Below are positions 1 to 46,802 of a DNA stretch of 46,802 bases, one piece after another. Every line of letters begins with the position of its first letter. Within the stretch, counting starts at the first letter, position 1. The notes beneath the pieces are model-generated. The model saw only the letters and a list, made by a program, of their open reading frames with translations, searched no databases and was not told the DNA's origin. The translations under genes were made by a program, and so were the position numbers. Source of the stretch: a virus; the IMG/VR virus record IMGVR_UViG_3300043640_000417, positions 1-46,802 of that record. The stretch is one strand, 5' to 3'.

Positions 1-1161
1 GCCCAGCAGGTCGAAGTCTCACTCGTCTCCGACAACGTGGTCTTGCGCCCGCTGCGTGGGCGTTTGGCGCAGAACTATCGGGACTCCGCCCAATCATGGA
101 ACCTCGATTCGTCGAACCTGGCCCGCTCCATCGAGATCTATTACTACAAAAACGCCTCCGGCACCGACCAACTCGCCTACCCGCCGGGCGGTTGGACGAC
201 TGAGACGCCAACCCAGAACGCGATCCCCGCCGGGACCACGCAGAACTTCGTATTTCCGCTCACGTCCAGCCTCACCGACATCCAGCAACCGGTGTGCATG
301 GATTTCATCGACCAGTTCTACGACTCGTCCTCCGTCTACACGGTGGTCGGTGGCGACAGCCTCCCGATACTAGCAGCCGAATGGGTTGCCGAAGGCGGCA
401 ATATGACGGTCGCGATCGGGCACCTTGACGATGATGGGGTGACGATAATCCCCGATCCGAACTCGATCATCGTCACGGTCACCGCCTCCACGAACACCAA
501 GAACGGCCCATACACGATCGCGATGAGCGCGGGCGACGGGTCCGATTACTCCTCATTGCGGCTGGTGGGTACCGGCGTGTTCACCGACAAGCAGATGCTG
601 ACCATGAGTACGGGCGTCGACACGAGCCGGGTATCGACCGAAATCGGGGTGACCGTCGACAACCCCATGATTTCCTCTGCCCATCAAGCGTTCGCCGCAG
701 GGCTCTGGACGTTGAAGCATTACGGGACGCCGACGCACACCATCACCGTGACCACGAAAGGAATCAACCGGCTCGGGGACACCGGAAGCTACGCCTACCC
801 GACTGTCGCCGAATTCAATACGGCCGAGACCGGGAAACTGGTTTCCGATTTCAATACGGCGTGGACCGGTATGACAATCGCTGACTTCAACGCCTATTGG
901 GTGGGGACCGTCCAAGCCACGTTCGCCAACCAGGCATTCGGTAACGTAGCCGGCGCGCGGCTTCGCTCTGTCGGCGCCATGTTCCGTATCCGTACCGTGA
1001 CGCTGGCCCCCGACTCCGTGCAGTACACGGCCGAAGACGACACGATCGTCGACGATTTCAACACGGTCTGGACCGGTATGACGGTCGCGGATTTCAACAC
1101 CCAGTGGGCAAACAAATCCCTCGGCGATTTCGCCGTGGCACCGATGAGGAAGGCAAGCTGA
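1..1161 (+). CDS. Tail protein, 5' end missing
   Basis: The frame is open from the first base, so the gene starts outside the window. A GTG at 37 is an internal codon rather than a convincing start. The C-terminal third carries a repeated motif of the form DFNTxWTGMTxADFN (around 815-905 and 1050-1110), with aromatic and Asn/Thr-rich spacing typical of phage tail or base-plate proteins. The rest is Gly/Thr/Ser-rich beta-type sequence. It overlaps the next gene at TGATG, so the two are probably translated together. The tail assignment is inferred from composition and position before fibre-like and lysis genes; no enzymatic motif is seen. Confidence 0.7.
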   Translation, partial: AQQVEVSLVSDNVVLRPLRGRLAQNYRDSAQSWNLDSSNLARSIEIYYYKNASGTDQLAYPPGGWTTETPTQNAIPAGTTQNFVFPLTSSLTDIQQPVCMDFIDQFYDSSSVYTVVGGDSLPILAAEWVAEGGNMTVAIGHLDDDGVTIIPDPNSIIVTVTASTNTKNGPYTIAMSAGDGSDYSSLRLVGTGVFTDKQMLTMSTGVDTSRVSTEIGVTVDNPMISSAHQAFAAGLWTLKHYGTPTHTITVTTKGINRLGDTGSYAYPTVAEFNTAETGKLVSDFNTAWTGMTIADFNAYWVGTVQATFANQAFGNVAGARLRSVGAMFRIRTVTLAPDSVQYTAEDDTIVDDFNTVWTGMTVADFNTQWANKSLGDFAVAPMRKAS

Positions 1162-1862
1162 TGGCCGCGAAAATACCGGACATGAAATTTGATAAAGAGC
1201 AGACGACATGGGCGCGCTGGGCGCAGCAGGAGATCACCAGCCTGAAGGAGCGCCTGAACGCGAAAGACCGGTCCGACTCGAACCTGAACCAGGGCATGAG
1301 CGCGACGCTGGTGAATCTGGGCAATCAGGTGCAGACGATTGCGGCGACAGAAACGGCGTTGGCGGCGGCACAGGCAACGCTAGCGACGACAGTGGCGGAT
1401 CTTTCGGCGCGGAAAACGTACGCGGTGAATGATGGCAACCTTTCTCGCACCATTAGCAAAACCGCAGGCACCGGAGGGTATATCACCACAGGTATCTCGC
1501 AAACGTTCACATTGACAAGTACAAGAAACGTTCTCATCACCATATCCCTGTTCACCAGTTCGGCCCCCATCGTGACCAATGCCACATCTGGTGGCAGCGT
1601 TTCCACTTTGCTCGCCCCCAAAGTGGATGGGGTATTTACGAGTTTGTACTCGTATAACACCATAGATGTTCAGCCGAGTTTCGGTAGTACCGCAATACTC
1701 ACCTTTATTTCCGATGCTGCCGTCCCGTTTCGGGAATCCGTAGTGCTGAACGCCGGCACCCACACCATAGAACCATTTTTCAATGTCGTTGTGTCCGGTA
1801 CCGTGAATAGCATTTCGGTTGAGAACGCCTCCATGACTATCCAGATCCTCGACGCCGTTTAG
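1161..1862 (+). CDS. Minor tail / fibre-like protein
   Basis: The protein has 233 residues. The ATG at 1161 overlaps the previous stop (TGATG) and follows a GAGGAAGG ribosome-binding site. Residues 1-90 look helical and coiled-coil-like (Leu/Ala heptads, Gln-rich). Residues 95-233 are Thr/Ser/Val-rich beta-type sequence, as in trimeric fibre or receptor-binding proteins. I infer an attachment-related role from this two-part architecture and the position downstream of a tail gene. The stop codon is part of a TTAGCCAC site that precedes the next promoter. Confidence 0.6.
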   Translation: MAAKIPDMKFDKEQTTWARWAQQEITSLKERLNAKDRSDSNLNQGMSATLVNLGNQVQTIAATETALAAAQATLATTVADLSARKTYAVNDGNLSRTISKTAGTGGYITTGISQTFTLTSTRNVLITISLFTSSAPIVTNATSGGSVSTLLAPKVDGVFTSLYSYNTIDVQPSFGSTAILTFISDAAVPFRESVVLNAGTHTIEPFFNVVVSGTVNSISVENASMTIQILDAV

Positions 1863-1869
1863 CCACAAA
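1859..1869. promoter_or_regulatory. Degenerate TTAGCCACTAA site
   Basis: TTAGCCACAAA has one mismatch to the dispersed 11-bp site. It overlaps the stop codon of the upstream gene and lies 9 bp before the first CCTG repeat of the late promoter. Confidence 0.4.
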
Positions 1870-1877
1870 AACCCCAA

Positions 1878-1904
1878 CCTGTGAATACCCTGTAAACTAC
1901 CTGT
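1878..1904 (+). promoter_or_regulatory. Late promoter with 11-bp CCTG repeats
   Basis: CCTG occurs at 1878, 1889 and 1900, exactly 11 bp apart. The -10 hexamer TAAACT is at 1893-1898 and the ATG of the next gene starts 6 bp later, so the predicted transcript is leaderless. No -35 is recognisable at normal spacing. The layout matches the promoters before small terminase, portal, protease and connector genes. Confidence 0.65.
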
Positions 1905-2429
1905 ATGTCTGCTGATGCCGTACCGATACTGATCACCGATCCGGTAAGCCCGCTCGAGTCACTGATCAACGTCCCGATCGCGGCCGTCCAATCGGTTCGG
2001 CAGGGATTCAATTTCAGGTGGGCGAACGCTGCGGCACGTACCGCGCAAACGGGGATGCGTGCGGGAGACTCCGGGTATCAGGTTGACACTGGGGTCGACT
2101 ACCGGCTGGTCGGTTCGACATGGACCGAGCAGAACACGCAGTACACGATCACGCCCGCGACCGGATGGACGGTCGCAACCTCATCGCACATTGGTCTCGT
2201 CAATGGGGAGCTTCAAGGTTTCATCCAATTGATTCGTGGAACGGCACTCGCCGCAAATACTAACGAAGCAGCCGCGACACTCTCGGGTCATCCCGGCGCC
2301 CAAATCTTCTTCCCGGCCGCGGGCACAGGTAGCTCCAATCCCACCGGCGAGGTCATTCAGATTGCATCGACGGGCATTGTCACTGTATTCACTGTCACCG
2401 CCCACACGACGTACTCGGCCTCGATTTAG
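1905..2429 (+). CDS. Small tail/fibre-like protein
   Basis: The protein has 174 residues. The ATG lies 6 bp after a TAAACT -10 box and has no Shine-Dalgarno sequence, which fits leaderless translation. Sequence is rich in Thr, Ala, Gly and Val with little charge, as in head or tail decoration and fibre proteins. A segment near residues 48-72 (GDSGYQVDTGVDYRLVGSTW) resembles the short tryptophan-containing modules of phage fibre tips. I do not recognise a family with certainty. It has its own late promoter and is followed 8 bp later by the endolysin. Confidence 0.5.
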   Translation: MSADAVPILITDPVSPLESLINVPIAAVQSVRQGFNFRWANAAARTAQTGMRAGDSGYQVDTGVDYRLVGSTWTEQNTQYTITPATGWTVATSSHIGLVNGELQGFIQLIRGTALAANTNEAAATLSGHPGAQIFFPAAGTGSSNPTGEVIQIASTGIVTVFTVTAHTTYSASI

Positions 2430-2437
2430 TTCTAATA

Positions 2438-3265
2438 ATGACCAACACCCTCGCTGCCGGTGTCGCCTGGCTGAAAGCGCATCCGACCCGGAAGAATGTT
2501 CCCGGCGCCAGCTACCGCATCGGCTACGGCTGGTCATGGTCGCAACTGTGCGGCTCCGCCGTACGGGATGCGATCGGGTCGAACAAGAATTTCGGCACCG
2601 CAAACATCGCTCGCGCAGCGTCGCACATCGTGTCCGAATCACGTACCGGGATACCGGATGGCGCGGTCGGGTGGTTCTCGCTCGGTTCCGCAGGGCATGT
2701 GGTCTTCTTCTCCGGCGGCAAGCCCGTCATGGCGTCCAAATACGTCACCTCCCTGTTCCCCGACGCACAAGCGCTCGGTACCTGCAGCTCCATCGCCGAA
2801 TACGAGAAGCGCTCCGGCGGCAAGTGGATCGGGTACTCGCTCGACTACGGCGGGGATCGGTTCGCCGGAACGTCGACCGCCAGCACCGGCACAACAACTG
2901 CCGTCACGAAACCACTTAAGCGAAAGGCCAAAACCATGTTCCTCTGGTACTGCACCGACAACAACGGAGGGCTTTGGACCCTCGTGGATACTGAGCGTTA
3001 CATCTACAATCAGACCCGCTCACAGACGACCGCGAATACGTGGGCGGACCTGTACGCGGACGGGCAGGCGCGGACGATTCAACCAGCGAACCTCGCGCAG
3101 GGGCTCACCGGCTACACGAGCGCTGCTTGGCCGTTCCCGAAGACCGTGGCCGCTGCCGCCACAACCGTCAACCTCGCGGCATCCGATCGCGCACTCCTTC
3201 AGCAGATCGCGGCGAAGATCATCCCGACTAAGGCCGTCACCACGTCGACGACGACCCTCAGTTAG
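2438..3265 (+). CDS. Endolysin, CHAP/NlpC-like cysteine peptidase
   Basis: The protein has 275 residues. The N-terminal half has a candidate Cys-His catalytic pair: Cys38 in a SWSQLCGS context and His87 in AGHVVFF. This is the usual arrangement of CHAP or NlpC/P60-type peptidoglycan amidases and endopeptidases. A Gly/Thr-rich linker near residues 150-165 joins an Ala/Thr-rich C-terminal region that may bind the cell wall. There is no signal peptide, so export would depend on holin action, and the two membrane proteins downstream suit that. Start context is weak (TAATAATG). The lysis role is an inference from motif plus neighbourhood. Confidence 0.65.
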   Translation: MTNTLAAGVAWLKAHPTRKNVPGASYRIGYGWSWSQLCGSAVRDAIGSNKNFGTANIARAASHIVSESRTGIPDGAVGWFSLGSAGHVVFFSGGKPVMASKYVTSLFPDAQALGTCSSIAEYEKRSGGKWIGYSLDYGGDRFAGTSTASTGTTTAVTKPLKRKAKTMFLWYCTDNNGGLWTLVDTERYIYNQTRSQTTANTWADLYADGQARTIQPANLAQGLTGYTSAAWPFPKTVAAAATTVNLAASDRALLQQIAAKIIPTKAVTTSTTTLS

Positions 3266-3272
3266 CCACTAA
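3262..3272. promoter_or_regulatory. TTAGCCACTAA site
   Basis: Perfect copy of the 11-bp dispersed site. It contains the endolysin stop codon and lies 14 bp before the TAAACT box at 3287. Confidence 0.65.
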
Positions 3273-3286
3273 ATCTCAAACGCACG

Positions 3287-3292
3287 TAAACT
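3287..3292 (+). promoter_or_regulatory. -10 box for the 3299 RNA
   Basis: TAAACT lies exactly 6 bp before an ATG at 3299, the same geometry as the late promoters. The upstream CCTG repeats are degraded here (CACG at 3283), so activator dependence is uncertain. Confidence 0.45.
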
Positions 3293-3298
3293 GGAAAT

Positions 3299-3370
3299 AT
3301 GAGTAGGGCAGACATGGCACAGCACAACACACCAGAAACGGGTCTGTAGACCTATGGCTGCCCTACTCAT
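3299..3370 (+). ncRNA. Candidate structured RNA or 5' leader
   Basis: A perfect 13-bp inverted repeat (ATGAGTAGGGCAG at 3299-3311, complement at 3358-3370) encloses 46 nt, with an inner hairpin GGTC-TGTA-GACC at 3341-3352. The 5' base of the stem coincides with the transcription start predicted from the -10 box at 3287. A 16-codon reading frame begins at 3299, but its ATG would be buried in the stem. The structure ends 12 nt before the start codon of the holin-like gene, so it could be a stand-alone RNA or a leader controlling that gene. No known RNA family is recognised. Confidence 0.5.
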
Positions 3371-3382
3371 AAAGGTCGCGTC

Positions 3383-3679
3383 ATGACCGGCGAAGACCAG
3401 TCGACAAACATCACTCTCCCCGCCGTGCCGGTGACAGATTTGACGGGAATTTACGTGGCTCTCGGCCGTATCGAGGAGAAGCAAAACAACACCGCGACAA
3501 CGTTGGGCGAAATCAGAACCTCAGTCAACGGCGTAGTGGGAACGCTTAGCTCTCATTCGGCCCGGCTGGCTGTACTTGAATCGCAAGCAAACCCACGCAA
3601 CCCGTGGTATGTAGTTGTCGGTGGCTGGGCGGGGATTGCGGCTATCGCCTTCTCCATCTGGGCCGTGCTCCACCCGTAG
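3383..3679 (+). CDS. Holin-like / lysis membrane protein
   Basis: The protein has 98 residues. An N-terminal soluble part with a heptad-like stretch (residues 28-70) is followed by one transmembrane helix near the C-terminus (about residues 75-96, after NPWYVVVGGW). This arrangement is common in small membrane proteins next to actinophage endolysins. The gene directly follows the structured RNA at 3299-3370. A role in membrane permeabilisation, or in anchoring a lysis complex, is inferred from context. Confidence 0.5.
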   Translation: MTGEDQSTNITLPAVPVTDLTGIYVALGRIEEKQNNTATTLGEIRTSVNGVVGTLSSHSARLAVLESQANPRNPWYVVVGGWAGIAAIAFSIWAVLHP

Positions 3680-3696
3680 CAAGATCAAAGGAGGAC

Positions 3697-3707
3697 TTTG
3701 TGGCTAA
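3697..3707. promoter_or_regulatory. Near-match dispersed site over a GTG start
   Basis: TTTGTGGCTAA is a one-mismatch copy of the dispersed site in the TGG orientation and spans the GTG start at 3700. It may be coincidental. Confidence 0.25.
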
Positions 3708-4947
3708 ATCAGGAGAATGCTCTGTCTGCAATTGGGAGAGTGCGAACGGGGTCAAGGTCGACACGTCGCGGTCTAAGACGGCGTGGGAGATTGAGTCCGG
3801 CATCAGCCGGTCATCGATCAAGAGGCATTTAGAGCACGGGCCACAGACGGCTCCCGACCCCGATAAGAAGACCACCGAAGAATCGACAGATGGCAGTAAG
3901 TCCGTCTCGTTCATCCGCGACAGGCCGGTCACGTTAGCCGATGCGCGTGATTGGATTCGCGCATCCGGCGACGATCCCGAAGACTACAAACTCTCCATCC
4001 GCAGCATTCCCTACGGCAACGGCCTGTCCAGCAACATGATGGCCGCCTCGCCGAAGCCCGAGAAGAAGGCATCTGCGGAAGAACTCGTCACGGCCGCCTC
4101 GGTCATCGAGGCCATCCGCTCCTTCACGTACATTCCCGAGCCCCGCGCGTTCTCGGATGAATCCTTCGTCATCATGCCAACGGACCTGCAGACAGGCAAG
4201 GTCGACTTCAATGGGGGCACGAAGGAGACCGTCGAACAAGCTCTCGAGTCTTTCGCAAAAGGATCTGCGTTCGTCAAAGAGTTCAGGCCGAGGGAGGTCT
4301 GCATCGTGGATGCGGGCGACTCGATTGAGAATATCTACTCCGTCTCGTCCCAACTTGCAACCAACGATCTTGACCTCCCGCACCAGGTTGAGGTAGCCAT
4401 GAACATCTTCCTTGAGGGAATCAAGATGTTCGCACCCCTCACGCCCAGCGTGCGTTATGCCGCGGTCTCCTCGAATCATGGGGCGCACCGCCTCGGCCCG
4501 AAGTCTCCGGCCGGCGATGTCCATGCGGACTACGGCATCGTCATCGCCAAGATGCTCGGGCACGCGCTGAAGCTCAACGATGAAGCTTTCGGCCATGTTC
4601 AGATTCAAACCCCCGAGCCGTTGATGGAGTCCCTGTACTTCCAGACCAGTGGGACCGACATCGGTGTCGTCCACTCGCATCAGGCCGGTGGCGCCGACAA
4701 GATTGGCGATTGGTGGAAGGGTCAGAGCCACGGAAATATGCCCGTCTCGAAGGCGCGCATCCTCCTCGCCGGTCACTGGCACTCCTTCCGCGTTCAGCAG
4801 TCTGGCGACGCGCGCTGGATCTTCGTTGGCCCGGCGTCAGACCGTGGCTCGTCCTGGTTCACAAACGCGCGCGGTGAGCGCAGCGAGAGCGGGATGCTCT
4901 CGTTCACAACGTCAAATAATCTCTGGGACAACCTTCGCGTCCTTTAG
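3700..4947 (+). CDS. Calcineurin-like metallophosphoesterase
   Basis: The protein has 415 residues. The GTG start follows a near-perfect AAAGGAGG. Residues 1-50 hold C7-x2-C10 and H43-x2-H46 around a helix-turn-helix-like segment (SGISRSSIKRHLEHG), possibly a small zinc or DNA-binding element. From about 155 the metallophosphoesterase blocks appear in order: TDLQTGK (D162), DAGDS (204-208), SSNHG (258-261), HSH (325-327) and GHWH (358-361). These correspond to the metal-binding motifs of the calcineurin-like superfamily, which includes Mre11/SbcD nucleases. Substrate is unknown. Its place between two membrane proteins in the lysis block is unusual for a DNA-repair enzyme. Confidence 0.75.
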   Translation: MAKSGECSVCNWESANGVKVDTSRSKTAWEIESGISRSSIKRHLEHGPQTAPDPDKKTTEESTDGSKSVSFIRDRPVTLADARDWIRASGDDPEDYKLSIRSIPYGNGLSSNMMAASPKPEKKASAEELVTAASVIEAIRSFTYIPEPRAFSDESFVIMPTDLQTGKVDFNGGTKETVEQALESFAKGSAFVKEFRPREVCIVDAGDSIENIYSVSSQLATNDLDLPHQVEVAMNIFLEGIKMFAPLTPSVRYAAVSSNHGAHRLGPKSPAGDVHADYGIVIAKMLGHALKLNDEAFGHVQIQTPEPLMESLYFQTSGTDIGVVHSHQAGGADKIGDWWKGQSHGNMPVSKARILLAGHWHSFRVQQSGDARWIFVGPASDRGSSWFTNARGERSESGMLSFTTSNNLWDNLRVL

Positions 4948-4954
4948 CCACTAA
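4944..4954. promoter_or_regulatory. TTAGCCACTAA site
   Basis: Perfect copy overlapping the stop codon of the phosphoesterase gene, 12 bp upstream of a TAGAAT -10 candidate. Confidence 0.6.
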
Positions 4955-4966
4955 TCCCGATCGACA

Positions 4967-4972
4967 TAGAAT
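4967..4972 (+). promoter_or_regulatory. Candidate -10 box for 4982-5384
   Basis: TAGAAT fits TAnnnT. No convincing -35 is visible; the region where one would lie borders the dispersed site at 4944-4954. The downstream gene has its own GGAGG ribosome-binding site. Confidence 0.4.
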
Positions 4973-4981
4973 GGAGGTTCA

Positions 4982-5059
4982 ATGGAAAACGAATTGATTG
5001 ACGGATATTTCTGCCCAACCGACCCGATGGATGACTTGCAATGCGACTCGTGCCAGTAA
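4982..5059 (+). CDS. 25-residue Cys-containing microprotein
   Basis: ATG at 4982 lies 4 bp after GGAGG. The acidic peptide has three cysteines (C11, then C21-x2-C24 at the C-terminus), a minimal zinc-ribbon-like pattern. It lies just upstream of the 5076 membrane protein and shares its presumed promoter. I assign no function; the strong ribosome-binding site is the main evidence that it is translated. Confidence 0.45.
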   Translation: MENELIDGYFCPTDPMDDLQCDSCQ

Positions 5060-5075
5060 ACAAAAAGGAGACCAA

Positions 5076-5384
5076 ATGACTGATGCAACAACCGTAACCG
5101 CCGAGCCCGCGATCCCCGTCGCGGTTCAGGAAACCATCGAGAACGATGCCAACGCCGTCATCACGGCAGCCAAGGTGATCGCACCTAGCGAGGTTGCGAA
5201 AGCTGCCGCGTGGTACTCGCGCTACGCCAAAGGCATCGTCGCAACGGTGGGCGGCCTCGCGACTGCCGCACTCATCACATTCCCGCCTACGGGGCCGATC
5301 TACAAGTACGCCGACTTCGCGGCCATCGTCGTCACCATCATCGGCGTCATCGCGAAAGCCAACGCGGACAAGGTTGCCAAGTAG
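5076..5384 (+). CDS. Holin-like protein with two membrane segments
   Basis: The protein has 102 residues. The ATG follows AAGGAG with 5-6 bp spacing. Two hydrophobic segments (about residues 52-68 and 78-95) are separated by a short turn (PPTGPIYKYAD), and the C-terminus is Lys-containing (NADKVAK). This is the usual pattern of small two-helix holins. The gene is the last rightward gene before the terminator and lies in the lysis block, supporting the inference. Confidence 0.55.
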   Translation: MTDATTVTAEPAIPVAVQETIENDANAVITAAKVIAPSEVAKAAAWYSRYAKGIVATVGGLATAALITFPPTGPIYKYADFAAIVVTIIGVIAKANADKVAK

Positions 5385-5391
5385 CCGCTAA
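5381..5391. promoter_or_regulatory. Near-match dispersed site (CCG centre)
   Basis: GTAGCCGCTAA differs in the first base from TTAGCCGCTAA. It contains the stop codon of the holin-like gene and directly precedes the terminator. Confidence 0.45.
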
Positions 5392-5396
5392 ATGCG

Positions 5397-5427
5397 AAGC
5401 GCCCGGTTCATCGCGAACCGGGCGCTT
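5397..5427. terminator. Bidirectional intrinsic terminator
   Basis: A perfect 13-bp stem (AAGCGCCCGGTTC and its complement) with a 5-nt loop is followed by TTTTC on the + strand. It lies between the convergent lysis operon (+) and the HNH gene ending at 5430 (-), so it can serve both strands. Confidence 0.85.
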
Positions 5428-5429
5428 TT

Positions 5430-6140
5430 CTATGCAACCAGAACCAGGTCGCGCCAGTTCGGGTTTCGATACATCTTCTTGCATGTCAAGCAATCACGAG
5501 TTGGACGACCGTTCTTGAGACGCGAACCCGTATTGTCGGGCGCGAATTCGTGACCATGAACGCAGTGAGTCTTCCGCGCATTGACAGCGGCAGGATTGGC
5601 GCCGCGTAGGACATTGATGCGATTGCCAACCGTCTCAAGGTGATTGGGTCGAACACAAGCCCTGTTGCGGCAGAGATGGTCACGATCGGGCTCGTCTTCA
5701 TATCCCCAGCGATGTGCGGAAATTGGACCAAACTTCCCATAGCCATCCCTGTTGATGTAGGCGGTCCATATCCAACATTCACCGTCAGCTTCCGTCACGC
5801 GAACTAGCGGGTCAGAGAAGTCGACGAAGCCACCGTTCTTGTTGACCTTGGACCAGAACCGTTCATGCTCCGTGAAATCCAGCCGCGTTACATAGACCAT
5901 TGGCTTTCCGCGGCGAAGGCGTTGAGCGTGCAATGAACATAATCCGTCAGTCTCGTGAGGCTCGTTACAGTCCGGGACTTCGCAACCCCTAACTTCGCCA
6001 CGGTCACGATAGGTCTCCATGTCCCAGTCGGGATTGCCGCGCCTCTTCCTGGCGTAGTGCTTCGAGCACAGTCCCGCAGTGCCATTCTTATCCTCGCGCT
6101 GGCAGTACTCGACCGCACACGCCTCAACGTAGGTCGGCAC
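5430..6140 (-). CDS. HNH endonuclease with N-terminal zinc repeats
   Basis: The protein has 236 residues. The GTG start overlaps the upstream stop (TAGTG). Two N-terminal zinc-finger-like repeats of the form C-x4-C-x9-11-C-x2-H occupy C8/C13/C25/H28 and C53/C58/C68/H71. The HNH core follows: CWIW at 122-125, the GYGKF region, and DHLCRNRACVRPNHLE (H155, C157, C162, N166-H167). A C-terminal CVHGHEF...C-x2-C motif (193-220) is probably a third zinc site and recurs in the other HNH protein at 23246-23755. Such genes are usually free-standing homing endonucleases. The same zinc repeat makes up the whole protein at 28868-29245. Confidence 0.85.
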   Translation of the reverse strand: MPTYVEACAVEYCQREDKNGTAGLCSKHYARKRRGNPDWDMETYRDRGEVRGCEVPDCNEPHETDGLCSLHAQRLRRGKPMVYVTRLDFTEHERFWSKVNKNGGFVDFSDPLVRVTEADGECWIWTAYINRDGYGKFGPISAHRWGYEDEPDRDHLCRNRACVRPNHLETVGNRINVLRGANPAAVNARKTHCVHGHEFAPDNTGSRLKNGRPTRDCLTCKKMYRNPNWRDLVLVA

Positions 6141-6604
6141 TAAAACGTATTCTCAAATTGGCTCACATTTAATTCTACCGGAGTTCTCGGGGGCCATAAC
6201 TTTAAAGTGGGCATGTGTTTCCGCACTTTCATCAGCGCCCAGACGTGACGGAGCGAGTCGCGGTCATGCCCCGCACCGGGCCACCAGAGCCCGAGATCCT
6301 TGATTTTCTGATCGGGCATGTGCGACTTGAACGTGTTGCGCTGGAAGATCGTATCGGGCCAGAGCACAGCCAATGCTCCTTCGATTTTGAGTGGCATCGT
6401 ATTTGGAAACGGTGTCCGCCCGTCGAGCACGAAAGACTCCGAGACCACCTCGTCCCATGCCCCGCCGTCGCCCCACCAGTCGACAAAGCCGACGACGCCG
6501 CCCGTGATCGTTCCGTGGGCGATTGGACGTGGCGGGGTCATGGCGTCGTAGTACCACGTTGACCAGCCGCTTGATTCCCCTGGATCTAGCCCCAAAATGA
6601 TCAC
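6140..6604 (-). CDS. RuvC-like Holliday junction resolvase
   Basis: The protein has about 154 residues. GTG at 6604 overlaps the upstream stop (GTGA); a GTG one codon earlier is possible. The N-terminus has the RNase H-fold signature LGLDPGESSGW with catalytic Asp7. Later acidic residues (SESFVLDG) and the C-terminal GAGHDRDSLRH segment match the remaining RuvC-fold catalytic positions. The expected role is cleavage of branched DNA during replication and recombination or before packaging. It sits at the distal end of the replication operon. Confidence 0.75.
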   Translation of the reverse strand: MIILGLDPGESSGWSTWYYDAMTPPRPIAHGTITGGVVGFVDWWGDGGAWDEVVSESFVLDGRTPFPNTMPLKIEGALAVLWPDTIFQRNTFKSHMPDQKIKDLGLWWPGAGHDRDSLRHVWALMKVRKHMPTLKLWPPRTPVELNVSQFENTF

Positions 6605-6774
6605 CACGCACCCGCCCTCTGCCGCTCACGGCGTTCCGAGCGCTCCCAGACCTCGCAGTACGCCAGCCACACGAGCCGCGTCGCCTTCCCGTCAGGTATC
6701 TTGCGTCCGAGCGCGAGGCACACGCCGATCCTGATCTGACGCGCGCGGTCGGTTGTTAGTTGCTGCTTAGCCAT
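6601..6774 (-). CDS. Small basic protein, unknown
   Basis: The protein has 57 residues (MAKQQLTTDRARQIR start). It begins 8 bp inside the end of the upstream gene and ends overlapping the RuvC-like gene. The sequence is helical and Arg-rich, ending in an RSERRERQRAG tract that could bind nucleic acid. No family is recognised. Confidence 0.55.
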   Translation of the reverse strand: MAKQQLTTDRARQIRIGVCLALGRKIPDGKATRLVWLAYCEVWERSERRERQRAGAW

Positions 6775-7423
6775 TCCAATCAGCTCCTTCCAATAGATTT
6801 TCCTCTTTGGTCTTCTTCGCCGCCTTACGTTTCGGCGCACTCTCCGGCGCCAACAACTCCAACCAGTCCGTCAGCCAGTCATTGAACGGCGTGATCTTCT
6901 CGAAGAAGTGCCGGTGCACGATGCGGTCGGTCCCATCGTTGTAGTCGTCCTTTGGCTTCACGGATTCTTTCAACCGCCAGTGGTCGACGAAATTCTCGAT
7001 GGGAATGCCCACCGGGTCGACGATGCGGAAACCGGACGGCTTGCCGTCATCCCATGTCGCGCTGAAACCCGTTGTACGGCCTTTGTCGACCGCGGCTATG
7101 ACCAAGTGCGTCTCATCATGTGCCGGCGTCCTGACGTCGCCCTGGCGGGCCTGTGAGCCGTCTTTGCGCTCGGCGCCGTCCTTCATGTAGAAGATCGGAT
7201 CATGGCGAGTGACGGATTGGCCCATCTCAATATTCCAGCCCAGCGCTGTCGCCTTCTTCAGAACCGACTTCGCACTCGTCGGCAGCGTCGCAGGGTCGAC
7301 CTCGCGCGTGGATTCAATCACCTCGAAGCTGGGCTCCGGTGCATCCTCGTCCACTCCCCCGCGGCGCTCGGCGAGATGACGCTGGACTGAGGCCATCGCG
7401 TTCGTCCACACTTCGTCAGTCAT
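6767..7423 (-). CDS. Unknown replication-operon protein
   Basis: The protein has 218 residues and overlaps the Dam-like gene upstream by 8 bp. The body is charged, with an ordered central part (about 60-180) that includes a GWNIEMGQS segment and a run of Asp/His/Lys residues. It ends in a Lys-rich tail (KRKAAKKTKEE). I do not recognise a family. The position between a methyltransferase and the RuvC-like nuclease suggests a DNA-related role. Confidence 0.55.
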   Translation of the reverse strand: MTDEVWTNAMASVQRHLAERRGGVDEDAPEPSFEVIESTREVDPATLPTSAKSVLKKATALGWNIEMGQSVTRHDPIFYMKDGAERKDGSQARQGDVRTPAHDETHLVIAAVDKGRTTGFSATWDDGKPSGFRIVDPVGIPIENFVDHWRLKESVKPKDDYNDGTDRIVHRHFFEKITPFNDWLTDWLELLAPESAPKRKAAKKTKEENLLEGADWNG

Positions 7424-8102
7424 TCATCCACACCCGCTCTAGCGCGCGTCCGGTCGACGACTTGAAGGTGCCGAACGGCCGGAAGTCGAGCCAGTCAGCG
7501 CCCGGCCCCTCGCAGACGATCACCTGACCGTTGCGCGCCTTGGCCCAGCGGCCGAGACGTTCGTGGTCCGAGAACTTGACGCGATAGAACTTTCCCTTGT
7601 CTACATAGGGAGGGTCGATGAACCATGTCGCATCATCGCTCGATCCCGATGCTTCGAAGTCATCTTCCGTGATGGTCCAAAATTCAATGAGCGGCAATTG
7701 CTTGGCGATCCTCTCCTTCGCCTTGAGCCCCCAGTTGAGTTGTCCACGATCTGAACGAGCTGAGTACGCGGTGCGGGATTTCTTAGGCGACGCACTTCCG
7801 CGGTTCAGCCAGAAACCAATCAACCAGCGAGCCTCCTGCGGGATGTTGAAGTCATCCACGTTGTCGCCGACGTTCGGCAACTCTGGGAGCGCCATGATCT
7901 CCTTCGGAGTGACCGTAAGAAGATAGCGCCAAATTCCAGCGATGATCGGGTCAGCATCGAAAAGATCAGCGCTGGCAGGTTCATAGAATGTCGAGTAACC
8001 CGCGGCACCCGCAAAGGGCTCGATCGTATGACTCCAAATCGGCTCCGGGTAATAGCGGGCCATGTTCCACTTCGATCCATAGAACGGGAAAAACGGTCTC
8101 AT
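7416..8102 (-). CDS. Dam-like DNA adenine methyltransferase (D12 class)
   Basis: The protein has 228 residues. ATG at 8102 is preceded by AAGGAGG. Motifs appear in Dam-family order: YGSKW (8-12), the SAM-binding motif EPFAGAAGY (28-36), DADP (49-52) and catalytic DPPY at 163-166. These are features of alpha-class N6-adenine methyltransferases related to Dam. The target sequence cannot be predicted from this. A typical role in phages is protection from host restriction. No partner endonuclease is adjacent. Confidence 0.85.
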   Translation of the reverse strand: MRPFFPFYGSKWNMARYYPEPIWSHTIEPFAGAAGYSTFYEPASADLFDADPIIAGIWRYLLTVTPKEIMALPELPNVGDNVDDFNIPQEARWLIGFWLNRGSASPKKSRTAYSARSDRGQLNWGLKAKERIAKQLPLIEFWTITEDDFEASGSSDDATWFIDPPYVDKGKFYRVKFSDHERLGRWAKARNGQVIVCEGPGADWLDFRPFGTFKSSTGRALERVWMND

Positions 8103-8120
8103 CTCATGTCCTCCTTCTTG

Positions 8121-8468
8121 TCAGTCAAAATAGACACCCTCGCGCGGCTCGACCGGGATTTCAATCTCAGTCACTTCGCTTCCGAACACGGAGCGTAACT
8201 GGTCGATCACCAGCGATGCGCGAGGGTCTACGTCATCGGACAGCACCCACGCAAGCGCCGCTTGCAGGTTCGCAGGGTTTGTGACCAGCGCGTAGTCACA
8301 TAGCCAGGGCGGCGCTGTGCCGAGTGCTAAGACGCGCGCGTAGCCTCCGGGCACCGCTGGGACGATCTGCACCTGAAATGGCAGGGCTAGGGCAGCCTTG
8401 GCGTCACGGATGGCTTGCGACTGGGCCTCGGTCGGGGCCGGGTGGATTGGGAGGGGGAGGAGGGTCAT
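8121..8468 (-). CDS. Hypothetical protein (GTAPPW motif)
   Basis: The protein has 115 residues; its start overlaps the stop of the next upstream microgene. An N-terminal helix (TEAQSQAIRDAKAALAL) precedes a compact domain with VLALGTAPPWL near residue 46. That motif recalls the active-site segment of uracil-DNA-glycosylase-related proteins, but the catalytic context is not complete, so I leave it unassigned. Confidence 0.55.
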   Translation of the reverse strand: MTLLPLPIHPAPTEAQSQAIRDAKAALALPFQVQIVPAVPGGYARVLALGTAPPWLCDYALVTNPANLQAALAWVLSDDVDPRASLVIDQLRSVFGSEVTEIEIPVEPREGVYFD

Positions 8469-8621
8469 TCAGTCCTCCCAATATCTTCCCGTGGCGTATC
8501 GCGGCTCGGGCTCGACACCCTTGCGCAGCGCTTTCTTGACTTCAGTCCGCTCAGCTTTTCCGCGCAGTCGATCCGACTGGAAGGAAACGAACCAGCGCTT
8601 GAGCCGTTTGCGGTTACTCAC
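8469..8621 (-). CDS. 50-residue basic microprotein, GTG start
   Basis: The GTG at 8621 overlaps the stop of the upstream HTH gene (GTGA), and the stop abuts the following ATG. The sequence is strongly basic at the N-terminus (SNRKRLKRWF) and ends in a PRYATGRYWED tail. The tight overlaps on both sides support a real gene. Function is unknown. Confidence 0.55.
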   Translation of the reverse strand: MSNRKRLKRWFVSFQSDRLRGKAERTEVKKALRKGVEPEPRYATGRYWED

Positions 8622-9010
8622 GCCGCCACCCGCCCCAACTCAGCATGCCTAGCGACGGTCCTCTGCGACCGCCCCGTCAGCTTCGCCAGCATCCGCGTAG
8701 ATATCCCCGCGTCGACCGCTTTAGCCACTAACGGGTAGCTGACCTCGCCGCGAGCGTCCATGTGAATCAACTCCAATACCAGCCCCAGAGACTCGCCGCT
8801 CAGGTTGCCACCGGTCTTGTCCGTCTTCCCTGTATAGGCGCCGACATCGGCCGTGCTCATGCCTGTGAACGTGGATAGTTGCCTATTGGAGTAGATGCGC
8901 CACTCGTTCAGGGCTACGACGGCGTTGATGCGCTGTTCCTTGTCGTAGGTGTCGTGGTGGTCGTAGTGGAATTTTGCCTGGCGGACGGCCTCGGTCATTG
9001 GTGCGGTCAT
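8618..9010 (-). CDS. Helix-turn-helix DNA-binding protein
   Basis: The protein has 130 residues. The C-terminus (about 100-125, GISTRMLAKLTGRSQRTVAR) has the shape of a helix-turn-helix. A second HTH-like stretch (YSNRQLSTFTGMSTADVGAYTG, about 40-60) suggests two recognition elements. The N-terminus is rich in His and Tyr. It is one of few plausible transcription regulators in the window and therefore a candidate for binding the dispersed TTAG sites or the late CCTG repeats; that link is speculative. A perfect dispersed site (8721-8731) lies inside the gene. Confidence 0.65.
   Translation of the reverse strand: MTAPMTEAVRQAKFHYDHHDTYDKEQRINAVVALNEWRIYSNRQLSTFTGMSTADVGAYTGKTDKTGGNLSGESLGLVLELIHMDARGEVSYPLVAKAVDAGISTRMLAKLTGRSQRTVARHAELGRVAA
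8721..8731. promoter_or_regulatory. TTAGCCACTAA site inside HTH gene
   Basis: Perfect copy of the dispersed site within the coding sequence of the HTH protein. Confidence 0.5.
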
Positions 9011-9570
9011 GCTGCCTCCTTCTGTTCGTTGACTGCGTTGCTTACGGCGCCCGAACCGGGAAACACGTCAACAACTTGATCGGTGCTCGGGTCGTAGCCG
9101 AGTAGTTCGAGTACCCAGTCGGTCCACTCGCTCGGTTTTGATCCAAGAAAACCCCTAGCGCGAACAGGTGCCACTAGGGCATCTCTCGCTGATTTCCCCT
9201 TGACGCGATTGCGCCTCTGTGGCGGGACGAAGAAGACGACCGTTTCGTAGGTATTGATGACTCGCGCGCCTGCTGGCATCGCATTAGACCTAACCCAAAC
9301 CGCCATCCGTGTACCCACCGGAGCAACCTGAAGGAGTTGCGGGCCGCTGTCGGCGGTCCCGGCAATCGCCCATCCGTCGTACCCGTCGGCCAGGGTCGCC
9401 ATGAGTTCAATGTGCTTGTCGAGATCGTCCCACTGCGCCGCTTGCGGGTGAAAGTCCGGCTTACGTCCTGGCCTGCCCACGCTGGTAATTACCCGCCCAG
9501 AACCACGGCCGTCTCCGTACCAACGATTCGCGCGTCCGAGATATGGCGGGTCTGCTATTGCTAGTCTCAT
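9007..9570 (-). CDS. DNA methyltransferase, permuted motif order
   Basis: The protein has 187 residues. DPPY stands at residues 7-10, at the very N-terminus, while the SAM-binding motif DVFPGSG is at about 168-174 near the C-terminus. That order (catalytic before SAM motif) is typical of beta-class amino-methyltransferases (N6-adenine or N4-cytosine). It is unrelated in layout to the Dam-like enzyme at 7416. It overlaps the primase gene upstream and the HTH gene downstream by 4 bp each. Confidence 0.75.
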   Translation of the reverse strand: MRLAIADPPYLGRANRWYGDGRGSGRVITSVGRPGRKPDFHPQAAQWDDLDKHIELMATLADGYDGWAIAGTADSGPQLLQVAPVGTRMAVWVRSNAMPAGARVINTYETVVFFVPPQRRNRVKGKSARDALVAPVRARGFLGSKPSEWTDWVLELLGYDPSTDQVVDVFPGSGAVSNAVNEQKEAA

Positions 9571-12113
9571 GCTGCCCTCTTCTCTCTCGAATTGATTTTC
9601 AGGACGTAATTGTTCTCGCCCTGCCTCTGCGGTTTGGTGATCCGTCCCTCGCTAATTAGCTGTGCCACGAAGTCGTCGACGAACCTTTTGCCGACGCCGG
9701 ATTTCATGAAGAACGAGTAGACCCGCTCCATCTTCACTTCGCCGGTGTCGGAGCCTGCGATGAACGATTCGAGCTTGTCGACGTCGCGCGAGAAGGAGGT
9801 CGCGCTCGTGGACTCCGCCATCCACAGCGCGTTGCCCAACCACTCTTCCGCCATCTCGAGCGCGATCAACTCGTGCGCGAGCGACACTTTCGCCTCGCCT
9901 TCGGAGAGCGCGATGAGTGCCGCGCATTTCCTGATGTTGATCCAGAACCGAATCATTGTCGGCCCCATCTCCACGTACCGGGGATGATTGCGGAGAGCCT
10001 TATCGATGTCGCGCCTAGCTTTATCGAACCGGGCCAGCGCGGCAGGCTCCGTCGTGACCGGCAATGGCAAAGCGCCGATCTCATTGAGTTTGTGTTTGAC
10101 GATCGTGAATTCGCTGGCCCAATGCCGAGGCATCGCCTCGTACTCGGTCATCGGGTTGCCAAGGTGCTCGACCGTGGGGATGAACCCGGCGTTAGATACG
10201 TCCTCACCGATCGCCCAGAGGCAGCGAGGGAGGAGCCCGGAGCGCCAGTACGAGTCGTCCAGCACTTCGGCCATCAGCGACTCGACGCCGGTCAAGCTCA
10301 TAGACATGAACGCTTTCGCTTCGATGCCCGTGAAGTCCGACTTACCGGCACGAATCAGCGGCTTCACTTCGCCGCCGTAGACATCGGTGATCGTGCCGAC
10401 CAGCCCGGAAAGCCACGACTGGGATTTGGCGGCTTTGAAAAACTCGTGCGCCTCATCCCTACTGAACAAGGTGGTCAGGCCGTCCCTCTGAATCAGAGTT
10501 TCGAGGAGACCGTTTTCGGAGGCGTTACCGCCGATGATCGGGGATTCGCCTTTCTTGAACGCTGCGCCGATGGCTCGCTTGGCGAGGCTGTACGACTCGC
10601 TCTTACCTGTCGTCGACTCGCCGAGCACGATCGCGTAGAGGTTCAGCCAGATCGGATCGCCCTGGCCGGGAACGTAAGCCATGTCCGAGAACACCACGCT
10701 CAACACCAGCATTCGCATCAGCCGGTGATAGGGCGCGTTGAACACGGGCACCATTGACCGCGCCCACGCCATGTACGACTCGCCGAACCAGTCATAACCA
10801 AGGATCGACTTGCGCTCCACGTCGGTGAGAATCTGGACGTGCTCTGGGCCTTTCTTGACCAGCTTCAGCGCGGGACGGTCTTCGGCCGCCGGCGGCTCAT
10901 TACCTTCGCCCGATTCGCGAGCGACCACTAGGCGAGCTTTCGCGACATCGCCCCAGACCTTGCTCAGGCCGCCCGGCTCCATCTGCAGCGTCTCAGAGAC
11001 CTTCGCGCCCCAGCCGATCGTCGCGGCTTGCTGATCGGTGAGCCCCGCACGGAATGATTCTTGGAGGATCGTTTGGCGTTGCATCCAGAACGACTTTTCG
11101 GTTTCGACCGAAGGAAGGTTGAATATCAGATCCGTGAATGATTCGCCGCGACTTGTGAACTCGGGCAGGAGGTTCATGGTGTCGAGGAGTGGAAGGAGTG
11201 GGGGCAATGTCTCGACCGGAGGCTCGGCTACTTGACCGGCGGTGGTTTTGCGCGCCGACGCCCACTGCAGGAGGATGTCTTCGAGTCCCCACTCGGCATC
11301 GGTCGGGGTGTGCTCGAGCACGATCGCCAGCGCTGCGTCTTCGGTGAGGGCGTACTGGTCGGAATTGATCATGCGGCTCAGCCAGCACGCGGATGAGAAA
11401 AACGTCGACCTCCAACCCGCGCCCTCAATCCAGACGCGCGGCAGGGCATCGAGGGAGTCGGTGATCCACTTGATGCGCCTGAATTCGCTCGGGGTTGCCG
11501 CAGCGGGCTTGTCGCCTGCTGCGGCTTCGGGCTCGTACGTGTAGGTCTGTTTCTCGGGAAGGAGCGCAATGACTTCGGCTGACGCCATTGGGATTCTCGA
11601 GATGTCGCCGATGTAACTGCCGGTCGCCAACATTGAGCCCGGCCCGACGACGTAACCACCGAATCCGCGCACGTCGACACCCTTGAAGATGATCGACTGG
11701 TTGGTCTGGATGTCGACCGACTCGCTGCGGTAATAGATATGCCTACCGCCGCTGGGGGTGCGGACTACCGCTCCTTCGTCAAGACCTTTCGAGCGCCACC
11801 ATGCGTCAGCCTCAGCACTGTCAATGTCAATGACGAACAGGTCACTATCGGCGCCACACACCACGCCATAATTGGCATTTTTGGTGTCGCGGAACCACTG
11901 CGAAATCGTGTTGACGTCGGTGCTTGCGATCTCGCGCCAGTTCTCGCCTTTGAGTAGTGGCGTCTTTGAGAGTGGCGCGAGCGGGAACACGGGGATGCCC
12001 ATGTCGGCGACCGCGAGTGCGTGATCCAGTATCGAAGTGGCGGCGATGCTGTGCTCCGATCTGCTTGTGAATGAAAGAGTGGATTGTGCCGCCGGGAGGA
12101 TTCGGACCTCCAC
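9567..12113 (-). CDS. Primase-polymerase / DUF3987-type helicase
   Basis: The reading frame has 848 codons. The N-terminus matches archaeo-eukaryotic primase-polymerase domains: MGIPVFPLAPLSKTP near 38-52, and the metal-binding pair in FVIDID (D95, D97). The C-terminal half has a P-loop GESTTGKS (498-505), followed by segments typical of DUF3987 helicase-primases. The product should prime and unwind DNA at the phage origin. Start choice is uncertain. The ATG at 12113 lies inside the tRNA T-arm, and the peptide MEVRILPAAQ is the standard translation of tRNA 3' ends. The next ATG, at 12002, would delete the first helix of the domain. Confidence 0.85.
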   Translation of the reverse strand: MEVRILPAAQSTLSFTSRSEHSIAATSILDHALAVADMGIPVFPLAPLSKTPLLKGENWREIASTDVNTISQWFRDTKNANYGVVCGADSDLFVIDIDSAEADAWWRSKGLDEGAVVRTPSGGRHIYYRSESVDIQTNQSIIFKGVDVRGFGGYVVGPGSMLATGSYIGDISRIPMASAEVIALLPEKQTYTYEPEAAAGDKPAAATPSEFRRIKWITDSLDALPRVWIEGAGWRSTFFSSACWLSRMINSDQYALTEDAALAIVLEHTPTDAEWGLEDILLQWASARKTTAGQVAEPPVETLPPLLPLLDTMNLLPEFTSRGESFTDLIFNLPSVETEKSFWMQRQTILQESFRAGLTDQQAATIGWGAKVSETLQMEPGGLSKVWGDVAKARLVVARESGEGNEPPAAEDRPALKLVKKGPEHVQILTDVERKSILGYDWFGESYMAWARSMVPVFNAPYHRLMRMLVLSVVFSDMAYVPGQGDPIWLNLYAIVLGESTTGKSESYSLAKRAIGAAFKKGESPIIGGNASENGLLETLIQRDGLTTLFSRDEAHEFFKAAKSQSWLSGLVGTITDVYGGEVKPLIRAGKSDFTGIEAKAFMSMSLTGVESLMAEVLDDSYWRSGLLPRCLWAIGEDVSNAGFIPTVEHLGNPMTEYEAMPRHWASEFTIVKHKLNEIGALPLPVTTEPAALARFDKARRDIDKALRNHPRYVEMGPTMIRFWINIRKCAALIALSEGEAKVSLAHELIALEMAEEWLGNALWMAESTSATSFSRDVDKLESFIAGSDTGEVKMERVYSFFMKSGVGKRFVDDFVAQLISEGRITKPQRQGENNYVLKINSREKRAA

Positions 12114-12159
12114 TGGTACGTTTTTGAGACGTATACCTCTACCGTTGGGCTACGGCGGC
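12087..12159 (-). tRNA. tRNA with CAA anticodon
   Basis: The 73-nt sequence folds into a cloverleaf. The acceptor stem GCCGCCG/CGGCGGC and T-stem GGAGG/CCTCC (loop TCCGAAT) are perfect. The anticodon stem is TACGT/ACGTA with loop CTCAAAA, giving anticodon CAA (Leu, UUG codon). The D-stem is weak (3 bp with a G-U). The variable region is only 5 nt, whereas leucine tRNAs normally have a long variable arm, so charging identity is uncertain. CCA is not encoded. It is co-directional with, and just upstream of, the primase gene. Confidence 0.85.
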
Positions 12160-12255
12160 TTGTGGATTCGTTTCGCGACACTTACGCGGGAGAATCAAAC
12201 CCACCAGTTGCTCGATCAAGTCTGAACCAGGATCGTCCGCGCTGGCTGCGGAGAT

Positions 12256-12266
12256 TTAGTGGCTAG
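12256..12266. promoter_or_regulatory. Near-match dispersed site
   Basis: TTAGTGGCTAG (one mismatch) lies immediately after the stop codon of the SSB-like gene, between it and the tRNA/primase unit. Confidence 0.5.
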
Positions 12267-12863
12267 CTAGAAGGTTGGCTGCAACTCCTTCGCAACGGGC
12301 GCCGAGGTACCCCACGGCGTCTCGGGTGCATCACTCGCCGGTGCGGGCGTGTTCCAGACGTCGGCCGACACTGACGTCGAGGACGTGGCGACGTGGGTAG
12401 ACGCCTTCAGGCGACCCACCTCGTTCCACTCGCCATCGTTGTACTGGTCGGGCTCGTTGAGCTTCAGGTAAGCCGTGATCGGCTTGCCCAGAATCTCGTG
12501 AAGCTCGAGCGGCAGTTCGCCCTTCTGGGCCACCTCCTTCGGAACGCCGAGCGCAACCGCGAACTCGATGAAATCACCGAGCGCCGGGTATCCGTCCGGG
12601 TACTTCGCGCTTGGTGCCCATCTTCCGAACAGAGGGATGCGCTTGAAGAAGACGCGCTTGGCTCCCGGCTTGTCGTCTTCGATGCGGCGAAGCTGCACGT
12701 TCAGCGTCGGCTTGCCTGCGTTCGCGCCTTTACCGGGGAAACCCTGCTCATCGACCTTCACGATGGTGAACTCGTAGGTGTCCTGCGGGATTGCCGCGAA
12801 CGAATTCGCGGCCTTGACCGACTCTTCAACTTCGTCCTGTGATGCGTATGTCTTGAATGCCAT
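12267..12863 (-). CDS. SSB-like protein
   Basis: The protein has 198 residues. The N-terminal two thirds look like an OB-fold single-strand-binding domain (DTYEFTIVKVDEQG..., then alternating beta-type stretches with aromatic residues around PLFGRWAPSAKYPDG). The C-terminal 45 residues are a low-complexity Ser/Thr/Ala/Pro tail. The partner context supports this: a Sak4-like ATPase lies 15 bp upstream in the same operon, and SSB-Sak4 pairs are common in phages. Identification is by composition and context, not a diagnostic motif. Confidence 0.55.
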   Translation of the reverse strand: MAFKTYASQDEVEESVKAANSFAAIPQDTYEFTIVKVDEQGFPGKGANAGKPTLNVQLRRIEDDKPGAKRVFFKRIPLFGRWAPSAKYPDGYPALGDFIEFAVALGVPKEVAQKGELPLELHEILGKPITAYLKLNEPDQYNDGEWNEVGRLKASTHVATSSTSVSADVWNTPAPASDAPETPWGTSAPVAKELQPTF

Positions 12864-12878
12864 TTGTATCCTCCTTGC

Positions 12879-13682
12879 TTATGCCGCGACCGGCGCGGAC
12901 TTCGATGCCACGGCGGTCGCCTGCGGCTTCTTACTCTTGATCTTCTCCTCGATCATCCCGAAAAGGACGGGCATCGTAAGGTCCACAATACCCTGCGGCA
13001 GACGATAACGGTTTTTAGTAATCATCGTTTCCGATTCACCAATCACCGCCATCAGGTGACGCTCATGCGTCTCTGGGTGGTCCTGGTAGGAGAGATATGC
13101 CACCAGTGACGGGATGCCGCCGATGGAATCTTTGCTTGAACCGGACAGCCGCGGGGTGATCCGCAGCGCGCCCGAATCCAACTGCTTCTCCTGCGAATGC
13201 GCGGTGATGATCGCGAGGAAATGCGGCGCGTTGTGAAGCTTGCGGATCGTGTCATCGCTCCACTCGCCCAATTCCCCGTAGACAGCGAACGTGTTCTTGT
13301 TGCCTGCGTGCTTGATCTTCAGCGCGCGCTCCACGACATCCTGCGCCACGTCGAACGTGTCCAGCACGATCGCCTTGTAGCCGTAGTCGTTGGCGCAGAC
13401 ATCCGCGATCACCGCATCGAGCTTTGCTTTCGCGCCAGGGTCGAGCGGATCGATCTTTAGGATGTCGATGTTCGAGAACTCGGCATCAAGCGCCAGAACC
13501 TCCGTCCCGTTGTCGACGTCGATGAACAGCACCTTGTCGTAGCCCTTGACCTGCGCGATGGTCGCCGAGATCGTGGTCTTTCGCGTGCCGGGAACCCCGT
13601 ACATCAGGATCGACTGCGGCGGTCCCGACTCCTCCGGTGTTTGGATTGCTGATGCCCATGCTGGGACTGGTAGACCTGTCAT
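12879..13682 (-). CDS. Sak4-like RecA-fold recombination ATPase
   Basis: The protein has 267 residues. Walker A is GVPGTRKTT (29-37) and a Walker B-like strand is KAIVLDTFD (about 104-112). The single RecA core with a short Ala-rich tail matches the phage Sak4/RAD55-like single-strand annealing ATPases, which act with an SSB. Such an SSB-like gene follows, and a Cas4/RecB-like nuclease lies two genes upstream, so this is a recombination module. Confidence 0.75.
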   Translation of the reverse strand: MTGLPVPAWASAIQTPEESGPPQSILMYGVPGTRKTTISATIAQVKGYDKVLFIDVDNGTEVLALDAEFSNIDILKIDPLDPGAKAKLDAVIADVCANDYGYKAIVLDTFDVAQDVVERALKIKHAGNKNTFAVYGELGEWSDDTIRKLHNAPHFLAIITAHSQEKQLDSGALRITPRLSGSSKDSIGGIPSLVAYLSYQDHPETHERHLMAVIGESETMITKNRYRLPQGIVDLTMPVLFGMIEEKIKSKKPQATAVASKSAPVAA

Positions 13683-13924
13683 TTCTTGTTTCCTCCTTGT
13701 GTTTTAGTGGCTAGTGAATAGTCATTCCATGCGTCCGCGATGCCTTGGCGCTCACGTTCTCGCAATGCTTCTAGCGCCTGAGCCCGTTCTTCAATCTGTC
13801 GGGCCGCGGCATCGGGGTCAATGAGTTCGGCGGCTCCGTCCTCATCCCATCTAAGAAATCGCGCCTCGACGCCCTCCGCGAGGATTGCCTCGTAGCGTTC
13901 TGCAAAATCTCTGAAGTCGCTCAT
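13679..13924 (-). CDS. Small acidic helical protein
   Basis: The protein has 81 residues and overlaps both neighbours by 4 bp. It is Glu/Ala/Arg-rich with a long predicted helix (about 35-62, IEERAQALEALRERER). No family is recognised. It sits between the nuclease and Sak4-like genes. A near-match dispersed site (13704-13714) is in its 3' end. Confidence 0.55.
   Translation of the reverse strand: MSDFRDFAERYEAILAEGVEARFLRWDEDGAAELIDPDAAARQIEERAQALEALRERERQGIADAWNDYSLATKTQGGNKK
13704..13714. promoter_or_regulatory. Near-match dispersed site
   Basis: TTAGTGGCTAG, one mismatch, within the last codons of the 13679-13924 gene and just upstream of the Sak4-like gene start. Confidence 0.45.
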
Positions 13925-14829
13925 GCCGCACGTCCAATCTTCACTATTGATACTTCTTCGGGCACTGCGGTTTCCTTCTCCGCGCGCGCCAGGCTCTCAC
14001 GATCCAGCGAACACGGGAAGCAGCACTCGTGGCTCGGGAAGTCGTCGGGCGTTGCGCCGGCTTCGAGTTGCTGCCAGATACGGAGACCACGCGCCCAGAC
14101 AGCATCCGCATACGCTTCGTTCCAATCGAACTGCAGCGACCAGACATCCTGCATCCGCGCCTCATTGTCGTAGTCGGTGGCGGCCGGATTGTCGAACCAT
14201 CCGGTGCCATCGCGATTGACGAAGGTGAGCGTGCCGCGCGTGACCGGCTGTCCAGCATCACGGCAGACCTTGATGTAAAGCTGCACTTGTGAGTAGTAAC
14301 CACTCACCTTGTAAGCCTGTTTCTCCATCTCGGCCGCGTACTCGCGCTCGGAAAGCTTGACGTCTTTGTGGGTGCGACCGTAAGGCTGTTGGCCCACACG
14401 ATCGAGCCCCTGCGATAGCAGGAAATCACGAAGGAGTGCCGTCTTCTTGCGCGTGCTCGACTTCCAATCGAACACGTCGCCGTCGATTACGAGGTCCGGC
14501 GTTGTGCCAATCTCGCCGTAGGTGCCAAGTACGCCGAGAATTCTGCGCTGCTCGATCTGCGCGTCGGGGTAGCGCTTGCCGAACCATTCGAGCACCTCGG
14601 CGCGGGTCTCGAATGTGGCATGAATGGATGTGCCGAGCGTCGCGCCGAGATACGCTCGCGACGTCTGCGGGGTATCGCGGCTGTCGCCCATAAGATTAGC
14701 GGCTAAGCAATGGTCGCATCCGCCGGAAAGATTCGAGGCGCCGATCTTAGCCTGCGCGTCCCTCTGGGTCGGTGCGGTCAGAAGCTCGATCGCAAGATGT
14801 CTTGCCTCTTGCTTCGTCATGTTGCTCAT
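13921..14829 (-). CDS. Cas4/RecB-like PD-(D/E)XK exonuclease
   Basis: The protein has 302 residues. His70 (GTSIHATFE), D112 (TTPDLVID) and D121-W-K123 form the RecB-type PD-(D/E)XK core. Cysteines C38 and C41 near the N-terminus and a C-terminal CCFPC cluster (about 270-274) could bind an iron-sulfur cluster, as in Cas4 proteins. Such enzymes resect DNA ends, producing single strands for the Sak4/SSB pair encoded next to it. Confidence 0.75.
   Translation of the reverse strand: MSNMTKQEARHLAIELLTAPTQRDAQAKIGASNLSGGCDHCLAANLMGDSRDTPQTSRAYLGATLGTSIHATFETRAEVLEWFGKRYPDAQIEQRRILGVLGTYGEIGTTPDLVIDGDVFDWKSSTRKKTALLRDFLLSQGLDRVGQQPYGRTHKDVKLSEREYAAEMEKQAYKVSGYYSQVQLYIKVCRDAGQPVTRGTLTFVNRDGTGWFDNPAATDYDNEARMQDVWSLQFDWNEAYADAVWARGLRIWQQLEAGATPDDFPSHECCFPCSLDRESLARAEKETAVPEEVSIVKIGRAA
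14696..14706. promoter_or_regulatory. TTAGCGGCTAA site inside nuclease gene
   Basis: Perfect TTAG-N3-CTAA copy with the CGG centre, within the 5' part of the Cas4-like gene. Confidence 0.45.
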
Positions 14830-15074
14830 ATTGACACCTCCACTGCTTCAAATGCGCCAACCTTGTCTTCTTCATCGACCCAATCGGCCGAGAGGAATTC
14901 TGCGATCGAGCGGAACGAGCTTTCGTCTCGATAGAAAAGATCGCTCCGAGGAGATGCGATCGTTTTCACGACCGCCTTCGCGTCGATATACTCGCCGTCG
15001 TAGTTGACTAGGACTCGCGTGTCCCCATCGAACTCGCTCAGCTTCGCGATCAATTCCTTGACTGTCATCTGCAT
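14826..15074 (-). CDS. Small protein, unknown
   Basis: The protein has 82 residues (MQMTVKELIAKLSEFDGDTRV start). The beginning resembles small phage proteins of the form MTVKELI-x-L-x2-F-x2-D-x2-V that regulate or modify other proteins, and the rest is an alpha/beta mix. It overlaps the nuclease gene start by 4 bp. ATG at 15074 or 15068 could be used; both follow a GAGGAG tract. Confidence 0.6.
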   Translation of the reverse strand: MQMTVKELIAKLSEFDGDTRVLVNYDGEYIDAKAVVKTIASPRSDLFYRDESSFRSIAEFLSADWVDEEDKVGAFEAVEVSI

Positions 15075-15160
15075 CTCCTCTTCCCTCTACTGCTGGTTGT
15101 TTCTGGCTGGGCCGGAGCCCAAGATCCTGGCCTCCTACGATGGGGCGTTTGTGCTCTCAT
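15065..15160 (-). CDS. 31-residue Arg-rich leader peptide
   Basis: ATG at 15160 lies after a perfect AAAGGAGG. It is the first reading frame behind the leftward promoter at 15239-15267 and overlaps the next gene start. The peptide is Arg/Pro-rich (QTPHRRRPG; RGKRRCR at the end). It could be a genuine small basic protein or a leader that couples translation to the operon. Confidence 0.5.
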   Translation of the reverse strand: MRAQTPHRRRPGSWAPAQPETTSSRGKRRCR

Positions 15161-15218
15161 AATGTCCTCCTTTGTGTAGGTGTTCCTCCCTGATCGGGTA
15201 ATAAAACATTAACACATC

Positions 15219-15240
15219 CGAGCCACTATTTAGCCACTAA
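15219..15240. promoter_or_regulatory. Tandem dispersed sites over leftward promoter
   Basis: A perfect TTAGCCACTAA (15230-15240) directly abuts a weaker CGAGCCACTAT (15219-15229), giving an 11-bp repeat. Together they cover the edge of the -10 box and the predicted start site, the position expected for a repressor operator. Confidence 0.6.
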
Positions 15241-15267
15241 CCTACCCCGTTGCACATTTAAATGCAA
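15239..15267 (-). promoter_or_regulatory. Leftward sigma-A-type promoter
   Basis: On the minus strand TTGCAT (15262-15267) and TAGGTT (15239-15244) are separated by exactly 17 bp. The predicted start, near 15232, falls inside the tandem operator. It should drive the nuclease, Sak4, SSB, primase and methyltransferase genes. Confidence 0.65.
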
Positions 15268-15276
15268 TGGTGTAAC

Positions 15277-15729
15277 TTACGCCGCTTCCATGCGTTCCTG
15301 CCTCTTCGAACCGGTATACGGCTTGCCGTCAACGAACGCAACACCGCCCCAGACACCCCAGCCCTCATGGTTGACAGTCGCCTTCTCCAAGCACAGCGCG
15401 AGCATTGGGCAGCCTGCGCACATCTCCGCCGCGACATCGGCCGTAGGTGGCGTCGCGTACATCACGAACTCGTCCTCGCGGCCGTCACAGTTGATACCCC
15501 AGTCATTCACCTTTGACTGCTCGAGCATGTAGTTGAACTCGGCGATGACCGCCTTCTTCGGGCGATGGATGGTGGGGACGGGTAGCTCGACGACGGGGCG
15601 GGATGGGCGCGCCTCGCGCAAGCGATCCCTGCGCCTTCTTTCGGTGTCTGCGTGCAATGCTTTGACCTCCGGTTTCGCGTTGTAGGTGCGGTGGTATTGG
15701 GCGTTCTGCTCGGGGGTGCTGGTGCTCAT
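15277..15729 (-). CDS. WhiB-family iron-sulfur regulator
   Basis: The protein has 150 residues. Four cysteines match the WhiB pattern (C81, then C104-x2-C107-x5-C113), followed by the diagnostic GVWGG turn (125-129). The N-terminal 60 residues are a basic Arg-rich extension. WhiB proteins hold a 4Fe-4S cluster and act on transcription through the principal sigma factor; they are confined to actinobacteria and their phages. It could modulate host or phage promoters. It overlaps the DUF2637 gene by 4 bp. Confidence 0.9.
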   Translation of the reverse strand: MSTSTPEQNAQYHRTYNAKPEVKALHADTERRRRDRLREARPSRPVVELPVPTIHRPKKAVIAEFNYMLEQSKVNDWGINCDGREDEFVMYATPPTADVAAEMCAGCPMLALCLEKATVNHEGWGVWGGVAFVDGKPYTGSKRQERMEAA

Positions 15730-16322
15730 GCTTTATCCGGCGCCACAAACGCGAGACGCGCGATCTCTTCGGACGCGAGCAACACTGCGATAGGAGCTGC
15801 AGCCGTAATAGCCACGCCAACCCACGCGCGGTAATCCGCTAGATCCCCGTGCCAGAATGCGAGTGTGTGCGTGACATTCGCCGCGATCGAAAGCGCAGCG
15901 AACCCTCCGAGCCCGGCCAGCGTGCGCCAGGTTGAGTGCCCGCGGCTTTTGAAGATGATGAGGGAGATGGTGTACGCCAAGATCGCTGCGTCAATGAACA
16001 AAGCCGGTAGCCACTGCAGATAGACGGGCAGGCCCGTGTACGCAGCGACTTGGTAGATGCCGGCGAAACTTACCGTGAAGCTGGCGATCATAAGGATGCT
16101 CACCAGTGCGACCGCTAGCACGAGACTGAGCTTCGTGTCGGGAAGGAGCGGGCGAGCCCTCTTCGTCTCCGTCTCGACGATGCGCTTGAGGCGTTGCGCT
16201 TCTGCTTCGACCTTGTGGGCCGTTTGAATTTCGAGCGCCTTTAACTCGAGACGCTGGACGTTAGTCTTACGGCCGGCTGCTGATTTCGGTTTCACTTGTT
16301 GGTATACGAGTTCTTTGGTCAT
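15726..16322 (-). CDS. DUF2637/SpdA-like four-helix membrane protein
   Basis: The protein has 198 residues. A basic N-terminal half with a helix (about 20-55) precedes four hydrophobic helices (about 65-88, 95-120, 130-150, 163-183). The sequence around FIDAAILAYT and ALSIAANVTHT is typical of DUF2637, the family of plasmid-spread (SpdA/TraB-associated) and phage membrane proteins in actinomycetes. A role at the host membrane is likely; its mechanism is unknown. Confidence 0.75.
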   Translation of the reverse strand: MTKELVYQQVKPKSAAGRKTNVQRLELKALEIQTAHKVEAEAQRLKRIVETETKRARPLLPDTKLSLVLAVALVSILMIASFTVSFAGIYQVAAYTGLPVYLQWLPALFIDAAILAYTISLIIFKSRGHSTWRTLAGLGGFAALSIAANVTHTLAFWHGDLADYRAWVGVAITAAAPIAVLLASEEIARLAFVAPDKA

Positions 16323-16606
16323 GCGAGACGTATCCTTCTTTCTAGGTCGGTGAGTTTTCTGTCGTCGATGGTGCGGCGATCGTCGATGAGGATGGATGAA
16401 ATGCGGCGCATAGCGTCAATCGCATCGATAGTGTCAGCGCCATCCTGCCCCCAGTTGAATATGTAGATGCCTACTTGGCTAGCCGCCTCCTCCACCCTCC
16501 GCGCGTCGTCTTCAGCCTTGCGCTCGGCCAGGAATGCATCTATCGACATATCGGGCTCTCTGTTTGACCAAAGGACGTAGTCGTCTAGGATTTGGCGGTC
16601 GTCCAT
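16319..16606 (-). CDS. Small helical protein, unknown
   Basis: The protein has 95 residues. ATG at 16606 is coupled to the upstream stop (TAATG). It is highly charged and helical with Asp/Arg clusters (DDRRTIDDRK). No family is recognised. Confidence 0.55.
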   Translation of the reverse strand: MDDRQILDDYVLWSNREPDMSIDAFLAERKAEDDARRVEEAASQVGIYIFNWGQDGADTIDAIDAMRRISSILIDDRRTIDDRKLTDLERRIRLA

Positions 16607-16827
16607 TATTTGGTTCCTCCGTTCAGTTCGATGCGACGCCCAATAATCAGGAAGCGCGCAAGGTTCACGCATTCAACGAATGCGGCTTCAAGTTCTGCGT
16701 CGGTCGCAAGCGGCGGCCAGTACATCCGCAGCTCAGCCGTCACCTCGGCCACAAATGCGTTAGGTGATACCCCGGCATTTTCGGTCGGGTTTCGAATGGA
16801 TGCCACAATTCCTGGTCTGCTGCTCAT
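16606..16827 (-). CDS. Small protein, unknown
   Basis: The protein has 73 residues (MSSRPGIVASIRN start). A single predicted helical bundle with one Cys and a hydrophobic segment (AFVECVNLARFLI). ATGA overlap with the upstream microgene. Function is not recognised. Confidence 0.55.
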   Translation of the reverse strand: MSSRPGIVASIRNPTENAGVSPNAFVAEVTAELRMYWPPLATDAELEAAFVECVNLARFLIIGRRIELNGGTK

Positions 16828-16970
16828 GGCTTTTTTCCTGTCTGGATAGCCGCAGCAAACCGATGTTTTCCGAGTTCGTCATACCCGTCCCAGCAGATCA
16901 ACTTTTCATTCATGATCGCCCCGCGGGTTTCTCCGCACTTGACGCACACGTCGCCGCGAGACCGCGTCAT
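16824..16970 (-). CDS. 48-residue Cys-containing microprotein
   Basis: ATGA overlaps on both sides. VCVKCGE (C9-x2-C12) and a later ICWDGYDELGKH give a possible zinc-ribbon. The C-terminus FAAAIQTGKKP shares the Ala-Ala-Ile motif, and the DNA block GGATAGCCGCAGC on the + strand, with the genes ending at 17098 and 17394. Confidence 0.55.
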   Translation of the reverse strand: MTRSRGDVCVKCGETRGAIMNEKLICWDGYDELGKHRFAAAIQTGKKP

Positions 16971-17101
16971 GAGAACGCCGCCGTTTTATGGTCTTCGCAG
17001 GTGAGTAACGTGTCGGTCGGATATTCGGAATCCATTTCGGTTACAACCCATATCGCGGGCGCTCCGCAGAGCCAGCACCGAGCTAACTCAAATTGCCTCA
17101 T
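16967..17101 (-). CDS. 44-residue zinc-ribbon-like microprotein
   Basis: CWLCG (C9-x2-C12) and LTCEDH (C35...H38) form a minimal C-x2-C / C-x2-H zinc site. ATGA overlaps on both sides. Not recognised further. Confidence 0.55.
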   Translation of the reverse strand: MRQFELARCWLCGAPAIWVVTEMDSEYPTDTLLTCEDHKTAAFS

Positions 17102-17397
17102 TGTTCTGTCTCCTCTCGGATAGCCGCAGCACGAGCGCGGAGCGAGTTGAGTGCCCAGACCGCTCTGGTGTGAGGCCGTTTGCCGATCCTGTCGAGCTGG
17201 CGATCCAGCGCATCAGCCGCTTCGCTGAGTACTGCACGATCGTGCTCGGCAAGCCATCCGTCGAATTCGGCACGGAGGGTGCCGCGCAGCGAGTTGAGGT
17301 CCGTTTCACCCTCGTCATCGGCTGTGCGCCAGGCGTAAGCCCATGAGTACATGTTGCGGATGCGATCTGTGGTCGGTGTGGACTTGTCGCCGTTCAT
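17098..17397 (-). CDS. Small helical protein, unknown
   Basis: The protein has 99 residues. ATG at 17397 overlaps the upstream stop; longer upstream extensions are out of character (Arg/Pro-rich shadow). Helical, with a Trp-rich segment (NMYSWAYAWRT) and the C-terminal ARAAAIREE motif shared with neighbours. Confidence 0.5.
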   Translation of the reverse strand: MNGDKSTPTTDRIRNMYSWAYAWRTADDEGETDLNSLRGTLRAEFDGWLAEHDRAVLSEAADALDRQLDRIGKRPHTRAVWALNSLRARAAAIREETEQ

Positions 17398-17747
17398 TTG
17401 TCGTGGTCCTTTCGGATGGCCGCAGCGACCTCGTGGCACGCTTGGCCGTAGTATCCGTCTGCTTCGTTGTCGGCCATTAAGATTGCGATCTGTGCGGCTT
17501 CTTCGAGTGCTTGGGTGCGACCCGCAAGGAACACTGATGCCAACGGGAGCATGGGGCTTCGGGAGTGGAATGCACATACCGGATATGCGTTTCCCTCGCT
17601 CGGGTCAAGCCGCACCGCTACCGCTGGACGATCGCACGGTTGAAACTCGCCCCGGCGATCAACGCCCTCGGTGCATTCGCCAGGGAATTTCAACACGAAC
17701 GAAAGATCCACGTTCGTGGGTTCTGGTGCGGTCACGAGATCACCCAC
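17394..17747 (-). CDS. Small Cys-containing protein, unknown
   Basis: The protein has 117 residues. An N-terminal Cys-rich part (FPGECTEG...QPCDRPAVAV...PVCAFHS) has a C/C/C-x2-H spacing like the zinc repeat of the HNH protein. The C-terminal helix ends in EVAAAIRK, the module shared with 16824 and 17098. It overlaps the 17732 gene by 16 bp. Confidence 0.55.
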   Translation of the reverse strand: MGDLVTAPEPTNVDLSFVLKFPGECTEGVDRRGEFQPCDRPAVAVRLDPSEGNAYPVCAFHSRSPMLPLASVFLAGRTQALEEAAQIAILMADNEADGYYGQACHEVAAAIRKDHDK

Positions 17748-17863
17748 GGCTCGAAAGTCTCGTCATCGAATCCATCCAGATCAGCGAAGTCGCGCATCAG
17801 GATCGGCTGTTCGCCGTGCTCGCGTGCTTCTGCGATCAGTTTGTCGTCTGACTCGGCGGTCAC
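17732..17863 (-). CDS. 43-residue acidic protein, GTG start
   Basis: The GTG at 17863 overlaps the upstream stop (GTGA), so the longer upstream extension is rejected. The peptide is strongly acidic (ESDDKL..., DFADLDGFDDETFE). Function unknown. Confidence 0.5.
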   Translation of the reverse strand: MTAESDDKLIAEAREHGEQPILMRDFADLDGFDDETFEPWVIS

Positions 17864-18393
17864 TTCGACACCTTCCCGGTGGTCGGATGCGAGCGCAGCA
17901 GGTTTGCGGCGTTCAACGCGAGGGCGATTTGAGCGGCGCGAATACCAGTCGAGGACGACGGCAAAAATGGATCTTTCATACACCTCTCGATGACCTCACT
18001 GGCTTCGAGCAGATTCTGGCGTTGCGTCATTGCCGTCTCGGCGGGTTGTGTAGCGGCAGCCTCGCTCTCTGGCAGCGTTGAGCGGTGCAGCACGAGAAAA
18101 TTGGCCTGCATGTGATCGGCTGCGGATTCCAGCACGGCATGAGACCATCCCGGCAATCCCTCGGTCAGATACTCGGCAAGACTGTCCGCTATCTCATCCG
18201 CGGCCGCTTCGATCGCCCCGGCAATGCGTGGGGTAGCGGCAGCCTCAAGAACAGCGGCAAAAACGCCCGCGCGATCCAACTCGGTGAAAATCTGATCAGC
18301 TTTGCCGTCTGTTCGATCCCAAGTTCCGTCATGATTGTTCAGCATGGCGCGAATAATGCGCTGCGCTGGATGTAGCGCTGGTGCTCCATTCAT
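17860..18393 (-). CDS. Helical protein, unknown
   Basis: The protein has 177 residues. ATG at 18393 has a good GGAGG site; the longer reading frame to 18507 overlaps a neighbouring gene and lacks one. Residues 25-110 are helical and rich in Ala/Glu/Asp, with repeated A-A-x-x-I patterns. A perfect dispersed site (18410-18420) lies just upstream. Confidence 0.6.
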   Translation of the reverse strand: MNGAPALHPAQRIIRAMLNNHDGTWDRTDGKADQIFTELDRAGVFAAVLEAAATPRIAGAIEAAADEIADSLAEYLTEGLPGWSHAVLESAADHMQANFLVLHRSTLPESEAAATQPAETAMTQRQNLLEASEVIERCMKDPFLPSSSTGIRAAQIALALNAANLLRSHPTTGKVSK

Positions 18394-18409
18394 TGAATCC
18401 TCCAATTCG

Positions 18410-18420
18410 TTAGTGGCTAA
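18410..18420. promoter_or_regulatory. TTAGTGGCTAA site
   Basis: Perfect copy at the junction between the HicA-like gene, whose stop codon it contains, and the 17860-18393 gene. Confidence 0.6.
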
Positions 18421-18623
18421 ATGTTGGGCCAGGTGAAGCCGGCGCCAACAACGTCTTTCCTCAAATTCTTCCAGCCTCGAACATCCGAACTCGCCGCTGA
18501 ATGCCATGAAATCGTCTTACGTGTGACCGGGTTGAGTGCCAGAAATCCGGCGTTCGTCTTGCGGACCACTCCGCCCTGCTTTTCGAGATAGACCGCTAAC
18601 TTCGCTCGTTCGCGCCTCTGCAT
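18417..18623 (-). CDS. HicA-like small protein
   Basis: The protein has 68 residues. The pattern (basic N-terminal helix, LEKQGGVVRKTNAGF, central His, then SDVRGWKNLRKDVVGAGFTWP) resembles phage-encoded HicA-fold proteins: dsRBD-like with a short strand carrying a catalytic His. No HicB-like antitoxin gene is visible alongside, so function as a toxin is doubtful. Assignment is from pattern recognition only. Confidence 0.5.
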   Translation of the reverse strand: MQRRERAKLAVYLEKQGGVVRKTNAGFLALNPVTRKTISWHSAASSDVRGWKNLRKDVVGAGFTWPNI

Positions 18624-18641
18624 AAAAGTCGATCATACTCC

Positions 18642-20225
18642 TTACGCCGCCTTTAGTGTGTGATGCATAACGCGTGTTTCGGCAACGTTCCGCTCGAAAA
18701 CCCCAACGTCGAGCGTGTCGTCGGCAACGATCTTGCAGTGCTGAAAGTCTGCGAGCATCGCATCATCGCCCGAGCGGTAGTAGCGCTTGATCGCCTGGTT
18801 GTTGATCATGTTGTTGTCTTCCTCTTCGACCCAGACCACGCGATTGCAAACCGCTTGAAAGCCGTCGAGACCCGTGGAGAATGCCTTGATCACGGAGACT
18901 AAAAATGGAATCTCCCCACGAAGGAACGCAGCCTTTATCTCATCGCGACGCGCAGAAGGTACATCGCCCGACCACTCGACCGCCTTGTAACCTGCGGCAT
19001 TCATGCGATGGACGATCACCTTGGCGAAGCGCTTGCTCGCCACGTAGATAGCCACTGGGCGTCCAACCCAGTCGGGGCGATCGACAACCTGCCGCAGCGC
19101 GTGGAGCTTCATTGACTGGCAATCAAGCGCGTACTGAATGCTTCCATCCGGGGCGAAGGAGAGAACGCCCAGCGTCGCCTGGCGCAGTCGCGTCCGCTTC
19201 GTGATCGGCAGCGACTCGACCAGTGGCTCGAGGTCAGGGTGCGCGTTCAGCCATGCCACGCCATCCTCGACCAGCGAGTCGTAGATCACGCGCTGTTCGG
19301 GAAGGAGTTGGACATGCACGAGTTCGGGCTCCGGCACATCAAGTTCGCCGTCGATGCGGATGTAGCACGGCAGCGTCGAGACGTATGCTCCGGGGTTCTT
19401 CTCGCCAGTTATGTGCTGCACCGGGCCGAACTTGCCTTCGACCGGGCGACCAGACTTGCCGATGACGGGCTCGCGCGAGCACCATTCTGGCATCCAGCGA
19501 GTGAAGGCGCCGTCGATGATGTCGGGCCAGAGCCAGCGAGTGATGCTCCAAGCATTTTCGAACTTGTTGCCCACCCACGTACCGGACATTCCGAGTTTCC
19601 AATCGGTCGGCAGATTGATCAGTGTGAGCCGTCCAGCAGATTTCCGATTCGCAACGACGTGGATCTCATCGAACACAACCATGTCGAGCGGGCGCATTTT
19701 CTTGTAGGTGCCAAGGTGGCGACGCTTGTTGAGCGGAATCGGAAGGAGCTGGGGGCCGATCTCTTTCGCCTCCTTCAGGATGAGCCCACCGTCTTTGTCA
19801 CGCTTCCATGCGAGGTTGCCAACTTCGTCGTACTCGCGCACCATCTCGAAGTCCTGGGCGGTTAGGTACTGGCTTCCAACGAAGAAGTGACCGTCCTTCC
19901 CCGCGAGCATCGCTGCGTAGTTGAGTTGCCCCTGCTTGGTAGCGTCAATCCGAAGGAGTCGAACAGCTCCATCCGACTGCGCCGCGAGACGATCGCGCCA
20001 CTGTGCGTAGGTGTCTTTCACGCCTTCGTAAAGCACTCGTGTGAGCCCGAGTCGGATGACCAATTCGGCGGCCTGCAATGTCTTACCCGTATCCATGTTC
20101 GATGCGTTGCAGATCGCGTGCGTCGGCTCGTTGAGCATCTTGACGATCGCAGCCTCCTGCTCTGGTCGGATGAAGTCGGCGACCCAAACGCGTGATCGGT
20201 CAGCGGGGTGCTGAATCTTCTCCAC
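18642..20225 (-). CDS. SF2 DEAD/SNF2-like helicase
   Basis: The protein has 527 residues. Motif I is ASNMDTGKT (41-49) and motif II is FDEIH (about 187-191). A later SGTW segment matches motif III. The C-terminal half contains the second RecA lobe: KAFSTGLDGFQAVCNRVVWVEEEDN, like motifs V/VI. Such phage helicases act in replication or recombination. A strong gene by length and motifs. Confidence 0.8.
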   Translation of the reverse strand: MEKIQHPADRSRVWVADFIRPEQEAAIVKMLNEPTHAICNASNMDTGKTLQAAELVIRLGLTRVLYEGVKDTYAQWRDRLAAQSDGAVRLLRIDATKQGQLNYAAMLAGKDGHFFVGSQYLTAQDFEMVREYDEVGNLAWKRDKDGGLILKEAKEIGPQLLPIPLNKRRHLGTYKKMRPLDMVVFDEIHVVANRKSAGRLTLINLPTDWKLGMSGTWVGNKFENAWSITRWLWPDIIDGAFTRWMPEWCSREPVIGKSGRPVEGKFGPVQHITGEKNPGAYVSTLPCYIRIDGELDVPEPELVHVQLLPEQRVIYDSLVEDGVAWLNAHPDLEPLVESLPITKRTRLRQATLGVLSFAPDGSIQYALDCQSMKLHALRQVVDRPDWVGRPVAIYVASKRFAKVIVHRMNAAGYKAVEWSGDVPSARRDEIKAAFLRGEIPFLVSVIKAFSTGLDGFQAVCNRVVWVEEEDNNMINNQAIKRYYRSGDDAMLADFQHCKIVADDTLDVGVFERNVAETRVMHHTLKAA

Positions 20226-20488
20226 TAGTTGCGCACCTCGAAACCGATGTCAGGTACCCAATGCTCACAGGGACGCTCGCTATCCGGCCAGCGGTAATCG
20301 CGGAGCACGGCGCGATCAGGATTCGGTAGACCCCACTCCGTGTAGACCAACGGCTCACCGTAGGCGCCATGAAGGTCGGTCAGCGAGGAGAAACAGTGCA
20401 GCGAATCATCGCCGTGGACCATTGCATCGCGGTCGGCACAGGTGATCTTGTGCCAACCGGAATGATCGAACATCGAACGGTCGCTCAC
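20225..20488 (-). CDS. Small protein, unknown
   Basis: The protein has 87 residues. The GTG at 20488 overlaps the stop of the upstream gene (GTGA). The sequence has several His/Cys/Trp residues and short beta-like segments. No family is recognised. Confidence 0.55.
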   Translation of the reverse strand: MSDRSMFDHSGWHKITCADRDAMVHGDDSLHCFSSLTDLHGAYGEPLVYTEWGLPNPDRAVLRDYRWPDSERPCEHWVPDIGFEVRN

Positions 20489-20805
20489 GCCGCCAACTTC
20501 GCAACCGGGTGCGGGAAGAACGTAACCCCTCGGCCACGGCCCAACTGGTTGTTGATCCGCATCGCTTCGGCCGAAATCTCGCCGTATGTGCCCGTTTTGA
20601 TCGGCGCATCCTCGAGCCCTATCGGCGTCCACTTGTCGTCGACGGTCGTCCAGTCGATGTCGCCGGCCGAATCGAGCGGCAACGCCCAGACGCCTTTCGG
20701 GTTCCCTTCCACCTTCACCAGATCCACGTCTTTCGCGTAGCCGACCTCGAGCGAGTAGAGGTTGTCATCTTTCACGCCGCCCGCGGCTTCGATGTTGCTT
20801 GTCAT
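20485..20805 (-). CDS. Small protein, unknown
   Basis: The protein has 106 residues (MTSNIEAAGGVKDDN start). Compact alpha/beta composition with DWTTVDDKWTPIG. ATGA overlap with the upstream gene. Not recognised. Confidence 0.55.
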   Translation of the reverse strand: MTSNIEAAGGVKDDNLYSLEVGYAKDVDLVKVEGNPKGVWALPLDSAGDIDWTTVDDKWTPIGLEDAPIKTGTYGEISAEAMRINNQLGRGRGVTFFPHPVAKLAA

Positions 20806-21140
20806 TTAGTGGCTCCTTCTACGATGCGAGCCCAGTTCGGCTCATTGATTTTGTTGCGCGCTTCGCCCAGAACCATTGCCGCAAGTTCTTCGTCTAGGTC
20901 CAGCGCCTTTTCCTGTTCGAACACCCACGCCCTGAACTCGTAGAGGCGATCGAAGTGTTGTGACACCTGACGCGGAACCTCATCCGATTTGACTGTGATC
21001 TCGTACTCGCCGCCGGGGTAGAAGCGAACGGTCGCGCTCCATGCGTTGTTGGCATCATCGAAGTCGAGTACTGCATCTTCGATCTCTTCGCGAGTGGGGG
21101 CGGTCTGGTCGCCTAGGGCGGTGGTGTTGTAGTAGGTCAT
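20802..21140 (-). CDS. Small protein, unknown
   Basis: The protein has 112 residues, acidic at the N-terminus with beta-like FYPGGEYEITVKSDEV, then a helical C-terminus. A weak dispersed-site match (TTAGTGGCTCC, 20806-20816) lies at its 3' end. Confidence 0.55.
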   Translation of the reverse strand: MTYYNTTALGDQTAPTREEIEDAVLDFDDANNAWSATVRFYPGGEYEITVKSDEVPRQVSQHFDRLYEFRAWVFEQEKALDLDEELAAMVLGEARNKINEPNWARIVEGATK

Positions 21141-21634
21141 GCGAGCACATTCTCTCGAATAGTTAAAGCATCAAGGGCGTCCAGCGTGCTGGGGAACATC
21201 TCGGGGGCCGGGGCATCGTCAGCGAATATCGACTTGCATTCCCACTCGTAGACGGGAACGGTATCTACGCGCGCCTTAGCGGCTTTCATCGCAGGCACTT
21301 CCACCTCCCGAGTGCCGACCAGCTTGCGCTCACACACCCCGTCACGATCCGCAAAGATCGTCAGGTTGAAGAAGCCGAAAAGCCCCTCCTGCGTGAGGTA
21401 CATGGTCGAGCCGTTGAAGCCTTTCTCGAATGTTCCACCGAGAGTGCGGACCACTTTGCGGAGGATTGCTTTCTGGTCGACCTTCTCACCTCTTCCATTC
21501 CAGGTGGGGAGGAAGATTCCCATATCATCAGCATCGAAATGCGCCCGGACGCCGGTGTGACTGGTTCCGAACAAGTCCTCGTGGTCAGCAAGGAAATCTG
21601 CTGCCCGTCGTAGTGCCTCGGTATATGTGCTCAT
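21137..21634 (-). CDS. Unknown protein, 165 residues
   Basis: ATG at 21634 is behind GGAGAAAATAGC; the longer frame to 21736 crosses the gene at 21636-21782. Residues 1-30 are a helix, followed by a beta-rich domain with FFNLTIFADRDGVCERK. No family is recognised. Confidence 0.55.
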   Translation of the reverse strand: MSTYTEALRRAADFLADHEDLFGTSHTGVRAHFDADDMGIFLPTWNGRGEKVDQKAILRKVVRTLGGTFEKGFNGSTMYLTQEGLFGFFNLTIFADRDGVCERKLVGTREVEVPAMKAAKARVDTVPVYEWECKSIFADDAPAPEMFPSTLDALDALTIRENVLA

Positions 21635-21635
21635 G

Positions 21636-21782
21636 CTATTTTCTCCAATCGATTTTTGAACGTTCGGTGTAATGCGTGGCTCCGGTGCTGACGTTCCGCA
21701 GTCGGAAGTGGTTCTTATCGTTCGTGACCTCCACATAGCAGAGGCCGCGATGGTAGGCGTAGCCGATGATTTGAGTGGCCAC
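21636..21782 (-). CDS. 48-residue basic protein, GTG start
   Basis: GTG at 21782 is 2 bp after the previous stop. Beta-rich and basic (ATQIIGYAYHRG start, KIDWRK end). The tight spacing to both neighbours supports it. Unknown function. Confidence 0.5.
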   Translation of the reverse strand: MATQIIGYAYHRGLCYVEVTNDKNHFRLRNVSTGATHYTERSKIDWRK

Positions 21783-21784
21783 GG

Positions 21785-22039
21785 CTAGGGGTTGAGACCG
21801 AGAACGACGCGCTCATTCGCGTTGGCAAGCTGACTCAGTGCTTCGCTCGCCCACTCGTTGTAAACGCTGCTCTCGATGGGTATCGCGGCCAGCGCGATCA
21901 GGTTCGCAATCCGCTGTTGCTCGGCGTGATACATGGTTGCGTGAACTTGAGCGAGTGCCGCATATAACTCAGGCGGCTCTTCGTTTGGAATTACGATTCC
22001 ATTCAAGTTCGCGATCGCCTCCGCGCTGTGATCCATCAC
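21785..22039 (-). CDS. Small helical protein, unknown
   Basis: The protein has 84 residues. GTG at 22039 or the next ATG could start it; both overlap the upstream stop. Helical with Ala/Glu/Leu repeats. Unknown. Confidence 0.5.
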   Translation of the reverse strand: MMDHSAEAIANLNGIVIPNEEPPELYAALAQVHATMYHAEQQRIANLIALAAIPIESSVYNEWASEALSQLANANERVVLGLNP

Positions 22040-22245
22040 GCCACCCCCGTCCCGCGCTCAACCAGCTCGAAACCCCCATGATTCAAATACCCCGCGCTGT
22101 TGAACCGGGGCAGGTTGCCGACGTGCGGGCCTTCGTAAAAGACCGTGACGCCGACGTCGCCTTTGATGTGGCGCATGGACTCCACGATCCTCACGCGGCC
22201 GTCAACGCGGATCGTATCGCCGGGGTTTATCTCCGTTGCCAGCAT
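22036..22245 (-). CDS. Small beta-rich protein, unknown
   Basis: The protein has 69 residues (MLATEINPGDTIRVDGRVRIV). Looks like a small SH3-like or OB-type beta barrel (Gly/Val/Arg alternation). Not assignable. Confidence 0.55.
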   Translation of the reverse strand: MLATEINPGDTIRVDGRVRIVESMRHIKGDVGVTVFYEGPHVGNLPRFNSAGYLNHGGFELVERGTGVA

Positions 22246-22443
22246 CTAGTTCACCCCCGCCGCAAAATCCCAAGCAGAATCGCTCACGCCCTGATTCCAG
22301 CCGTCTTGGTATGCCTTTTCGCTTGGCTCCCCTTCGTCATCAAAAGGTTCCCCGTAGTATGCCGCGTTATAGCCGCGATTCCATGAGCCGGGCTGCTCGA
22401 CCGTGACGTAGTGGTCGTAGGCACGTTCCCTGTCCGCAAGCAT
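22246..22443 (-). CDS. Small protein, unknown
   Basis: The protein has 65 residues, rich in Tyr, Trp and Gly with acidic patches (YYGEPFDDEGEPSEKAY). TGATG coupling to the upstream gene. No function recognised. Confidence 0.5.
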   Translation of the reverse strand: MLADRERAYDHYVTVEQPGSWNRGYNAAYYGEPFDDEGEPSEKAYQDGWNQGVSDSAWDFAAGVN

Positions 22444-22850
22444 CAGTCGTTCCCTTCCAGAAGTCGCAGTAGGTCGATCAGGGCGTCCCTCGCGCCGGCT
22501 TCATCCAGTACATCGCGTGCGGCGCTCATGGCTTCTTGAACCTCGTTTGTCAGGAACGTTGCGTTACCCTCCGTGTCGATAGCCACTAAATCTCCGTCAT
22601 TGACGACGATTTTGAGGCGCGTGAACAGGCCCGAATCAATCTGCACTATCACCGTGTCATCGTCCTCCGCGGACGGGTACGCGCTTACTGTGAGCACCGT
22701 CGAGCCGCTCGCGTCGTCGAAGTCGATCGTGCCGTTTTTGTGACCGTTCTTCTCGTACAGCGGTTCGAGCATTTCTCCTGTGTCGAAAATGGACATGCTC
22801 GGGTTTGCTTTGCGCGCTGCTTCGGCGGCGTATCGGTCGAATTTGGTCAT
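22443..22850 (-). CDS. Unknown protein, 135 residues
   Basis: Acidic alpha/beta protein (MTKFDRYAAEAARKANPSMS start) with a C-terminal helix (AARDVLDEAGARDALIDLL). A near-match dispersed site (ATAGCCACTAA) lies at 22579-22589 inside it. Confidence 0.55.
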   Translation of the reverse strand: MTKFDRYAAEAARKANPSMSIFDTGEMLEPLYEKNGHKNGTIDFDDASGSTVLTVSAYPSAEDDDTVIVQIDSGLFTRLKIVVNDGDLVAIDTEGNATFLTNEVQEAMSAARDVLDEAGARDALIDLLRLLEGND

Positions 22851-23112
22851 GCTGCAATCTCTCTTTCTGTCGTCGCAATCAATGCTTCGAGGTCGCTAAA
22901 TGCGCCCGCGAGTTCAAGCTCGGCGCGGGTGTACGTCGCCAATACGTCGGGATTGGTGATCGACTGAACGTGATAGCCGTAGATCTTCTTGGGGTCCCAC
23001 GACGGCTGTCCTTCTTCTTTTTGAGGGAGAGCCCGATAACCAGGTATCGCCCGCCGATACCGTCAACTCGCGTCACGCCGTTGCCGAGTTTGAATGGCTT
23101 GTTGGTGGTCAT
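22847..23112 (-). pseudogene. Small gene with frameshift at an A5 run
   Basis: Frame 0 gives MTTNKPFKLGNGVTRVDGIG and a beta-rich start up to about residue 30 (LVIGLSLKK), then meaningless Arg/Ser/Thr sequence. The -1 frame continues sensibly from there (EEGQPSWDPKKIYGYHV, then an acidic helix) and ends exactly in an ATGA overlap with the next gene. The shift falls at CTC-AAA-AAG (+ strand T5 run at 23018-23022). One missing A, a real mutation, or programmed -1 frameshifting would each explain it. The combined product would be about 88 residues. Confidence 0.6.
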
Positions 23113-23249
23113 TCGCCCGCCGCCATCGCGTCCCTAACCAGGAGCGCCAAGCATCCCGCGTGCCACCGATAGCAGCCCTCGTAGTGCGTGCCGATCTTGC
23201 CTTCGTGCGTGGCGATGACTTCGGCCAGGATTTGCTCTAGGCGGGTCAT
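23109..23249 (-). CDS. 46-residue protein, unknown
   Basis: ATGA overlaps both neighbours. Sequence MTRLEQILAEVIATHEGKIG with Cys residues at 30 and 37 in an HYEGCYRWHAGCLALL segment. Reads like a small helical regulator; unassigned. Confidence 0.55.
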   Translation of the reverse strand: MTRLEQILAEVIATHEGKIGTHYEGCYRWHAGCLALLVRDAMAAGE

Positions 23250-23755
23250 CGAAGGGCCGCCAGCCGGCTTAGGACCTTGCTTTTATAGCGCCGAGTATTC
23301 TTTACGTCACATGCTCGACAATGCCGTCTGCCATCTTTGCTGCGGCGCGTGTTTTCCTCGGTGAACTCGTGGCCGTGGATGCAATGGGTTTGATTTGCCC
23401 AGTGATTCGTGCCGTGGCGAAGCTGATCGGCCATGTTCTCGGAATGAGTACCCCAAGCCAGGTTGCTCGCTGCGCAATTGGTCTGGTTTCCGTCGAGATG
23501 GCGAGCCTCCATGCCTTCGGGCTTTGGGCCATGGAAAGTAACTGCGACGAGGGTGTGCAGTTTGTAGTTTTTGCCCGCCACGGTCACTGTCAAATAACCC
23601 TGATTATTCGGGCTAGGTGAGAGAACTTTTCCAGTAGCGAATCGAGTGAGGTTGCCGCGTAGTTTCACGACTCGATCGAGTGAGCGAATGCGTCCAAGGC
23701 TCGAAATCTCATGACTCGACTCGTGCCCGACAATAGACGCCCATGTCTCAGTCAT
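23246..23755 (-). CDS. NUMOD4-HNH homing endonuclease
   Basis: The protein has 169 residues. ATG at 23755 starts a NUMOD4-like N-terminus (ETWASIVGHESSHEISSLGRIRS). The HNH core is typical of HNH_3 enzymes: LVAVTFHG, H86-L-D-G-N90, N98-L, WGTHSENM. The C-terminus has CIHGHEF and C-R-A-C (C125, C146, C149), a zinc motif also seen in the HNH protein at 5430. It overlaps the upstream gene by 8 bp, unusual for an inserted homing gene but tolerated in phages. Confidence 0.85.
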   Translation of the reverse strand: MTETWASIVGHESSHEISSLGRIRSLDRVVKLRGNLTRFATGKVLSPSPNNQGYLTVTVAGKNYKLHTLVAVTFHGPKPEGMEARHLDGNQTNCAASNLAWGTHSENMADQLRHGTNHWANQTHCIHGHEFTEENTRRSKDGRRHCRACDVKNTRRYKSKVLSRLAALR

Positions 23756-24263
23756 TGAGTGCCGCCAATCTCTGTAGAACTGCTCTGGCGTGCTCGATCT
23801 GGGCGGGGGCGGCGTCTGGTGGGTAGTACTCCTGGCACCATGAACCGCTCTCGATCGGCTGCCCTTTCGTCGCACTCAGCCAATGCCCCGAGGACATTGC
23901 GCGGAATTCGTCATCATCCTGGCCCTGCCAGTCATCGCGGAACGCTGACAGGATCGGGTTGACGGGTGGGCGCTTCCCTCGATCGACGTACAGGTATGCA
24001 GCCGAGCTAAATGCGTCCATTTCCGCCTCGCTTGACAGTTCTCCGCTTGACCAGCGCCAGTACGACGGGATGCACTCGGGACGCGGCGCGAAGCGGGTTA
24101 CTACGATTTCACCAAAGCCGTTCTCATACCGAGCTTCGGTCTGAGCAGCGCACTCAGCAGCAATGCGCCGTGGCGCAGTGCCGTTGTAAGTGCGGATGTA
24201 CGGCTCCTTGTCGTAGCCGTACTTGGCTTGGAGCTGGGCGTCGGTCATCGATGTGAAGCTCAC
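23748..24263 (-). CDS. Unknown protein, 171 residues
   Basis: GTG at 24263 overlaps the preceding stop (GTGA); a few codons further upstream are also open. Alpha/beta, with IVVTRFAPRPEC and DDWQGQDDDEF segments and a helical C-terminus. No family is recognised. Confidence 0.55.
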   Translation of the reverse strand: MSFTSMTDAQLQAKYGYDKEPYIRTYNGTAPRRIAAECAAQTEARYENGFGEIVVTRFAPRPECIPSYWRWSSGELSSEAEMDAFSSAAYLYVDRGKRPPVNPILSAFRDDWQGQDDDEFRAMSSGHWLSATKGQPIESGSWCQEYYPPDAAPAQIEHARAVLQRLAALND

Positions 24264-24493
24264 TCTGCCCACCCCACAAGCGCCTTGAGGGCTTCGCGGT
24301 AGTCACCGAGGGAGGATGATCCACGGCTGAGGACGCGGGCGGCGCCAGTCAGGTCCGAGGTTCGCACTATGGACGCTGACGTAAGTGCGTTGGCTGCCTC
24401 GTTCATTACTTCGCGGATCGCCCACGCCGGGTGTGCGGTTGGCGCTTTCGCGATTCGCTCAAGCTCGTTCGCGATTGATGCGTTGTCTCTCAC
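24260..24493 (-). CDS. Small helical protein, unknown
   Basis: The protein has 77 residues. The GTG start overlaps the upstream stop (GTGA). Helical, Ala/Glu/Arg-rich, ending in a WAE tail. Unknown. Confidence 0.5.
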   Translation of the reverse strand: MRDNASIANELERIAKAPTAHPAWAIREVMNEAANALTSASIVRTSDLTGAARVLSRGSSSLGDYREALKALVGWAE

Positions 24494-24834
24494 TGCTCGA
24501 CCTCAATCACTTCAGTGATCCAATAGAAGTCGCTCAGAAGATGAGAGCCAGGACAGTCGCCGTTTTCTTCCCAGAAGGAGAAGCTGATCTCGTTGTCAGA
24601 GTACGTGGCGATGATGAACGTTCCGCCTTCGCTGCCGTTCTGAGTCGTGCACCAGGCACGAACTACGTCGTCCGAATCTTCGCACCAACCATCAAGCATC
24701 TGACATGCGTCATCTGTGTCGATCCTCCAATCGACATTGCCGTCATCATCCGTGATCTTGTCAGCCAGATACTCTCCCGGCGCTCCATCCGTGACGCTGA
24801 TGTGCACCAGCACGTCGTAAATCGTTTCTGTCAC
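24490..24834 (-). CDS. Small acidic protein, unknown
   Basis: The protein has 114 residues (MTETIYDVLVHISVTD start), strongly acidic with three Cys and a central ADKITDDDGNVDWRID. Compact fold likely. Good AAAGGAGGATTACG upstream. Unknown. Confidence 0.55.
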   Translation of the reverse strand: MTETIYDVLVHISVTDGAPGEYLADKITDDDGNVDWRIDTDDACQMLDGWCEDSDDVVRAWCTTQNGSEGGTFIIATYSDNEISFSFWEENGDCPGSHLLSDFYWITEVIEVEQ

Positions 24835-24863
24835 TTCGTAATCCTCCTTTGTCCTCGTGCTAA

Positions 24864-24874
24864 TTAGCGGCTAA
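24864..24874. promoter_or_regulatory. TTAGCGGCTAA site
   Basis: Perfect site with CGG centre. It contains the stop codon of the 24864-25004 gene and fills part of the 29-bp gap before the next gene. Confidence 0.55.
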
Positions 24875-25004
24875 TGCCGAGCTTCTTTTCGAGCTTGACG
24901 CGCTCGATACGCGATTCAGCGAACGCGATGCGCAATACCTCGCCGAATGAAATGTTCTGCTCGCGCATGATGCTCGCTTGGCGTTCCGGAATCGACTCGC
25001 TCAC
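24864..25004 (-). CDS. 46-residue helical protein, GTG start
   Basis: The GTG at 25004 overlaps the upstream stop (GTGA), so the longer Arg-rich extension is rejected. Sequence MSESIPERQASIMREQNISF, then a helix ending in ERVKLEKKLGISR. Unknown. Confidence 0.5.
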   Translation of the reverse strand: MSESIPERQASIMREQNISFGEVLRIAFAESRIERVKLEKKLGISR

Positions 25005-25612
25005 TCTGGCCACCCTTTCCCCTCGACGTACTCCCGCGCCTCGACCTGATTGGCCGCGGATTCGTACATCCACTTGATGGCCAGGTGCCACTTGCCATCG
25101 ATCAGCATTTCGCTGGTCGCTACGAACATCGGCCGGCCGTCACTGTCAGGCTTGACCGTGAATGTCTCGTGATCGATCCCGGCGTGCTTCGCGCTCCACA
25201 AGTCCCAGTCGCCCCATGCATTGATCATCGCGGCTAGCGCCTCGTCGTCGAGCTGAAGTGTGAGCGTCTTTCCTTCTGCGTCGAAGGAGTAGCGCTCGTC
25301 CAGCGGGTCGATGTAAAGCTCTTCGGCAGTCTCCACCGCATAATCGGCCGTGATGTCCAGAAACGCTTTGATCGTGTTGAAGTTGCGGGTTTTCATACCC
25401 CCGCGATCCTTATCGCCAAGCCGCGCGATCGGAACGCCCATGGTCACTGCGCGACGTGCGGCTCTTGAGGCGTCGATCTTGAGCCCGGTCAGCTCCGCCT
25501 CTTTCATCGCCGCGTACCGTTCGTCAGCGTCATGTCTGGCGATCACCAGGATGCCGTAAGCGGCCTCGAAAGCTTTGAGGTGCGCCTCCTGTGTCGCGTC
25601 GAGCTTGGTCAC
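25001..25612 (-). CDS. Unknown protein, 203 residues
   Basis: An N-terminal helical part (1-65) is followed by a middle part with DRGGMKTRNFNTIKAFLD and a beta-type C-terminal half. Composition suggests a soluble two-domain protein. No motif recognised. Confidence 0.55.
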   Translation of the reverse strand: MTKLDATQEAHLKAFEAAYGILVIARHDADERYAAMKEAELTGLKIDASRAARRAVTMGVPIARLGDKDRGGMKTRNFNTIKAFLDITADYAVETAEELYIDPLDERYSFDAEGKTLTLQLDDEALAAMINAWGDWDLWSAKHAGIDHETFTVKPDSDGRPMFVATSEMLIDGKWHLAIKWMYESAANQVEAREYVEGKGWPE

Positions 25613-25890
25613 TTAATGCGCTCCCAAATCGTCACACTGCCGTCAACGTCGCTAAAGCGCTCGATCCAGTCGGCGAAGGATGGGCCTAATCTGCCATAGT
25701 CGGCGTCGTAACAAAGGGTGATCAAGTCATTGATCGTCATCGTTGCGGCGTCGTTCTCTGTCAGCCCTACCCATTCGAGCAGCTCGGCGAGTGTGGTTTC
25801 ACGACAGTAGTTAATCGTTTCGACCTTGGTTAGGTTTAGCGCTGCGTCTAGCGCGATGTCGCTTACCACTGTCCTGTCATGTCCGCTCAT
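25609..25890 (-). CDS. Small protein, unknown, first in operon
   Basis: The protein has 93 residues. ATG at 25890 has a GGAGG site 6 bp upstream; the longer reading frame to 25965 lacks one and would cross the promoter. The sequence includes a helix (TTLAELLEWVGLTENDA) and LCYDADYGRLGPSFADW. Unknown. Confidence 0.55.
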   Translation of the reverse strand: MSGHDRTVVSDIALDAALNLTKVETINYCRETTLAELLEWVGLTENDAATMTINDLITLCYDADYGRLGPSFADWIERFSDVDGSVTIWERIK

Positions 25891-25945
25891 ATCCGAGCCT
25901 CCATTTCCTCTAAGTCTTGGTTTATGCCCTATTTCGGTACTTAAA

Positions 25946-25979
25946 ACTCTACCACTGGCGGACACTTGATAGCCACTAA
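25946..25979 (-). promoter_or_regulatory. Leftward promoter with dispersed site at -35
   Basis: TAGAGT (minus strand, 25946-25951) fits a -10. The -35 position is occupied by the dispersed site ATAGCCACTAA at 25969-25979 (GGCTAT on the minus strand), so binding could either block or replace -35 contacts. It should drive the genes from 25890 leftward. Confidence 0.45.
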
Positions 25980-26180
25980 TCGGTAGAACTATTTGCTGAT
26001 GTCGTGTTTATTCGTGGATGTTGATCGAGCGTGGCTCAAACTTGTGAGCTTGAAACCCGCATAAGTACTGGGATGTTGTTTCACGCTCTTAACCCCTCTT
26101 AACAATAACTAACTACATATATATGTAATACATAGATGAATACACGGGGTATCGGGGGTACCCCCCTGTTTGCGTTTCCG
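25980..26180. other. AT-rich intergenic region, origin candidate
   Basis: This 200-bp gene-free stretch is conspicuously AT-rich in 26085-26145. It contains a 12-bp palindrome ACATATATATGT (26115-26126). A GC hairpin follows, GGGGTA/TACCCC at 26146-26164, overlapping the palindrome GGGGGTACCCCC at 26154-26165. The hairpin may end transcription of the leftward genes finishing at 26181. Such an AT island in GC-rich DNA suits a replication origin, but no iterons were found. Confidence 0.4.
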
Positions 26181-26387
26181 CTAGCCACTAAACGCGTAGC
26201 TCAAACAGCCCCACAACAGCACCGCGAAACACGCCACGGTGACCGCTACGCGCACAGCGTGACGCCGGCGTAAGAATCTTTGGTGCTCGGCGTATTCGAC
26301 ATCCACCTGGCGGAGATCGCGAGCGTGCTCTGTCTCGGCTACTAAGCGCGCCATACGGGTGCGGAGGTCTGATTCGCGAAGGGTCAT
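26181..26387 (-). CDS. Small membrane-anchored protein
   Basis: The protein has 68 residues. A charged N-terminal helix (Arg/Glu-rich) is followed by a C-terminal transmembrane segment (about 46-66, VRVAVTVACFAVLLWGCL). A near-match dispersed site (CTAGCCACTAA, 26181-26191) contains the stop codon. Unknown function. Confidence 0.6.
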   Translation of the reverse strand: MTLRESDLRTRMARLVAETEHARDLRQVDVEYAEHQRFLRRRHAVRVAVTVACFAVLLWGCLSYAFSG

Positions 26388-26653
26388 TTTCTAACCTCCG
26401 AGTAGTCGCGCCAACCGTTGATTGATTCGCCGGCGTACCAGCGCGACTCTTTGCGCCAAAGCTCGGCCATGAAGCCTGACTCTCGAGCTTCTTGCGCTTC
26501 ACGCATCGTTTCAAACGTGTCGATACGGTCGCCAGCTAGCGCGGCGTCCCCGTCATCTGTTACCAGCGCCCAGCGGCGGGTTTCTGGGATGCGCTCAACT
26601 CGCCATGTCTCGGGCGGGTTCTCGATGTGTTGTGCCTGATCGAAGACGGTCAT
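26384..26653 (-). CDS. Small protein, unknown
   Basis: The protein has 89 residues (MTVFDQAQHIENPPETWRVE start). Mixed alpha/beta, repeated Glu/Arg. ATGA overlaps. Unassigned. Confidence 0.55.
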   Translation of the reverse strand: MTVFDQAQHIENPPETWRVERIPETRRWALVTDDGDAALAGDRIDTFETMREAQEARESGFMAELWRKESRWYAGESINGWRDYSEVRK

Positions 26654-26817
26654 GACTCGTCCTCTTCAATCCAGTAGCGGCAACCGTTCTTGGCAGCTTG
26701 CCAGCGCTTCAATTCAGCTTCGGCAGCTTTCCAGCCACGAAACACTCCTATGATCGATAGCGGTTCGTTCTTGCCCGTGCTCGTGGCCGCGTAAAGGGTT
26801 TTGATCGTTTGCATCAT
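26650..26817 (-). CDS. Small protein, unknown
   Basis: The protein has 55 residues starting MMQTIKTLYAATS. Start inferred from the overlap with the upstream stop and a GGCAG-type site. Contains WKAAEAELKRWQAAKNG, then YWIEEDES. Unknown. Confidence 0.5.
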   Translation of the reverse strand: MMQTIKTLYAATSTGKNEPLSIIGVFRGWKAAEAELKRWQAAKNGCRYWIEEDES

Positions 26818-27038
26818 GCTGCCTTTCTGTTTGCGCGGTTGTCGTCTGCGGTTAGCCACTGCGGGCTCCATGTTGGCTCTGCGTCGATGTCCGACCACGG
26901 GTCGAACGTGCCGTTGTTCATGATCATGAGGAGCGCGACGTTGGCCGCTACGGGGCTAGCTAGTGTCGGCAACGGTACCGGCTCGGTACGACGTTTCGGC
27001 TTGTGGGGCGCTACGTGCCTTGCGATGCGTCGCTTCAT
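26814..27038 (-). CDS. Small basic protein, unknown
   Basis: The protein has 74 residues. The N-terminus is very basic (MKRRIARHVAPHKPKRR), then a hydrophobic stretch with MIMNNGTF and a Trp-containing C-terminus. Could bind nucleic acid. Unknown. Confidence 0.55.
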   Translation of the reverse strand: MKRRIARHVAPHKPKRRTEPVPLPTLASPVAANVALLMIMNNGTFDPWSDIDAEPTWSPQWLTADDNRANRKAA

Positions 27039-27364
27039 GGTGTTACCTCCGGTGGGTAGATGGAATCGAATTTGGCTTCCGGCATGGTGTCATGCATTTG
27101 AATGCAGATAAGCCCGGCCCTCGATCCGTCATATTGGCCGTTGATGTCAAACCGCATCAGATAGGCGATGCAGTTCTGTATCGGCGTCAAGGCTGGCGCC
27201 ACGATGGGCTCCGGCGTGTTGGTCGCTACCGGGCTTGAATGGTGCCGTGGCGCGCTGTGAGCCGGTTTGGTGCTCGCGGTGGGCATTGACCCCAGCATAA
27301 GCAGAGCGCCCGCCACAGCGGCGATAGTCAGCGCGGCGATGGTCAAGGCGTGATTGGTCTTCAT
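27035..27364 (-). CDS. Secreted or membrane-anchored protein
   Basis: The protein has 109 residues. ATG at 27364 overlaps the preceding stop. An N-terminal hydrophobic helix (about 6-26, LTIAALTIAAVAGALLML) acts as signal anchor, then a His/Pro/Ala-rich linker and a globular part with two Cys. Probably exposed outside the membrane. Unknown function. Confidence 0.6.
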   Translation of the reverse strand: MKTNHALTIAALTIAAVAGALLMLGSMPTASTKPAHSAPRHHSSPVATNTPEPIVAPALTPIQNCIAYLMRFDINGQYDGSRAGLICIQMHDTMPEAKFDSIYPPEVTP

Positions 27365-27471
27365 GGGAGCAGCACCGCCGCGATGATGACCGCAATGACG
27401 ATGATGGGGGTTAGGAGGACTAAACCAGCCATCCCGGCATGTCGTTCGCCCCATTCCTTCTCGGCGTTCAT
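27361..27471 (-). CDS. 36-residue membrane microprotein
   Basis: ATGA overlaps both neighbours. A short polar N-terminus (MNAEKEWGERHAG) is followed by one transmembrane helix of Ile/Val/Ala/Leu to the C-terminus. Together with the 27035 gene this gives two consecutive small membrane proteins. Unknown function. Confidence 0.55.
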   Translation of the reverse strand: MNAEKEWGERHAGMAGLVLLTPIIVIAVIIAAVLLP

Positions 27472-27827
27472 GACTCCACCCCCTGTGGCTCGGATGTGTT
27501 ATGCACGGTAACCGGCTCGACCAGAAACTGAATCCCGGTCCCGCGGTAACGCGACTCGGGAGCTGCGGTGATGTGCTCGTAAGCGCCATGGCGCGGGGTG
27601 CCGGGGGTTGTCTCCTTCGAGACGATGACCTCCACCCCGGCTTTGACATAGCCGCGTTCGAGCGTCCAGCGGGGTACGGTTTCAGCAACGCGCTCCCAGA
27701 GCGACCCCTGTACGGCGTGACGGTGCTTAGGTCGTGCCAGGGTGGCCCGTGTACGGTTCAGCGCCACAGTGAGGCAGTCAGCGCTTTTGATGACGTTGCG
27801 CAGCGGAGTGACGATTGGGGCGGTCAT
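27468..27827 (-). CDS. Unknown protein, 119 residues
   Basis: Basic N-terminal half (NRTRATLARPKHRHAV), beta-like C-terminal half. Overlaps both neighbours by 4 bp. Not recognised. Confidence 0.55.
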   Translation of the reverse strand: MTAPIVTPLRNVIKSADCLTVALNRTRATLARPKHRHAVQGSLWERVAETVPRWTLERGYVKAGVEVIVSKETTPGTPRHGAYEHITAAPESRYRGTGIQFLVEPVTVHNTSEPQGVES

Positions 27828-28114
27828 TCGGTCACCGGCTTCGCATAAGTGACCATGCCACGGCCATTGAGCGTGAACTCCACGAGCGAATCCCGGAATT
27901 CAGGATTGTTGATCGCGTAACTGATCGACGCATCGGATGCGGTCTTGACGATCACTAAGTTGCTGCGCCAGTTGACTCCTTCGCCAGTAGCGACAGGCGT
28001 GCCCTCGATCGTGGCAAGCTCAATGACGAGCGTGTAACGCGGGTTTCCGTTGACGCTGTTGTCCTCCCGCTCGATCAGCTTGATTCGGCCTGTGATGGTT
28101 TCGGCGTTACTCAT
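27824..28114 (-). CDS. Small beta-rich protein, unknown
   Basis: The protein has 96 residues (MSNAETITGRIKLIEREDN start), alternating beta pattern with polar turns, OB-like. Unassigned. ATGA overlaps. Confidence 0.55.
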   Translation of the reverse strand: MSNAETITGRIKLIEREDNSVNGNPRYTLVIELATIEGTPVATGEGVNWRSNLVIVKTASDASISYAINNPEFRDSLVEFTLNGRGMVTYAKPVTE

Positions 28115-28218
28115 GCGCTGTACTTCCCAGCGCGAATCGCCTTACGCTCGATCGTCTGTGCCTTACCGGCAGCGGTCGACTTGTGCGTGTTGAACCTGCG
28201 TTCCTTGTTGCGGGTCAT
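28111..28218 (-). CDS. 35-residue basic microprotein
   Basis: ATG at 28218 has an AGAGGACC site 5-6 bp upstream. Strongly basic (RNKERRFNTHKS). It overlaps the next gene at ATGA and is first after the structured region at 28265-28307. Unknown. Confidence 0.5.
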   Translation of the reverse strand: MTRNKERRFNTHKSTAAGKAQTIERKAIRAGKYSA

Positions 28219-28239
28219 GATTGGTCCTCTGTTCAATCG

Positions 28240-28250
28240 TTAGTGGCTAA
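28240..28250. promoter_or_regulatory. TTAGTGGCTAA site
   Basis: Perfect copy, 22 bp upstream of the 35-residue gene start and 15 bp from the nested hairpins. Confidence 0.6.
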
Positions 28251-28264
28251 CGGTGTGCTAGCGT

Positions 28265-28307
28265 GCCCCGCCAAGTCGCGGGCTTGCGTGGTGTCATCAC
28301 GCGGGGC
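28265..28307. other. Nested hairpins in leader region
   Basis: Outer inverted repeat GCCCCGC / GCGGGGC (28265-28271, 28301-28307) encloses a second hairpin GCGTG-N7-CACGC (28286-28302). An alternative CCCGC-N6-GCGGG (28267-28282) also fits. In a leftward RNA these can switch between pairings or form a three-way junction. No gene is encoded here. Confidence 0.45.
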
Positions 28308-28323
28308 TATGTGCGTTCGGGCC

Positions 28324-28542
28324 TTAGACGCCGAAGATAGCACCCTGTGACGATGCGCGATAGGGCAAGCGCCTAACATGTGCGCGAACTTTAGTTATGG
28401 CAGGGTTGGACTCATACGCCTCACGCTGTCTGCGCGCCGCGTCCTGTGCTGCATCCATGCGCTGTGCGTGAATGGCATCGAGGATGGCGTACCCGTTGGG
28501 TACCTTGACAGGCGATGGTGTGATGGTTACATTGATCAACAT
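28324..28542 (-). CDS. Small protein, first leftward gene
   Basis: The protein has 72 residues. ATG at 28542 follows TTTAGGAGC. Contains a helix (DAAQDAARRQREAYE) and basic VRAHVRRLPYR. First gene behind the leftward promoter at 28618. Unknown. Confidence 0.6.
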   Translation of the reverse strand: MLINVTITPSPVKVPNGYAILDAIHAQRMDAAQDAARRQREAYESNPAITKVRAHVRRLPYRASSQGAIFGV

Positions 28543-28616
28543 TCGATGCTCCTAAACGGTTATCGGATCATGCCCCCGGCCTATTCATGTAGGTGCGGGG
28601 GTCTCTCTTTCTTCGT

Positions 28617-28645
28617 ATTTATAGCATACCAGAATAGAGGGTCAA
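28617..28645 (-). promoter_or_regulatory. Leftward promoter at divergent region
   Basis: Minus strand: TTGACC (28640-28645), 16 bp, TATAAA (28618-28623). It shares the core TATGCTATAAA with the divergent rightward promoter. No dispersed TTAG site overlaps it. Confidence 0.65.
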
Positions 28646-28707
28646 AACCTAGCGAAAGCAAGAATAAATGTATGGGAATATTCGCCGGCGGAAACGGGTC
28701 GAAAGAG

Positions 28708-28737
28708 TTGACATCGGATGGTCATTCGTGATATGCT
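28708..28737 (+). promoter_or_regulatory. Strong rightward early promoter
   Basis: TTGACA (28708-28713) and TATGCT (28732-28737) with 18-bp spacing, the closest match to a sigma-A consensus in the window. Predicted start near 28744. The leader then forms GAGGGG/CCCCTC (28751-28796) with an inner AGCCG/CGGCT hairpin. Confidence 0.75.
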
Positions 28738-28867
28738 ATAAAAGAATTCAGAGGGGAGCCGAGGGAGCGGCTTGCCTGCGCCAGCTCTTGCCCCTCGCAT
28801 ACGCCGACCAAGTTCGGGCCGAAATTTTCAATCTGCTATAACCCAGAAAGTTTGGTATGTTATAAAC

Positions 28868-29245
28868 ATGAATCCGTGCTTCGTATCCCATTGCGATCGT
28901 CCGGCCGTCGCGCAACGTTTCGGCGCACTCTGCCACGCCCATCAGATGTGGTCACGTCGCACCGGGCGCGATCCAGAAGAGCATGAGCTGAAGGCCGTAA
29001 CGATCAACCTTTGCCTTGTAAGCGATTGCGAACGTCAAGCGACATCTCACGGACTCTGCAGTAGTCATAGAAACGCCGTTCAGCGCGGTAACATCCCGGT
29101 TCCCGAGGGTTCAACGGCCACTCTGAATCCGAGATGTGACGCGTGGCCGGGATGCACAAATCGCGCCATGTCGCCGAGGGGCGGCGAGTGTCAGACGCAC
29201 TATGTTCAGCGGAAGGTCGCGATCAAGCGCCTCGAGAACGCATGA
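28868..29245 (+). CDS. Three-repeat zinc-finger-like protein
   Basis: The protein has 125 residues. ATG at 28868 lies 6 bp after TATGTT; there is no Shine-Dalgarno. Three C-x4/5-C-x9-12-C-x2-H repeats: C4/C9/C22/H25, C49/C54/C64/H67, C90/C96/C108/H111, each followed by a basic helix. The same repeat forms the N-terminus of the HNH protein at 5430, here without a nuclease domain. A nucleic-acid- or protein-binding role is likely. The start alternative 96 bp upstream is less likely, lying before the second -10. Confidence 0.7.
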   Translation: MNPCFVSHCDRPAVAQRFGALCHAHQMWSRRTGRDPEEHELKAVTINLCLVSDCERQATSHGLCSSHRNAVQRGNIPVPEGSTATLNPRCDAWPGCTNRAMSPRGGECQTHYVQRKVAIKRLENA

Positions 29246-29365
29246 AAGCGCGACCTCACAGAGGCACCTCACGAGCACGACGTCTTTGTGACATGGAACG
29301 CGCACCGGGGCGGTCCCATGCCTGGTCAGCGTCAACTGCGAGGGTCGCGAAAGGTTCCCTCCTCA
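29246..29365. other. Gap between convergent genes
   Basis: 120 bp without a convincing gene. I see no terminator with a T-tract. Confidence 0.4.
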
Positions 29366-29578
29366 TCACTGCCCCTTTGCCCGCTCTGCGGCCCTCGCAT
29401 ACGCGGCTGCCACCGCGTCCCTCTGCGCCTGCGTAGATTGCGGCTCGACCGGCACGGGGCGCTTGCGGTGCTTCACTGCACCGAAGAATATCGCCCCCAT
29501 GCCCAGCATCGTGCCCGCGACCCATACGAGGATCGCCAAGACGATGATGCAGAGCAGGATGACGATGAGTATGAGCAT
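29366..29578 (-). CDS. Small membrane protein, isolated minus-strand gene
   Basis: The protein has 70 residues. One long hydrophobic stretch (about 2-38, LILIVILLCIIVLAILVWVAG) could hold one or two helices. The tail is basic with Arg/Gln/Ala. On the minus strand a TATGCT box (29585-29590) lies 6 bp before the ATG and no ribosome-binding site is seen, fitting a leaderless mRNA. Role unknown. Confidence 0.6.
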   Translation of the reverse strand: MLILIVILLCIIVLAILVWVAGTMLGMGAIFFGAVKHRKRPVPVEPQSTQAQRDAVAAAYARAAERAKGQ

Positions 29579-29741
29579 AGCCAGAGCATAGGGCCAGACA
29601 GCGACAAAGGGCCATGGGCAAGCATGAGAAATCTTCGGCCCCAGACGGATTGCGACCCACCTCTCCCCGAAAAAATTATCAACCGATTTTCGCTGATACT
29701 CGGAAAGTATCGCCTAGCAGATACTTTTCAAGCGCTTTGGG
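29579..29741. repeat. Intergenic with GATACT repeats
   Basis: GATACT at 29695, its complement AGTATC at 29706 (5-bp spacer), then GATACT again at 29720, about 25 bp from the first. These sit just upstream of the promoter at 29750 and may be operator half-sites. Confidence 0.4.
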
Positions 29742-29755
29742 TTAGCGGCTAAACT
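29727..29755 (+). promoter_or_regulatory. Promoter fused to TTAGCGGCTAA site
   Basis: Site TTAGCGGCTAA (29742-29752) runs directly into the -10 TAAACT (29750-29755). A plausible -35, TTCAAG, is 17 bp upstream (29727-29732). The leader has a hairpin TCCGGC/GCCGGA (29767-29783) and then ACCGC/GCGGT. Confidence 0.6.
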
Positions 29756-29818
29756 CGGACCAAGCTTCCGGCACAGCGCCGGATAGACCGCGTGATGCGG
29801 TTGAACGAAAGGGGCGAG

Positions 29819-30109
29819 ATGCCCAAGGAAACTATCGCAGCAACTCTGGTCGACAACGGCGAGGATGGCGCGTACGCAAACACGCTGAAGATCTCATGGG
29901 GGCCGAAAGGCGGAGCCCCAGAAGCGCCCGATGGCTGGGTGAACGCTGGCTACGCGCAGCTGGTCATTGATCAGTCGGACGAGAGTGGTTTGCCTGCCTA
30001 TGTGATTCTCGGGGAGGATGATGTTGCCCGCCTCCTTCGCACCCTGAAGAAGGTTCGCCGCCGCGCGTTCCGCGAGACCGATTACGGTGTGGGTGAGATT
30101 AGCCGCTAA
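29819..30109 (+). CDS. Small protein, first early rightward gene
   Basis: The protein has 96 residues. ATG at 29819 follows AAAGGGGCG; a longer start at 29792 is less likely. Beta-rich start (KETIAATLVDNGED), central NAGYAQLVIDQSDE and a basic C-terminus. The stop is part of a dispersed site. Unknown. Confidence 0.6.
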   Translation: MPKETIAATLVDNGEDGAYANTLKISWGPKGGAPEAPDGWVNAGYAQLVIDQSDESGLPAYVILGEDDVARLLRTLKKVRRRAFRETDYGVGEISR

Positions 30110-30112
30110 ACT
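30099..30112 (+). promoter_or_regulatory. TTAGCCGCTAA site with -10 box
   Basis: Perfect site (30099-30109) overlapping the stop codon of the gene before and continuing into TAAACT (30107-30112). Same fusion of site and -10 as at 29742. It could start an RNA at about 30119, just before the long hairpin. Confidence 0.5.
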
Positions 30113-30131
30113 CAAAGCGTTCCCGTTGAAA

Positions 30132-30205
30132 GAACGTAACAACAGAACCCCACGATGAGCACCGCGCCCTTCGGCTATCGACCATCGTGGGGTTCTGTTA
30201 CGTTC
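30132..30205. ncRNA. Long interrupted stem-loop, RNA candidate
   Basis: The left arm (30132-30157) and right arm (30183-30205) pair over 8 + 15 bp, separated only by a 3-nt CAA bulge, with a 25-nt loop. It lies in a 242-bp gene-free region behind a possible promoter. Possible roles are a small RNA, an antitermination or processing element, or a single-strand origin hairpin. No T-tract follows, so a simple terminator is less likely. Confidence 0.5.
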
Positions 30206-30218
30206 GGCAAACACCCCC

Positions 30219-30237
30219 GTTCCGCCGTCAGCGGAAC
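30219..30237. repeat. Short hairpin GTTCCGC-CGTCA-GCGGAAC
   Basis: Perfect 7-bp stem with 5-nt loop, 14 bp after the long stem-loop. GGAACG recurs at 30250-30255. Part of the same structured intergenic region. Confidence 0.5.
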
Positions 30238-30258
30238 GCCCCCATTACCGGAACGTTG

Positions 30259-30318
30259 TTAGCCACTAAATCCCGCGCGAGGTGTAGGATGGAGTCTTAG
30301 CCGACGTGAGGGTCGGCT
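30259..30318 (+). promoter_or_regulatory. Dispersed site, promoter and 5' hairpin
   Basis: Perfect TTAGCCACTAA (30259-30269), then a -10 candidate TAGGAT (30285-30290, TG directly before it). At the predicted start, a hairpin AGCCGAC/GTCGGCT (30299-30318) follows. It should drive the operon of small genes from 30352. Confidence 0.55.
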
Positions 30319-30351
30319 ATCTGAGGAAAGCAAGCGAACGGAGGTTCACGC

Positions 30352-30510
30352 ATGGCTAATGGAATACAGATTTCAATCGGCAAAGTAATGACCGATGAAG
30401 AGATTTTCGAGCAAGACGTGGAGGCGCAGGTACAGAAGTTCCGCGAATATGAGTACGACACTCGGGTTCGCGAGGAGGCCGAGCGTCGCTGGGCGGAGGA
30501 GTCGAAATGA
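30352..30510 (+). CDS. 52-residue acidic helical protein
   Basis: GGAGG lies 7 bp before the ATG. Mostly helical with Glu/Arg alternation, ending RRWAEESK. Overlaps the next gene at ATGA. Unknown. Confidence 0.6.
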   Translation: MANGIQISIGKVMTDEEIFEQDVEAQVQKFREYEYDTRVREEAERRWAEESK

Positions 30511-30629
30511 CCGGCGCACCAAACAAGATCAGGGTCACGGTCGACGTAACCACCAGGCCCGCAGACGTGCTCGACCAGATCGCGAAGACATTCAGCGAAG
30601 CGGCGGACACGCTGAGGAGCAACGCATGA
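30507..30629 (+). CDS. 40-residue small protein
   Basis: MTGAPNKIRVTVDVTTRPAD, then a helix with FSEAADTLRSNA. Overlaps both neighbours by 4 bp. Unknown. Confidence 0.55.
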   Translation: MTGAPNKIRVTVDVTTRPADVLDQIAKTFSEAADTLRSNA

Positions 30630-30853
30630 GCCTCACGGCCGAAGACCGCAAGACGCTGGCGGAAAGCTTCATCATCGAGTACCTCGAGCGGGAACCGGAA
30701 TTCCTTGACGTGGTGGAGTTCATCGAAGACAACGCCGAGGGTGACATCGAACTCGACGACATCACTGATGAGGACACTGCCGCCGTGTATCGGCTAGCTG
30801 TTGAAACTATCGACTCCCTCGCCATCTACTACGCAGATCGGATCGCAGTATGA
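30626..30853 (+). CDS. Small acidic protein, unknown
   Basis: The protein has 75 residues, very acidic (EREPEFLDVVEFIEDNAEGD). Acidic small early proteins often mimic DNA or bind host proteins, but nothing specific is recognised here. Confidence 0.6.
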   Translation: MSLTAEDRKTLAESFIIEYLEREPEFLDVVEFIEDNAEGDIELDDITDEDTAAVYRLAVETIDSLAIYYADRIAV

Positions 30854-31071
30854 GCGCCATCCTCTACGAGGCCGAGATCGACGTGAAAGTCGGCCAGATC
30901 CGCCTGAACGGTGTCGAAGGCGCGGTACAGGCATTCGCCAACGAGGAAGCGTGGGAGGAGTGCGACGAGATCGCCACCTTCGAAAGCGCGGAGGCCGCCT
31001 ACGACTTCATCGACCAATTCGAGCGGGCTCTGGCGGATGCCGGTTTCCACAGGGCGGAGGATTTCGCATGA
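30850..31071 (+). CDS. Small acidic protein, unknown
   Basis: The protein has 73 residues; a beta start (AEIDVKVGQIRLNG) is followed by an acidic helix (EEAWEECDEIATF). ATGA overlaps. Unknown. Confidence 0.6.
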   Translation: MSAILYEAEIDVKVGQIRLNGVEGAVQAFANEEAWEECDEIATFESAEAAYDFIDQFERALADAGFHRAEDFA

Positions 31072-31277
31072 CCCACATCGAAACCATCCGTGCGCTCACG
31101 AAGGCGGCCGACGAAGCACGTGATCAGGCCAGTCGCAGTACCAGTGACGCCGCCAAGATGCTAGTGCTGTCAGGGCAATACAGGGCCGAGGCCGCCAAAT
31201 TTGAGGCCCGCGCTGCCCAGTACGAGGACTCCATCGACGCGCTACAGGCCATTGCGACGAGCGAGGCAACGGCATGA
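31068..31277 (+). CDS. Small helical protein, unknown
   Basis: The protein has 69 residues; nearly all helix, Ala-rich coiled-coil-like heptads (RAEAAKFEARAAQYED). Unknown. Confidence 0.6.
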   Translation: MTHIETIRALTKAADEARDQASRSTSDAAKMLVLSGQYRAEAAKFEARAAQYEDSIDALQAIATSEATA

Positions 31278-31504
31278 GCAAGTTCACGCGCAACATCAAT
31301 GCCCCATTCGAGGCACCCGAGCCCGATTTCCGTAAGGGCAGGTTCTATTCACTGGCTCGGCTAGTAGGCGTCGCGGACAAGAATTACGACGCCTGGTGGG
31401 AAGGGTTTCGCCATATCGCCAATGAACACGGGTTCGGGTGGGACATCATCACGCCCAAAGTTCTCGATGGTGCATATCGGGCGAAGGATGGGATGCGGAA
31501 ATGA
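31274..31504 (+). CDS. Small protein, unknown
   Basis: The protein has 76 residues with aromatic-rich FYSLARLVGVADKNYDAWWEGF. Overlaps both neighbours. Unknown. Confidence 0.6.
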   Translation: MSKFTRNINAPFEAPEPDFRKGRFYSLARLVGVADKNYDAWWEGFRHIANEHGFGWDIITPKVLDGAYRAKDGMRK

Positions 31505-31959
31505 CCACCAACGCGCAAGCCGCACTGCAGGCCGCCGTGACGTTTCATTCGCGGCTGAACAACGCAATCAACGGCAAGTCCCGTCACTCGGTCGAATACA
31601 CGGCCGACCAGTTCCTGGTGTGGCTGGACGAGAACAGCGAATGGCCGGTATCCGAGCCGACGTTGACGATCGTCGAGTTGAGCCCCGCCGATCGGGAGCT
31701 CCTTCGCGAACTTCGTCCGACCGTATTCAATACACCGCTCAATGGGCAGCAGGAGGCAGTACAGGAGAATACGGTTCTCTATCGTCTAGCTACGGCGCTG
31801 CATTACAAGCATTCGGAGCCGGGCAAAATCGATGCTGACCCCGAGGAAATAGTCAGCAGGGCAGTCGATGCCATCCGCACCTGCGAAAAGAATGACTCGC
31901 TGACCCCAACCTTCGACCACGACTTCTCGAAGCCGGGGCTCTTCGGGGGCGGGGAATGA
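31501..31959 (+). CDS. Unknown protein, 152 residues
   Basis: ATG at 31501 (MTTNAQAALQAAVTF) overlaps the preceding stop. Helical, with EWPVSEPTLTIVELSPADRE linking two halves and a C-terminal acidic/hydrophobic tail. Unknown. Confidence 0.55.
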   Translation: MTTNAQAALQAAVTFHSRLNNAINGKSRHSVEYTADQFLVWLDENSEWPVSEPTLTIVELSPADRELLRELRPTVFNTPLNGQQEAVQENTVLYRLATALHYKHSEPGKIDADPEEIVSRAVDAIRTCEKNDSLTPTFDHDFSKPGLFGGGE

Positions 31960-32096
31960 CAATGTACGGAAGCATCCTTCCGCCGCACGAGCACTCGTTC
32001 ATCGTCAGCGAAGGCGTGGTCATTTGCTCTACGTGCGGCGCTTATCCGAATGGAAGAATGACGGTCGTCCAAACGACGTCGGGGCCGATCGCATGA
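31956..32096 (+). CDS. 46-residue Cys-containing microprotein
   Basis: ATGA overlaps on both sides. Contains ICSTCGAY (C-x2-C) and two His (HEH) upstream, a small zinc-ribbon-like layout. Unknown. Confidence 0.55.
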   Translation: MTMYGSILPPHEHSFIVSEGVVICSTCGAYPNGRMTVVQTTSGPIA

Positions 32097-32314
32097 CCCA
32101 CACCATCTCCTTCATAAACGAGGACGGCGCCACCGCCGAATTCCAGACCGAGGCGGACAACATGCGGCAGGCGCTTGCCGAGGCGCGGGGGTCGCTTGCC
32201 GCGATCCCTGGCGAGCACGCATGGCGCGTTACCTCATTCATCCCCGTACCCGACACGATCCCGGAACCTGCAGAACCCACCGAACCAACACCAGTAGAGG
32301 AGCAAGAATCATGA
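32093..32314 (+). CDS. Small protein with Pro/Glu tail
   Basis: The protein has 73 residues; an N-terminal beta-alpha unit (THTISFINEDGATAEF) and a Pro/Glu/Thr-rich tail. Unknown. Confidence 0.55.
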   Translation: MTHTISFINEDGATAEFQTEADNMRQALAEARGSLAAIPGEHAWRVTSFIPVPDTIPEPAEPTEPTPVEEQES

Positions 32315-32520
32315 GAAGCCACGAAACGCTGATCGACCTAGTGTTCATGAGACAGCCCGACCAGGACGACACGAGCCGCGAGGCGGGGGTGTTGCGCGAC
32401 ATCATTGAGGCGCATTACAACCTTGCCGGAGCAAACAGCGACTTCGGTATCAAGGTAATCGAGATCATCGAGGAAGCCTATGTTTTCGCGGAACTGAGCA
32501 CCGAAGGAGAAACCGCATGA
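32311..32520 (+). CDS. Small helical protein, paralog of 32837
   Basis: The protein has 69 residues. MRSHETLIDLVFMRQ and the following SREAGVLRDII align with the gene at 32837 (MRTHDALIDLVLARQ, SREAQVVIDIL). The two are separated by one gene, suggesting a local duplication. Unknown function. Confidence 0.6.
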   Translation: MRSHETLIDLVFMRQPDQDDTSREAGVLRDIIEAHYNLAGANSDFGIKVIEIIEEAYVFAELSTEGETA

Positions 32521-32840
32521 GCATCATCAGAATCACCACGGAATCCGGCAGCGTCTACGAGGTTGACCCGACCGGCCACAAATTCCGCAAAGCGCAGACA
32601 ACCGACGAGTCCGGCGTCGACGAGTTCCCGTGGCGCAAATACACCGAAATTCGGCAGGGCGGTTACGCGCAGATCGGAGACCCGGACGAAAACAACTACA
32701 CCCCATTCGAGGTAGTCACACCGTCAAAGATTACTGTCGGCCGCCAACTCCATTTCAATGGGAGCCGCCTCTGGGATTGGGTACGTACCAGCCCGGTCGT
32801 CAAAGTCACCCGCATCAAAAGCAAAGGAGTCGCGGCATGA
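32517..32840 (+). CDS. Small beta-rich protein, unknown
   Basis: The protein has 107 residues with beta strands and polar turns (SIIRITTESGSVYEVD; WDWVRTSPVVKVTRIK). It lies between the two paralogs. Unknown. Confidence 0.6.
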   Translation: MSIIRITTESGSVYEVDPTGHKFRKAQTTDESGVDEFPWRKYTEIRQGGYAQIGDPDENNYTPFEVVTPSKITVGRQLHFNGSRLWDWVRTSPVVKVTRIKSKGVAA

Positions 32841-33034
32841 GAACCCACGACGCGCTAATAGATCTAGTGCTCGCACGCCAGCGCAGGACGAAAGAGTTGA
32901 GTCGCGAGGCGCAGGTCGTCATCGACATCTTGAAGGAACATAACAAGGCGCTGACAACAGGTTTCGGCGACAGCGTAATCTCCATTATCGAGAACGCTTA
33001 CATTTTGACCGACACGGTAGGGGAACGCTCATGA
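32837..33034 (+). CDS. Small helical protein, paralog of 32311
   Basis: The protein has 65 residues. Clearly related in its first 30 residues to the 32311 product; C-terminus ends with SIIENAYILTDT, against IEIIEEAYVFAE in the paralog. Confidence 0.6.
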   Translation: MRTHDALIDLVLARQRRTKELSREAQVVIDILKEHNKALTTGFGDSVISIIENAYILTDTVGERS

Positions 33035-33486
33035 GCGAGGCACAGAAAGCTTTCATCATCGAGCAGGCGGAAGAGTTGGCTGCGTTCGAGGCTGACTACA
33101 ACGACATGGTGAAGCAGCGCGATAAGGCCGAGCGCGATGTCGACTATCTCGAAGGCTTGAGGCGTCAACAGGACGCCGCCAAGAAGGAGGCTGCCATCCA
33201 GGAGAAGGTCGACGGCATTCGTGCAGGATTGATCCCGGTCGAGGATCTGCGGAAGGCGATCATTGACAGCGAGAGAGTTGATACGGTGGCCCGCGTCGAA
33301 TTGGGTTTTCTCGGCACCGATGATCGCATTCAGCAGGCCATCCGTGACGCGTTGATCCCGGCGAAACCGCAATCGAAGCCCGGCGGATACGCACCCGCGA
33401 GGTCGAAGATCGCGACGTCAAATCCCTTCGGAACCTTCGTCGCGGCCGTAAATAAGTACTACCCCGGCTACGGATACGGAGCCTGA
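33031..33486 (+). CDS. Coiled-coil protein, unknown
   Basis: The protein has 151 residues. Residues 1-75 form a charged coiled coil (AFEADYNDMVKQRDKAERDV). The C-terminus is Gly/Pro/Tyr-rich (YYPGYGYGA). Unknown. Confidence 0.6.
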   Translation: MSEAQKAFIIEQAEELAAFEADYNDMVKQRDKAERDVDYLEGLRRQQDAAKKEAAIQEKVDGIRAGLIPVEDLRKAIIDSERVDTVARVELGFLGTDDRIQQAIRDALIPAKPQSKPGGYAPARSKIATSNPFGTFVAAVNKYYPGYGYGA

Positions 33487-33488
33487 TC

Positions 33489-33785
33489 ATGCCCGAGACA
33501 GCCACTAATCGCCGCTTTTACGAGGGTCCAGACGTCGAAACGCTCAACATTTTGATCGAATTGGGCGAGATTGTGGCCCATTCGGAGCCGATCGTGTGGG
33601 ACATTGTGCCCGCGGACACGGAAAGCACACGCACAGCCCTCCTGACGGCCGCCGCAGACGCGATACTGGGCCTGAAAGCACTCCGCGCTCACCGTATCCG
33701 TGCTAAGCGCCTCAGCGAGCCCGAGCGGGCGCATAAAGGCTACGACTTCCGGCTGCCGGTGTTTCCGGGCGGTGATGCTGCGTGA
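33489..33785 (+). CDS. Small protein, unknown
   Basis: The protein has 98 residues with TLNILIELGEIVAHS and an Arg-rich helix (LRAHRIRAKRLSEPERAH). It starts 2 bp after the previous stop. A two-mismatch dispersed site lies near the start. Unknown. Confidence 0.55.
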   Translation: MPETATNRRFYEGPDVETLNILIELGEIVAHSEPIVWDIVPADTESTRTALLTAAADAILGLKALRAHRIRAKRLSEPERAHKGYDFRLPVFPGGDAA

Positions 33786-33898
33786 GCATCATCGTGTGTC
33801 GGACGTGCGGTGGCCCGATAGCGGCCGTCCCACTCCTCGGATGGGTACATTTCGACCCGACGCAAAGTTTCGATCACGCCCCGAGGCCCAAGAAATGA
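33782..33898 (+). CDS. 38-residue Cys-containing microprotein, GTG start
   Basis: GTGA overlap with the upstream stop. VCRTCGG (C-x2-C) near the N-terminus, basic end (PRPKK). Unknown. Confidence 0.5.
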   Translation: MSIIVCRTCGGPIAAVPLLGWVHFDPTQSFDHAPRPKK

Positions 33899-34005
33899 CC
33901 ATCAACGACCCCGACCGCCCGCCGGAGTTCAAATGGTACGAATGGGCGACATTGGCCGTTCTCTTCGTGCTGGCCGTGGCCGCGATCGTTTGGACGCAAT
34001 CGTGA
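33895..34005 (+). CDS. 36-residue membrane microprotein
   Basis: A polar start (MTINDPDRPPEFKWYEW) followed by one transmembrane helix (TLAVLFVLAVAAIVW). Overlaps both neighbours. Unknown. Confidence 0.55.
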   Translation: MTINDPDRPPEFKWYEWATLAVLFVLAVAAIVWTQS

Positions 34006-34586
34006 CCCGCGTACTCGTGGACCAGGACGGTGTGCTTGCTGACTGGGGCAAGACGTGGGATAAGACACTCGCGCTCTACGGCGCCAGTTATGCGATCCCC
34101 CGCCACGCTAACCAGCGCTCTTTCGACCTGAAAACCGGCCTCAATTCCGATGACAAGGCGATGGTCAATCGCGTGATGGAGACACCGGGTTTCTACGCCG
34201 ACCTCGAGCCGATTCCGGGGGCTGTCAAGGCGCTGAAGGAGATGCTGGCAGACGGTCATGACATTGCGATCGTCACGAGCCCTTACTACTCGAATCCGAC
34301 GTGCATCGCGGACAAAATCGAGTGGGTTCGCCGGAATCTCGGTCAGTCGTGGGTTTCGCGCATCATCTTGGCCGCGGATAAGACGCGCGTCTCGGGCGAT
34401 GTGTTGATTGACGACAAGCCCGCCATCACCGGAGCGCGAATACCCGATTGGGAGCATGTTCTCTTCGACCAGCCGTACAACCATGAAGTTGTCGGAAAGC
34501 GTCGGATGTATAACTGGAATCACTCAGAATGGTGGCTCGCAATCAACCCGCTACGCGTTCCGGCCGGATCGAAGGCTTTCGCATGA
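34002..34586 (+). CDS. HAD-family 5'(3')-nucleotidase
   Basis: The protein has 194 residues. GTG at 34002 overlaps the previous stop. N-terminal VDQDGVLADW matches the DxD active-site loop (D7, D9) of 5'(3')-deoxyribonucleotidases. TSPYYSN, at the motif II position, and DVLIDDKPA, the motif III/IV acidic pair, follow in order. The enzyme should dephosphorylate (deoxy)nucleoside monophosphates. It precedes a nucleotide pyrophosphohydrolase-like gene. Confidence 0.75.
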   Translation: MTRVLVDQDGVLADWGKTWDKTLALYGASYAIPRHANQRSFDLKTGLNSDDKAMVNRVMETPGFYADLEPIPGAVKALKEMLADGHDIAIVTSPYYSNPTCIADKIEWVRRNLGQSWVSRIILAADKTRVSGDVLIDDKPAITGARIPDWEHVLFDQPYNHEVVGKRRMYNWNHSEWWLAINPLRVPAGSKAFA

Positions 34587-34912
34587 CTGAGATTCGCACC
34601 ACATCATCCACCGGGGGCGAAAAGGGGGTCAAAGAGCAAAGGTTCGACCTCATCCCGGTCGGCGCTCTCACCGCCCTTGCTAGCCACTATGGTGTCGGCG
34701 CCAAGAAGTACGCCGATAACCAGTGGCGCAAGGGCTACGAATGGTCGAAATCTTATGCCGCTTTGCAGCGTCACTTGACGCAATGGTGGGGTGGGGAAGA
34801 TATCGACGAAGAGACGGGTTCTAGCCATATGGCCGCAGTCGCGTGGCACTCCTTCACGCTGCTCACATTTATCGAAGAGCACCCCGATTTCGATGATCGG
34901 TTCAAGTCGTGA
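34583..34912 (+). CDS. dATP/dGTP diphosphohydrolase-like protein
   Basis: The protein has 109 residues. The pattern KGVKEQRFDLIPVGAL..., ...GAKKYADNQWRKG..., ALQRHLTQWWGGEDIDEETGSSH matches the phage dATP/dGTP diphosphohydrolase N-terminal family (MazG-like all-helical core with Glu/Asp metal ligands). Related proteins in some phages support base-modified genomes. No PurZ-type gene is in this window, so I see only nucleotide-pool control with the neighbouring nucleotidase. Confidence 0.65.
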   Translation: MTEIRTTSSTGGEKGVKEQRFDLIPVGALTALASHYGVGAKKYADNQWRKGYEWSKSYAALQRHLTQWWGGEDIDEETGSSHMAAVAWHSFTLLTFIEEHPDFDDRFKS

Positions 34913-35082
34913 CCGCCCCAATCGAACCAGGCGACCACGTTCGCATCGGTGACGGTGACGTTGACTGGGTGGTGCAGACGATCGAGGACGGACGCGCGAA
35001 ACTGCGCTCCGGCATGACGGGCCGCTTGATGTGGGAAGTGCCGCTCACGCGGCTTTGGCTGAGGGTGAAAGGCATCAAATGA
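34909..35082 (+). CDS. 57-residue small protein, GTG start
   Basis: GTGA overlap with the preceding stop. Beta-rich, ending in WLRVKGIK. Resembles a small SH3-like barrel. Unknown. Confidence 0.5.
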   Translation: MTAPIEPGDHVRIGDGDVDWVVQTIEDGRAKLRSGMTGRLMWEVPLTRLWLRVKGIK

Positions 35083-35324
35083 GCATCGACAAGTACACGG
35101 GCGCTGCATACCCCAAGACGTGCAAACTCCTGAAAGACAATCACATCGCGCCCGAAGATGTCGTAGTCGAGGGAGTATCTCTAGCCGGATACTTCACATT
35201 CAACCGTGACAAGAACGCGAAACGCATCTTGAATCGCTTCGGCTTTAATAAGACGTGGCATGAGTGGTCACGGCCAGAACTCGGCGAGAAGGTCATCGAG
35301 ACAATGGCGAAGGACCGGCCATGA
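35079..35324 (+). CDS. Small basic protein, unknown
   Basis: The protein has 81 residues, mixed alpha/beta with DNHIAPEDVVVEGVSLAG and RDKNAKRILNRFGF. Overlaps neighbours. Unknown. Confidence 0.55.
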   Translation: MSIDKYTGAAYPKTCKLLKDNHIAPEDVVVEGVSLAGYFTFNRDKNAKRILNRFGFNKTWHEWSRPELGEKVIETMAKDRP

Positions 35325-35578
35325 TCGACCCAAACCGCTTCACTACGGTCAAAGTCAAAGACCTGACGCTCGTCAACCTTTACGACCGAGTGCTCGTGTT
35401 GGGCAAGGAGAACCACGCGGGCCAGCTTCTTGGCTGGGATTCGGAGGACGACCAGTACTTCTACCTGCTGCTCGGGCCGACCGAACATCTCCGGCGCTAT
35501 TTGGTCTCGGCGGACGCGGATATCCAGATCCTTGATGCCGAAACAATGCGGACGCCGGTCGGGCACTTCGCGGTCTGA
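35321..35578 (+). CDS. Small protein, last early rightward gene
   Basis: The protein has 85 residues with VKVKDLTLVNLYDRVLVLG and a beta-rich rest. It ends the string of overlapping genes. Followed by a near-match dispersed site (TTAGCGGCTAT, 35588-35598). Unknown. Confidence 0.6.
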   Translation: MIDPNRFTTVKVKDLTLVNLYDRVLVLGKENHAGQLLGWDSEDDQYFYLLLGPTEHLRRYLVSADADIQILDAETMRTPVGHFAV

Positions 35579-35587
35579 CCGGCAAAT

Positions 35588-35598
35588 TTAGCGGCTAT
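35588..35598. promoter_or_regulatory. Near-match dispersed site
   Basis: TTAGCGGCTAT, one mismatch, just after the end of the early operon. Confidence 0.45.
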
Positions 35599-35617
35599 GC
35601 GACGATTTGCGCCCGCC

Positions 35618-35821
35618 TCACGCTACATTCTGCAGGTACCGCTCAGCACCCATGCTGACCGTCTCCCAGATGCCCATCTCCATCATGAATGCCCGCATCA
35701 ACGTCGCGCGGTCAAGCTCGATGCAATGGTCTTCGAAGGTGATGAAAACGGAGTCGGGTAGCAGCTCGTTTCTTCCGTCAATATCGAGCGTCCTACTACC
35801 ATCGATGTCCCCGATTTTCAC
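35618..35821 (-). CDS. Small acidic protein on minus strand, GTG start
   Basis: The protein has 67 residues. The GTG at 35821 follows GAGGGGA at good spacing. The sequence (MKIGDIDGSRTLDIDGRNEL, then a helix with MRAFMMEMGIWETV) is coherent, but it opposes the surrounding transcription. No clear promoter was found upstream. Possibly an independently expressed small regulator. Uncertain. Confidence 0.45.
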   Translation of the reverse strand: MKIGDIDGSRTLDIDGRNELLPDSVFITFEDHCIELDRATLMRAFMMEMGIWETVSMGAERYLQNVA

Positions 35822-35886
35822 TGTGAATCCCCTCAGATTGCTGTGTTGTTGGTGTGCAAGTTATCATCGTTTCAAATTTTAATCCT

Positions 35887-35909
35887 GCCCCCCATTCGGG
35901 GCGCTTTTT
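35887..35909 (+). terminator. Intrinsic terminator before DGQHR gene
   Basis: GCCCC-N6-GGGGC followed by GC and five T on the + strand. It isolates the early operon from the gene at 36011. Confidence 0.65.
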
Positions 35910-35920
35910 GACAATTTAGT

Positions 35921-35993
35921 TTGCATTTCGTCGCTCGAACGGCATAACCTTACATATGCGAGCCACTATGCCCGACTTTGTTCAGGCTCGCAT
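35921..35993 (+). promoter_or_regulatory. Promoter, site and 5' hairpin of DGQHR gene
   Basis: TTGCAT (35921-35926), 18 bp, TAACCT (35945-35950). A weak dispersed site, CGAGCCACTAT (35959-35969), sits at the predicted start; it is identical to the second copy at 15219. A 9-bp inverted repeat ATGCGAGCC/GGCTCGCAT (35956-35964, 35985-35993) includes the start region. A further weak copy, TTAGCGGCTAC, is at 36048-36058 inside the gene. Confidence 0.6.
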
Positions 35994-36010
35994 GATGAGA
36001 GGAAAAGCTG

Positions 36011-37366
36011 GTGAGCACCACAACAACCACGAAGCCACTGCCCGAAGTTAGCGGCTACAGCGACGAAATAACCCTCTATGCAACGCGCTACAAGCAGGGC
36101 GGGAGAACCGTCTACAGCCTCGACCTGAGCCTCGCGCAGGTCGCATCCATGATCACGCGGCCCGACCCGACTGCCACCAACCCCGGCAACCGGCAGATTC
36201 GCCCACCCCATGCTGAAGCGTTCGGTAAGTACATCCGCGAGCATGAGGACTGGATCATTCCGGGAATGCTCCTTCGTTCCCCCAACATCTTCAACTTCGA
36301 CATCCAAGCCGACCTCGGCGGGGTGCAGTTCGGGATTCTCACCTTCTCGCGGCAGACGCTCAACGACTTGCATATTCTGGACGGCCAACATCGTATCCTC
36401 GGGGTTTATCTGGGTTTCGACGCGCTGAATCGCGACCTCGACAAGGCACGATCCAACCTGGCGCTCGCGCGTCGCAACGAAGGCGCAAGCGGGGCTGCGG
36501 TGAAAGACGCCCAGCGCCGAATCGCGGCACTCGATAAGACGCGCAAACGTCTCGATGATGAGCGGGTGAGCCTGCAGATTTTCGTGGAAAGCGACCCTGT
36601 GGCGTACCGCCAGATGTTTTTCGACATCGCCGACAACGCCCTCGGTATCACGGCCTCCGTCCGAACCCGGTTCGATTCCCGCAAGGTCGTCAACCGGGCG
36701 CTGCCCTTGGTCAGCGATTCTCATGAATTGCTGAAGGCGCGTGTGGATGAGGAAGGCGATCGGGTCGGCCGCGGGTCGGTCTACCTGATGGGCGCGAAGC
36801 ATGTCGCCGAAATCATCCGCACTGTCAACGTGGGGCTCGACGGTCGGGTGAGTCGCCGGCAGGAGGAAGAATTCGATGAGAAGGTGATGGCCGATAAGAC
36901 CAAAGACTTTCTTGATGTTCTGACCGAAGCCTTCCCCCAGATGCGGGCCATAACCCTTGGTCAGTTGACCACCGACCAGCTCCGTCGAACGTCGCTGCTT
37001 GGTTCGGTGCTGTTCCTGCGCGTGCTGGGCGGCGTCTATCATGATCTGCTCGACCCGGAACTCCATGCATGGTCGCGCGAAGATGTGGTGAAATTCTTTG
37101 CCAAGCTGGCACCACACCTCGAAGGACCGGCGTATCCGGGCTCGATCTGGCTCGAACACCTGCCCGAGATCTACACGGACGGAAGTTTCGGCCCGCGAGG
37201 TCGGCGCCAGGATCTTCAAGCCCTCAAGATCGCGCTCGTCGACTGGGCGCTCGACAAGCCGAAGTGGCTGAACGCGAAGCCAGCACCCCGGCCTGAAGAC
37301 GTCCCTGAAGAGGTGTCGACGGAGGAGGAAATGCGCGTGGTCGACGAGATTCTGGCGCGCAAGTAG
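36011..37366 (+). CDS. DGQHR-domain (DndB-like) protein
   Basis: The protein has 451 residues. GTG start after GAGAGGAAAA. The signature LDGQHRILG is at 123-131, with conserved FNFDIQAD and SRQTLNDLHI before it; a long coiled coil spans about 138-190. The family includes DndB, known to act as a transcriptional repressor of DNA phosphorothioation genes, but no dnd genes are seen here. The gene stands alone between two terminators, with dispersed sites over its promoter and start. That suggests autoregulation or a link to the site network. Confidence 0.75.
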   Translation: MSTTTTTKPLPEVSGYSDEITLYATRYKQGGRTVYSLDLSLAQVASMITRPDPTATNPGNRQIRPPHAEAFGKYIREHEDWIIPGMLLRSPNIFNFDIQADLGGVQFGILTFSRQTLNDLHILDGQHRILGVYLGFDALNRDLDKARSNLALARRNEGASGAAVKDAQRRIAALDKTRKRLDDERVSLQIFVESDPVAYRQMFFDIADNALGITASVRTRFDSRKVVNRALPLVSDSHELLKARVDEEGDRVGRGSVYLMGAKHVAEIIRTVNVGLDGRVSRRQEEEFDEKVMADKTKDFLDVLTEAFPQMRAITLGQLTTDQLRRTSLLGSVLFLRVLGGVYHDLLDPELHAWSREDVVKFFAKLAPHLEGPAYPGSIWLEHLPEIYTDGSFGPRGRRQDLQALKIALVDWALDKPKWLNAKPAPRPEDVPEEVSTEEEMRVVDEILARK

Positions 37367-37381
37367 CCAGAGCGAAGCGAA

Positions 37382-37407
37382 ACCCCCGGCACCCAGTGGC
37401 CGGGGGT
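37382..37407 (+). terminator. Intrinsic terminator after DGQHR gene
   Basis: ACCCCCGGC-N8-GCCGGGGGT stem, then CTCTTCG. A strong stem, weak T-tract. It separates the regulator from the late genes. Confidence 0.7.
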
Positions 37408-37420
37408 CTCTTCGCGCCCA

Positions 37421-37453
37421 AACGTTTACACATGGCAGGTATGTGTAAACGTT
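37421..37453. promoter_or_regulatory. 13-bp inverted repeat before terminase
   Basis: AACGTTTACACAT and its exact complement are separated by 7 bp. It lies about 30 bp upstream of the -10 of the small-terminase promoter, directly after the terminator. Likely a binding site for a dimeric regulator or a structured upstream element; it differs from both other site families. Confidence 0.5.
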
Positions 37454-37467
37454 CTTTCGCGAGTGAA

Positions 37468-37494
37468 CCTGAGGGTTGCCTGTAAACTGGCTGA
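37468..37494 (+). promoter_or_regulatory. Late promoter of terminase genes
   Basis: CCTG at 37468, CCTG at 37479 and GCTG at 37490, exactly 11 bp apart. -10 TAAACT is at 37483-37488 and the ATG is 6 bp later. Upstream the sequence GTGAACCTGAG is nearly the same as before the portal gene. Confidence 0.7.
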
Positions 37495-38028
37495 ATGGAG
37501 ACGCTACGGTACGAGCCCGACAAAGGACTCGGCAACATCGACCGCATCCTCCTGCGCGGAGCGGCTGCGCATAAATCGTGGAACGAAATCTCGAAGCTCA
37601 CCAACGGGGTGCTGAAGCCTGCCGAGTGCGCGGTGCGCGTCACGGACATCCTCGACGAGCGTGACCCGCTGAGTGAGGCGCAGAAGAAGCTCCTACTCAT
37701 CGACGACATGATGCAGGTCAAAGATCATCTCATGGCTAAGGCGCTCGACTTCAACAATATGGATGCGGTCAAGCCGCTCATCTCGATTCTCACTCAGCTC
37801 GACAAAACTATGGCTGCTGAAAAGTTCGACATGGGGAAGGCGATGTCGGAGATTTCGCGGGCTCATGCTGGACTCATGTTGCAGGGGATCTCGATCACTT
37901 TGGAGCGCTCATTCCTCGAATTGGAGAAGCGCTATCCCGAGGTGAAGAAGTCTGAACTGACCGAGATATTCCAGGTCGCGATGCCTGACGCGATTCGCGA
38001 AATCGAGAGCCGGATACCCGGAGAATGA
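37495..38028 (+). CDS. terS: Terminase small subunit
   Basis: The protein has 177 residues; leaderless start 6 bp after the -10. An N-terminal HTH-like helical part (SWNEISKLTNGVLKPAECAVRV) is followed by a long alpha-helical oligomerisation region. Overlap with the large subunit gene (ATGA) and position just before it support the call. It should recognise the packaging site. Confidence 0.75.
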   Translation: METLRYEPDKGLGNIDRILLRGAAAHKSWNEISKLTNGVLKPAECAVRVTDILDERDPLSEAQKKLLLIDDMMQVKDHLMAKALDFNNMDAVKPLISILTQLDKTMAAEKFDMGKAMSEISRAHAGLMLQGISITLERSFLELEKRYPEVKKSELTEIFQVAMPDAIREIESRIPGE

Positions 38029-39665
38029 GTGGCTACCTCTCCTCCCTCCTCCCCACGCTAGAAGAGCACTTTGCCGACCGCGCGAAGGCGGATCTGTATT
38101 TCAACGATCCAGTACTTTGGGCCAAAGACATGCTGGATGTTGACCTTTGGTCGAAGCAGAGGGAGATTGCCTATGCGGTTCGGGACAATTCCCGTGTTGC
38201 CGTCGCTGCCGGCCACGGCGTTGGCAAAAGCTTTGTTGCTGCGGTACTCATGGCATGGTGGATCGACAACCACCCGCTAGCGCCCGGCCCAGACGGTTTT
38301 TCGCAGACAATGGTGGCGTCAACAGCACCATTTCAGGAGCAGATAAGCGCGATCCTATGGAATAATCTGCGTCAGATTCACACGCTCTCCAAGATGCGGT
38401 TCGAGCAAGGTCTCATCGACCACGCGCTTCCCGGCAGGATTACTGGGGAAAATAAGTGGAAACTAGATGACGGAACGCTAATCGGCCAGGGGCGTAAACC
38501 GCCTGACAATAAAGCCGATTCAGGCTATCAGGGCCTTCACGCAACTTTTTTATTCGCAGTCGGTGATGAGGCCGCGGGACTCGATAAAGAGATGATTGGC
38601 GCGCTCGGAAACATCACCACGGGCGAGCACAACCGGCTCCTTCTCATAGCCAACCCTACGGACCCATCTTCGGAGATGGCGAAGATCTGGAAGGAGAAAA
38701 AAGAGTCCTGGCACACCATGCATATCAGCGTGTTCGACAGCCCGAGGGTGACCGATGAGCCGGGATTCCCGGAAGCGAAGAAGGCTGCGCTTTCTGGTTG
38801 GAAGTACATCAACGAGAAGAAGGATGACTGGGGCGAGGATGACCCGCAGTACATCTCCCGCGTGCTCGGCCAGTGGGCCTTCGATTCGGGCAACAATCTC
38901 TTTACTGAGGTCGATCTGGCCCATGCCGCCAATGCTCATGTTCTGCCAGACCCAGAGGCCATTATCGAGTTCGGCTGTGACATCGCCCGGATGGGCAAAG
39001 ATGGCACTTTCGTTTACACCTACCAAGAGGGGGAAGTCTGGGAGTGTGACCCCGAAACAAATCAACCGATACGCCCGAAAGGTGAGCGCGGGGGGATACT
39101 GCGCTACCTAGCCGACTGGAAGAAGGCCCCGCTGGTGGGCGATGACCCCGAGAATCTAGGGACGTCGCAGCGTATCCACGCACATGCTCTAGCGATGGGT
39201 GCCAAAATTGTAAAGGTTGACGCATCCGGGCTGGGGTCGGGCGTCATCGACGGTCTTGCAATGCTGAACCGGGGCCAATACAGGGTGGTTGAAATTTTCG
39301 GTGGCGCCGCCAGCTCAGACCCTCGCGCATGGATCAACGCTCGCGCGGAACAGTATTTCGAGCTGAAGCGTCGCTTTTTCGCCGGAATTATTGACGTTGA
39401 TCCCAAGGATGTCGCCCTCCTGGACGACTTGCGGGGCATCATTTTTGAGTTCAACGATAAGGGTTCGAGGAAGATTGAATCCAAGGATTCCATCAAGCGA
39501 AAAGGTGGAAAATCTCCTGACATCGCGGATACTGCATGGTACGCAGCGATGAACGTTGACCATCTCATCAGCGGCCCACAACCCGGCGACATCGTTACCC
39601 GCACCCCCGCCCAACTCCTTCGCGAGATGGAACTGTCCGGCTTCCGCGATCCCTACCCGATGTGA
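38025..39665 (+). CDS. terL: Terminase large subunit
   Basis: The protein has 546 residues. Walker A is AAGHGVGKS (61-69) and a Walker B/acidic pair is FLFAVGDE (175-182). The C-terminal nuclease has D319 (FGCDIARMGKD), a later IVKVDASGLGSGV, and DIADTAWYA near the end, matching the RNase H-fold nuclease metal ligands. The ATPase drives DNA packaging through the portal. Full-length for the family. Confidence 0.9.
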   Translation: MSGYLSSLLPTLEEHFADRAKADLYFNDPVLWAKDMLDVDLWSKQREIAYAVRDNSRVAVAAGHGVGKSFVAAVLMAWWIDNHPLAPGPDGFSQTMVASTAPFQEQISAILWNNLRQIHTLSKMRFEQGLIDHALPGRITGENKWKLDDGTLIGQGRKPPDNKADSGYQGLHATFLFAVGDEAAGLDKEMIGALGNITTGEHNRLLLIANPTDPSSEMAKIWKEKKESWHTMHISVFDSPRVTDEPGFPEAKKAALSGWKYINEKKDDWGEDDPQYISRVLGQWAFDSGNNLFTEVDLAHAANAHVLPDPEAIIEFGCDIARMGKDGTFVYTYQEGEVWECDPETNQPIRPKGERGGILRYLADWKKAPLVGDDPENLGTSQRIHAHALAMGAKIVKVDASGLGSGVIDGLAMLNRGQYRVVEIFGGAASSDPRAWINARAEQYFELKRRFFAGIIDVDPKDVALLDDLRGIIFEFNDKGSRKIESKDSIKRKGGKSPDIADTAWYAAMNVDHLISGPQPGDIVTRTPAQLLREMELSGFRDPYPM

Positions 39666-39666
39666 A

Positions 39667-39693
39667 CCTGAGAGTTGCCTGTAAGATTGCTGC
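39667..39693 (+). promoter_or_regulatory. Late promoter of portal gene
   Basis: CCTG at 39667 and 39678, GCTG at 39689 (11-bp steps). -10 TAAGAT is at 39682-39687 and the ATG is 6 bp after it. The first repeat starts just after the terminase stop codon. Confidence 0.7.
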
Positions 39694-41178
39694 ATGACCA
39701 CTGGCCCCCAGCAAGTCGCAGAAGCAACGCTGCGCCAGACGATCCGCGAACAGGGCGACACTCTGACCCGCGCGCAGGAATCGATCGCCAGTCTTCAACT
39801 CGCGATCGAGGATAAGGGCTGGAAGCGCATCGGCAACCAGTACGAAGCCGATGGCCTGAGCCTCGAATCGCTGCAATTGGTCTCCGAAGATCTGCGCGGT
39901 TGGATTGTCGGCGGCGGCATCATGAAGCGCATCATCGAACTGCGCGGGACTTATGTCTACGGCGACGAGGTGGGGTTCAAAGGGCTCACGCTCGCGGCCA
40001 AGAAGGCTTTCACGTCCCAGAACAACATCGACAAGATTTTCAGCGTCACCGCGTTGCAGGAAATCAACCGCGCCCACGGCACAGACGGCAACGTGGTTTT
40101 CCTTGTGAACACGAAAACTTTCGACGCCATCCGCGTGCCGTTCGAGGAACTGGAAGATCCGTTCATCGACTCGGATGACCCGGAGCGGATCTGGTATGTC
40201 CGGCGCAGCTACACGCGCGTCACCGCCGCGAACCCGCAAGGCGTCAAGGTGGACGAGTTTTATCCGACCGCGACCCTTCCGTCGACGCAAGCATCAAAGA
40301 CCAGCGTGAATCTCGGCGCGGGGCCGAACATCCCCGTCAACCGGAACTTTGTCGCCGTCCTCTGGAAGGTGAACGGTCAGACCGGTTGGCCGCTCGGCAT
40401 TCCCGACCTCCTTCCGTCGCTGCAGTGGGCCGAGAAGTACACCGGCTATCTGAAGAATCAGGATCGTTTCGCCGAGGCGCTTGCTGCTATTGCGTGGCAG
40501 TACAAGTCGCAGAACAGTGATCAGGCGAAGAAGATGGCCGCAACCATCTCCAACCGCGACGTAGCGGCGACTTCGACCGCCAGTGCGGGCATGGATGCCG
40601 TGCCCATGAGGGGGAACTCGGACGTCTCCTTCGAGAACGGCGCCCCGCTCGCGGGTCAAGCAGCAGCAGCCGCCGAAGTTCCGATCGAAGCCGTGCTCGC
40701 ATCCTCGATGGTCAGCGCCGGCGGAAACCTTGACCCCGACCTCGTTCGTGTCATCGGCGCCCGCCGCCAGTCGGCCACTGCATTCTTCAAAGCGCTCGGC
40801 CGCGTCATGGGCGCACCCGACCTCGAGGTGATCTGGCCGGATGTTACGACCGAGACGCCGTTCCGTGAAGCCCAAATGGCGATCAGCGCGTATGCCACGG
40901 GTATGTTCTCACCTGACGAAATCCGGCCGACTGTCGCAGAGCGTTTGCGCATCAAGATCGCGGACAACTCCCACGCGCCTGAGGGTGCGCTCATTCCGAA
41001 CAACGTCGAGACGCTGAAGCTGACTGCTCAATTTGCCGCTAAATCTTCGCCTGCCGCCGATCCGACTGACCCCGCAGACGGCGACCTGACCAATAAGCAG
41101 GGCAAAGACGCATTGGGCGTAGGCAAACTGAGCGATGACGACAACACCGCGCGGGACAAAGGCGAGACCGGCAATTAG
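39694..41178 (+). CDS. Portal protein
   Basis: The protein has 494 residues and no ribosome-binding site, as expected for a leaderless transcript. Location, length and the pattern of a helical N-terminus, a central alpha/beta region with repeated aromatic residues and a long C-terminal helical and low-complexity tail match phage portals. It forms the dodecamer through which DNA is packaged. The C-terminal 40 residues are Asp/Thr/Lys-rich. A near-match dispersed site (TTTGCCGCTAA) lies at 41032-41042. Confidence 0.8.
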   Translation: MTTGPQQVAEATLRQTIREQGDTLTRAQESIASLQLAIEDKGWKRIGNQYEADGLSLESLQLVSEDLRGWIVGGGIMKRIIELRGTYVYGDEVGFKGLTLAAKKAFTSQNNIDKIFSVTALQEINRAHGTDGNVVFLVNTKTFDAIRVPFEELEDPFIDSDDPERIWYVRRSYTRVTAANPQGVKVDEFYPTATLPSTQASKTSVNLGAGPNIPVNRNFVAVLWKVNGQTGWPLGIPDLLPSLQWAEKYTGYLKNQDRFAEALAAIAWQYKSQNSDQAKKMAATISNRDVAATSTASAGMDAVPMRGNSDVSFENGAPLAGQAAAAAEVPIEAVLASSMVSAGGNLDPDLVRVIGARRQSATAFFKALGRVMGAPDLEVIWPDVTTETPFREAQMAISAYATGMFSPDEIRPTVAERLRIKIADNSHAPEGALIPNNVETLKLTAQFAAKSSPAADPTDPADGDLTNKQGKDALGVGKLSDDDNTARDKGETGN

Positions 41179-41180
41179 TG

Positions 41181-41229
41181 CCTGATTGTGGCCTGATAGT
41201 TTCCTGTGAATTTCCTGTACGCTGGTGAC
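41181..41229 (+). promoter_or_regulatory. Late promoter with four CCTG repeats
   Basis: CCTG at 41181, 41192, 41203 and 41214: four copies at exactly 11 bp. -10 TACGCT at 41218-41223, ATG 6 bp later at 41230. The longest repeat array in the window. Confidence 0.75.
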
Positions 41230-42144
41230 ATGACCTTCGTTCGTGAAAACAGCGGTATTGTCCGCGAGGCCGTGGGCGACGGCGATGACGGTATCTACCG
41301 CATCAAGATCATAAAGGCCGGGCTCGGATCGAGCGCGTTTTACCCGCCCGAGGTAATCGAGCGCGACATCAAGGCCGCCTTCCCGGTTGGCACCAAGAAT
41401 TTTCTTGATCACCCGACCGCTCAGGAGTCGTGGGATCAGCCCGAGCGCACCGTAACTAAAATCGCGGGCCAGCAGGTTTCCGAGGCCGAGTATGACCCAA
41501 CCGACCAGAGCGCTTACGCCAACGTGCAGTTCGGAACTCCACACCGCCAGTTCATCGCCGAGAACTACAAGAACCTCGGCATGAGCATCTACGCGATGGC
41601 CGAGACGGAGATTGGCACAGTCGGCGACTACACCGGCCAGGTTGTAACGAAACTCGTTCCCGACGTCCTGAACAGTGTCGACGTCGTGACCGCAGCAGGA
41701 GCTGGCGGCGCGATCGTCCAGAAGGTTTCCGAGAGCTATAAGCGTCTCGTGACAGAAGGTACTCCCACACCCGTGGAAGAGACCGCACCCACCCAAACAG
41801 AAGGAAATGAATTGGACATCAAGGATCTGAAGGAGGCGCTGGTCGAGGCGAATGCTGCACTCGTTACCGCGCTCACCGAAGCCCTGAAGCCGACTCCTGC
41901 CGAGCCTGTGACGGAAAGCAACCTGGCGGCCGAGTACACGCTCGCTGCCGAGTCGGACCTTCCGAAGGAGGCGCGCGCGGTTGTCTTCGAGGCAATCAAA
42001 GCGGGCACTCCTGCGGCGGATGCGATCGCTTCCCAGACCAAGCTCGTCGAGTCGATCAAGGCCTCTCTCGAAGAGGACGTAGCCAGTGGCCGCGTGCTCG
42101 AGTCGACGGTCTCTGCCGAGACCGTACTGCCGAAGGGCTGGTAA
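41230..42144 (+). CDS. Capsid maturation protease / scaffold
   Basis: The protein has 304 residues. The start at 41230 is set by the promoter; an earlier in-frame ATG lies inside the repeats. Residues 1-170 (GTKNFLDHPT, SAYANVQFGTPHRQFI...) have the composition of a protease domain of the prohead type, and the position between portal and capsid fits. Residues 190-304 are Glu/Ala/Lys-rich helix, like an assembly scaffold. Catalytic residues cannot be named with confidence. Confidence 0.6.
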   Translation: MTFVRENSGIVREAVGDGDDGIYRIKIIKAGLGSSAFYPPEVIERDIKAAFPVGTKNFLDHPTAQESWDQPERTVTKIAGQQVSEAEYDPTDQSAYANVQFGTPHRQFIAENYKNLGMSIYAMAETEIGTVGDYTGQVVTKLVPDVLNSVDVVTAAGAGGAIVQKVSESYKRLVTEGTPTPVEETAPTQTEGNELDIKDLKEALVEANAALVTALTEALKPTPAEPVTESNLAAEYTLAAESDLPKEARAVVFEAIKAGTPAADAIASQTKLVESIKASLEEDVASGRVLESTVSAETVLPKGW

Positions 42145-42147
42145 CTC

Positions 42148-42606
42148 ATGGCGCTCAACATGTACAAGAAGTACGACGAAGCCAAGACCCGCGAATGGCC
42201 CGTAGCTTCGGGCACGCTCGCTGGTGTTGTCGTGCTGCACCCGGTTTCCAGCGAGGTCGGCGTCACGCTGACCGCGCGCGGCGACGCGACCACGAGCCAG
42301 ACGCTCCCTGACGGCACGACCCTTTCGGGTATCCCGATTGGTGGCGTGGGCAACCGCCCGAACACGGCTGTAGTGGCTGTCGATGGAAGCTTCCTGCTCT
42401 CGGTTGTCGGCGTCACCGCTGGCGACACGAACGCAGCGAGCGGCGGCGGCACGGCCTCCGGCACGATCGTCTACCGCGTCACGGCCGATGGCACCTACTC
42501 GCTCACCTCGACGAGCGCCGTTCAGATCGGTGTCGTCGATGACGGCACGATCGTCGGACTCATCACCCCCGTCCTGATTGGAGCGTCTGCTAATGACGAA
42601 GCTTGA
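42148..42606 (+). CDS. Head decoration-like protein
   Basis: The protein has 152 residues; starts 3 bp after the protease stop. Beta-rich with Gly/Thr/Val/Ala runs (TLAGVVVLHPVSSEVGVTLTARG), as for capsid decoration or DUF2190-like proteins. It overlaps the capsid gene start by 14 bp. Structural role inferred. Confidence 0.65.
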   Translation: MALNMYKKYDEAKTREWPVASGTLAGVVVLHPVSSEVGVTLTARGDATTSQTLPDGTTLSGIPIGGVGNRPNTAVVAVDGSFLLSVVGVTAGDTNAASGGGTASGTIVYRVTADGTYSLTSTSAVQIGVVDDGTIVGLITPVLIGASANDEA

Positions 42607-43753
42607 TCTGACCGCAGGCGGGCGCCTTGAAGTAAGCCCGTTCGTCAACCAAAAGAAGATCGAGGCGATGAGCCACCTCATTGCCGTCAGCCAGAGTGGT
42701 GGCTTTGCCGCCGAGAAGGCCCGCGTCCAGTTGAAGGAGACCCTTTCGACTTCGGACGCCATCTTCTCCCTCGCGCACCTGGTGAACATCAGGAATCTGC
42801 CCGAGTATGACGCGGCTCCGCGCCAGTGGACGAAGATTGCCGCCGTCGAGACCGTCGACGACTTCACGCCCACCTCGTTCCAGCGCCTCGTCCCGAACTT
42901 CGACAACCTGAAGTTCGGCAAGGGCAACAAGGGCAAGCCGGGCGTCAGCCCCGTCGTCGCTGAACTCGACACGTACCAGTACGCCTATGGTTATGCGGAA
43001 GAGTCCGTGAAGTTCGCCATCGAGAAGCGTGGATTCAAGTGGGGCGTCAGCCTCGAGCGGATCATCAACAACGCTTCGCGGGAAATCCGCCAGATCCCCG
43101 GCGACATGCTGAATGTCGCTCTGGACACTGACGAGTTCCTGGTATTCGATGCGCTGCAGTCCAACGTCGTCTCGTCCAGCGAGCTTCTGGCTGGCACCGA
43201 CACCGCTACGGGCACGGCTGTTGTTGCAGATGCGCCGTTCTCGGCATCCGCGGCGCGCGTCCTGTTCTCGCAGATCGCCAGCCGTCAGGACACGCTCACG
43301 AAGCGCAAGGTTGGCCTCGCCAACTCGTACTACGTGGTCGTTGCCCTCGGGCAGGCCGAGTTCGTTCAGGCGCAGCTTGACCTGTACGCGAACATCGCCA
43401 CCATCACGGACGGCTCGATCGTCTTCGGGAAGCCGAGCGTTGGCAACCTGTCGAAGATCACGGGTGTCATCGAGTCCGAGTGGATCACGAGCGACACCGC
43501 GTGGTACCTCGTCCCAGCGGCGGGCACAACCCGTCGCCCCTCGCTGGTCAAGCTTCAGCTTGCCGGCCGCACCGCACCGGAGGTTCTGGTGAACAACTTC
43601 ACCGGACAGCCGATCGGCGCGAACAACGGCAGTGACCCGTTCACGCTGGCCCACTTCGACAACGATTCTGTTGATCTGAAGCTGCGCCAGTTCACCAACT
43701 CGGCGCTGATCACGCAGCAGCAGCTTGGCTGGTCGAGCGGCGACCCGTCGTAA
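42593..43753 (+). CDS. Major capsid protein
   Basis: The protein has 386 residues. ATG at 42593, inside the end of the previous gene. The N-terminal helical region, two beta-rich halves and the position after protease and decoration genes fit an HK97-fold capsid protein, although no short diagnostic motif exists. Expected to be the most abundant virion protein. A strong hairpin follows its stop (43766-43798). Confidence 0.8.
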   Translation: MTKLDLTAGGRLEVSPFVNQKKIEAMSHLIAVSQSGGFAAEKARVQLKETLSTSDAIFSLAHLVNIRNLPEYDAAPRQWTKIAAVETVDDFTPTSFQRLVPNFDNLKFGKGNKGKPGVSPVVAELDTYQYAYGYAEESVKFAIEKRGFKWGVSLERIINNASREIRQIPGDMLNVALDTDEFLVFDALQSNVVSSSELLAGTDTATGTAVVADAPFSASAARVLFSQIASRQDTLTKRKVGLANSYYVVVALGQAEFVQAQLDLYANIATITDGSIVFGKPSVGNLSKITGVIESEWITSDTAWYLVPAAGTTRRPSLVKLQLAGRTAPEVLVNNFTGQPIGANNGSDPFTLAHFDNDSVDLKLRQFTNSALITQQQLGWSSGDPS

Positions 43754-43765
43754 CCAACCCCCGTC

Positions 43766-43798
43766 AAGCGGCCCTGACCCATTCGGTTGGGGCCGCTT
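43766..43798 (+). terminator. Hairpin after capsid gene
   Basis: AAGCGGCCC and its complement GGGCCGCTT form a 9-bp stem around 15 nt. No T-tract follows, so it is more likely a partial terminator or RNA-stability element between capsid and the next gene. Confidence 0.45.
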
Positions 43799-43816
43799 GC
43801 ATGAAAGGACAGAATC

Positions 43817-44038
43817 ATGGCAGCACCCAAACCAATCGTGCTCACCCAGCGCTCAGCGGTAGCCGGTGAGAATGCTCCCGAGCCACTGGTCGTGGTGGGT
43901 TCGCTCCCCGCCGGCCTCGCACCCGCAGTGGGAACCGCGGCACTCCTGACTGCGGGCACTGACACGGCACTCCGCACATGGAGCGCGAAGATGATCGCCG
44001 ACTACGTGGCGGCCCAGATCGCGGCTATCCCTGCTTAG
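43817..44038 (+). CDS. Small structural-region protein
   Basis: The protein has 73 residues; ATG after AAAGGACAG. Pro/Ala-rich start (AAPKPIVLTQRSAVAGENAP). Looks like a capsid-associated or connector accessory protein. Unassigned. Confidence 0.6.
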   Translation: MAAPKPIVLTQRSAVAGENAPEPLVVVGSLPAGLAPAVGTAALLTAGTDTALRTWSAKMIADYVAAQIAAIPA

Positions 44039-44041
44039 TAG

Positions 44042-44052
44042 TTAGCCACTAA
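44042..44052. promoter_or_regulatory. TTAGCCACTAA site
   Basis: Perfect copy 3 bp after the stop and just before the terminator stem. Confidence 0.6.
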
Positions 44053-44054
44053 CC

Positions 44055-44087
44055 AAACGACCCTCGCTCACAAGGCGAGGGTCGTTT
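44055..44087. terminator. Intrinsic terminator
   Basis: 13-bp perfect stem AAACGACCCTCGC around a 7-nt loop, followed by GTGTT. It divides the head genes from the next late transcription unit. Confidence 0.75.
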
Positions 44088-44092
44088 GTGTT

Positions 44093-44124
44093 CCTGAATG
44101 TTTACTGGGAGTTTCCTGTACGCT
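44093..44124 (+). promoter_or_regulatory. Late promoter of connector/fibre genes
   Basis: CCTG at 44093, ACTG at 44104 and CCTG at 44115, at 11-bp steps. -10 TACGCT is at 44119-44124. Unlike the others, the transcript has a 90-nt leader. Confidence 0.65.
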
Positions 44125-44130
44125 TAGAAC

Positions 44131-44195
44131 AAGAAACGGACTCCTCCCCCGGTTCTTAGTCGCCCCGGCGGGTTGAGCTTTCGTTCCCCGCCGGG
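44131..44195 (+). other. Structured leader of connector gene
   Basis: AAGAAACGG at the predicted start pairs with CCGGTTCTT (44150-44158; one mismatch). A perfect 9-bp stem CCCGGCGGG/CCCGCCGGG (44164-44195) follows. A 5' structured leader ahead of the connector gene. Confidence 0.45.
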
Positions 44196-44220
44196 CGGCT
44201 CCAAAAATGAAAGGGTGACG

Positions 44221-44676
44221 ATGGCAGGCCAAGGTGTAGCCCCCGCCGATCCCACGACGCTCCTCGGACAGGTTCGCGGTCTCGTCGGCGACACCGTATA
44301 CACCGCGCTCGAGCCCCCCGTGACCGGTCAGGGCTCTTACGAATACTTCTCCGACCTCGAACTAAACGGCTTCCTCGCGGTCTCCTCAGATAGCGTTTAC
44401 CGGGCCGCGGGTAACGCCGTATTCCAGCTTGCGATCGGCGCAGCGCTCACCGCCTCCAACATCGCCACCGACGACCTTCACGTTGAAACCGAGAAGCGCG
44501 CGGCCGACCTCCGGGCCATCGCCGCGCAATACTTCGCGCGGGCCGACGCGGATGATGCCAAAGGTGAGCTGGCGGATGCTTACTTCTCCGTCACCAGTTT
44601 CGATTCGCGGGGCCGCAAGCACACCTCATCGCTCAACGGCGTACCTGCGACCATCCCCGGATACCTCCGGCCATGA
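44221..44676 (+). CDS. Head-tail connector-like protein
   Basis: The protein has 151 residues; ATG at 44221 after AAAGGGTG. All-alpha composition (FQLAIGAALTASNIAT, then EKRAADLRAIAAQYFARADAD), the pattern of gp6-like head completion proteins, and the right position. The longer upstream frame is rejected since it spans the leader hairpin. Confidence 0.6.
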   Translation: MAGQGVAPADPTTLLGQVRGLVGDTVYTALEPPVTGQGSYEYFSDLELNGFLAVSSDSVYRAAGNAVFQLAIGAALTASNIATDDLHVETEKRAADLRAIAAQYFARADADDAKGELADAYFSVTSFDSRGRKHTSSLNGVPATIPGYLRP

Positions 44677-44933
44677 GTTTCGATCTGGTCCCGCTGGTCG
44701 ACGATCAGACCTTCCTCTTCCCACCGCAGACGATGACGGCGCTGGGGACCGTGCTCGGAGGAGATGTAGGCCCGGATGAGATCGCGGCTGCGGTCGACCA
44801 GTACTTCGAGGACAATCCGCCGACCGGTGACGAACCGTTGCTTGCCGCCCACATCGTCTCCGCGACACCGCATCCTGCATACGACGTCGATATGCAAGAC
44901 CTCACAACCCTCTTCGAGAACGGAATGGCATAG
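44673..44933 (+). CDS. Fibre-tip-like small protein
   Basis: The protein has 86 residues. Its C-terminus (HIVSATPHPAYDVDMQDLTTLFENGMA) is a motif I recognise from tail-fibre and minor-tail proteins of actinophages. ATGA overlap with the previous gene. Confidence 0.55.
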   Translation: MSFDLVPLVDDQTFLFPPQTMTALGTVLGGDVGPDEIAAAVDQYFEDNPPTGDEPLLAAHIVSATPHPAYDVDMQDLTTLFENGMA

Positions 44934-44935
44934 AA

Positions 44936-45502
44936 ATGTCACTAGTCAGCAACCTCCAAACCGCCTTCACGCGGGTGGGGACAGAATTCAAAACCGTCTA
45001 CGGCAAACTCGGTGATCTCACCTCGTTGACCACGACAAGCAAGACAACATTGGTCGGCGCCATCAACGAGGTTGCCGCTGCCATGGGCGGTGCCGGCGCA
45101 ACGATCGATGACACGACCGCGAGCAGCGAGACGGTCTACTCTTCATCTAAGACGGATAGCCAGATCAGCGCTGCCGTCAATGGTCTCGTGGATGGAGCCC
45201 CTGGCACCCTAAATACCCTGAAGGAGATCGCGGACGCGCTGGGCGATGACTCTGACGTAGCTGCCACCCTCACGGGGCTGATCAACGCTAAGGCCAACGA
45301 TGACGCCGTAGTCAAGCTGACGGACGACCAGACGGTTGCCGGGGTGAAGACGTTCAGCTCGAGCCCCGTCGTGCCCGACGCCTCCTTCACGATCGCCAAG
45401 ACGAGCGGCCTGCAGAGCGCACTAGACGCGAAGATCGCATCGACTCTGGTTGGCGACACGACGACAGACTTTGCGGCTGGTTTCGTCACGGCCCTGAGTT
45501 AG
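44936..45502 (+). CDS. Fibre-like protein
   Basis: The protein has 188 residues; Ser/Thr/Asp-rich with VYSSSKTDSQISAAVNGLVDG and LNTLKEIADALGDDSD, typical of phage fibre shaft and tip segments. Starts 2 bp after the previous stop. Confidence 0.6.
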   Translation: MSLVSNLQTAFTRVGTEFKTVYGKLGDLTSLTTTSKTTLVGAINEVAAAMGGAGATIDDTTASSETVYSSSKTDSQISAAVNGLVDGAPGTLNTLKEIADALGDDSDVAATLTGLINAKANDDAVVKLTDDQTVAGVKTFSSSPVVPDASFTIAKTSGLQSALDAKIASTLVGDTTTDFAAGFVTALS

Positions 45503-45506
45503 TCCA

Positions 45507-45773
45507 ATGTCGCTTGTAAGCGGCATCACGGCGCTGGCGGCGGCCATCGCTACCGCCATCAATACGAAAGCCCCGAAGGCAAGCCCCACCTTCACCGGGA
45601 CCGTCACAGTCCCGACGCCTTCCGCGACCGGGGCCGCGGTCACAAAGGCATATGCGGATACGAAACTGGCGAGCAGTAATACCACCGTCGCTGACGTGAT
45701 CGTGGTCACGGCGGCAGCCTATGCCGCGCTGAGCCCCAAAGTGAGCACGACCCTCTACGTGATTGTCGGTTAG
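45507..45773 (+). CDS. Small fibre-like protein
   Basis: The protein has 88 residues with KASPTFTGTVTVPTPSATGAA, a frequent fibre-tip module, preceded by a helix. Probably part of a multi-gene fibre. Confidence 0.6.
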   Translation: MSLVSGITALAAAIATAINTKAPKASPTFTGTVTVPTPSATGAAVTKAYADTKLASSNTTVADVIVVTAAAYAALSPKVSTTLYVIVG

Positions 45774-45776
45774 CTG

Positions 45777-46532
45777 ATGGCTGCACCTGTTGTCGCCTCC
45801 ACCGGGGCGGGCGCCACCGGCACTCCGAATGTCTCCGTCCCGGTACCGGCAGGAGATCTGGTTGTCGTGGCGCTCTTCGGCGTATGGCAGGGGACCTCGG
45901 CAACCCCGACCTCTGCTGCGGTGACCCCGCCTGACGGGTTCGAGTTCGCCAGCGTCCACCCGTGGCATGGCACGGGTGTGGATTTCGCGCTGTTCTGGTT
46001 CTATGGGCACGGTGTCGATTCTGGTCATGCCGTTTTCGGCTTGAATTCTGTTGGCGGGGAGTCGGCGCTTGCCTCTATGGGCATCGCCGTGGGCATCACC
46101 GGTGGACCGACCTCCGGTAATCCGTTCTCGGATACGTTCCGTTCGGCCAACGCCAACAGTTCGAGCGTTTCGGTGCCCACATTCACGCCTAGTGGCGACG
46201 ATTCGCTGCTGTTGGCCTCCTACTACTATGACGACGAGGCGACCACCACGGGGCCGTCCGGGTGGACGCAGGACCGGCATTACAACGACACGGACGCGGG
46301 GACCACGTTCGATGTTTGGTCGGTCGGCCAAACCACGGCAACTGCGACGGGTTCGTTGAGGTTCAGTGGCGGCTCGTCGGCCCAACGCGGTGTCCTCATC
46401 GGCACCATCCGGGCACCTGCACCCTCGACTCTCACGAACGCTCACGTCGGATCGTCTACCCCGTCCGCATTCAAAGTCGGCTCAAGCTCGGTTTCCGCGA
46501 TCTACATGGGCACAACGAAGGTCTGGGGTTAG
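45777..46532 (+). CDS. Minor tail / receptor-binding candidate
   Basis: The protein has 251 residues. Beta-rich with many aromatic residues and Gly/Ser loops; ends with SAIYMGTTKVWG, a typical C-terminus of phage fibre or receptor-binding proteins. It follows the fibre-like genes. Confidence 0.6.
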   Translation: MAAPVVASTGAGATGTPNVSVPVPAGDLVVVALFGVWQGTSATPTSAAVTPPDGFEFASVHPWHGTGVDFALFWFYGHGVDSGHAVFGLNSVGGESALASMGIAVGITGGPTSGNPFSDTFRSANANSSSVSVPTFTPSGDDSLLLASYYYDDEATTTGPSGWTQDRHYNDTDAGTTFDVWSVGQTTATATGSLRFSGGSSAQRGVLIGTIRAPAPSTLTNAHVGSSTPSAFKVGSSSVSAIYMGTTKVWG

Positions 46533-46534
46533 CC

Positions 46535-46624
46535 ATGCGTAGATGCCACTGCAATCACACCTGCCAGGATGATCGCTGTGCTCATGACTCGAGCTGCGAC
46601 TTCTGCGTGCATGAGGACGACTAG
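46535..46624 (+). CDS. 29-residue Cys/His-rich microprotein
   Basis: Sequence contains C-x-C-x-H-x-C and later C-x2-C (six Cys, three His), so it could hold one or two zinc ions. It begins 3 bp after the fibre gene. No Shine-Dalgarno. Confidence 0.45.
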   Translation: MRRCHCNHTCQDDRCAHDSSCDFCVHEDD

Positions 46625-46674
46625 CGCTTCTTCCGGCCGAGAACCACGATGCCGATCAGGACTGCGAGGATCAT
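46621..46674 (-). CDS. 17-residue membrane microprotein
   Basis: MILAVLIGIVVLGRKKR: one short hydrophobic helix and a basic tail. ATGA overlap with the upstream minus-strand gene is the main support. Very short; uncertain. Confidence 0.35.
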   Translation of the reverse strand: MILAVLIGIVVLGRKKR

Positions 46675-46802
46675 TCTTTCGCCTCGACCTTCGCGGGCGG
46701 CGCACTCTTCAGCCCACGGTAGGCGCCGTAAATGAACGCGATGAAAAGCCCCGTACCGCCAATGACGACGAGGGCGATAAACGCGATCAGGATTCCTACC
46801 AT
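46671..46802 (-). CDS. Small membrane protein at window edge
   Basis: The protein has 43 residues; its ATG occupies the last three bases of the window. Hydrophobic helix (GILIAFIALVVIGGTGLFIAFIYG) followed by a basic/acidic tail. Possibly lysis-related, but opposite to the late genes. Unknown. Confidence 0.5.
   Translation of the reverse strand: MVGILIAFIALVVIGGTGLFIAFIYGAYRGLKSAPPAKVEAKE

Follow-up and report, generated by a model that had tools for sequence, protein, structure and literature searches.

The question raised by the stretch of 46,802 nucleotides analysed here in full (IMG/VR record IMGVR_UViG_3300043640_000417, hereafter the window) is whether a short dyad, TTAG-N3-CTAA, scattered along it forms a phage-wide network of regulatory sites, as the original prediction proposed, and what a protein bound to such sites would do. 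The window is an incomplete, linear record from an uncultured phage group and is shorter than most of its relatives. Neither a megablast of positions 1-25000 nor a search with its DndB-like protein returned a match among phage records, and, apart from a few metagenome-assembled genomes, the group is represented here almost exclusively by IMG/VR contigs.

All twelve predicted perfect copies of TTAGNNNCTAA (TTAG-N3-CTAA) were recovered at their positions (Table 1), where 0.06 would be expected by chance, in agreement with the earlier estimate of fewer than one. None of 100 dinucleotide shuffles of the window contained more than one perfect copy, so that the enrichment exceeds what sequence of equal composition gives. 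At the one-mismatch level 24 copies were counted against 4.7 expected, and an unbiased gapped-word search of the window returned this same site as its top signal. As predicted, the centres of all twelve perfect copies are CCA, CCG or their complements. Refitting gave the motif nTAGCCRCTAA, with 28 sites in the window and 0-2 in simulated sequence. Read in the CCR orientation, TAGCCRCTAA forms an almost invariant core, while the outer 5' T is free to vary and is replaced by A, C or G in several copies, and the site is therefore a slightly lopsided dyad: the near-palindrome originally described stands as a dyad, but not in its exact outer bases. Sequence similarity among the copies stops at the site edges.

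Based on a simple, purpose-written gene caller, 23 of the 28 sites (82%) are intergenic or at a gene edge, compared to 26% of random positions, and about 18% lie within genes, including those at 8721, 14696, 22579 and 41032. The earlier remark that many sites sit on stop codons applies to about five (e.g. 1859, 3262, 4944 and 5381), the general rule being intergenic or gene-edge placement. With respect to transcription, 15 sites run in the same and 13 in the opposite orientation.

Table 1. Sites and genes for candidate binding proteins in the window.
Feature	Position	Strand	Context
Near site TTAGCCACAAA	1859..1869	+	Covers stop codon
Perfect site TTAGCCACTAA	3262..3272	+	Covers stop codon of upstream gene
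Near site TTAGCCACAAA	3697..3707	-	Overlaps called start
Perfect site TTAGCCACTAA	4944..4954	+	Gene end; TAGAAT -10-like hexamer 12 bp downstream
Near site GTAGCCGCTAA	5381..5391	+	Covers stop codon
Weak near site CTAGCCCCAAA	6586..6596	+	
Candidate binder HTH11	8618..9010	-	130 aa; two HTHs; in primase operon
Perfect site	8721..8731	+	Within HTH gene 8618-9010
Near site CTAGCCACTAA	12256..12266	-	SSB gene on one side, tRNA-Leu/primase on the other
Near site CTAGCCACTAA	13704..13714	-	Upstream of Sak4 gene
Perfect site TTAGCCGCTAA (minus strand)	14696..14706	-	Within exonuclease gene
Perfect site	15230..15240	+	Intergenic; partial second copy at 11 bp distance
Perfect site	18410..18420	-	Called intergenic; within unselected minus-strand ORF 17860-18507
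Near site GGAGCCACTAA	20806..20816	-	Gene start
Near site ATAGCCACTAA	22579..22589	+	Within called gene
Perfect site	24864..24874	-	Gene end; next minus-strand gene 30 bp downstream of site
Candidate binder f38	25001..25612	-	203 aa; long N-terminal helix, HTH, C-terminal domain
Near site ATAGCCACTAA	25969..25979	+	Intergenic
Near site CTAGCCACTAA	26181..26191	+	Intergenic
Perfect site	28240..28250	-	Minus-strand start codon 22 bp downstream of site
Perfect site	29742..29752	-	Intergenic; plus-strand gene begins 43 bp after
Perfect site	30099..30109	+	Covers stop codon
Perfect site	30259..30269	+	Intergenic; rightward gene block downstream
Near site ACAGCCACTAA	33498..33508	+	
Near site ATAGCCGCTAA	35588..35598	-	Intergenic; DndB-like gene downstream
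Third candidate binder, DGQHR/DndB-like	36011..37366	+	PF14072 (Pfam E 2e-27); near terminase in group
Near site GTAGCCGCTAA	36048..36058	-	5' end of DndB-like gene
Weak near site	38026..38036	-	Terminase gene start
Near site TTTGCCGCTAA	41032..41042	+	Within portal gene
Weak near site	41175..41185	-	Portal gene end, before gene 41230-42144
Perfect site	44042..44052	+	Directly past gene end; ~170 bp before gene 44221-44676

A motif could be fitted in seventeen relatives, each of which carries its own dispersed set of 9-39 sites; the fitted models cover 18 genomes with 397 sites in total, of which 311 are intergenic or at a gene edge. Variants of TTAG-N4-CTAA are found in nine of these relatives, the N3 form of the window only in G025, and different dyads in most of the others. 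The IMG identifiers of several relatives resemble those of isolate genomes (2816332632, 2867359821, 2799112235, 2690315932, 2654587992 and 2870575989), and these may be prophages of cultivated strains. In the gapped-word search TTAG-N4-CTAA was the top or a leading signal in several relatives (17/0.02, 10/0.00, 8/0.01 and 10/0.01), with further signals in G027 (12/0.02) and, for the N3 form, in G025 (6/0.01). The half-site polarity is TTTAG..CTAAA in most genomes and CTAAA..TTTAG in G029, where the gapped-word signal is CCTAAA-N3-TTTAGG; the site of G001 is TTAGCTAGCTAA. The nine sites of G003 follow a motif of a different kind, the only clearly asymmetric one in the group. For G033 the first seed led to a tandem repeat in coding sequence, which was not used, and the G032 model, without refitting, gave 33 matches in this genome versus 0-4 in five others. 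No clear motif emerged from G034, G035, G036 or the short contig L080.

Adjacent sites in G001 and G002 are mostly paired, 20-22 bp apart. A scan of all viral contigs for such pairs returned six, including G001 itself and G021, which belongs to the same phage group and has 18 perfect sites; the other four (G017, G018, G019 and G020) are unrelated and resembled arrays of iterons, par sites or chance matches.

The same gene families repeatedly have a site upstream, with a sequence that differs between relatives (sum of squares 777, compared to 405 when permuted, with none of 2000 permutations reaching 777). A site is present upstream of Sak4 in 9/10 cases, of xis-like genes in 5/5, of a tail gene in 10/12, of the portal gene in 9/16 and of the integrase in 7/13, and the counterpart of gene 44221-44676 is preceded by a site in 10/15 relatives. 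Hence the result that was to speak against the prediction, a lack of conservation in related phages, was obtained for the exact site sequence but not for position and architecture, which are conserved. The sites are also linked to -10 hexamers, which start 3-8 bp downstream of 22/112 sites in the discovery genomes and of 28/156 in genomes not used to form the idea, while other 6-bp bins near the sites hold 1-9 each. About 20% of the sites thus have a strong -10 at this distance, the remainder being undecided at this threshold. Paired sites flank the -10 on both sides, and the distance from site to start codon ranges from below 0 to over 100 bp. An apparent -10 overlapping the site end (offset -3) was set aside, as it is mostly given by the site's own TAA, and T at +3 is a weak signal (22 downstream versus 10 upstream).

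Site-bearing relatives mostly encode an integrase. An integrase or recombinase was identified in eight relatives, namely a tyrosine integrase in G001, G002, G005, G009, G011, G014 and G021 and a serine recombinase in G013. No integrase match was obtained in the window, an incomplete linear record, nor in G003, which yet has nine sites. The lytic cousins LeeroyJenkins and Lyell have related capsid, terminase and primase genes, and in their first 50 kb neither an integrase nor such a motif or its sites were found. No obvious repressor gene lies beside the integrase, where only excisionase-like genes are present.

Dispersed, mostly intergenic sets in every relative with a fitted motif, together with their recurrence at orthologous genes, support well the proposed phage-wide network of regulatory sites; the suggested insulation of operons found no support. 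The sites are probably operators at which a lysogeny (immunity) repressor encoded by a temperate actinobacterial phage shuts down most of that phage's transcription units, and orthologous placement and -10 linkage put them at the predicted promoters of lytic and int/xis operons. We infer that the binding protein exists, and that it represses rather than activates. The repressor would occupy a 10-12 bp dyad, in the lineage of the window an 11-bp dyad with a 3-bp centre, commonly just upstream of the -10 hexamer where RNA polymerase would bind, and in the prophage it would block the int/xis, recombination, head, tail and other operons. In some relatives, cooperative binding is suggested by pairs of copies at a distance of 20-22 bp, i.e. 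two helical turns. Repressor specificity may drift between relatives, with all sites changing accordingly, and each lineage would thereby acquire an immunity type of its own.

The strong tendency of a -10 box to follow directly after a site, and the lack of a recognisable -35 at the predicted site-linked promoters, would also suit an activator site, with a phage protein on the dyad replacing the -35 and recruiting host RNA polymerase to the -10. MotA boxes work in this way in T4 middle promoters. Consistent with this, the -10 peak is sharp in both of the independent genome sets, and several candidate leaderless starts lie immediately past a site-linked -10. However, -10-like hexamers without a site likewise have no -35, so its absence says nothing about activation, and we rejected it as proof after this control. 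Moreover, the distance between site and -10 differs from case to case by roughly half a helical turn, paired sites enclose the -10, the lytic cousins do with related genes but without sites, and the sites precede early, recombination, integration and late operons alike and hence show no temporal order. Activation is therefore possible but unlikely. Doubtful, too, is a previously undescribed class of control in which a small HTH protein (f38 or the two-HTH protein) would read the dyad in place of a -35 at most operon promoters, as an activator or activator/repressor switch, with half-site, spacer and half-site polarity re-tuned genome-wide between relatives.

True stoperators, at which the bound protein mainly halts elongating RNA polymerase between genes as in cluster A mycobacteriophages, would account for many intergenic copies genome-wide, several of them over stop codons inside gene series, but the orientation of the sites in the window is unrelated to transcription and many are linked to predicted promoters; this is improbable as the main function, although the same protein might act in this way as a secondary role. 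A role of the dispersed sites in partition or DNA organisation (parS-like, packaging or replication) is brought to mind by an unrelated 195-kb contig, in which three TTAGTCCACTAA-type sites adjoin ParA- and ParB-like genes. Here, placement follows operon heads and -10 boxes, i.e. it is bound to transcription units, most relatives have integrases, and no ParA/ParB family is among those listed for the G001 (25/35 families) and G002 gene sets, which makes such a role very unlikely. Chance, a compositional artefact or a repeat spread by recombination is refuted by the shuffle controls, by similarity ending at the site edges and by the finding that diverged relatives have sites independently and at orthologous genes.

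Dispersed site sets of this sort have precedents among phages. Stoperators or operators are known from cluster A mycobacteriophages (L5, Bxb1, TipsytheTRex) and cluster CA Rhodococcus phages as asymmetric sites of 13-14 bp that follow the direction of transcription, bind a monomeric two-domain repressor and in most cases have no link to a promoter (PMC6550527, PMC9283540, PMC13313380); in cluster A their reversal abolishes function (PMC9283540). The parallel originally drawn with these sites holds for their distribution: about 20-30 short sites (28 in the window and 9-39 per relative) are spread along the genome of a temperate actinophage, most of them between genes or at gene ends, and their sequence diverges between relatives, there in step with immunity type. 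It fails in the details, since the sites described here are dyads (TTAG-N3/4-CTAA in the window and most relatives, only G003 being clearly asymmetric), unoriented, changeable in spacer length, often 3-8 bp before a -10 and in some relatives paired. Cluster O mycobacteriophages such as Corndog have more than 30 dispersed 17-bp dyads, TGTTCGG-N3-CCGAACA, with a variable 3-bp centre, no orientation and suspected dimer binding, in phages without an integrase and with no function assigned to the repeats (PMC4351075). Ours share the dispersal, the variable 3-bp centre and the lack of orientation, but the phages are unrelated, the unbiased search recovered other words, and for ours a function can be read from the integrases, from the link to promoters and from conserved placement at orthologous genes. 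The start-associated sequences (SAS) of cluster K mycobacteriophages are likewise short actinophage motifs repeated near gene starts, but they are tightly linked to translation starts (PMC3203893; compared with other repeats in PMC4351075), while ours are dyads at widely varying start distances. Finally, the Nostoc cyanophages A-1 and N-1 carry 21-43 intergenic motif copies, not consistently oriented along flanking genes, for which promoters or stoperators were suggested (PMC4916379); these resemble our sites in being repeated, intergenic and inconsistently oriented, but are described as asymmetric and belong to different hosts and phages.

Genome-wide operator networks are thus indicated beyond cluster A-type phages, here in a palindromic, promoter-linked form. 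Since the sites keep their place at the same genes and every copy differs in sequence between relatives, this group is a natural series in which to ask how a regulator and its 20-30 operators shift specificity in concert, the question that underlies how phage immunity types evolve.

Three candidate binders were considered (Table 1). The HTH of f38 is seen in an AF2 model of a homologue (pLDDT 85), and an AF2 model of HTH11 (pLDDT 93) has two HTH units; Foldseek against the PDB returned no significant match for either, and no homologue of either was found in the first 50 kb of LeeroyJenkins and Lyell. Homologues of f38 occur in most relatives with enough sequence. This protein first seemed confined to site-bearing genomes, but divergent homologues were then detected with an HMM in G003 and G014, two genomes with different motifs of their own, and the phylogenetic profile is thus not decisive. 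Within f38, the HTH segment follows the motif more closely than the remainder. Correlation with motif distance was 0.63 for primase, 0.58 for SNF2, 0.54 for HTH11, 0.47 for DndB and 0.38 for the f38 HTH; since the other four correlate at least as well as the latter, co-evolution tests (Mantel and column association) single out no binder. HTH11 and the DGQHR/DndB-like protein, nearly universal in the group (the latter in all relatives except G003), are possible binders, and f38 is at least as good a candidate as these. No site lies upstream of the HTH11 gene in any of 14 members, while one precedes f38 in 6/14 members and the DndB-like gene in 7/16.

The site TTAGNNNCTAA occurs in the window in 12 perfect copies, against 0.06 expected from dinucleotide shuffles of the 46,802 bases, and its one-mismatch copies number 24 against 4.7 expected, which bears out the original count of 12 perfect copies with fewer than one expected by chance. 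The centre is CCA, CCG, TGG or CGG in all perfect copies, as had been claimed for nearly all centres. Oriented to a CCR centre, the copies align as nTAGCCRCTAA, in which the outer 5' T is replaceable and the CTAA side is fixed. Refitting a position model to the window gave 28 sites (0-2 in simulated sequence), of which 23 are intergenic or at gene edges, compared to 26% of random positions; site strand did not follow gene direction (15 against 13).

The window, a linear and probably partial virus record, carries genes for a Sak4-like annealing protein, an exonuclease, a primase-polymerase, an SNF2-type helicase, a WhiB-like regulator, an HTH protein and a DndB/DGQHR-family protein; its capsid and terminase genes were assigned through similarity to annotated phage records. 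The closest cultured relatives are distant: the terminase is nearest to that of Pseudanabaena phage Pan2 (50%), and Microbacterium phages are nearest for the capsid (49% at best) and the primase (about 28%). Uncultured relatives were gathered from IMG/VR via terminase, DndB-like and HTH proteins, further ones were obtained with a DNA pattern for paired sites, and others came from metagenome-assembled genomes of three actinobacteria (Acidimicrobiaceae, Solirubrobacteraceae and Thermoleophilaceae). These genomes and relatives, together with the WhiB gene, point to an actinobacterial host.

In an unbiased gapped-word search, for which no target word was supplied, TTAG-N4-CTAA or a close variant was the top or leading signal in relatives (G handles denote individual genomes): G001 (17 copies/0.02 expected), G002 (10/0.00), G005 (6/0.04), G009 (8/0.01) and G011 (10/0.01). 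Sites of this type were also present in G027 (12/0.02) and G021 (18 perfect copies), with variants in G026 and G028. The 3-bp-centre form of the window recurs in G025 (6/0.01 expected). Own words were found in G013 (gaATTAAG..cc.AATcc), G014 (cGATAAATANTTATC), G030 (TTAGCGCGCAAA), G032 and G033 (TAGCACGCAA), G029 (CCTAAA-N3-TTTAGG) and G003 (ACAAACGCACA). The G029 word, with 14 fitted copies in 17 kb, has the TTTAG half-site common to other relatives, but everted rather than inverted. Of the 397 sites fitted in 18 genomes, 311 were intergenic or at gene edges, significantly so in every genome (weakest in G025, p 0.02); per-genome site numbers are approximate, as the models were fitted on the genomes they count, and on simulated sequence the same models gave 0-6 matches.

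Genes of the 18 genomes were grouped into families and scored for a site within 200 bp upstream; in the permutations, sites were reassigned inside a genome only to genes whose upstream gaps were alike. Sites recurred at the same families (sum of squares 777, permuted mean 405), a value reached in 0 of 2000 permutations. Sak4 had an upstream site in 9/10 genomes despite several different words among them. The other counts were Xis-like genes (5/5), a tail-region gene (10/12), a post-capsid gene (10/15), portal (9/16), integrase (7/13), DndB-like (7/16) and f38 (6/14), a candidate binder. Operon-internal genes had few or none (terminase 1/16, capsid 0/15, SSB 0/9, HTH11 0/14). This recurrence argues most strongly for the different words being versions of a single system. 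The proposed phage-wide network is well supported, and its expected conservation in relatives holds for positions and not for words.

The sites probably serve as operators for a lysogeny repressor that acts across the whole genome. The main alternative, activation through the same sites, we regard as unlikely. Tyrosine integrases were found in G001, G002, G005, G009, G011, G014 and G021, and a serine recombinase in G013; no integrase match was found in the window, which is also shorter than most relatives, or in G003. Sites lie between divergent int and excisionase-like genes in G002, G011 and G021, and a site pair separates int from a divergent gene in G001, probably the HTH_17 match of its gene set. 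LeeroyJenkins and Lyell, cultured cousins whose terminase, capsid and primase genes are related, appear to be lytic, since the part examined carries no annotated integrase; the 50 kb examined of each contained neither a dispersed dyad nor an f38 or HTH11 homologue.

When each site was turned toward its downstream gene, a strong -10 hexamer started 3-8 bp past it in 22/112 cases in the genomes where the pattern was first seen and in 28/156 in genomes that had played no part in forming the idea; in this second set, other 6-bp bins held 1-9. Some of these -10s are followed about 7 bp later by a start codon, as expected for leaderless messages. No recognisable -35 accompanied the site-linked predicted promoters, an absence that does not separate activator from repressor because -10-like hexamers elsewhere in these genomes also lack one. 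Six neighbouring sites in G001 and four in G002 stand 20-22 bp apart; G021, G027 and G033 added more such cases, and several G001 pairs hold a -10 between the two copies.

Genome-wide operators are known from the stoperators of cluster A (PMC6550527, PMC9283540), and cluster O carries dispersed dyads of unknown function (PMC4351075). Asymmetry and orientation, two defining features of the stoperator class, were tested; the window sites show neither, and by these features the system falls outside that class. A dyad-symmetric, promoter-linked version, with sequence, spacer and perhaps half-site polarity changing between relatives at fixed positions, was not found described in the literature searched.

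Three candidate binders remain, f38, HTH11 and the DndB-like protein, among which computation cannot choose, because several non-binding proteins correlate equally or more strongly with motif distance (primase 0.63, SNF2 0.58). The AlphaFold model of the G001 f38 homologue shows an HTH together with a long N-terminal helix and a C-terminal domain; the HTH segment tracks the motif (0.38) and the rest does not (0.06). All eight TTAG-CTAA-type genomes with f38, and none of the others, have GL[GHS]T[TSK] in the turn that precedes the recognition helix; this match is suggestive only, since these genomes are related. HTH11 is encoded in the primase operon and contains two HTH units (AF2 pLDDT 93); it gave no significant match against the PDB and is conserved in the temperate group. 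The DndB-like protein is present in every motif-bearing relative except G003. In most of the group its gene is close to the terminase genes. A comparison with 50,697 cultured phage records returned no match to it, and the families found included no other dnd genes.

Coordinates of candidate binders and other features
Feature	Contig	Position	Strand
f38 (203 aa)	window	25001-25612	-
HTH11 (130 aa)	window	8618-9010	-
DndB/DGQHR-family protein (PF14072)	window	36011-37366	+
tRNA-Leu(CAA)	window	12086-12159	
CCTAAA-N3-TTTAGG sites	L111 (G029)	1335-16485	
Coding tandem repeat	L104 (G033)	37144-37468	
Sites in larger palindrome	L070 (G017)	3708-3912	
Iteron-like copies	L067 (G018)	10770-10891	

An unrelated 195-kb contig (L070) has TTAGTCCACTAA-type sites within a larger palindrome, ATGTTAGTGGACTAACAT, adjoining ParA- and ParB-like genes, and an unrelated phage contig (L067) has five TTAGCGTGCTAA/TTAGCGGGCTAA copies in about 120 bp. 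The repeat in G033 is an 18-bp unit of GGTCTCCGGCAACGCC type, in about 19 units. Finally, the tRNA-Leu of the window sits at the primase gene's 5' end. Microbacterium phage LeeroyJenkins likewise carries a tRNA-Leu directly upstream of its primase, suggesting that this position is conserved.
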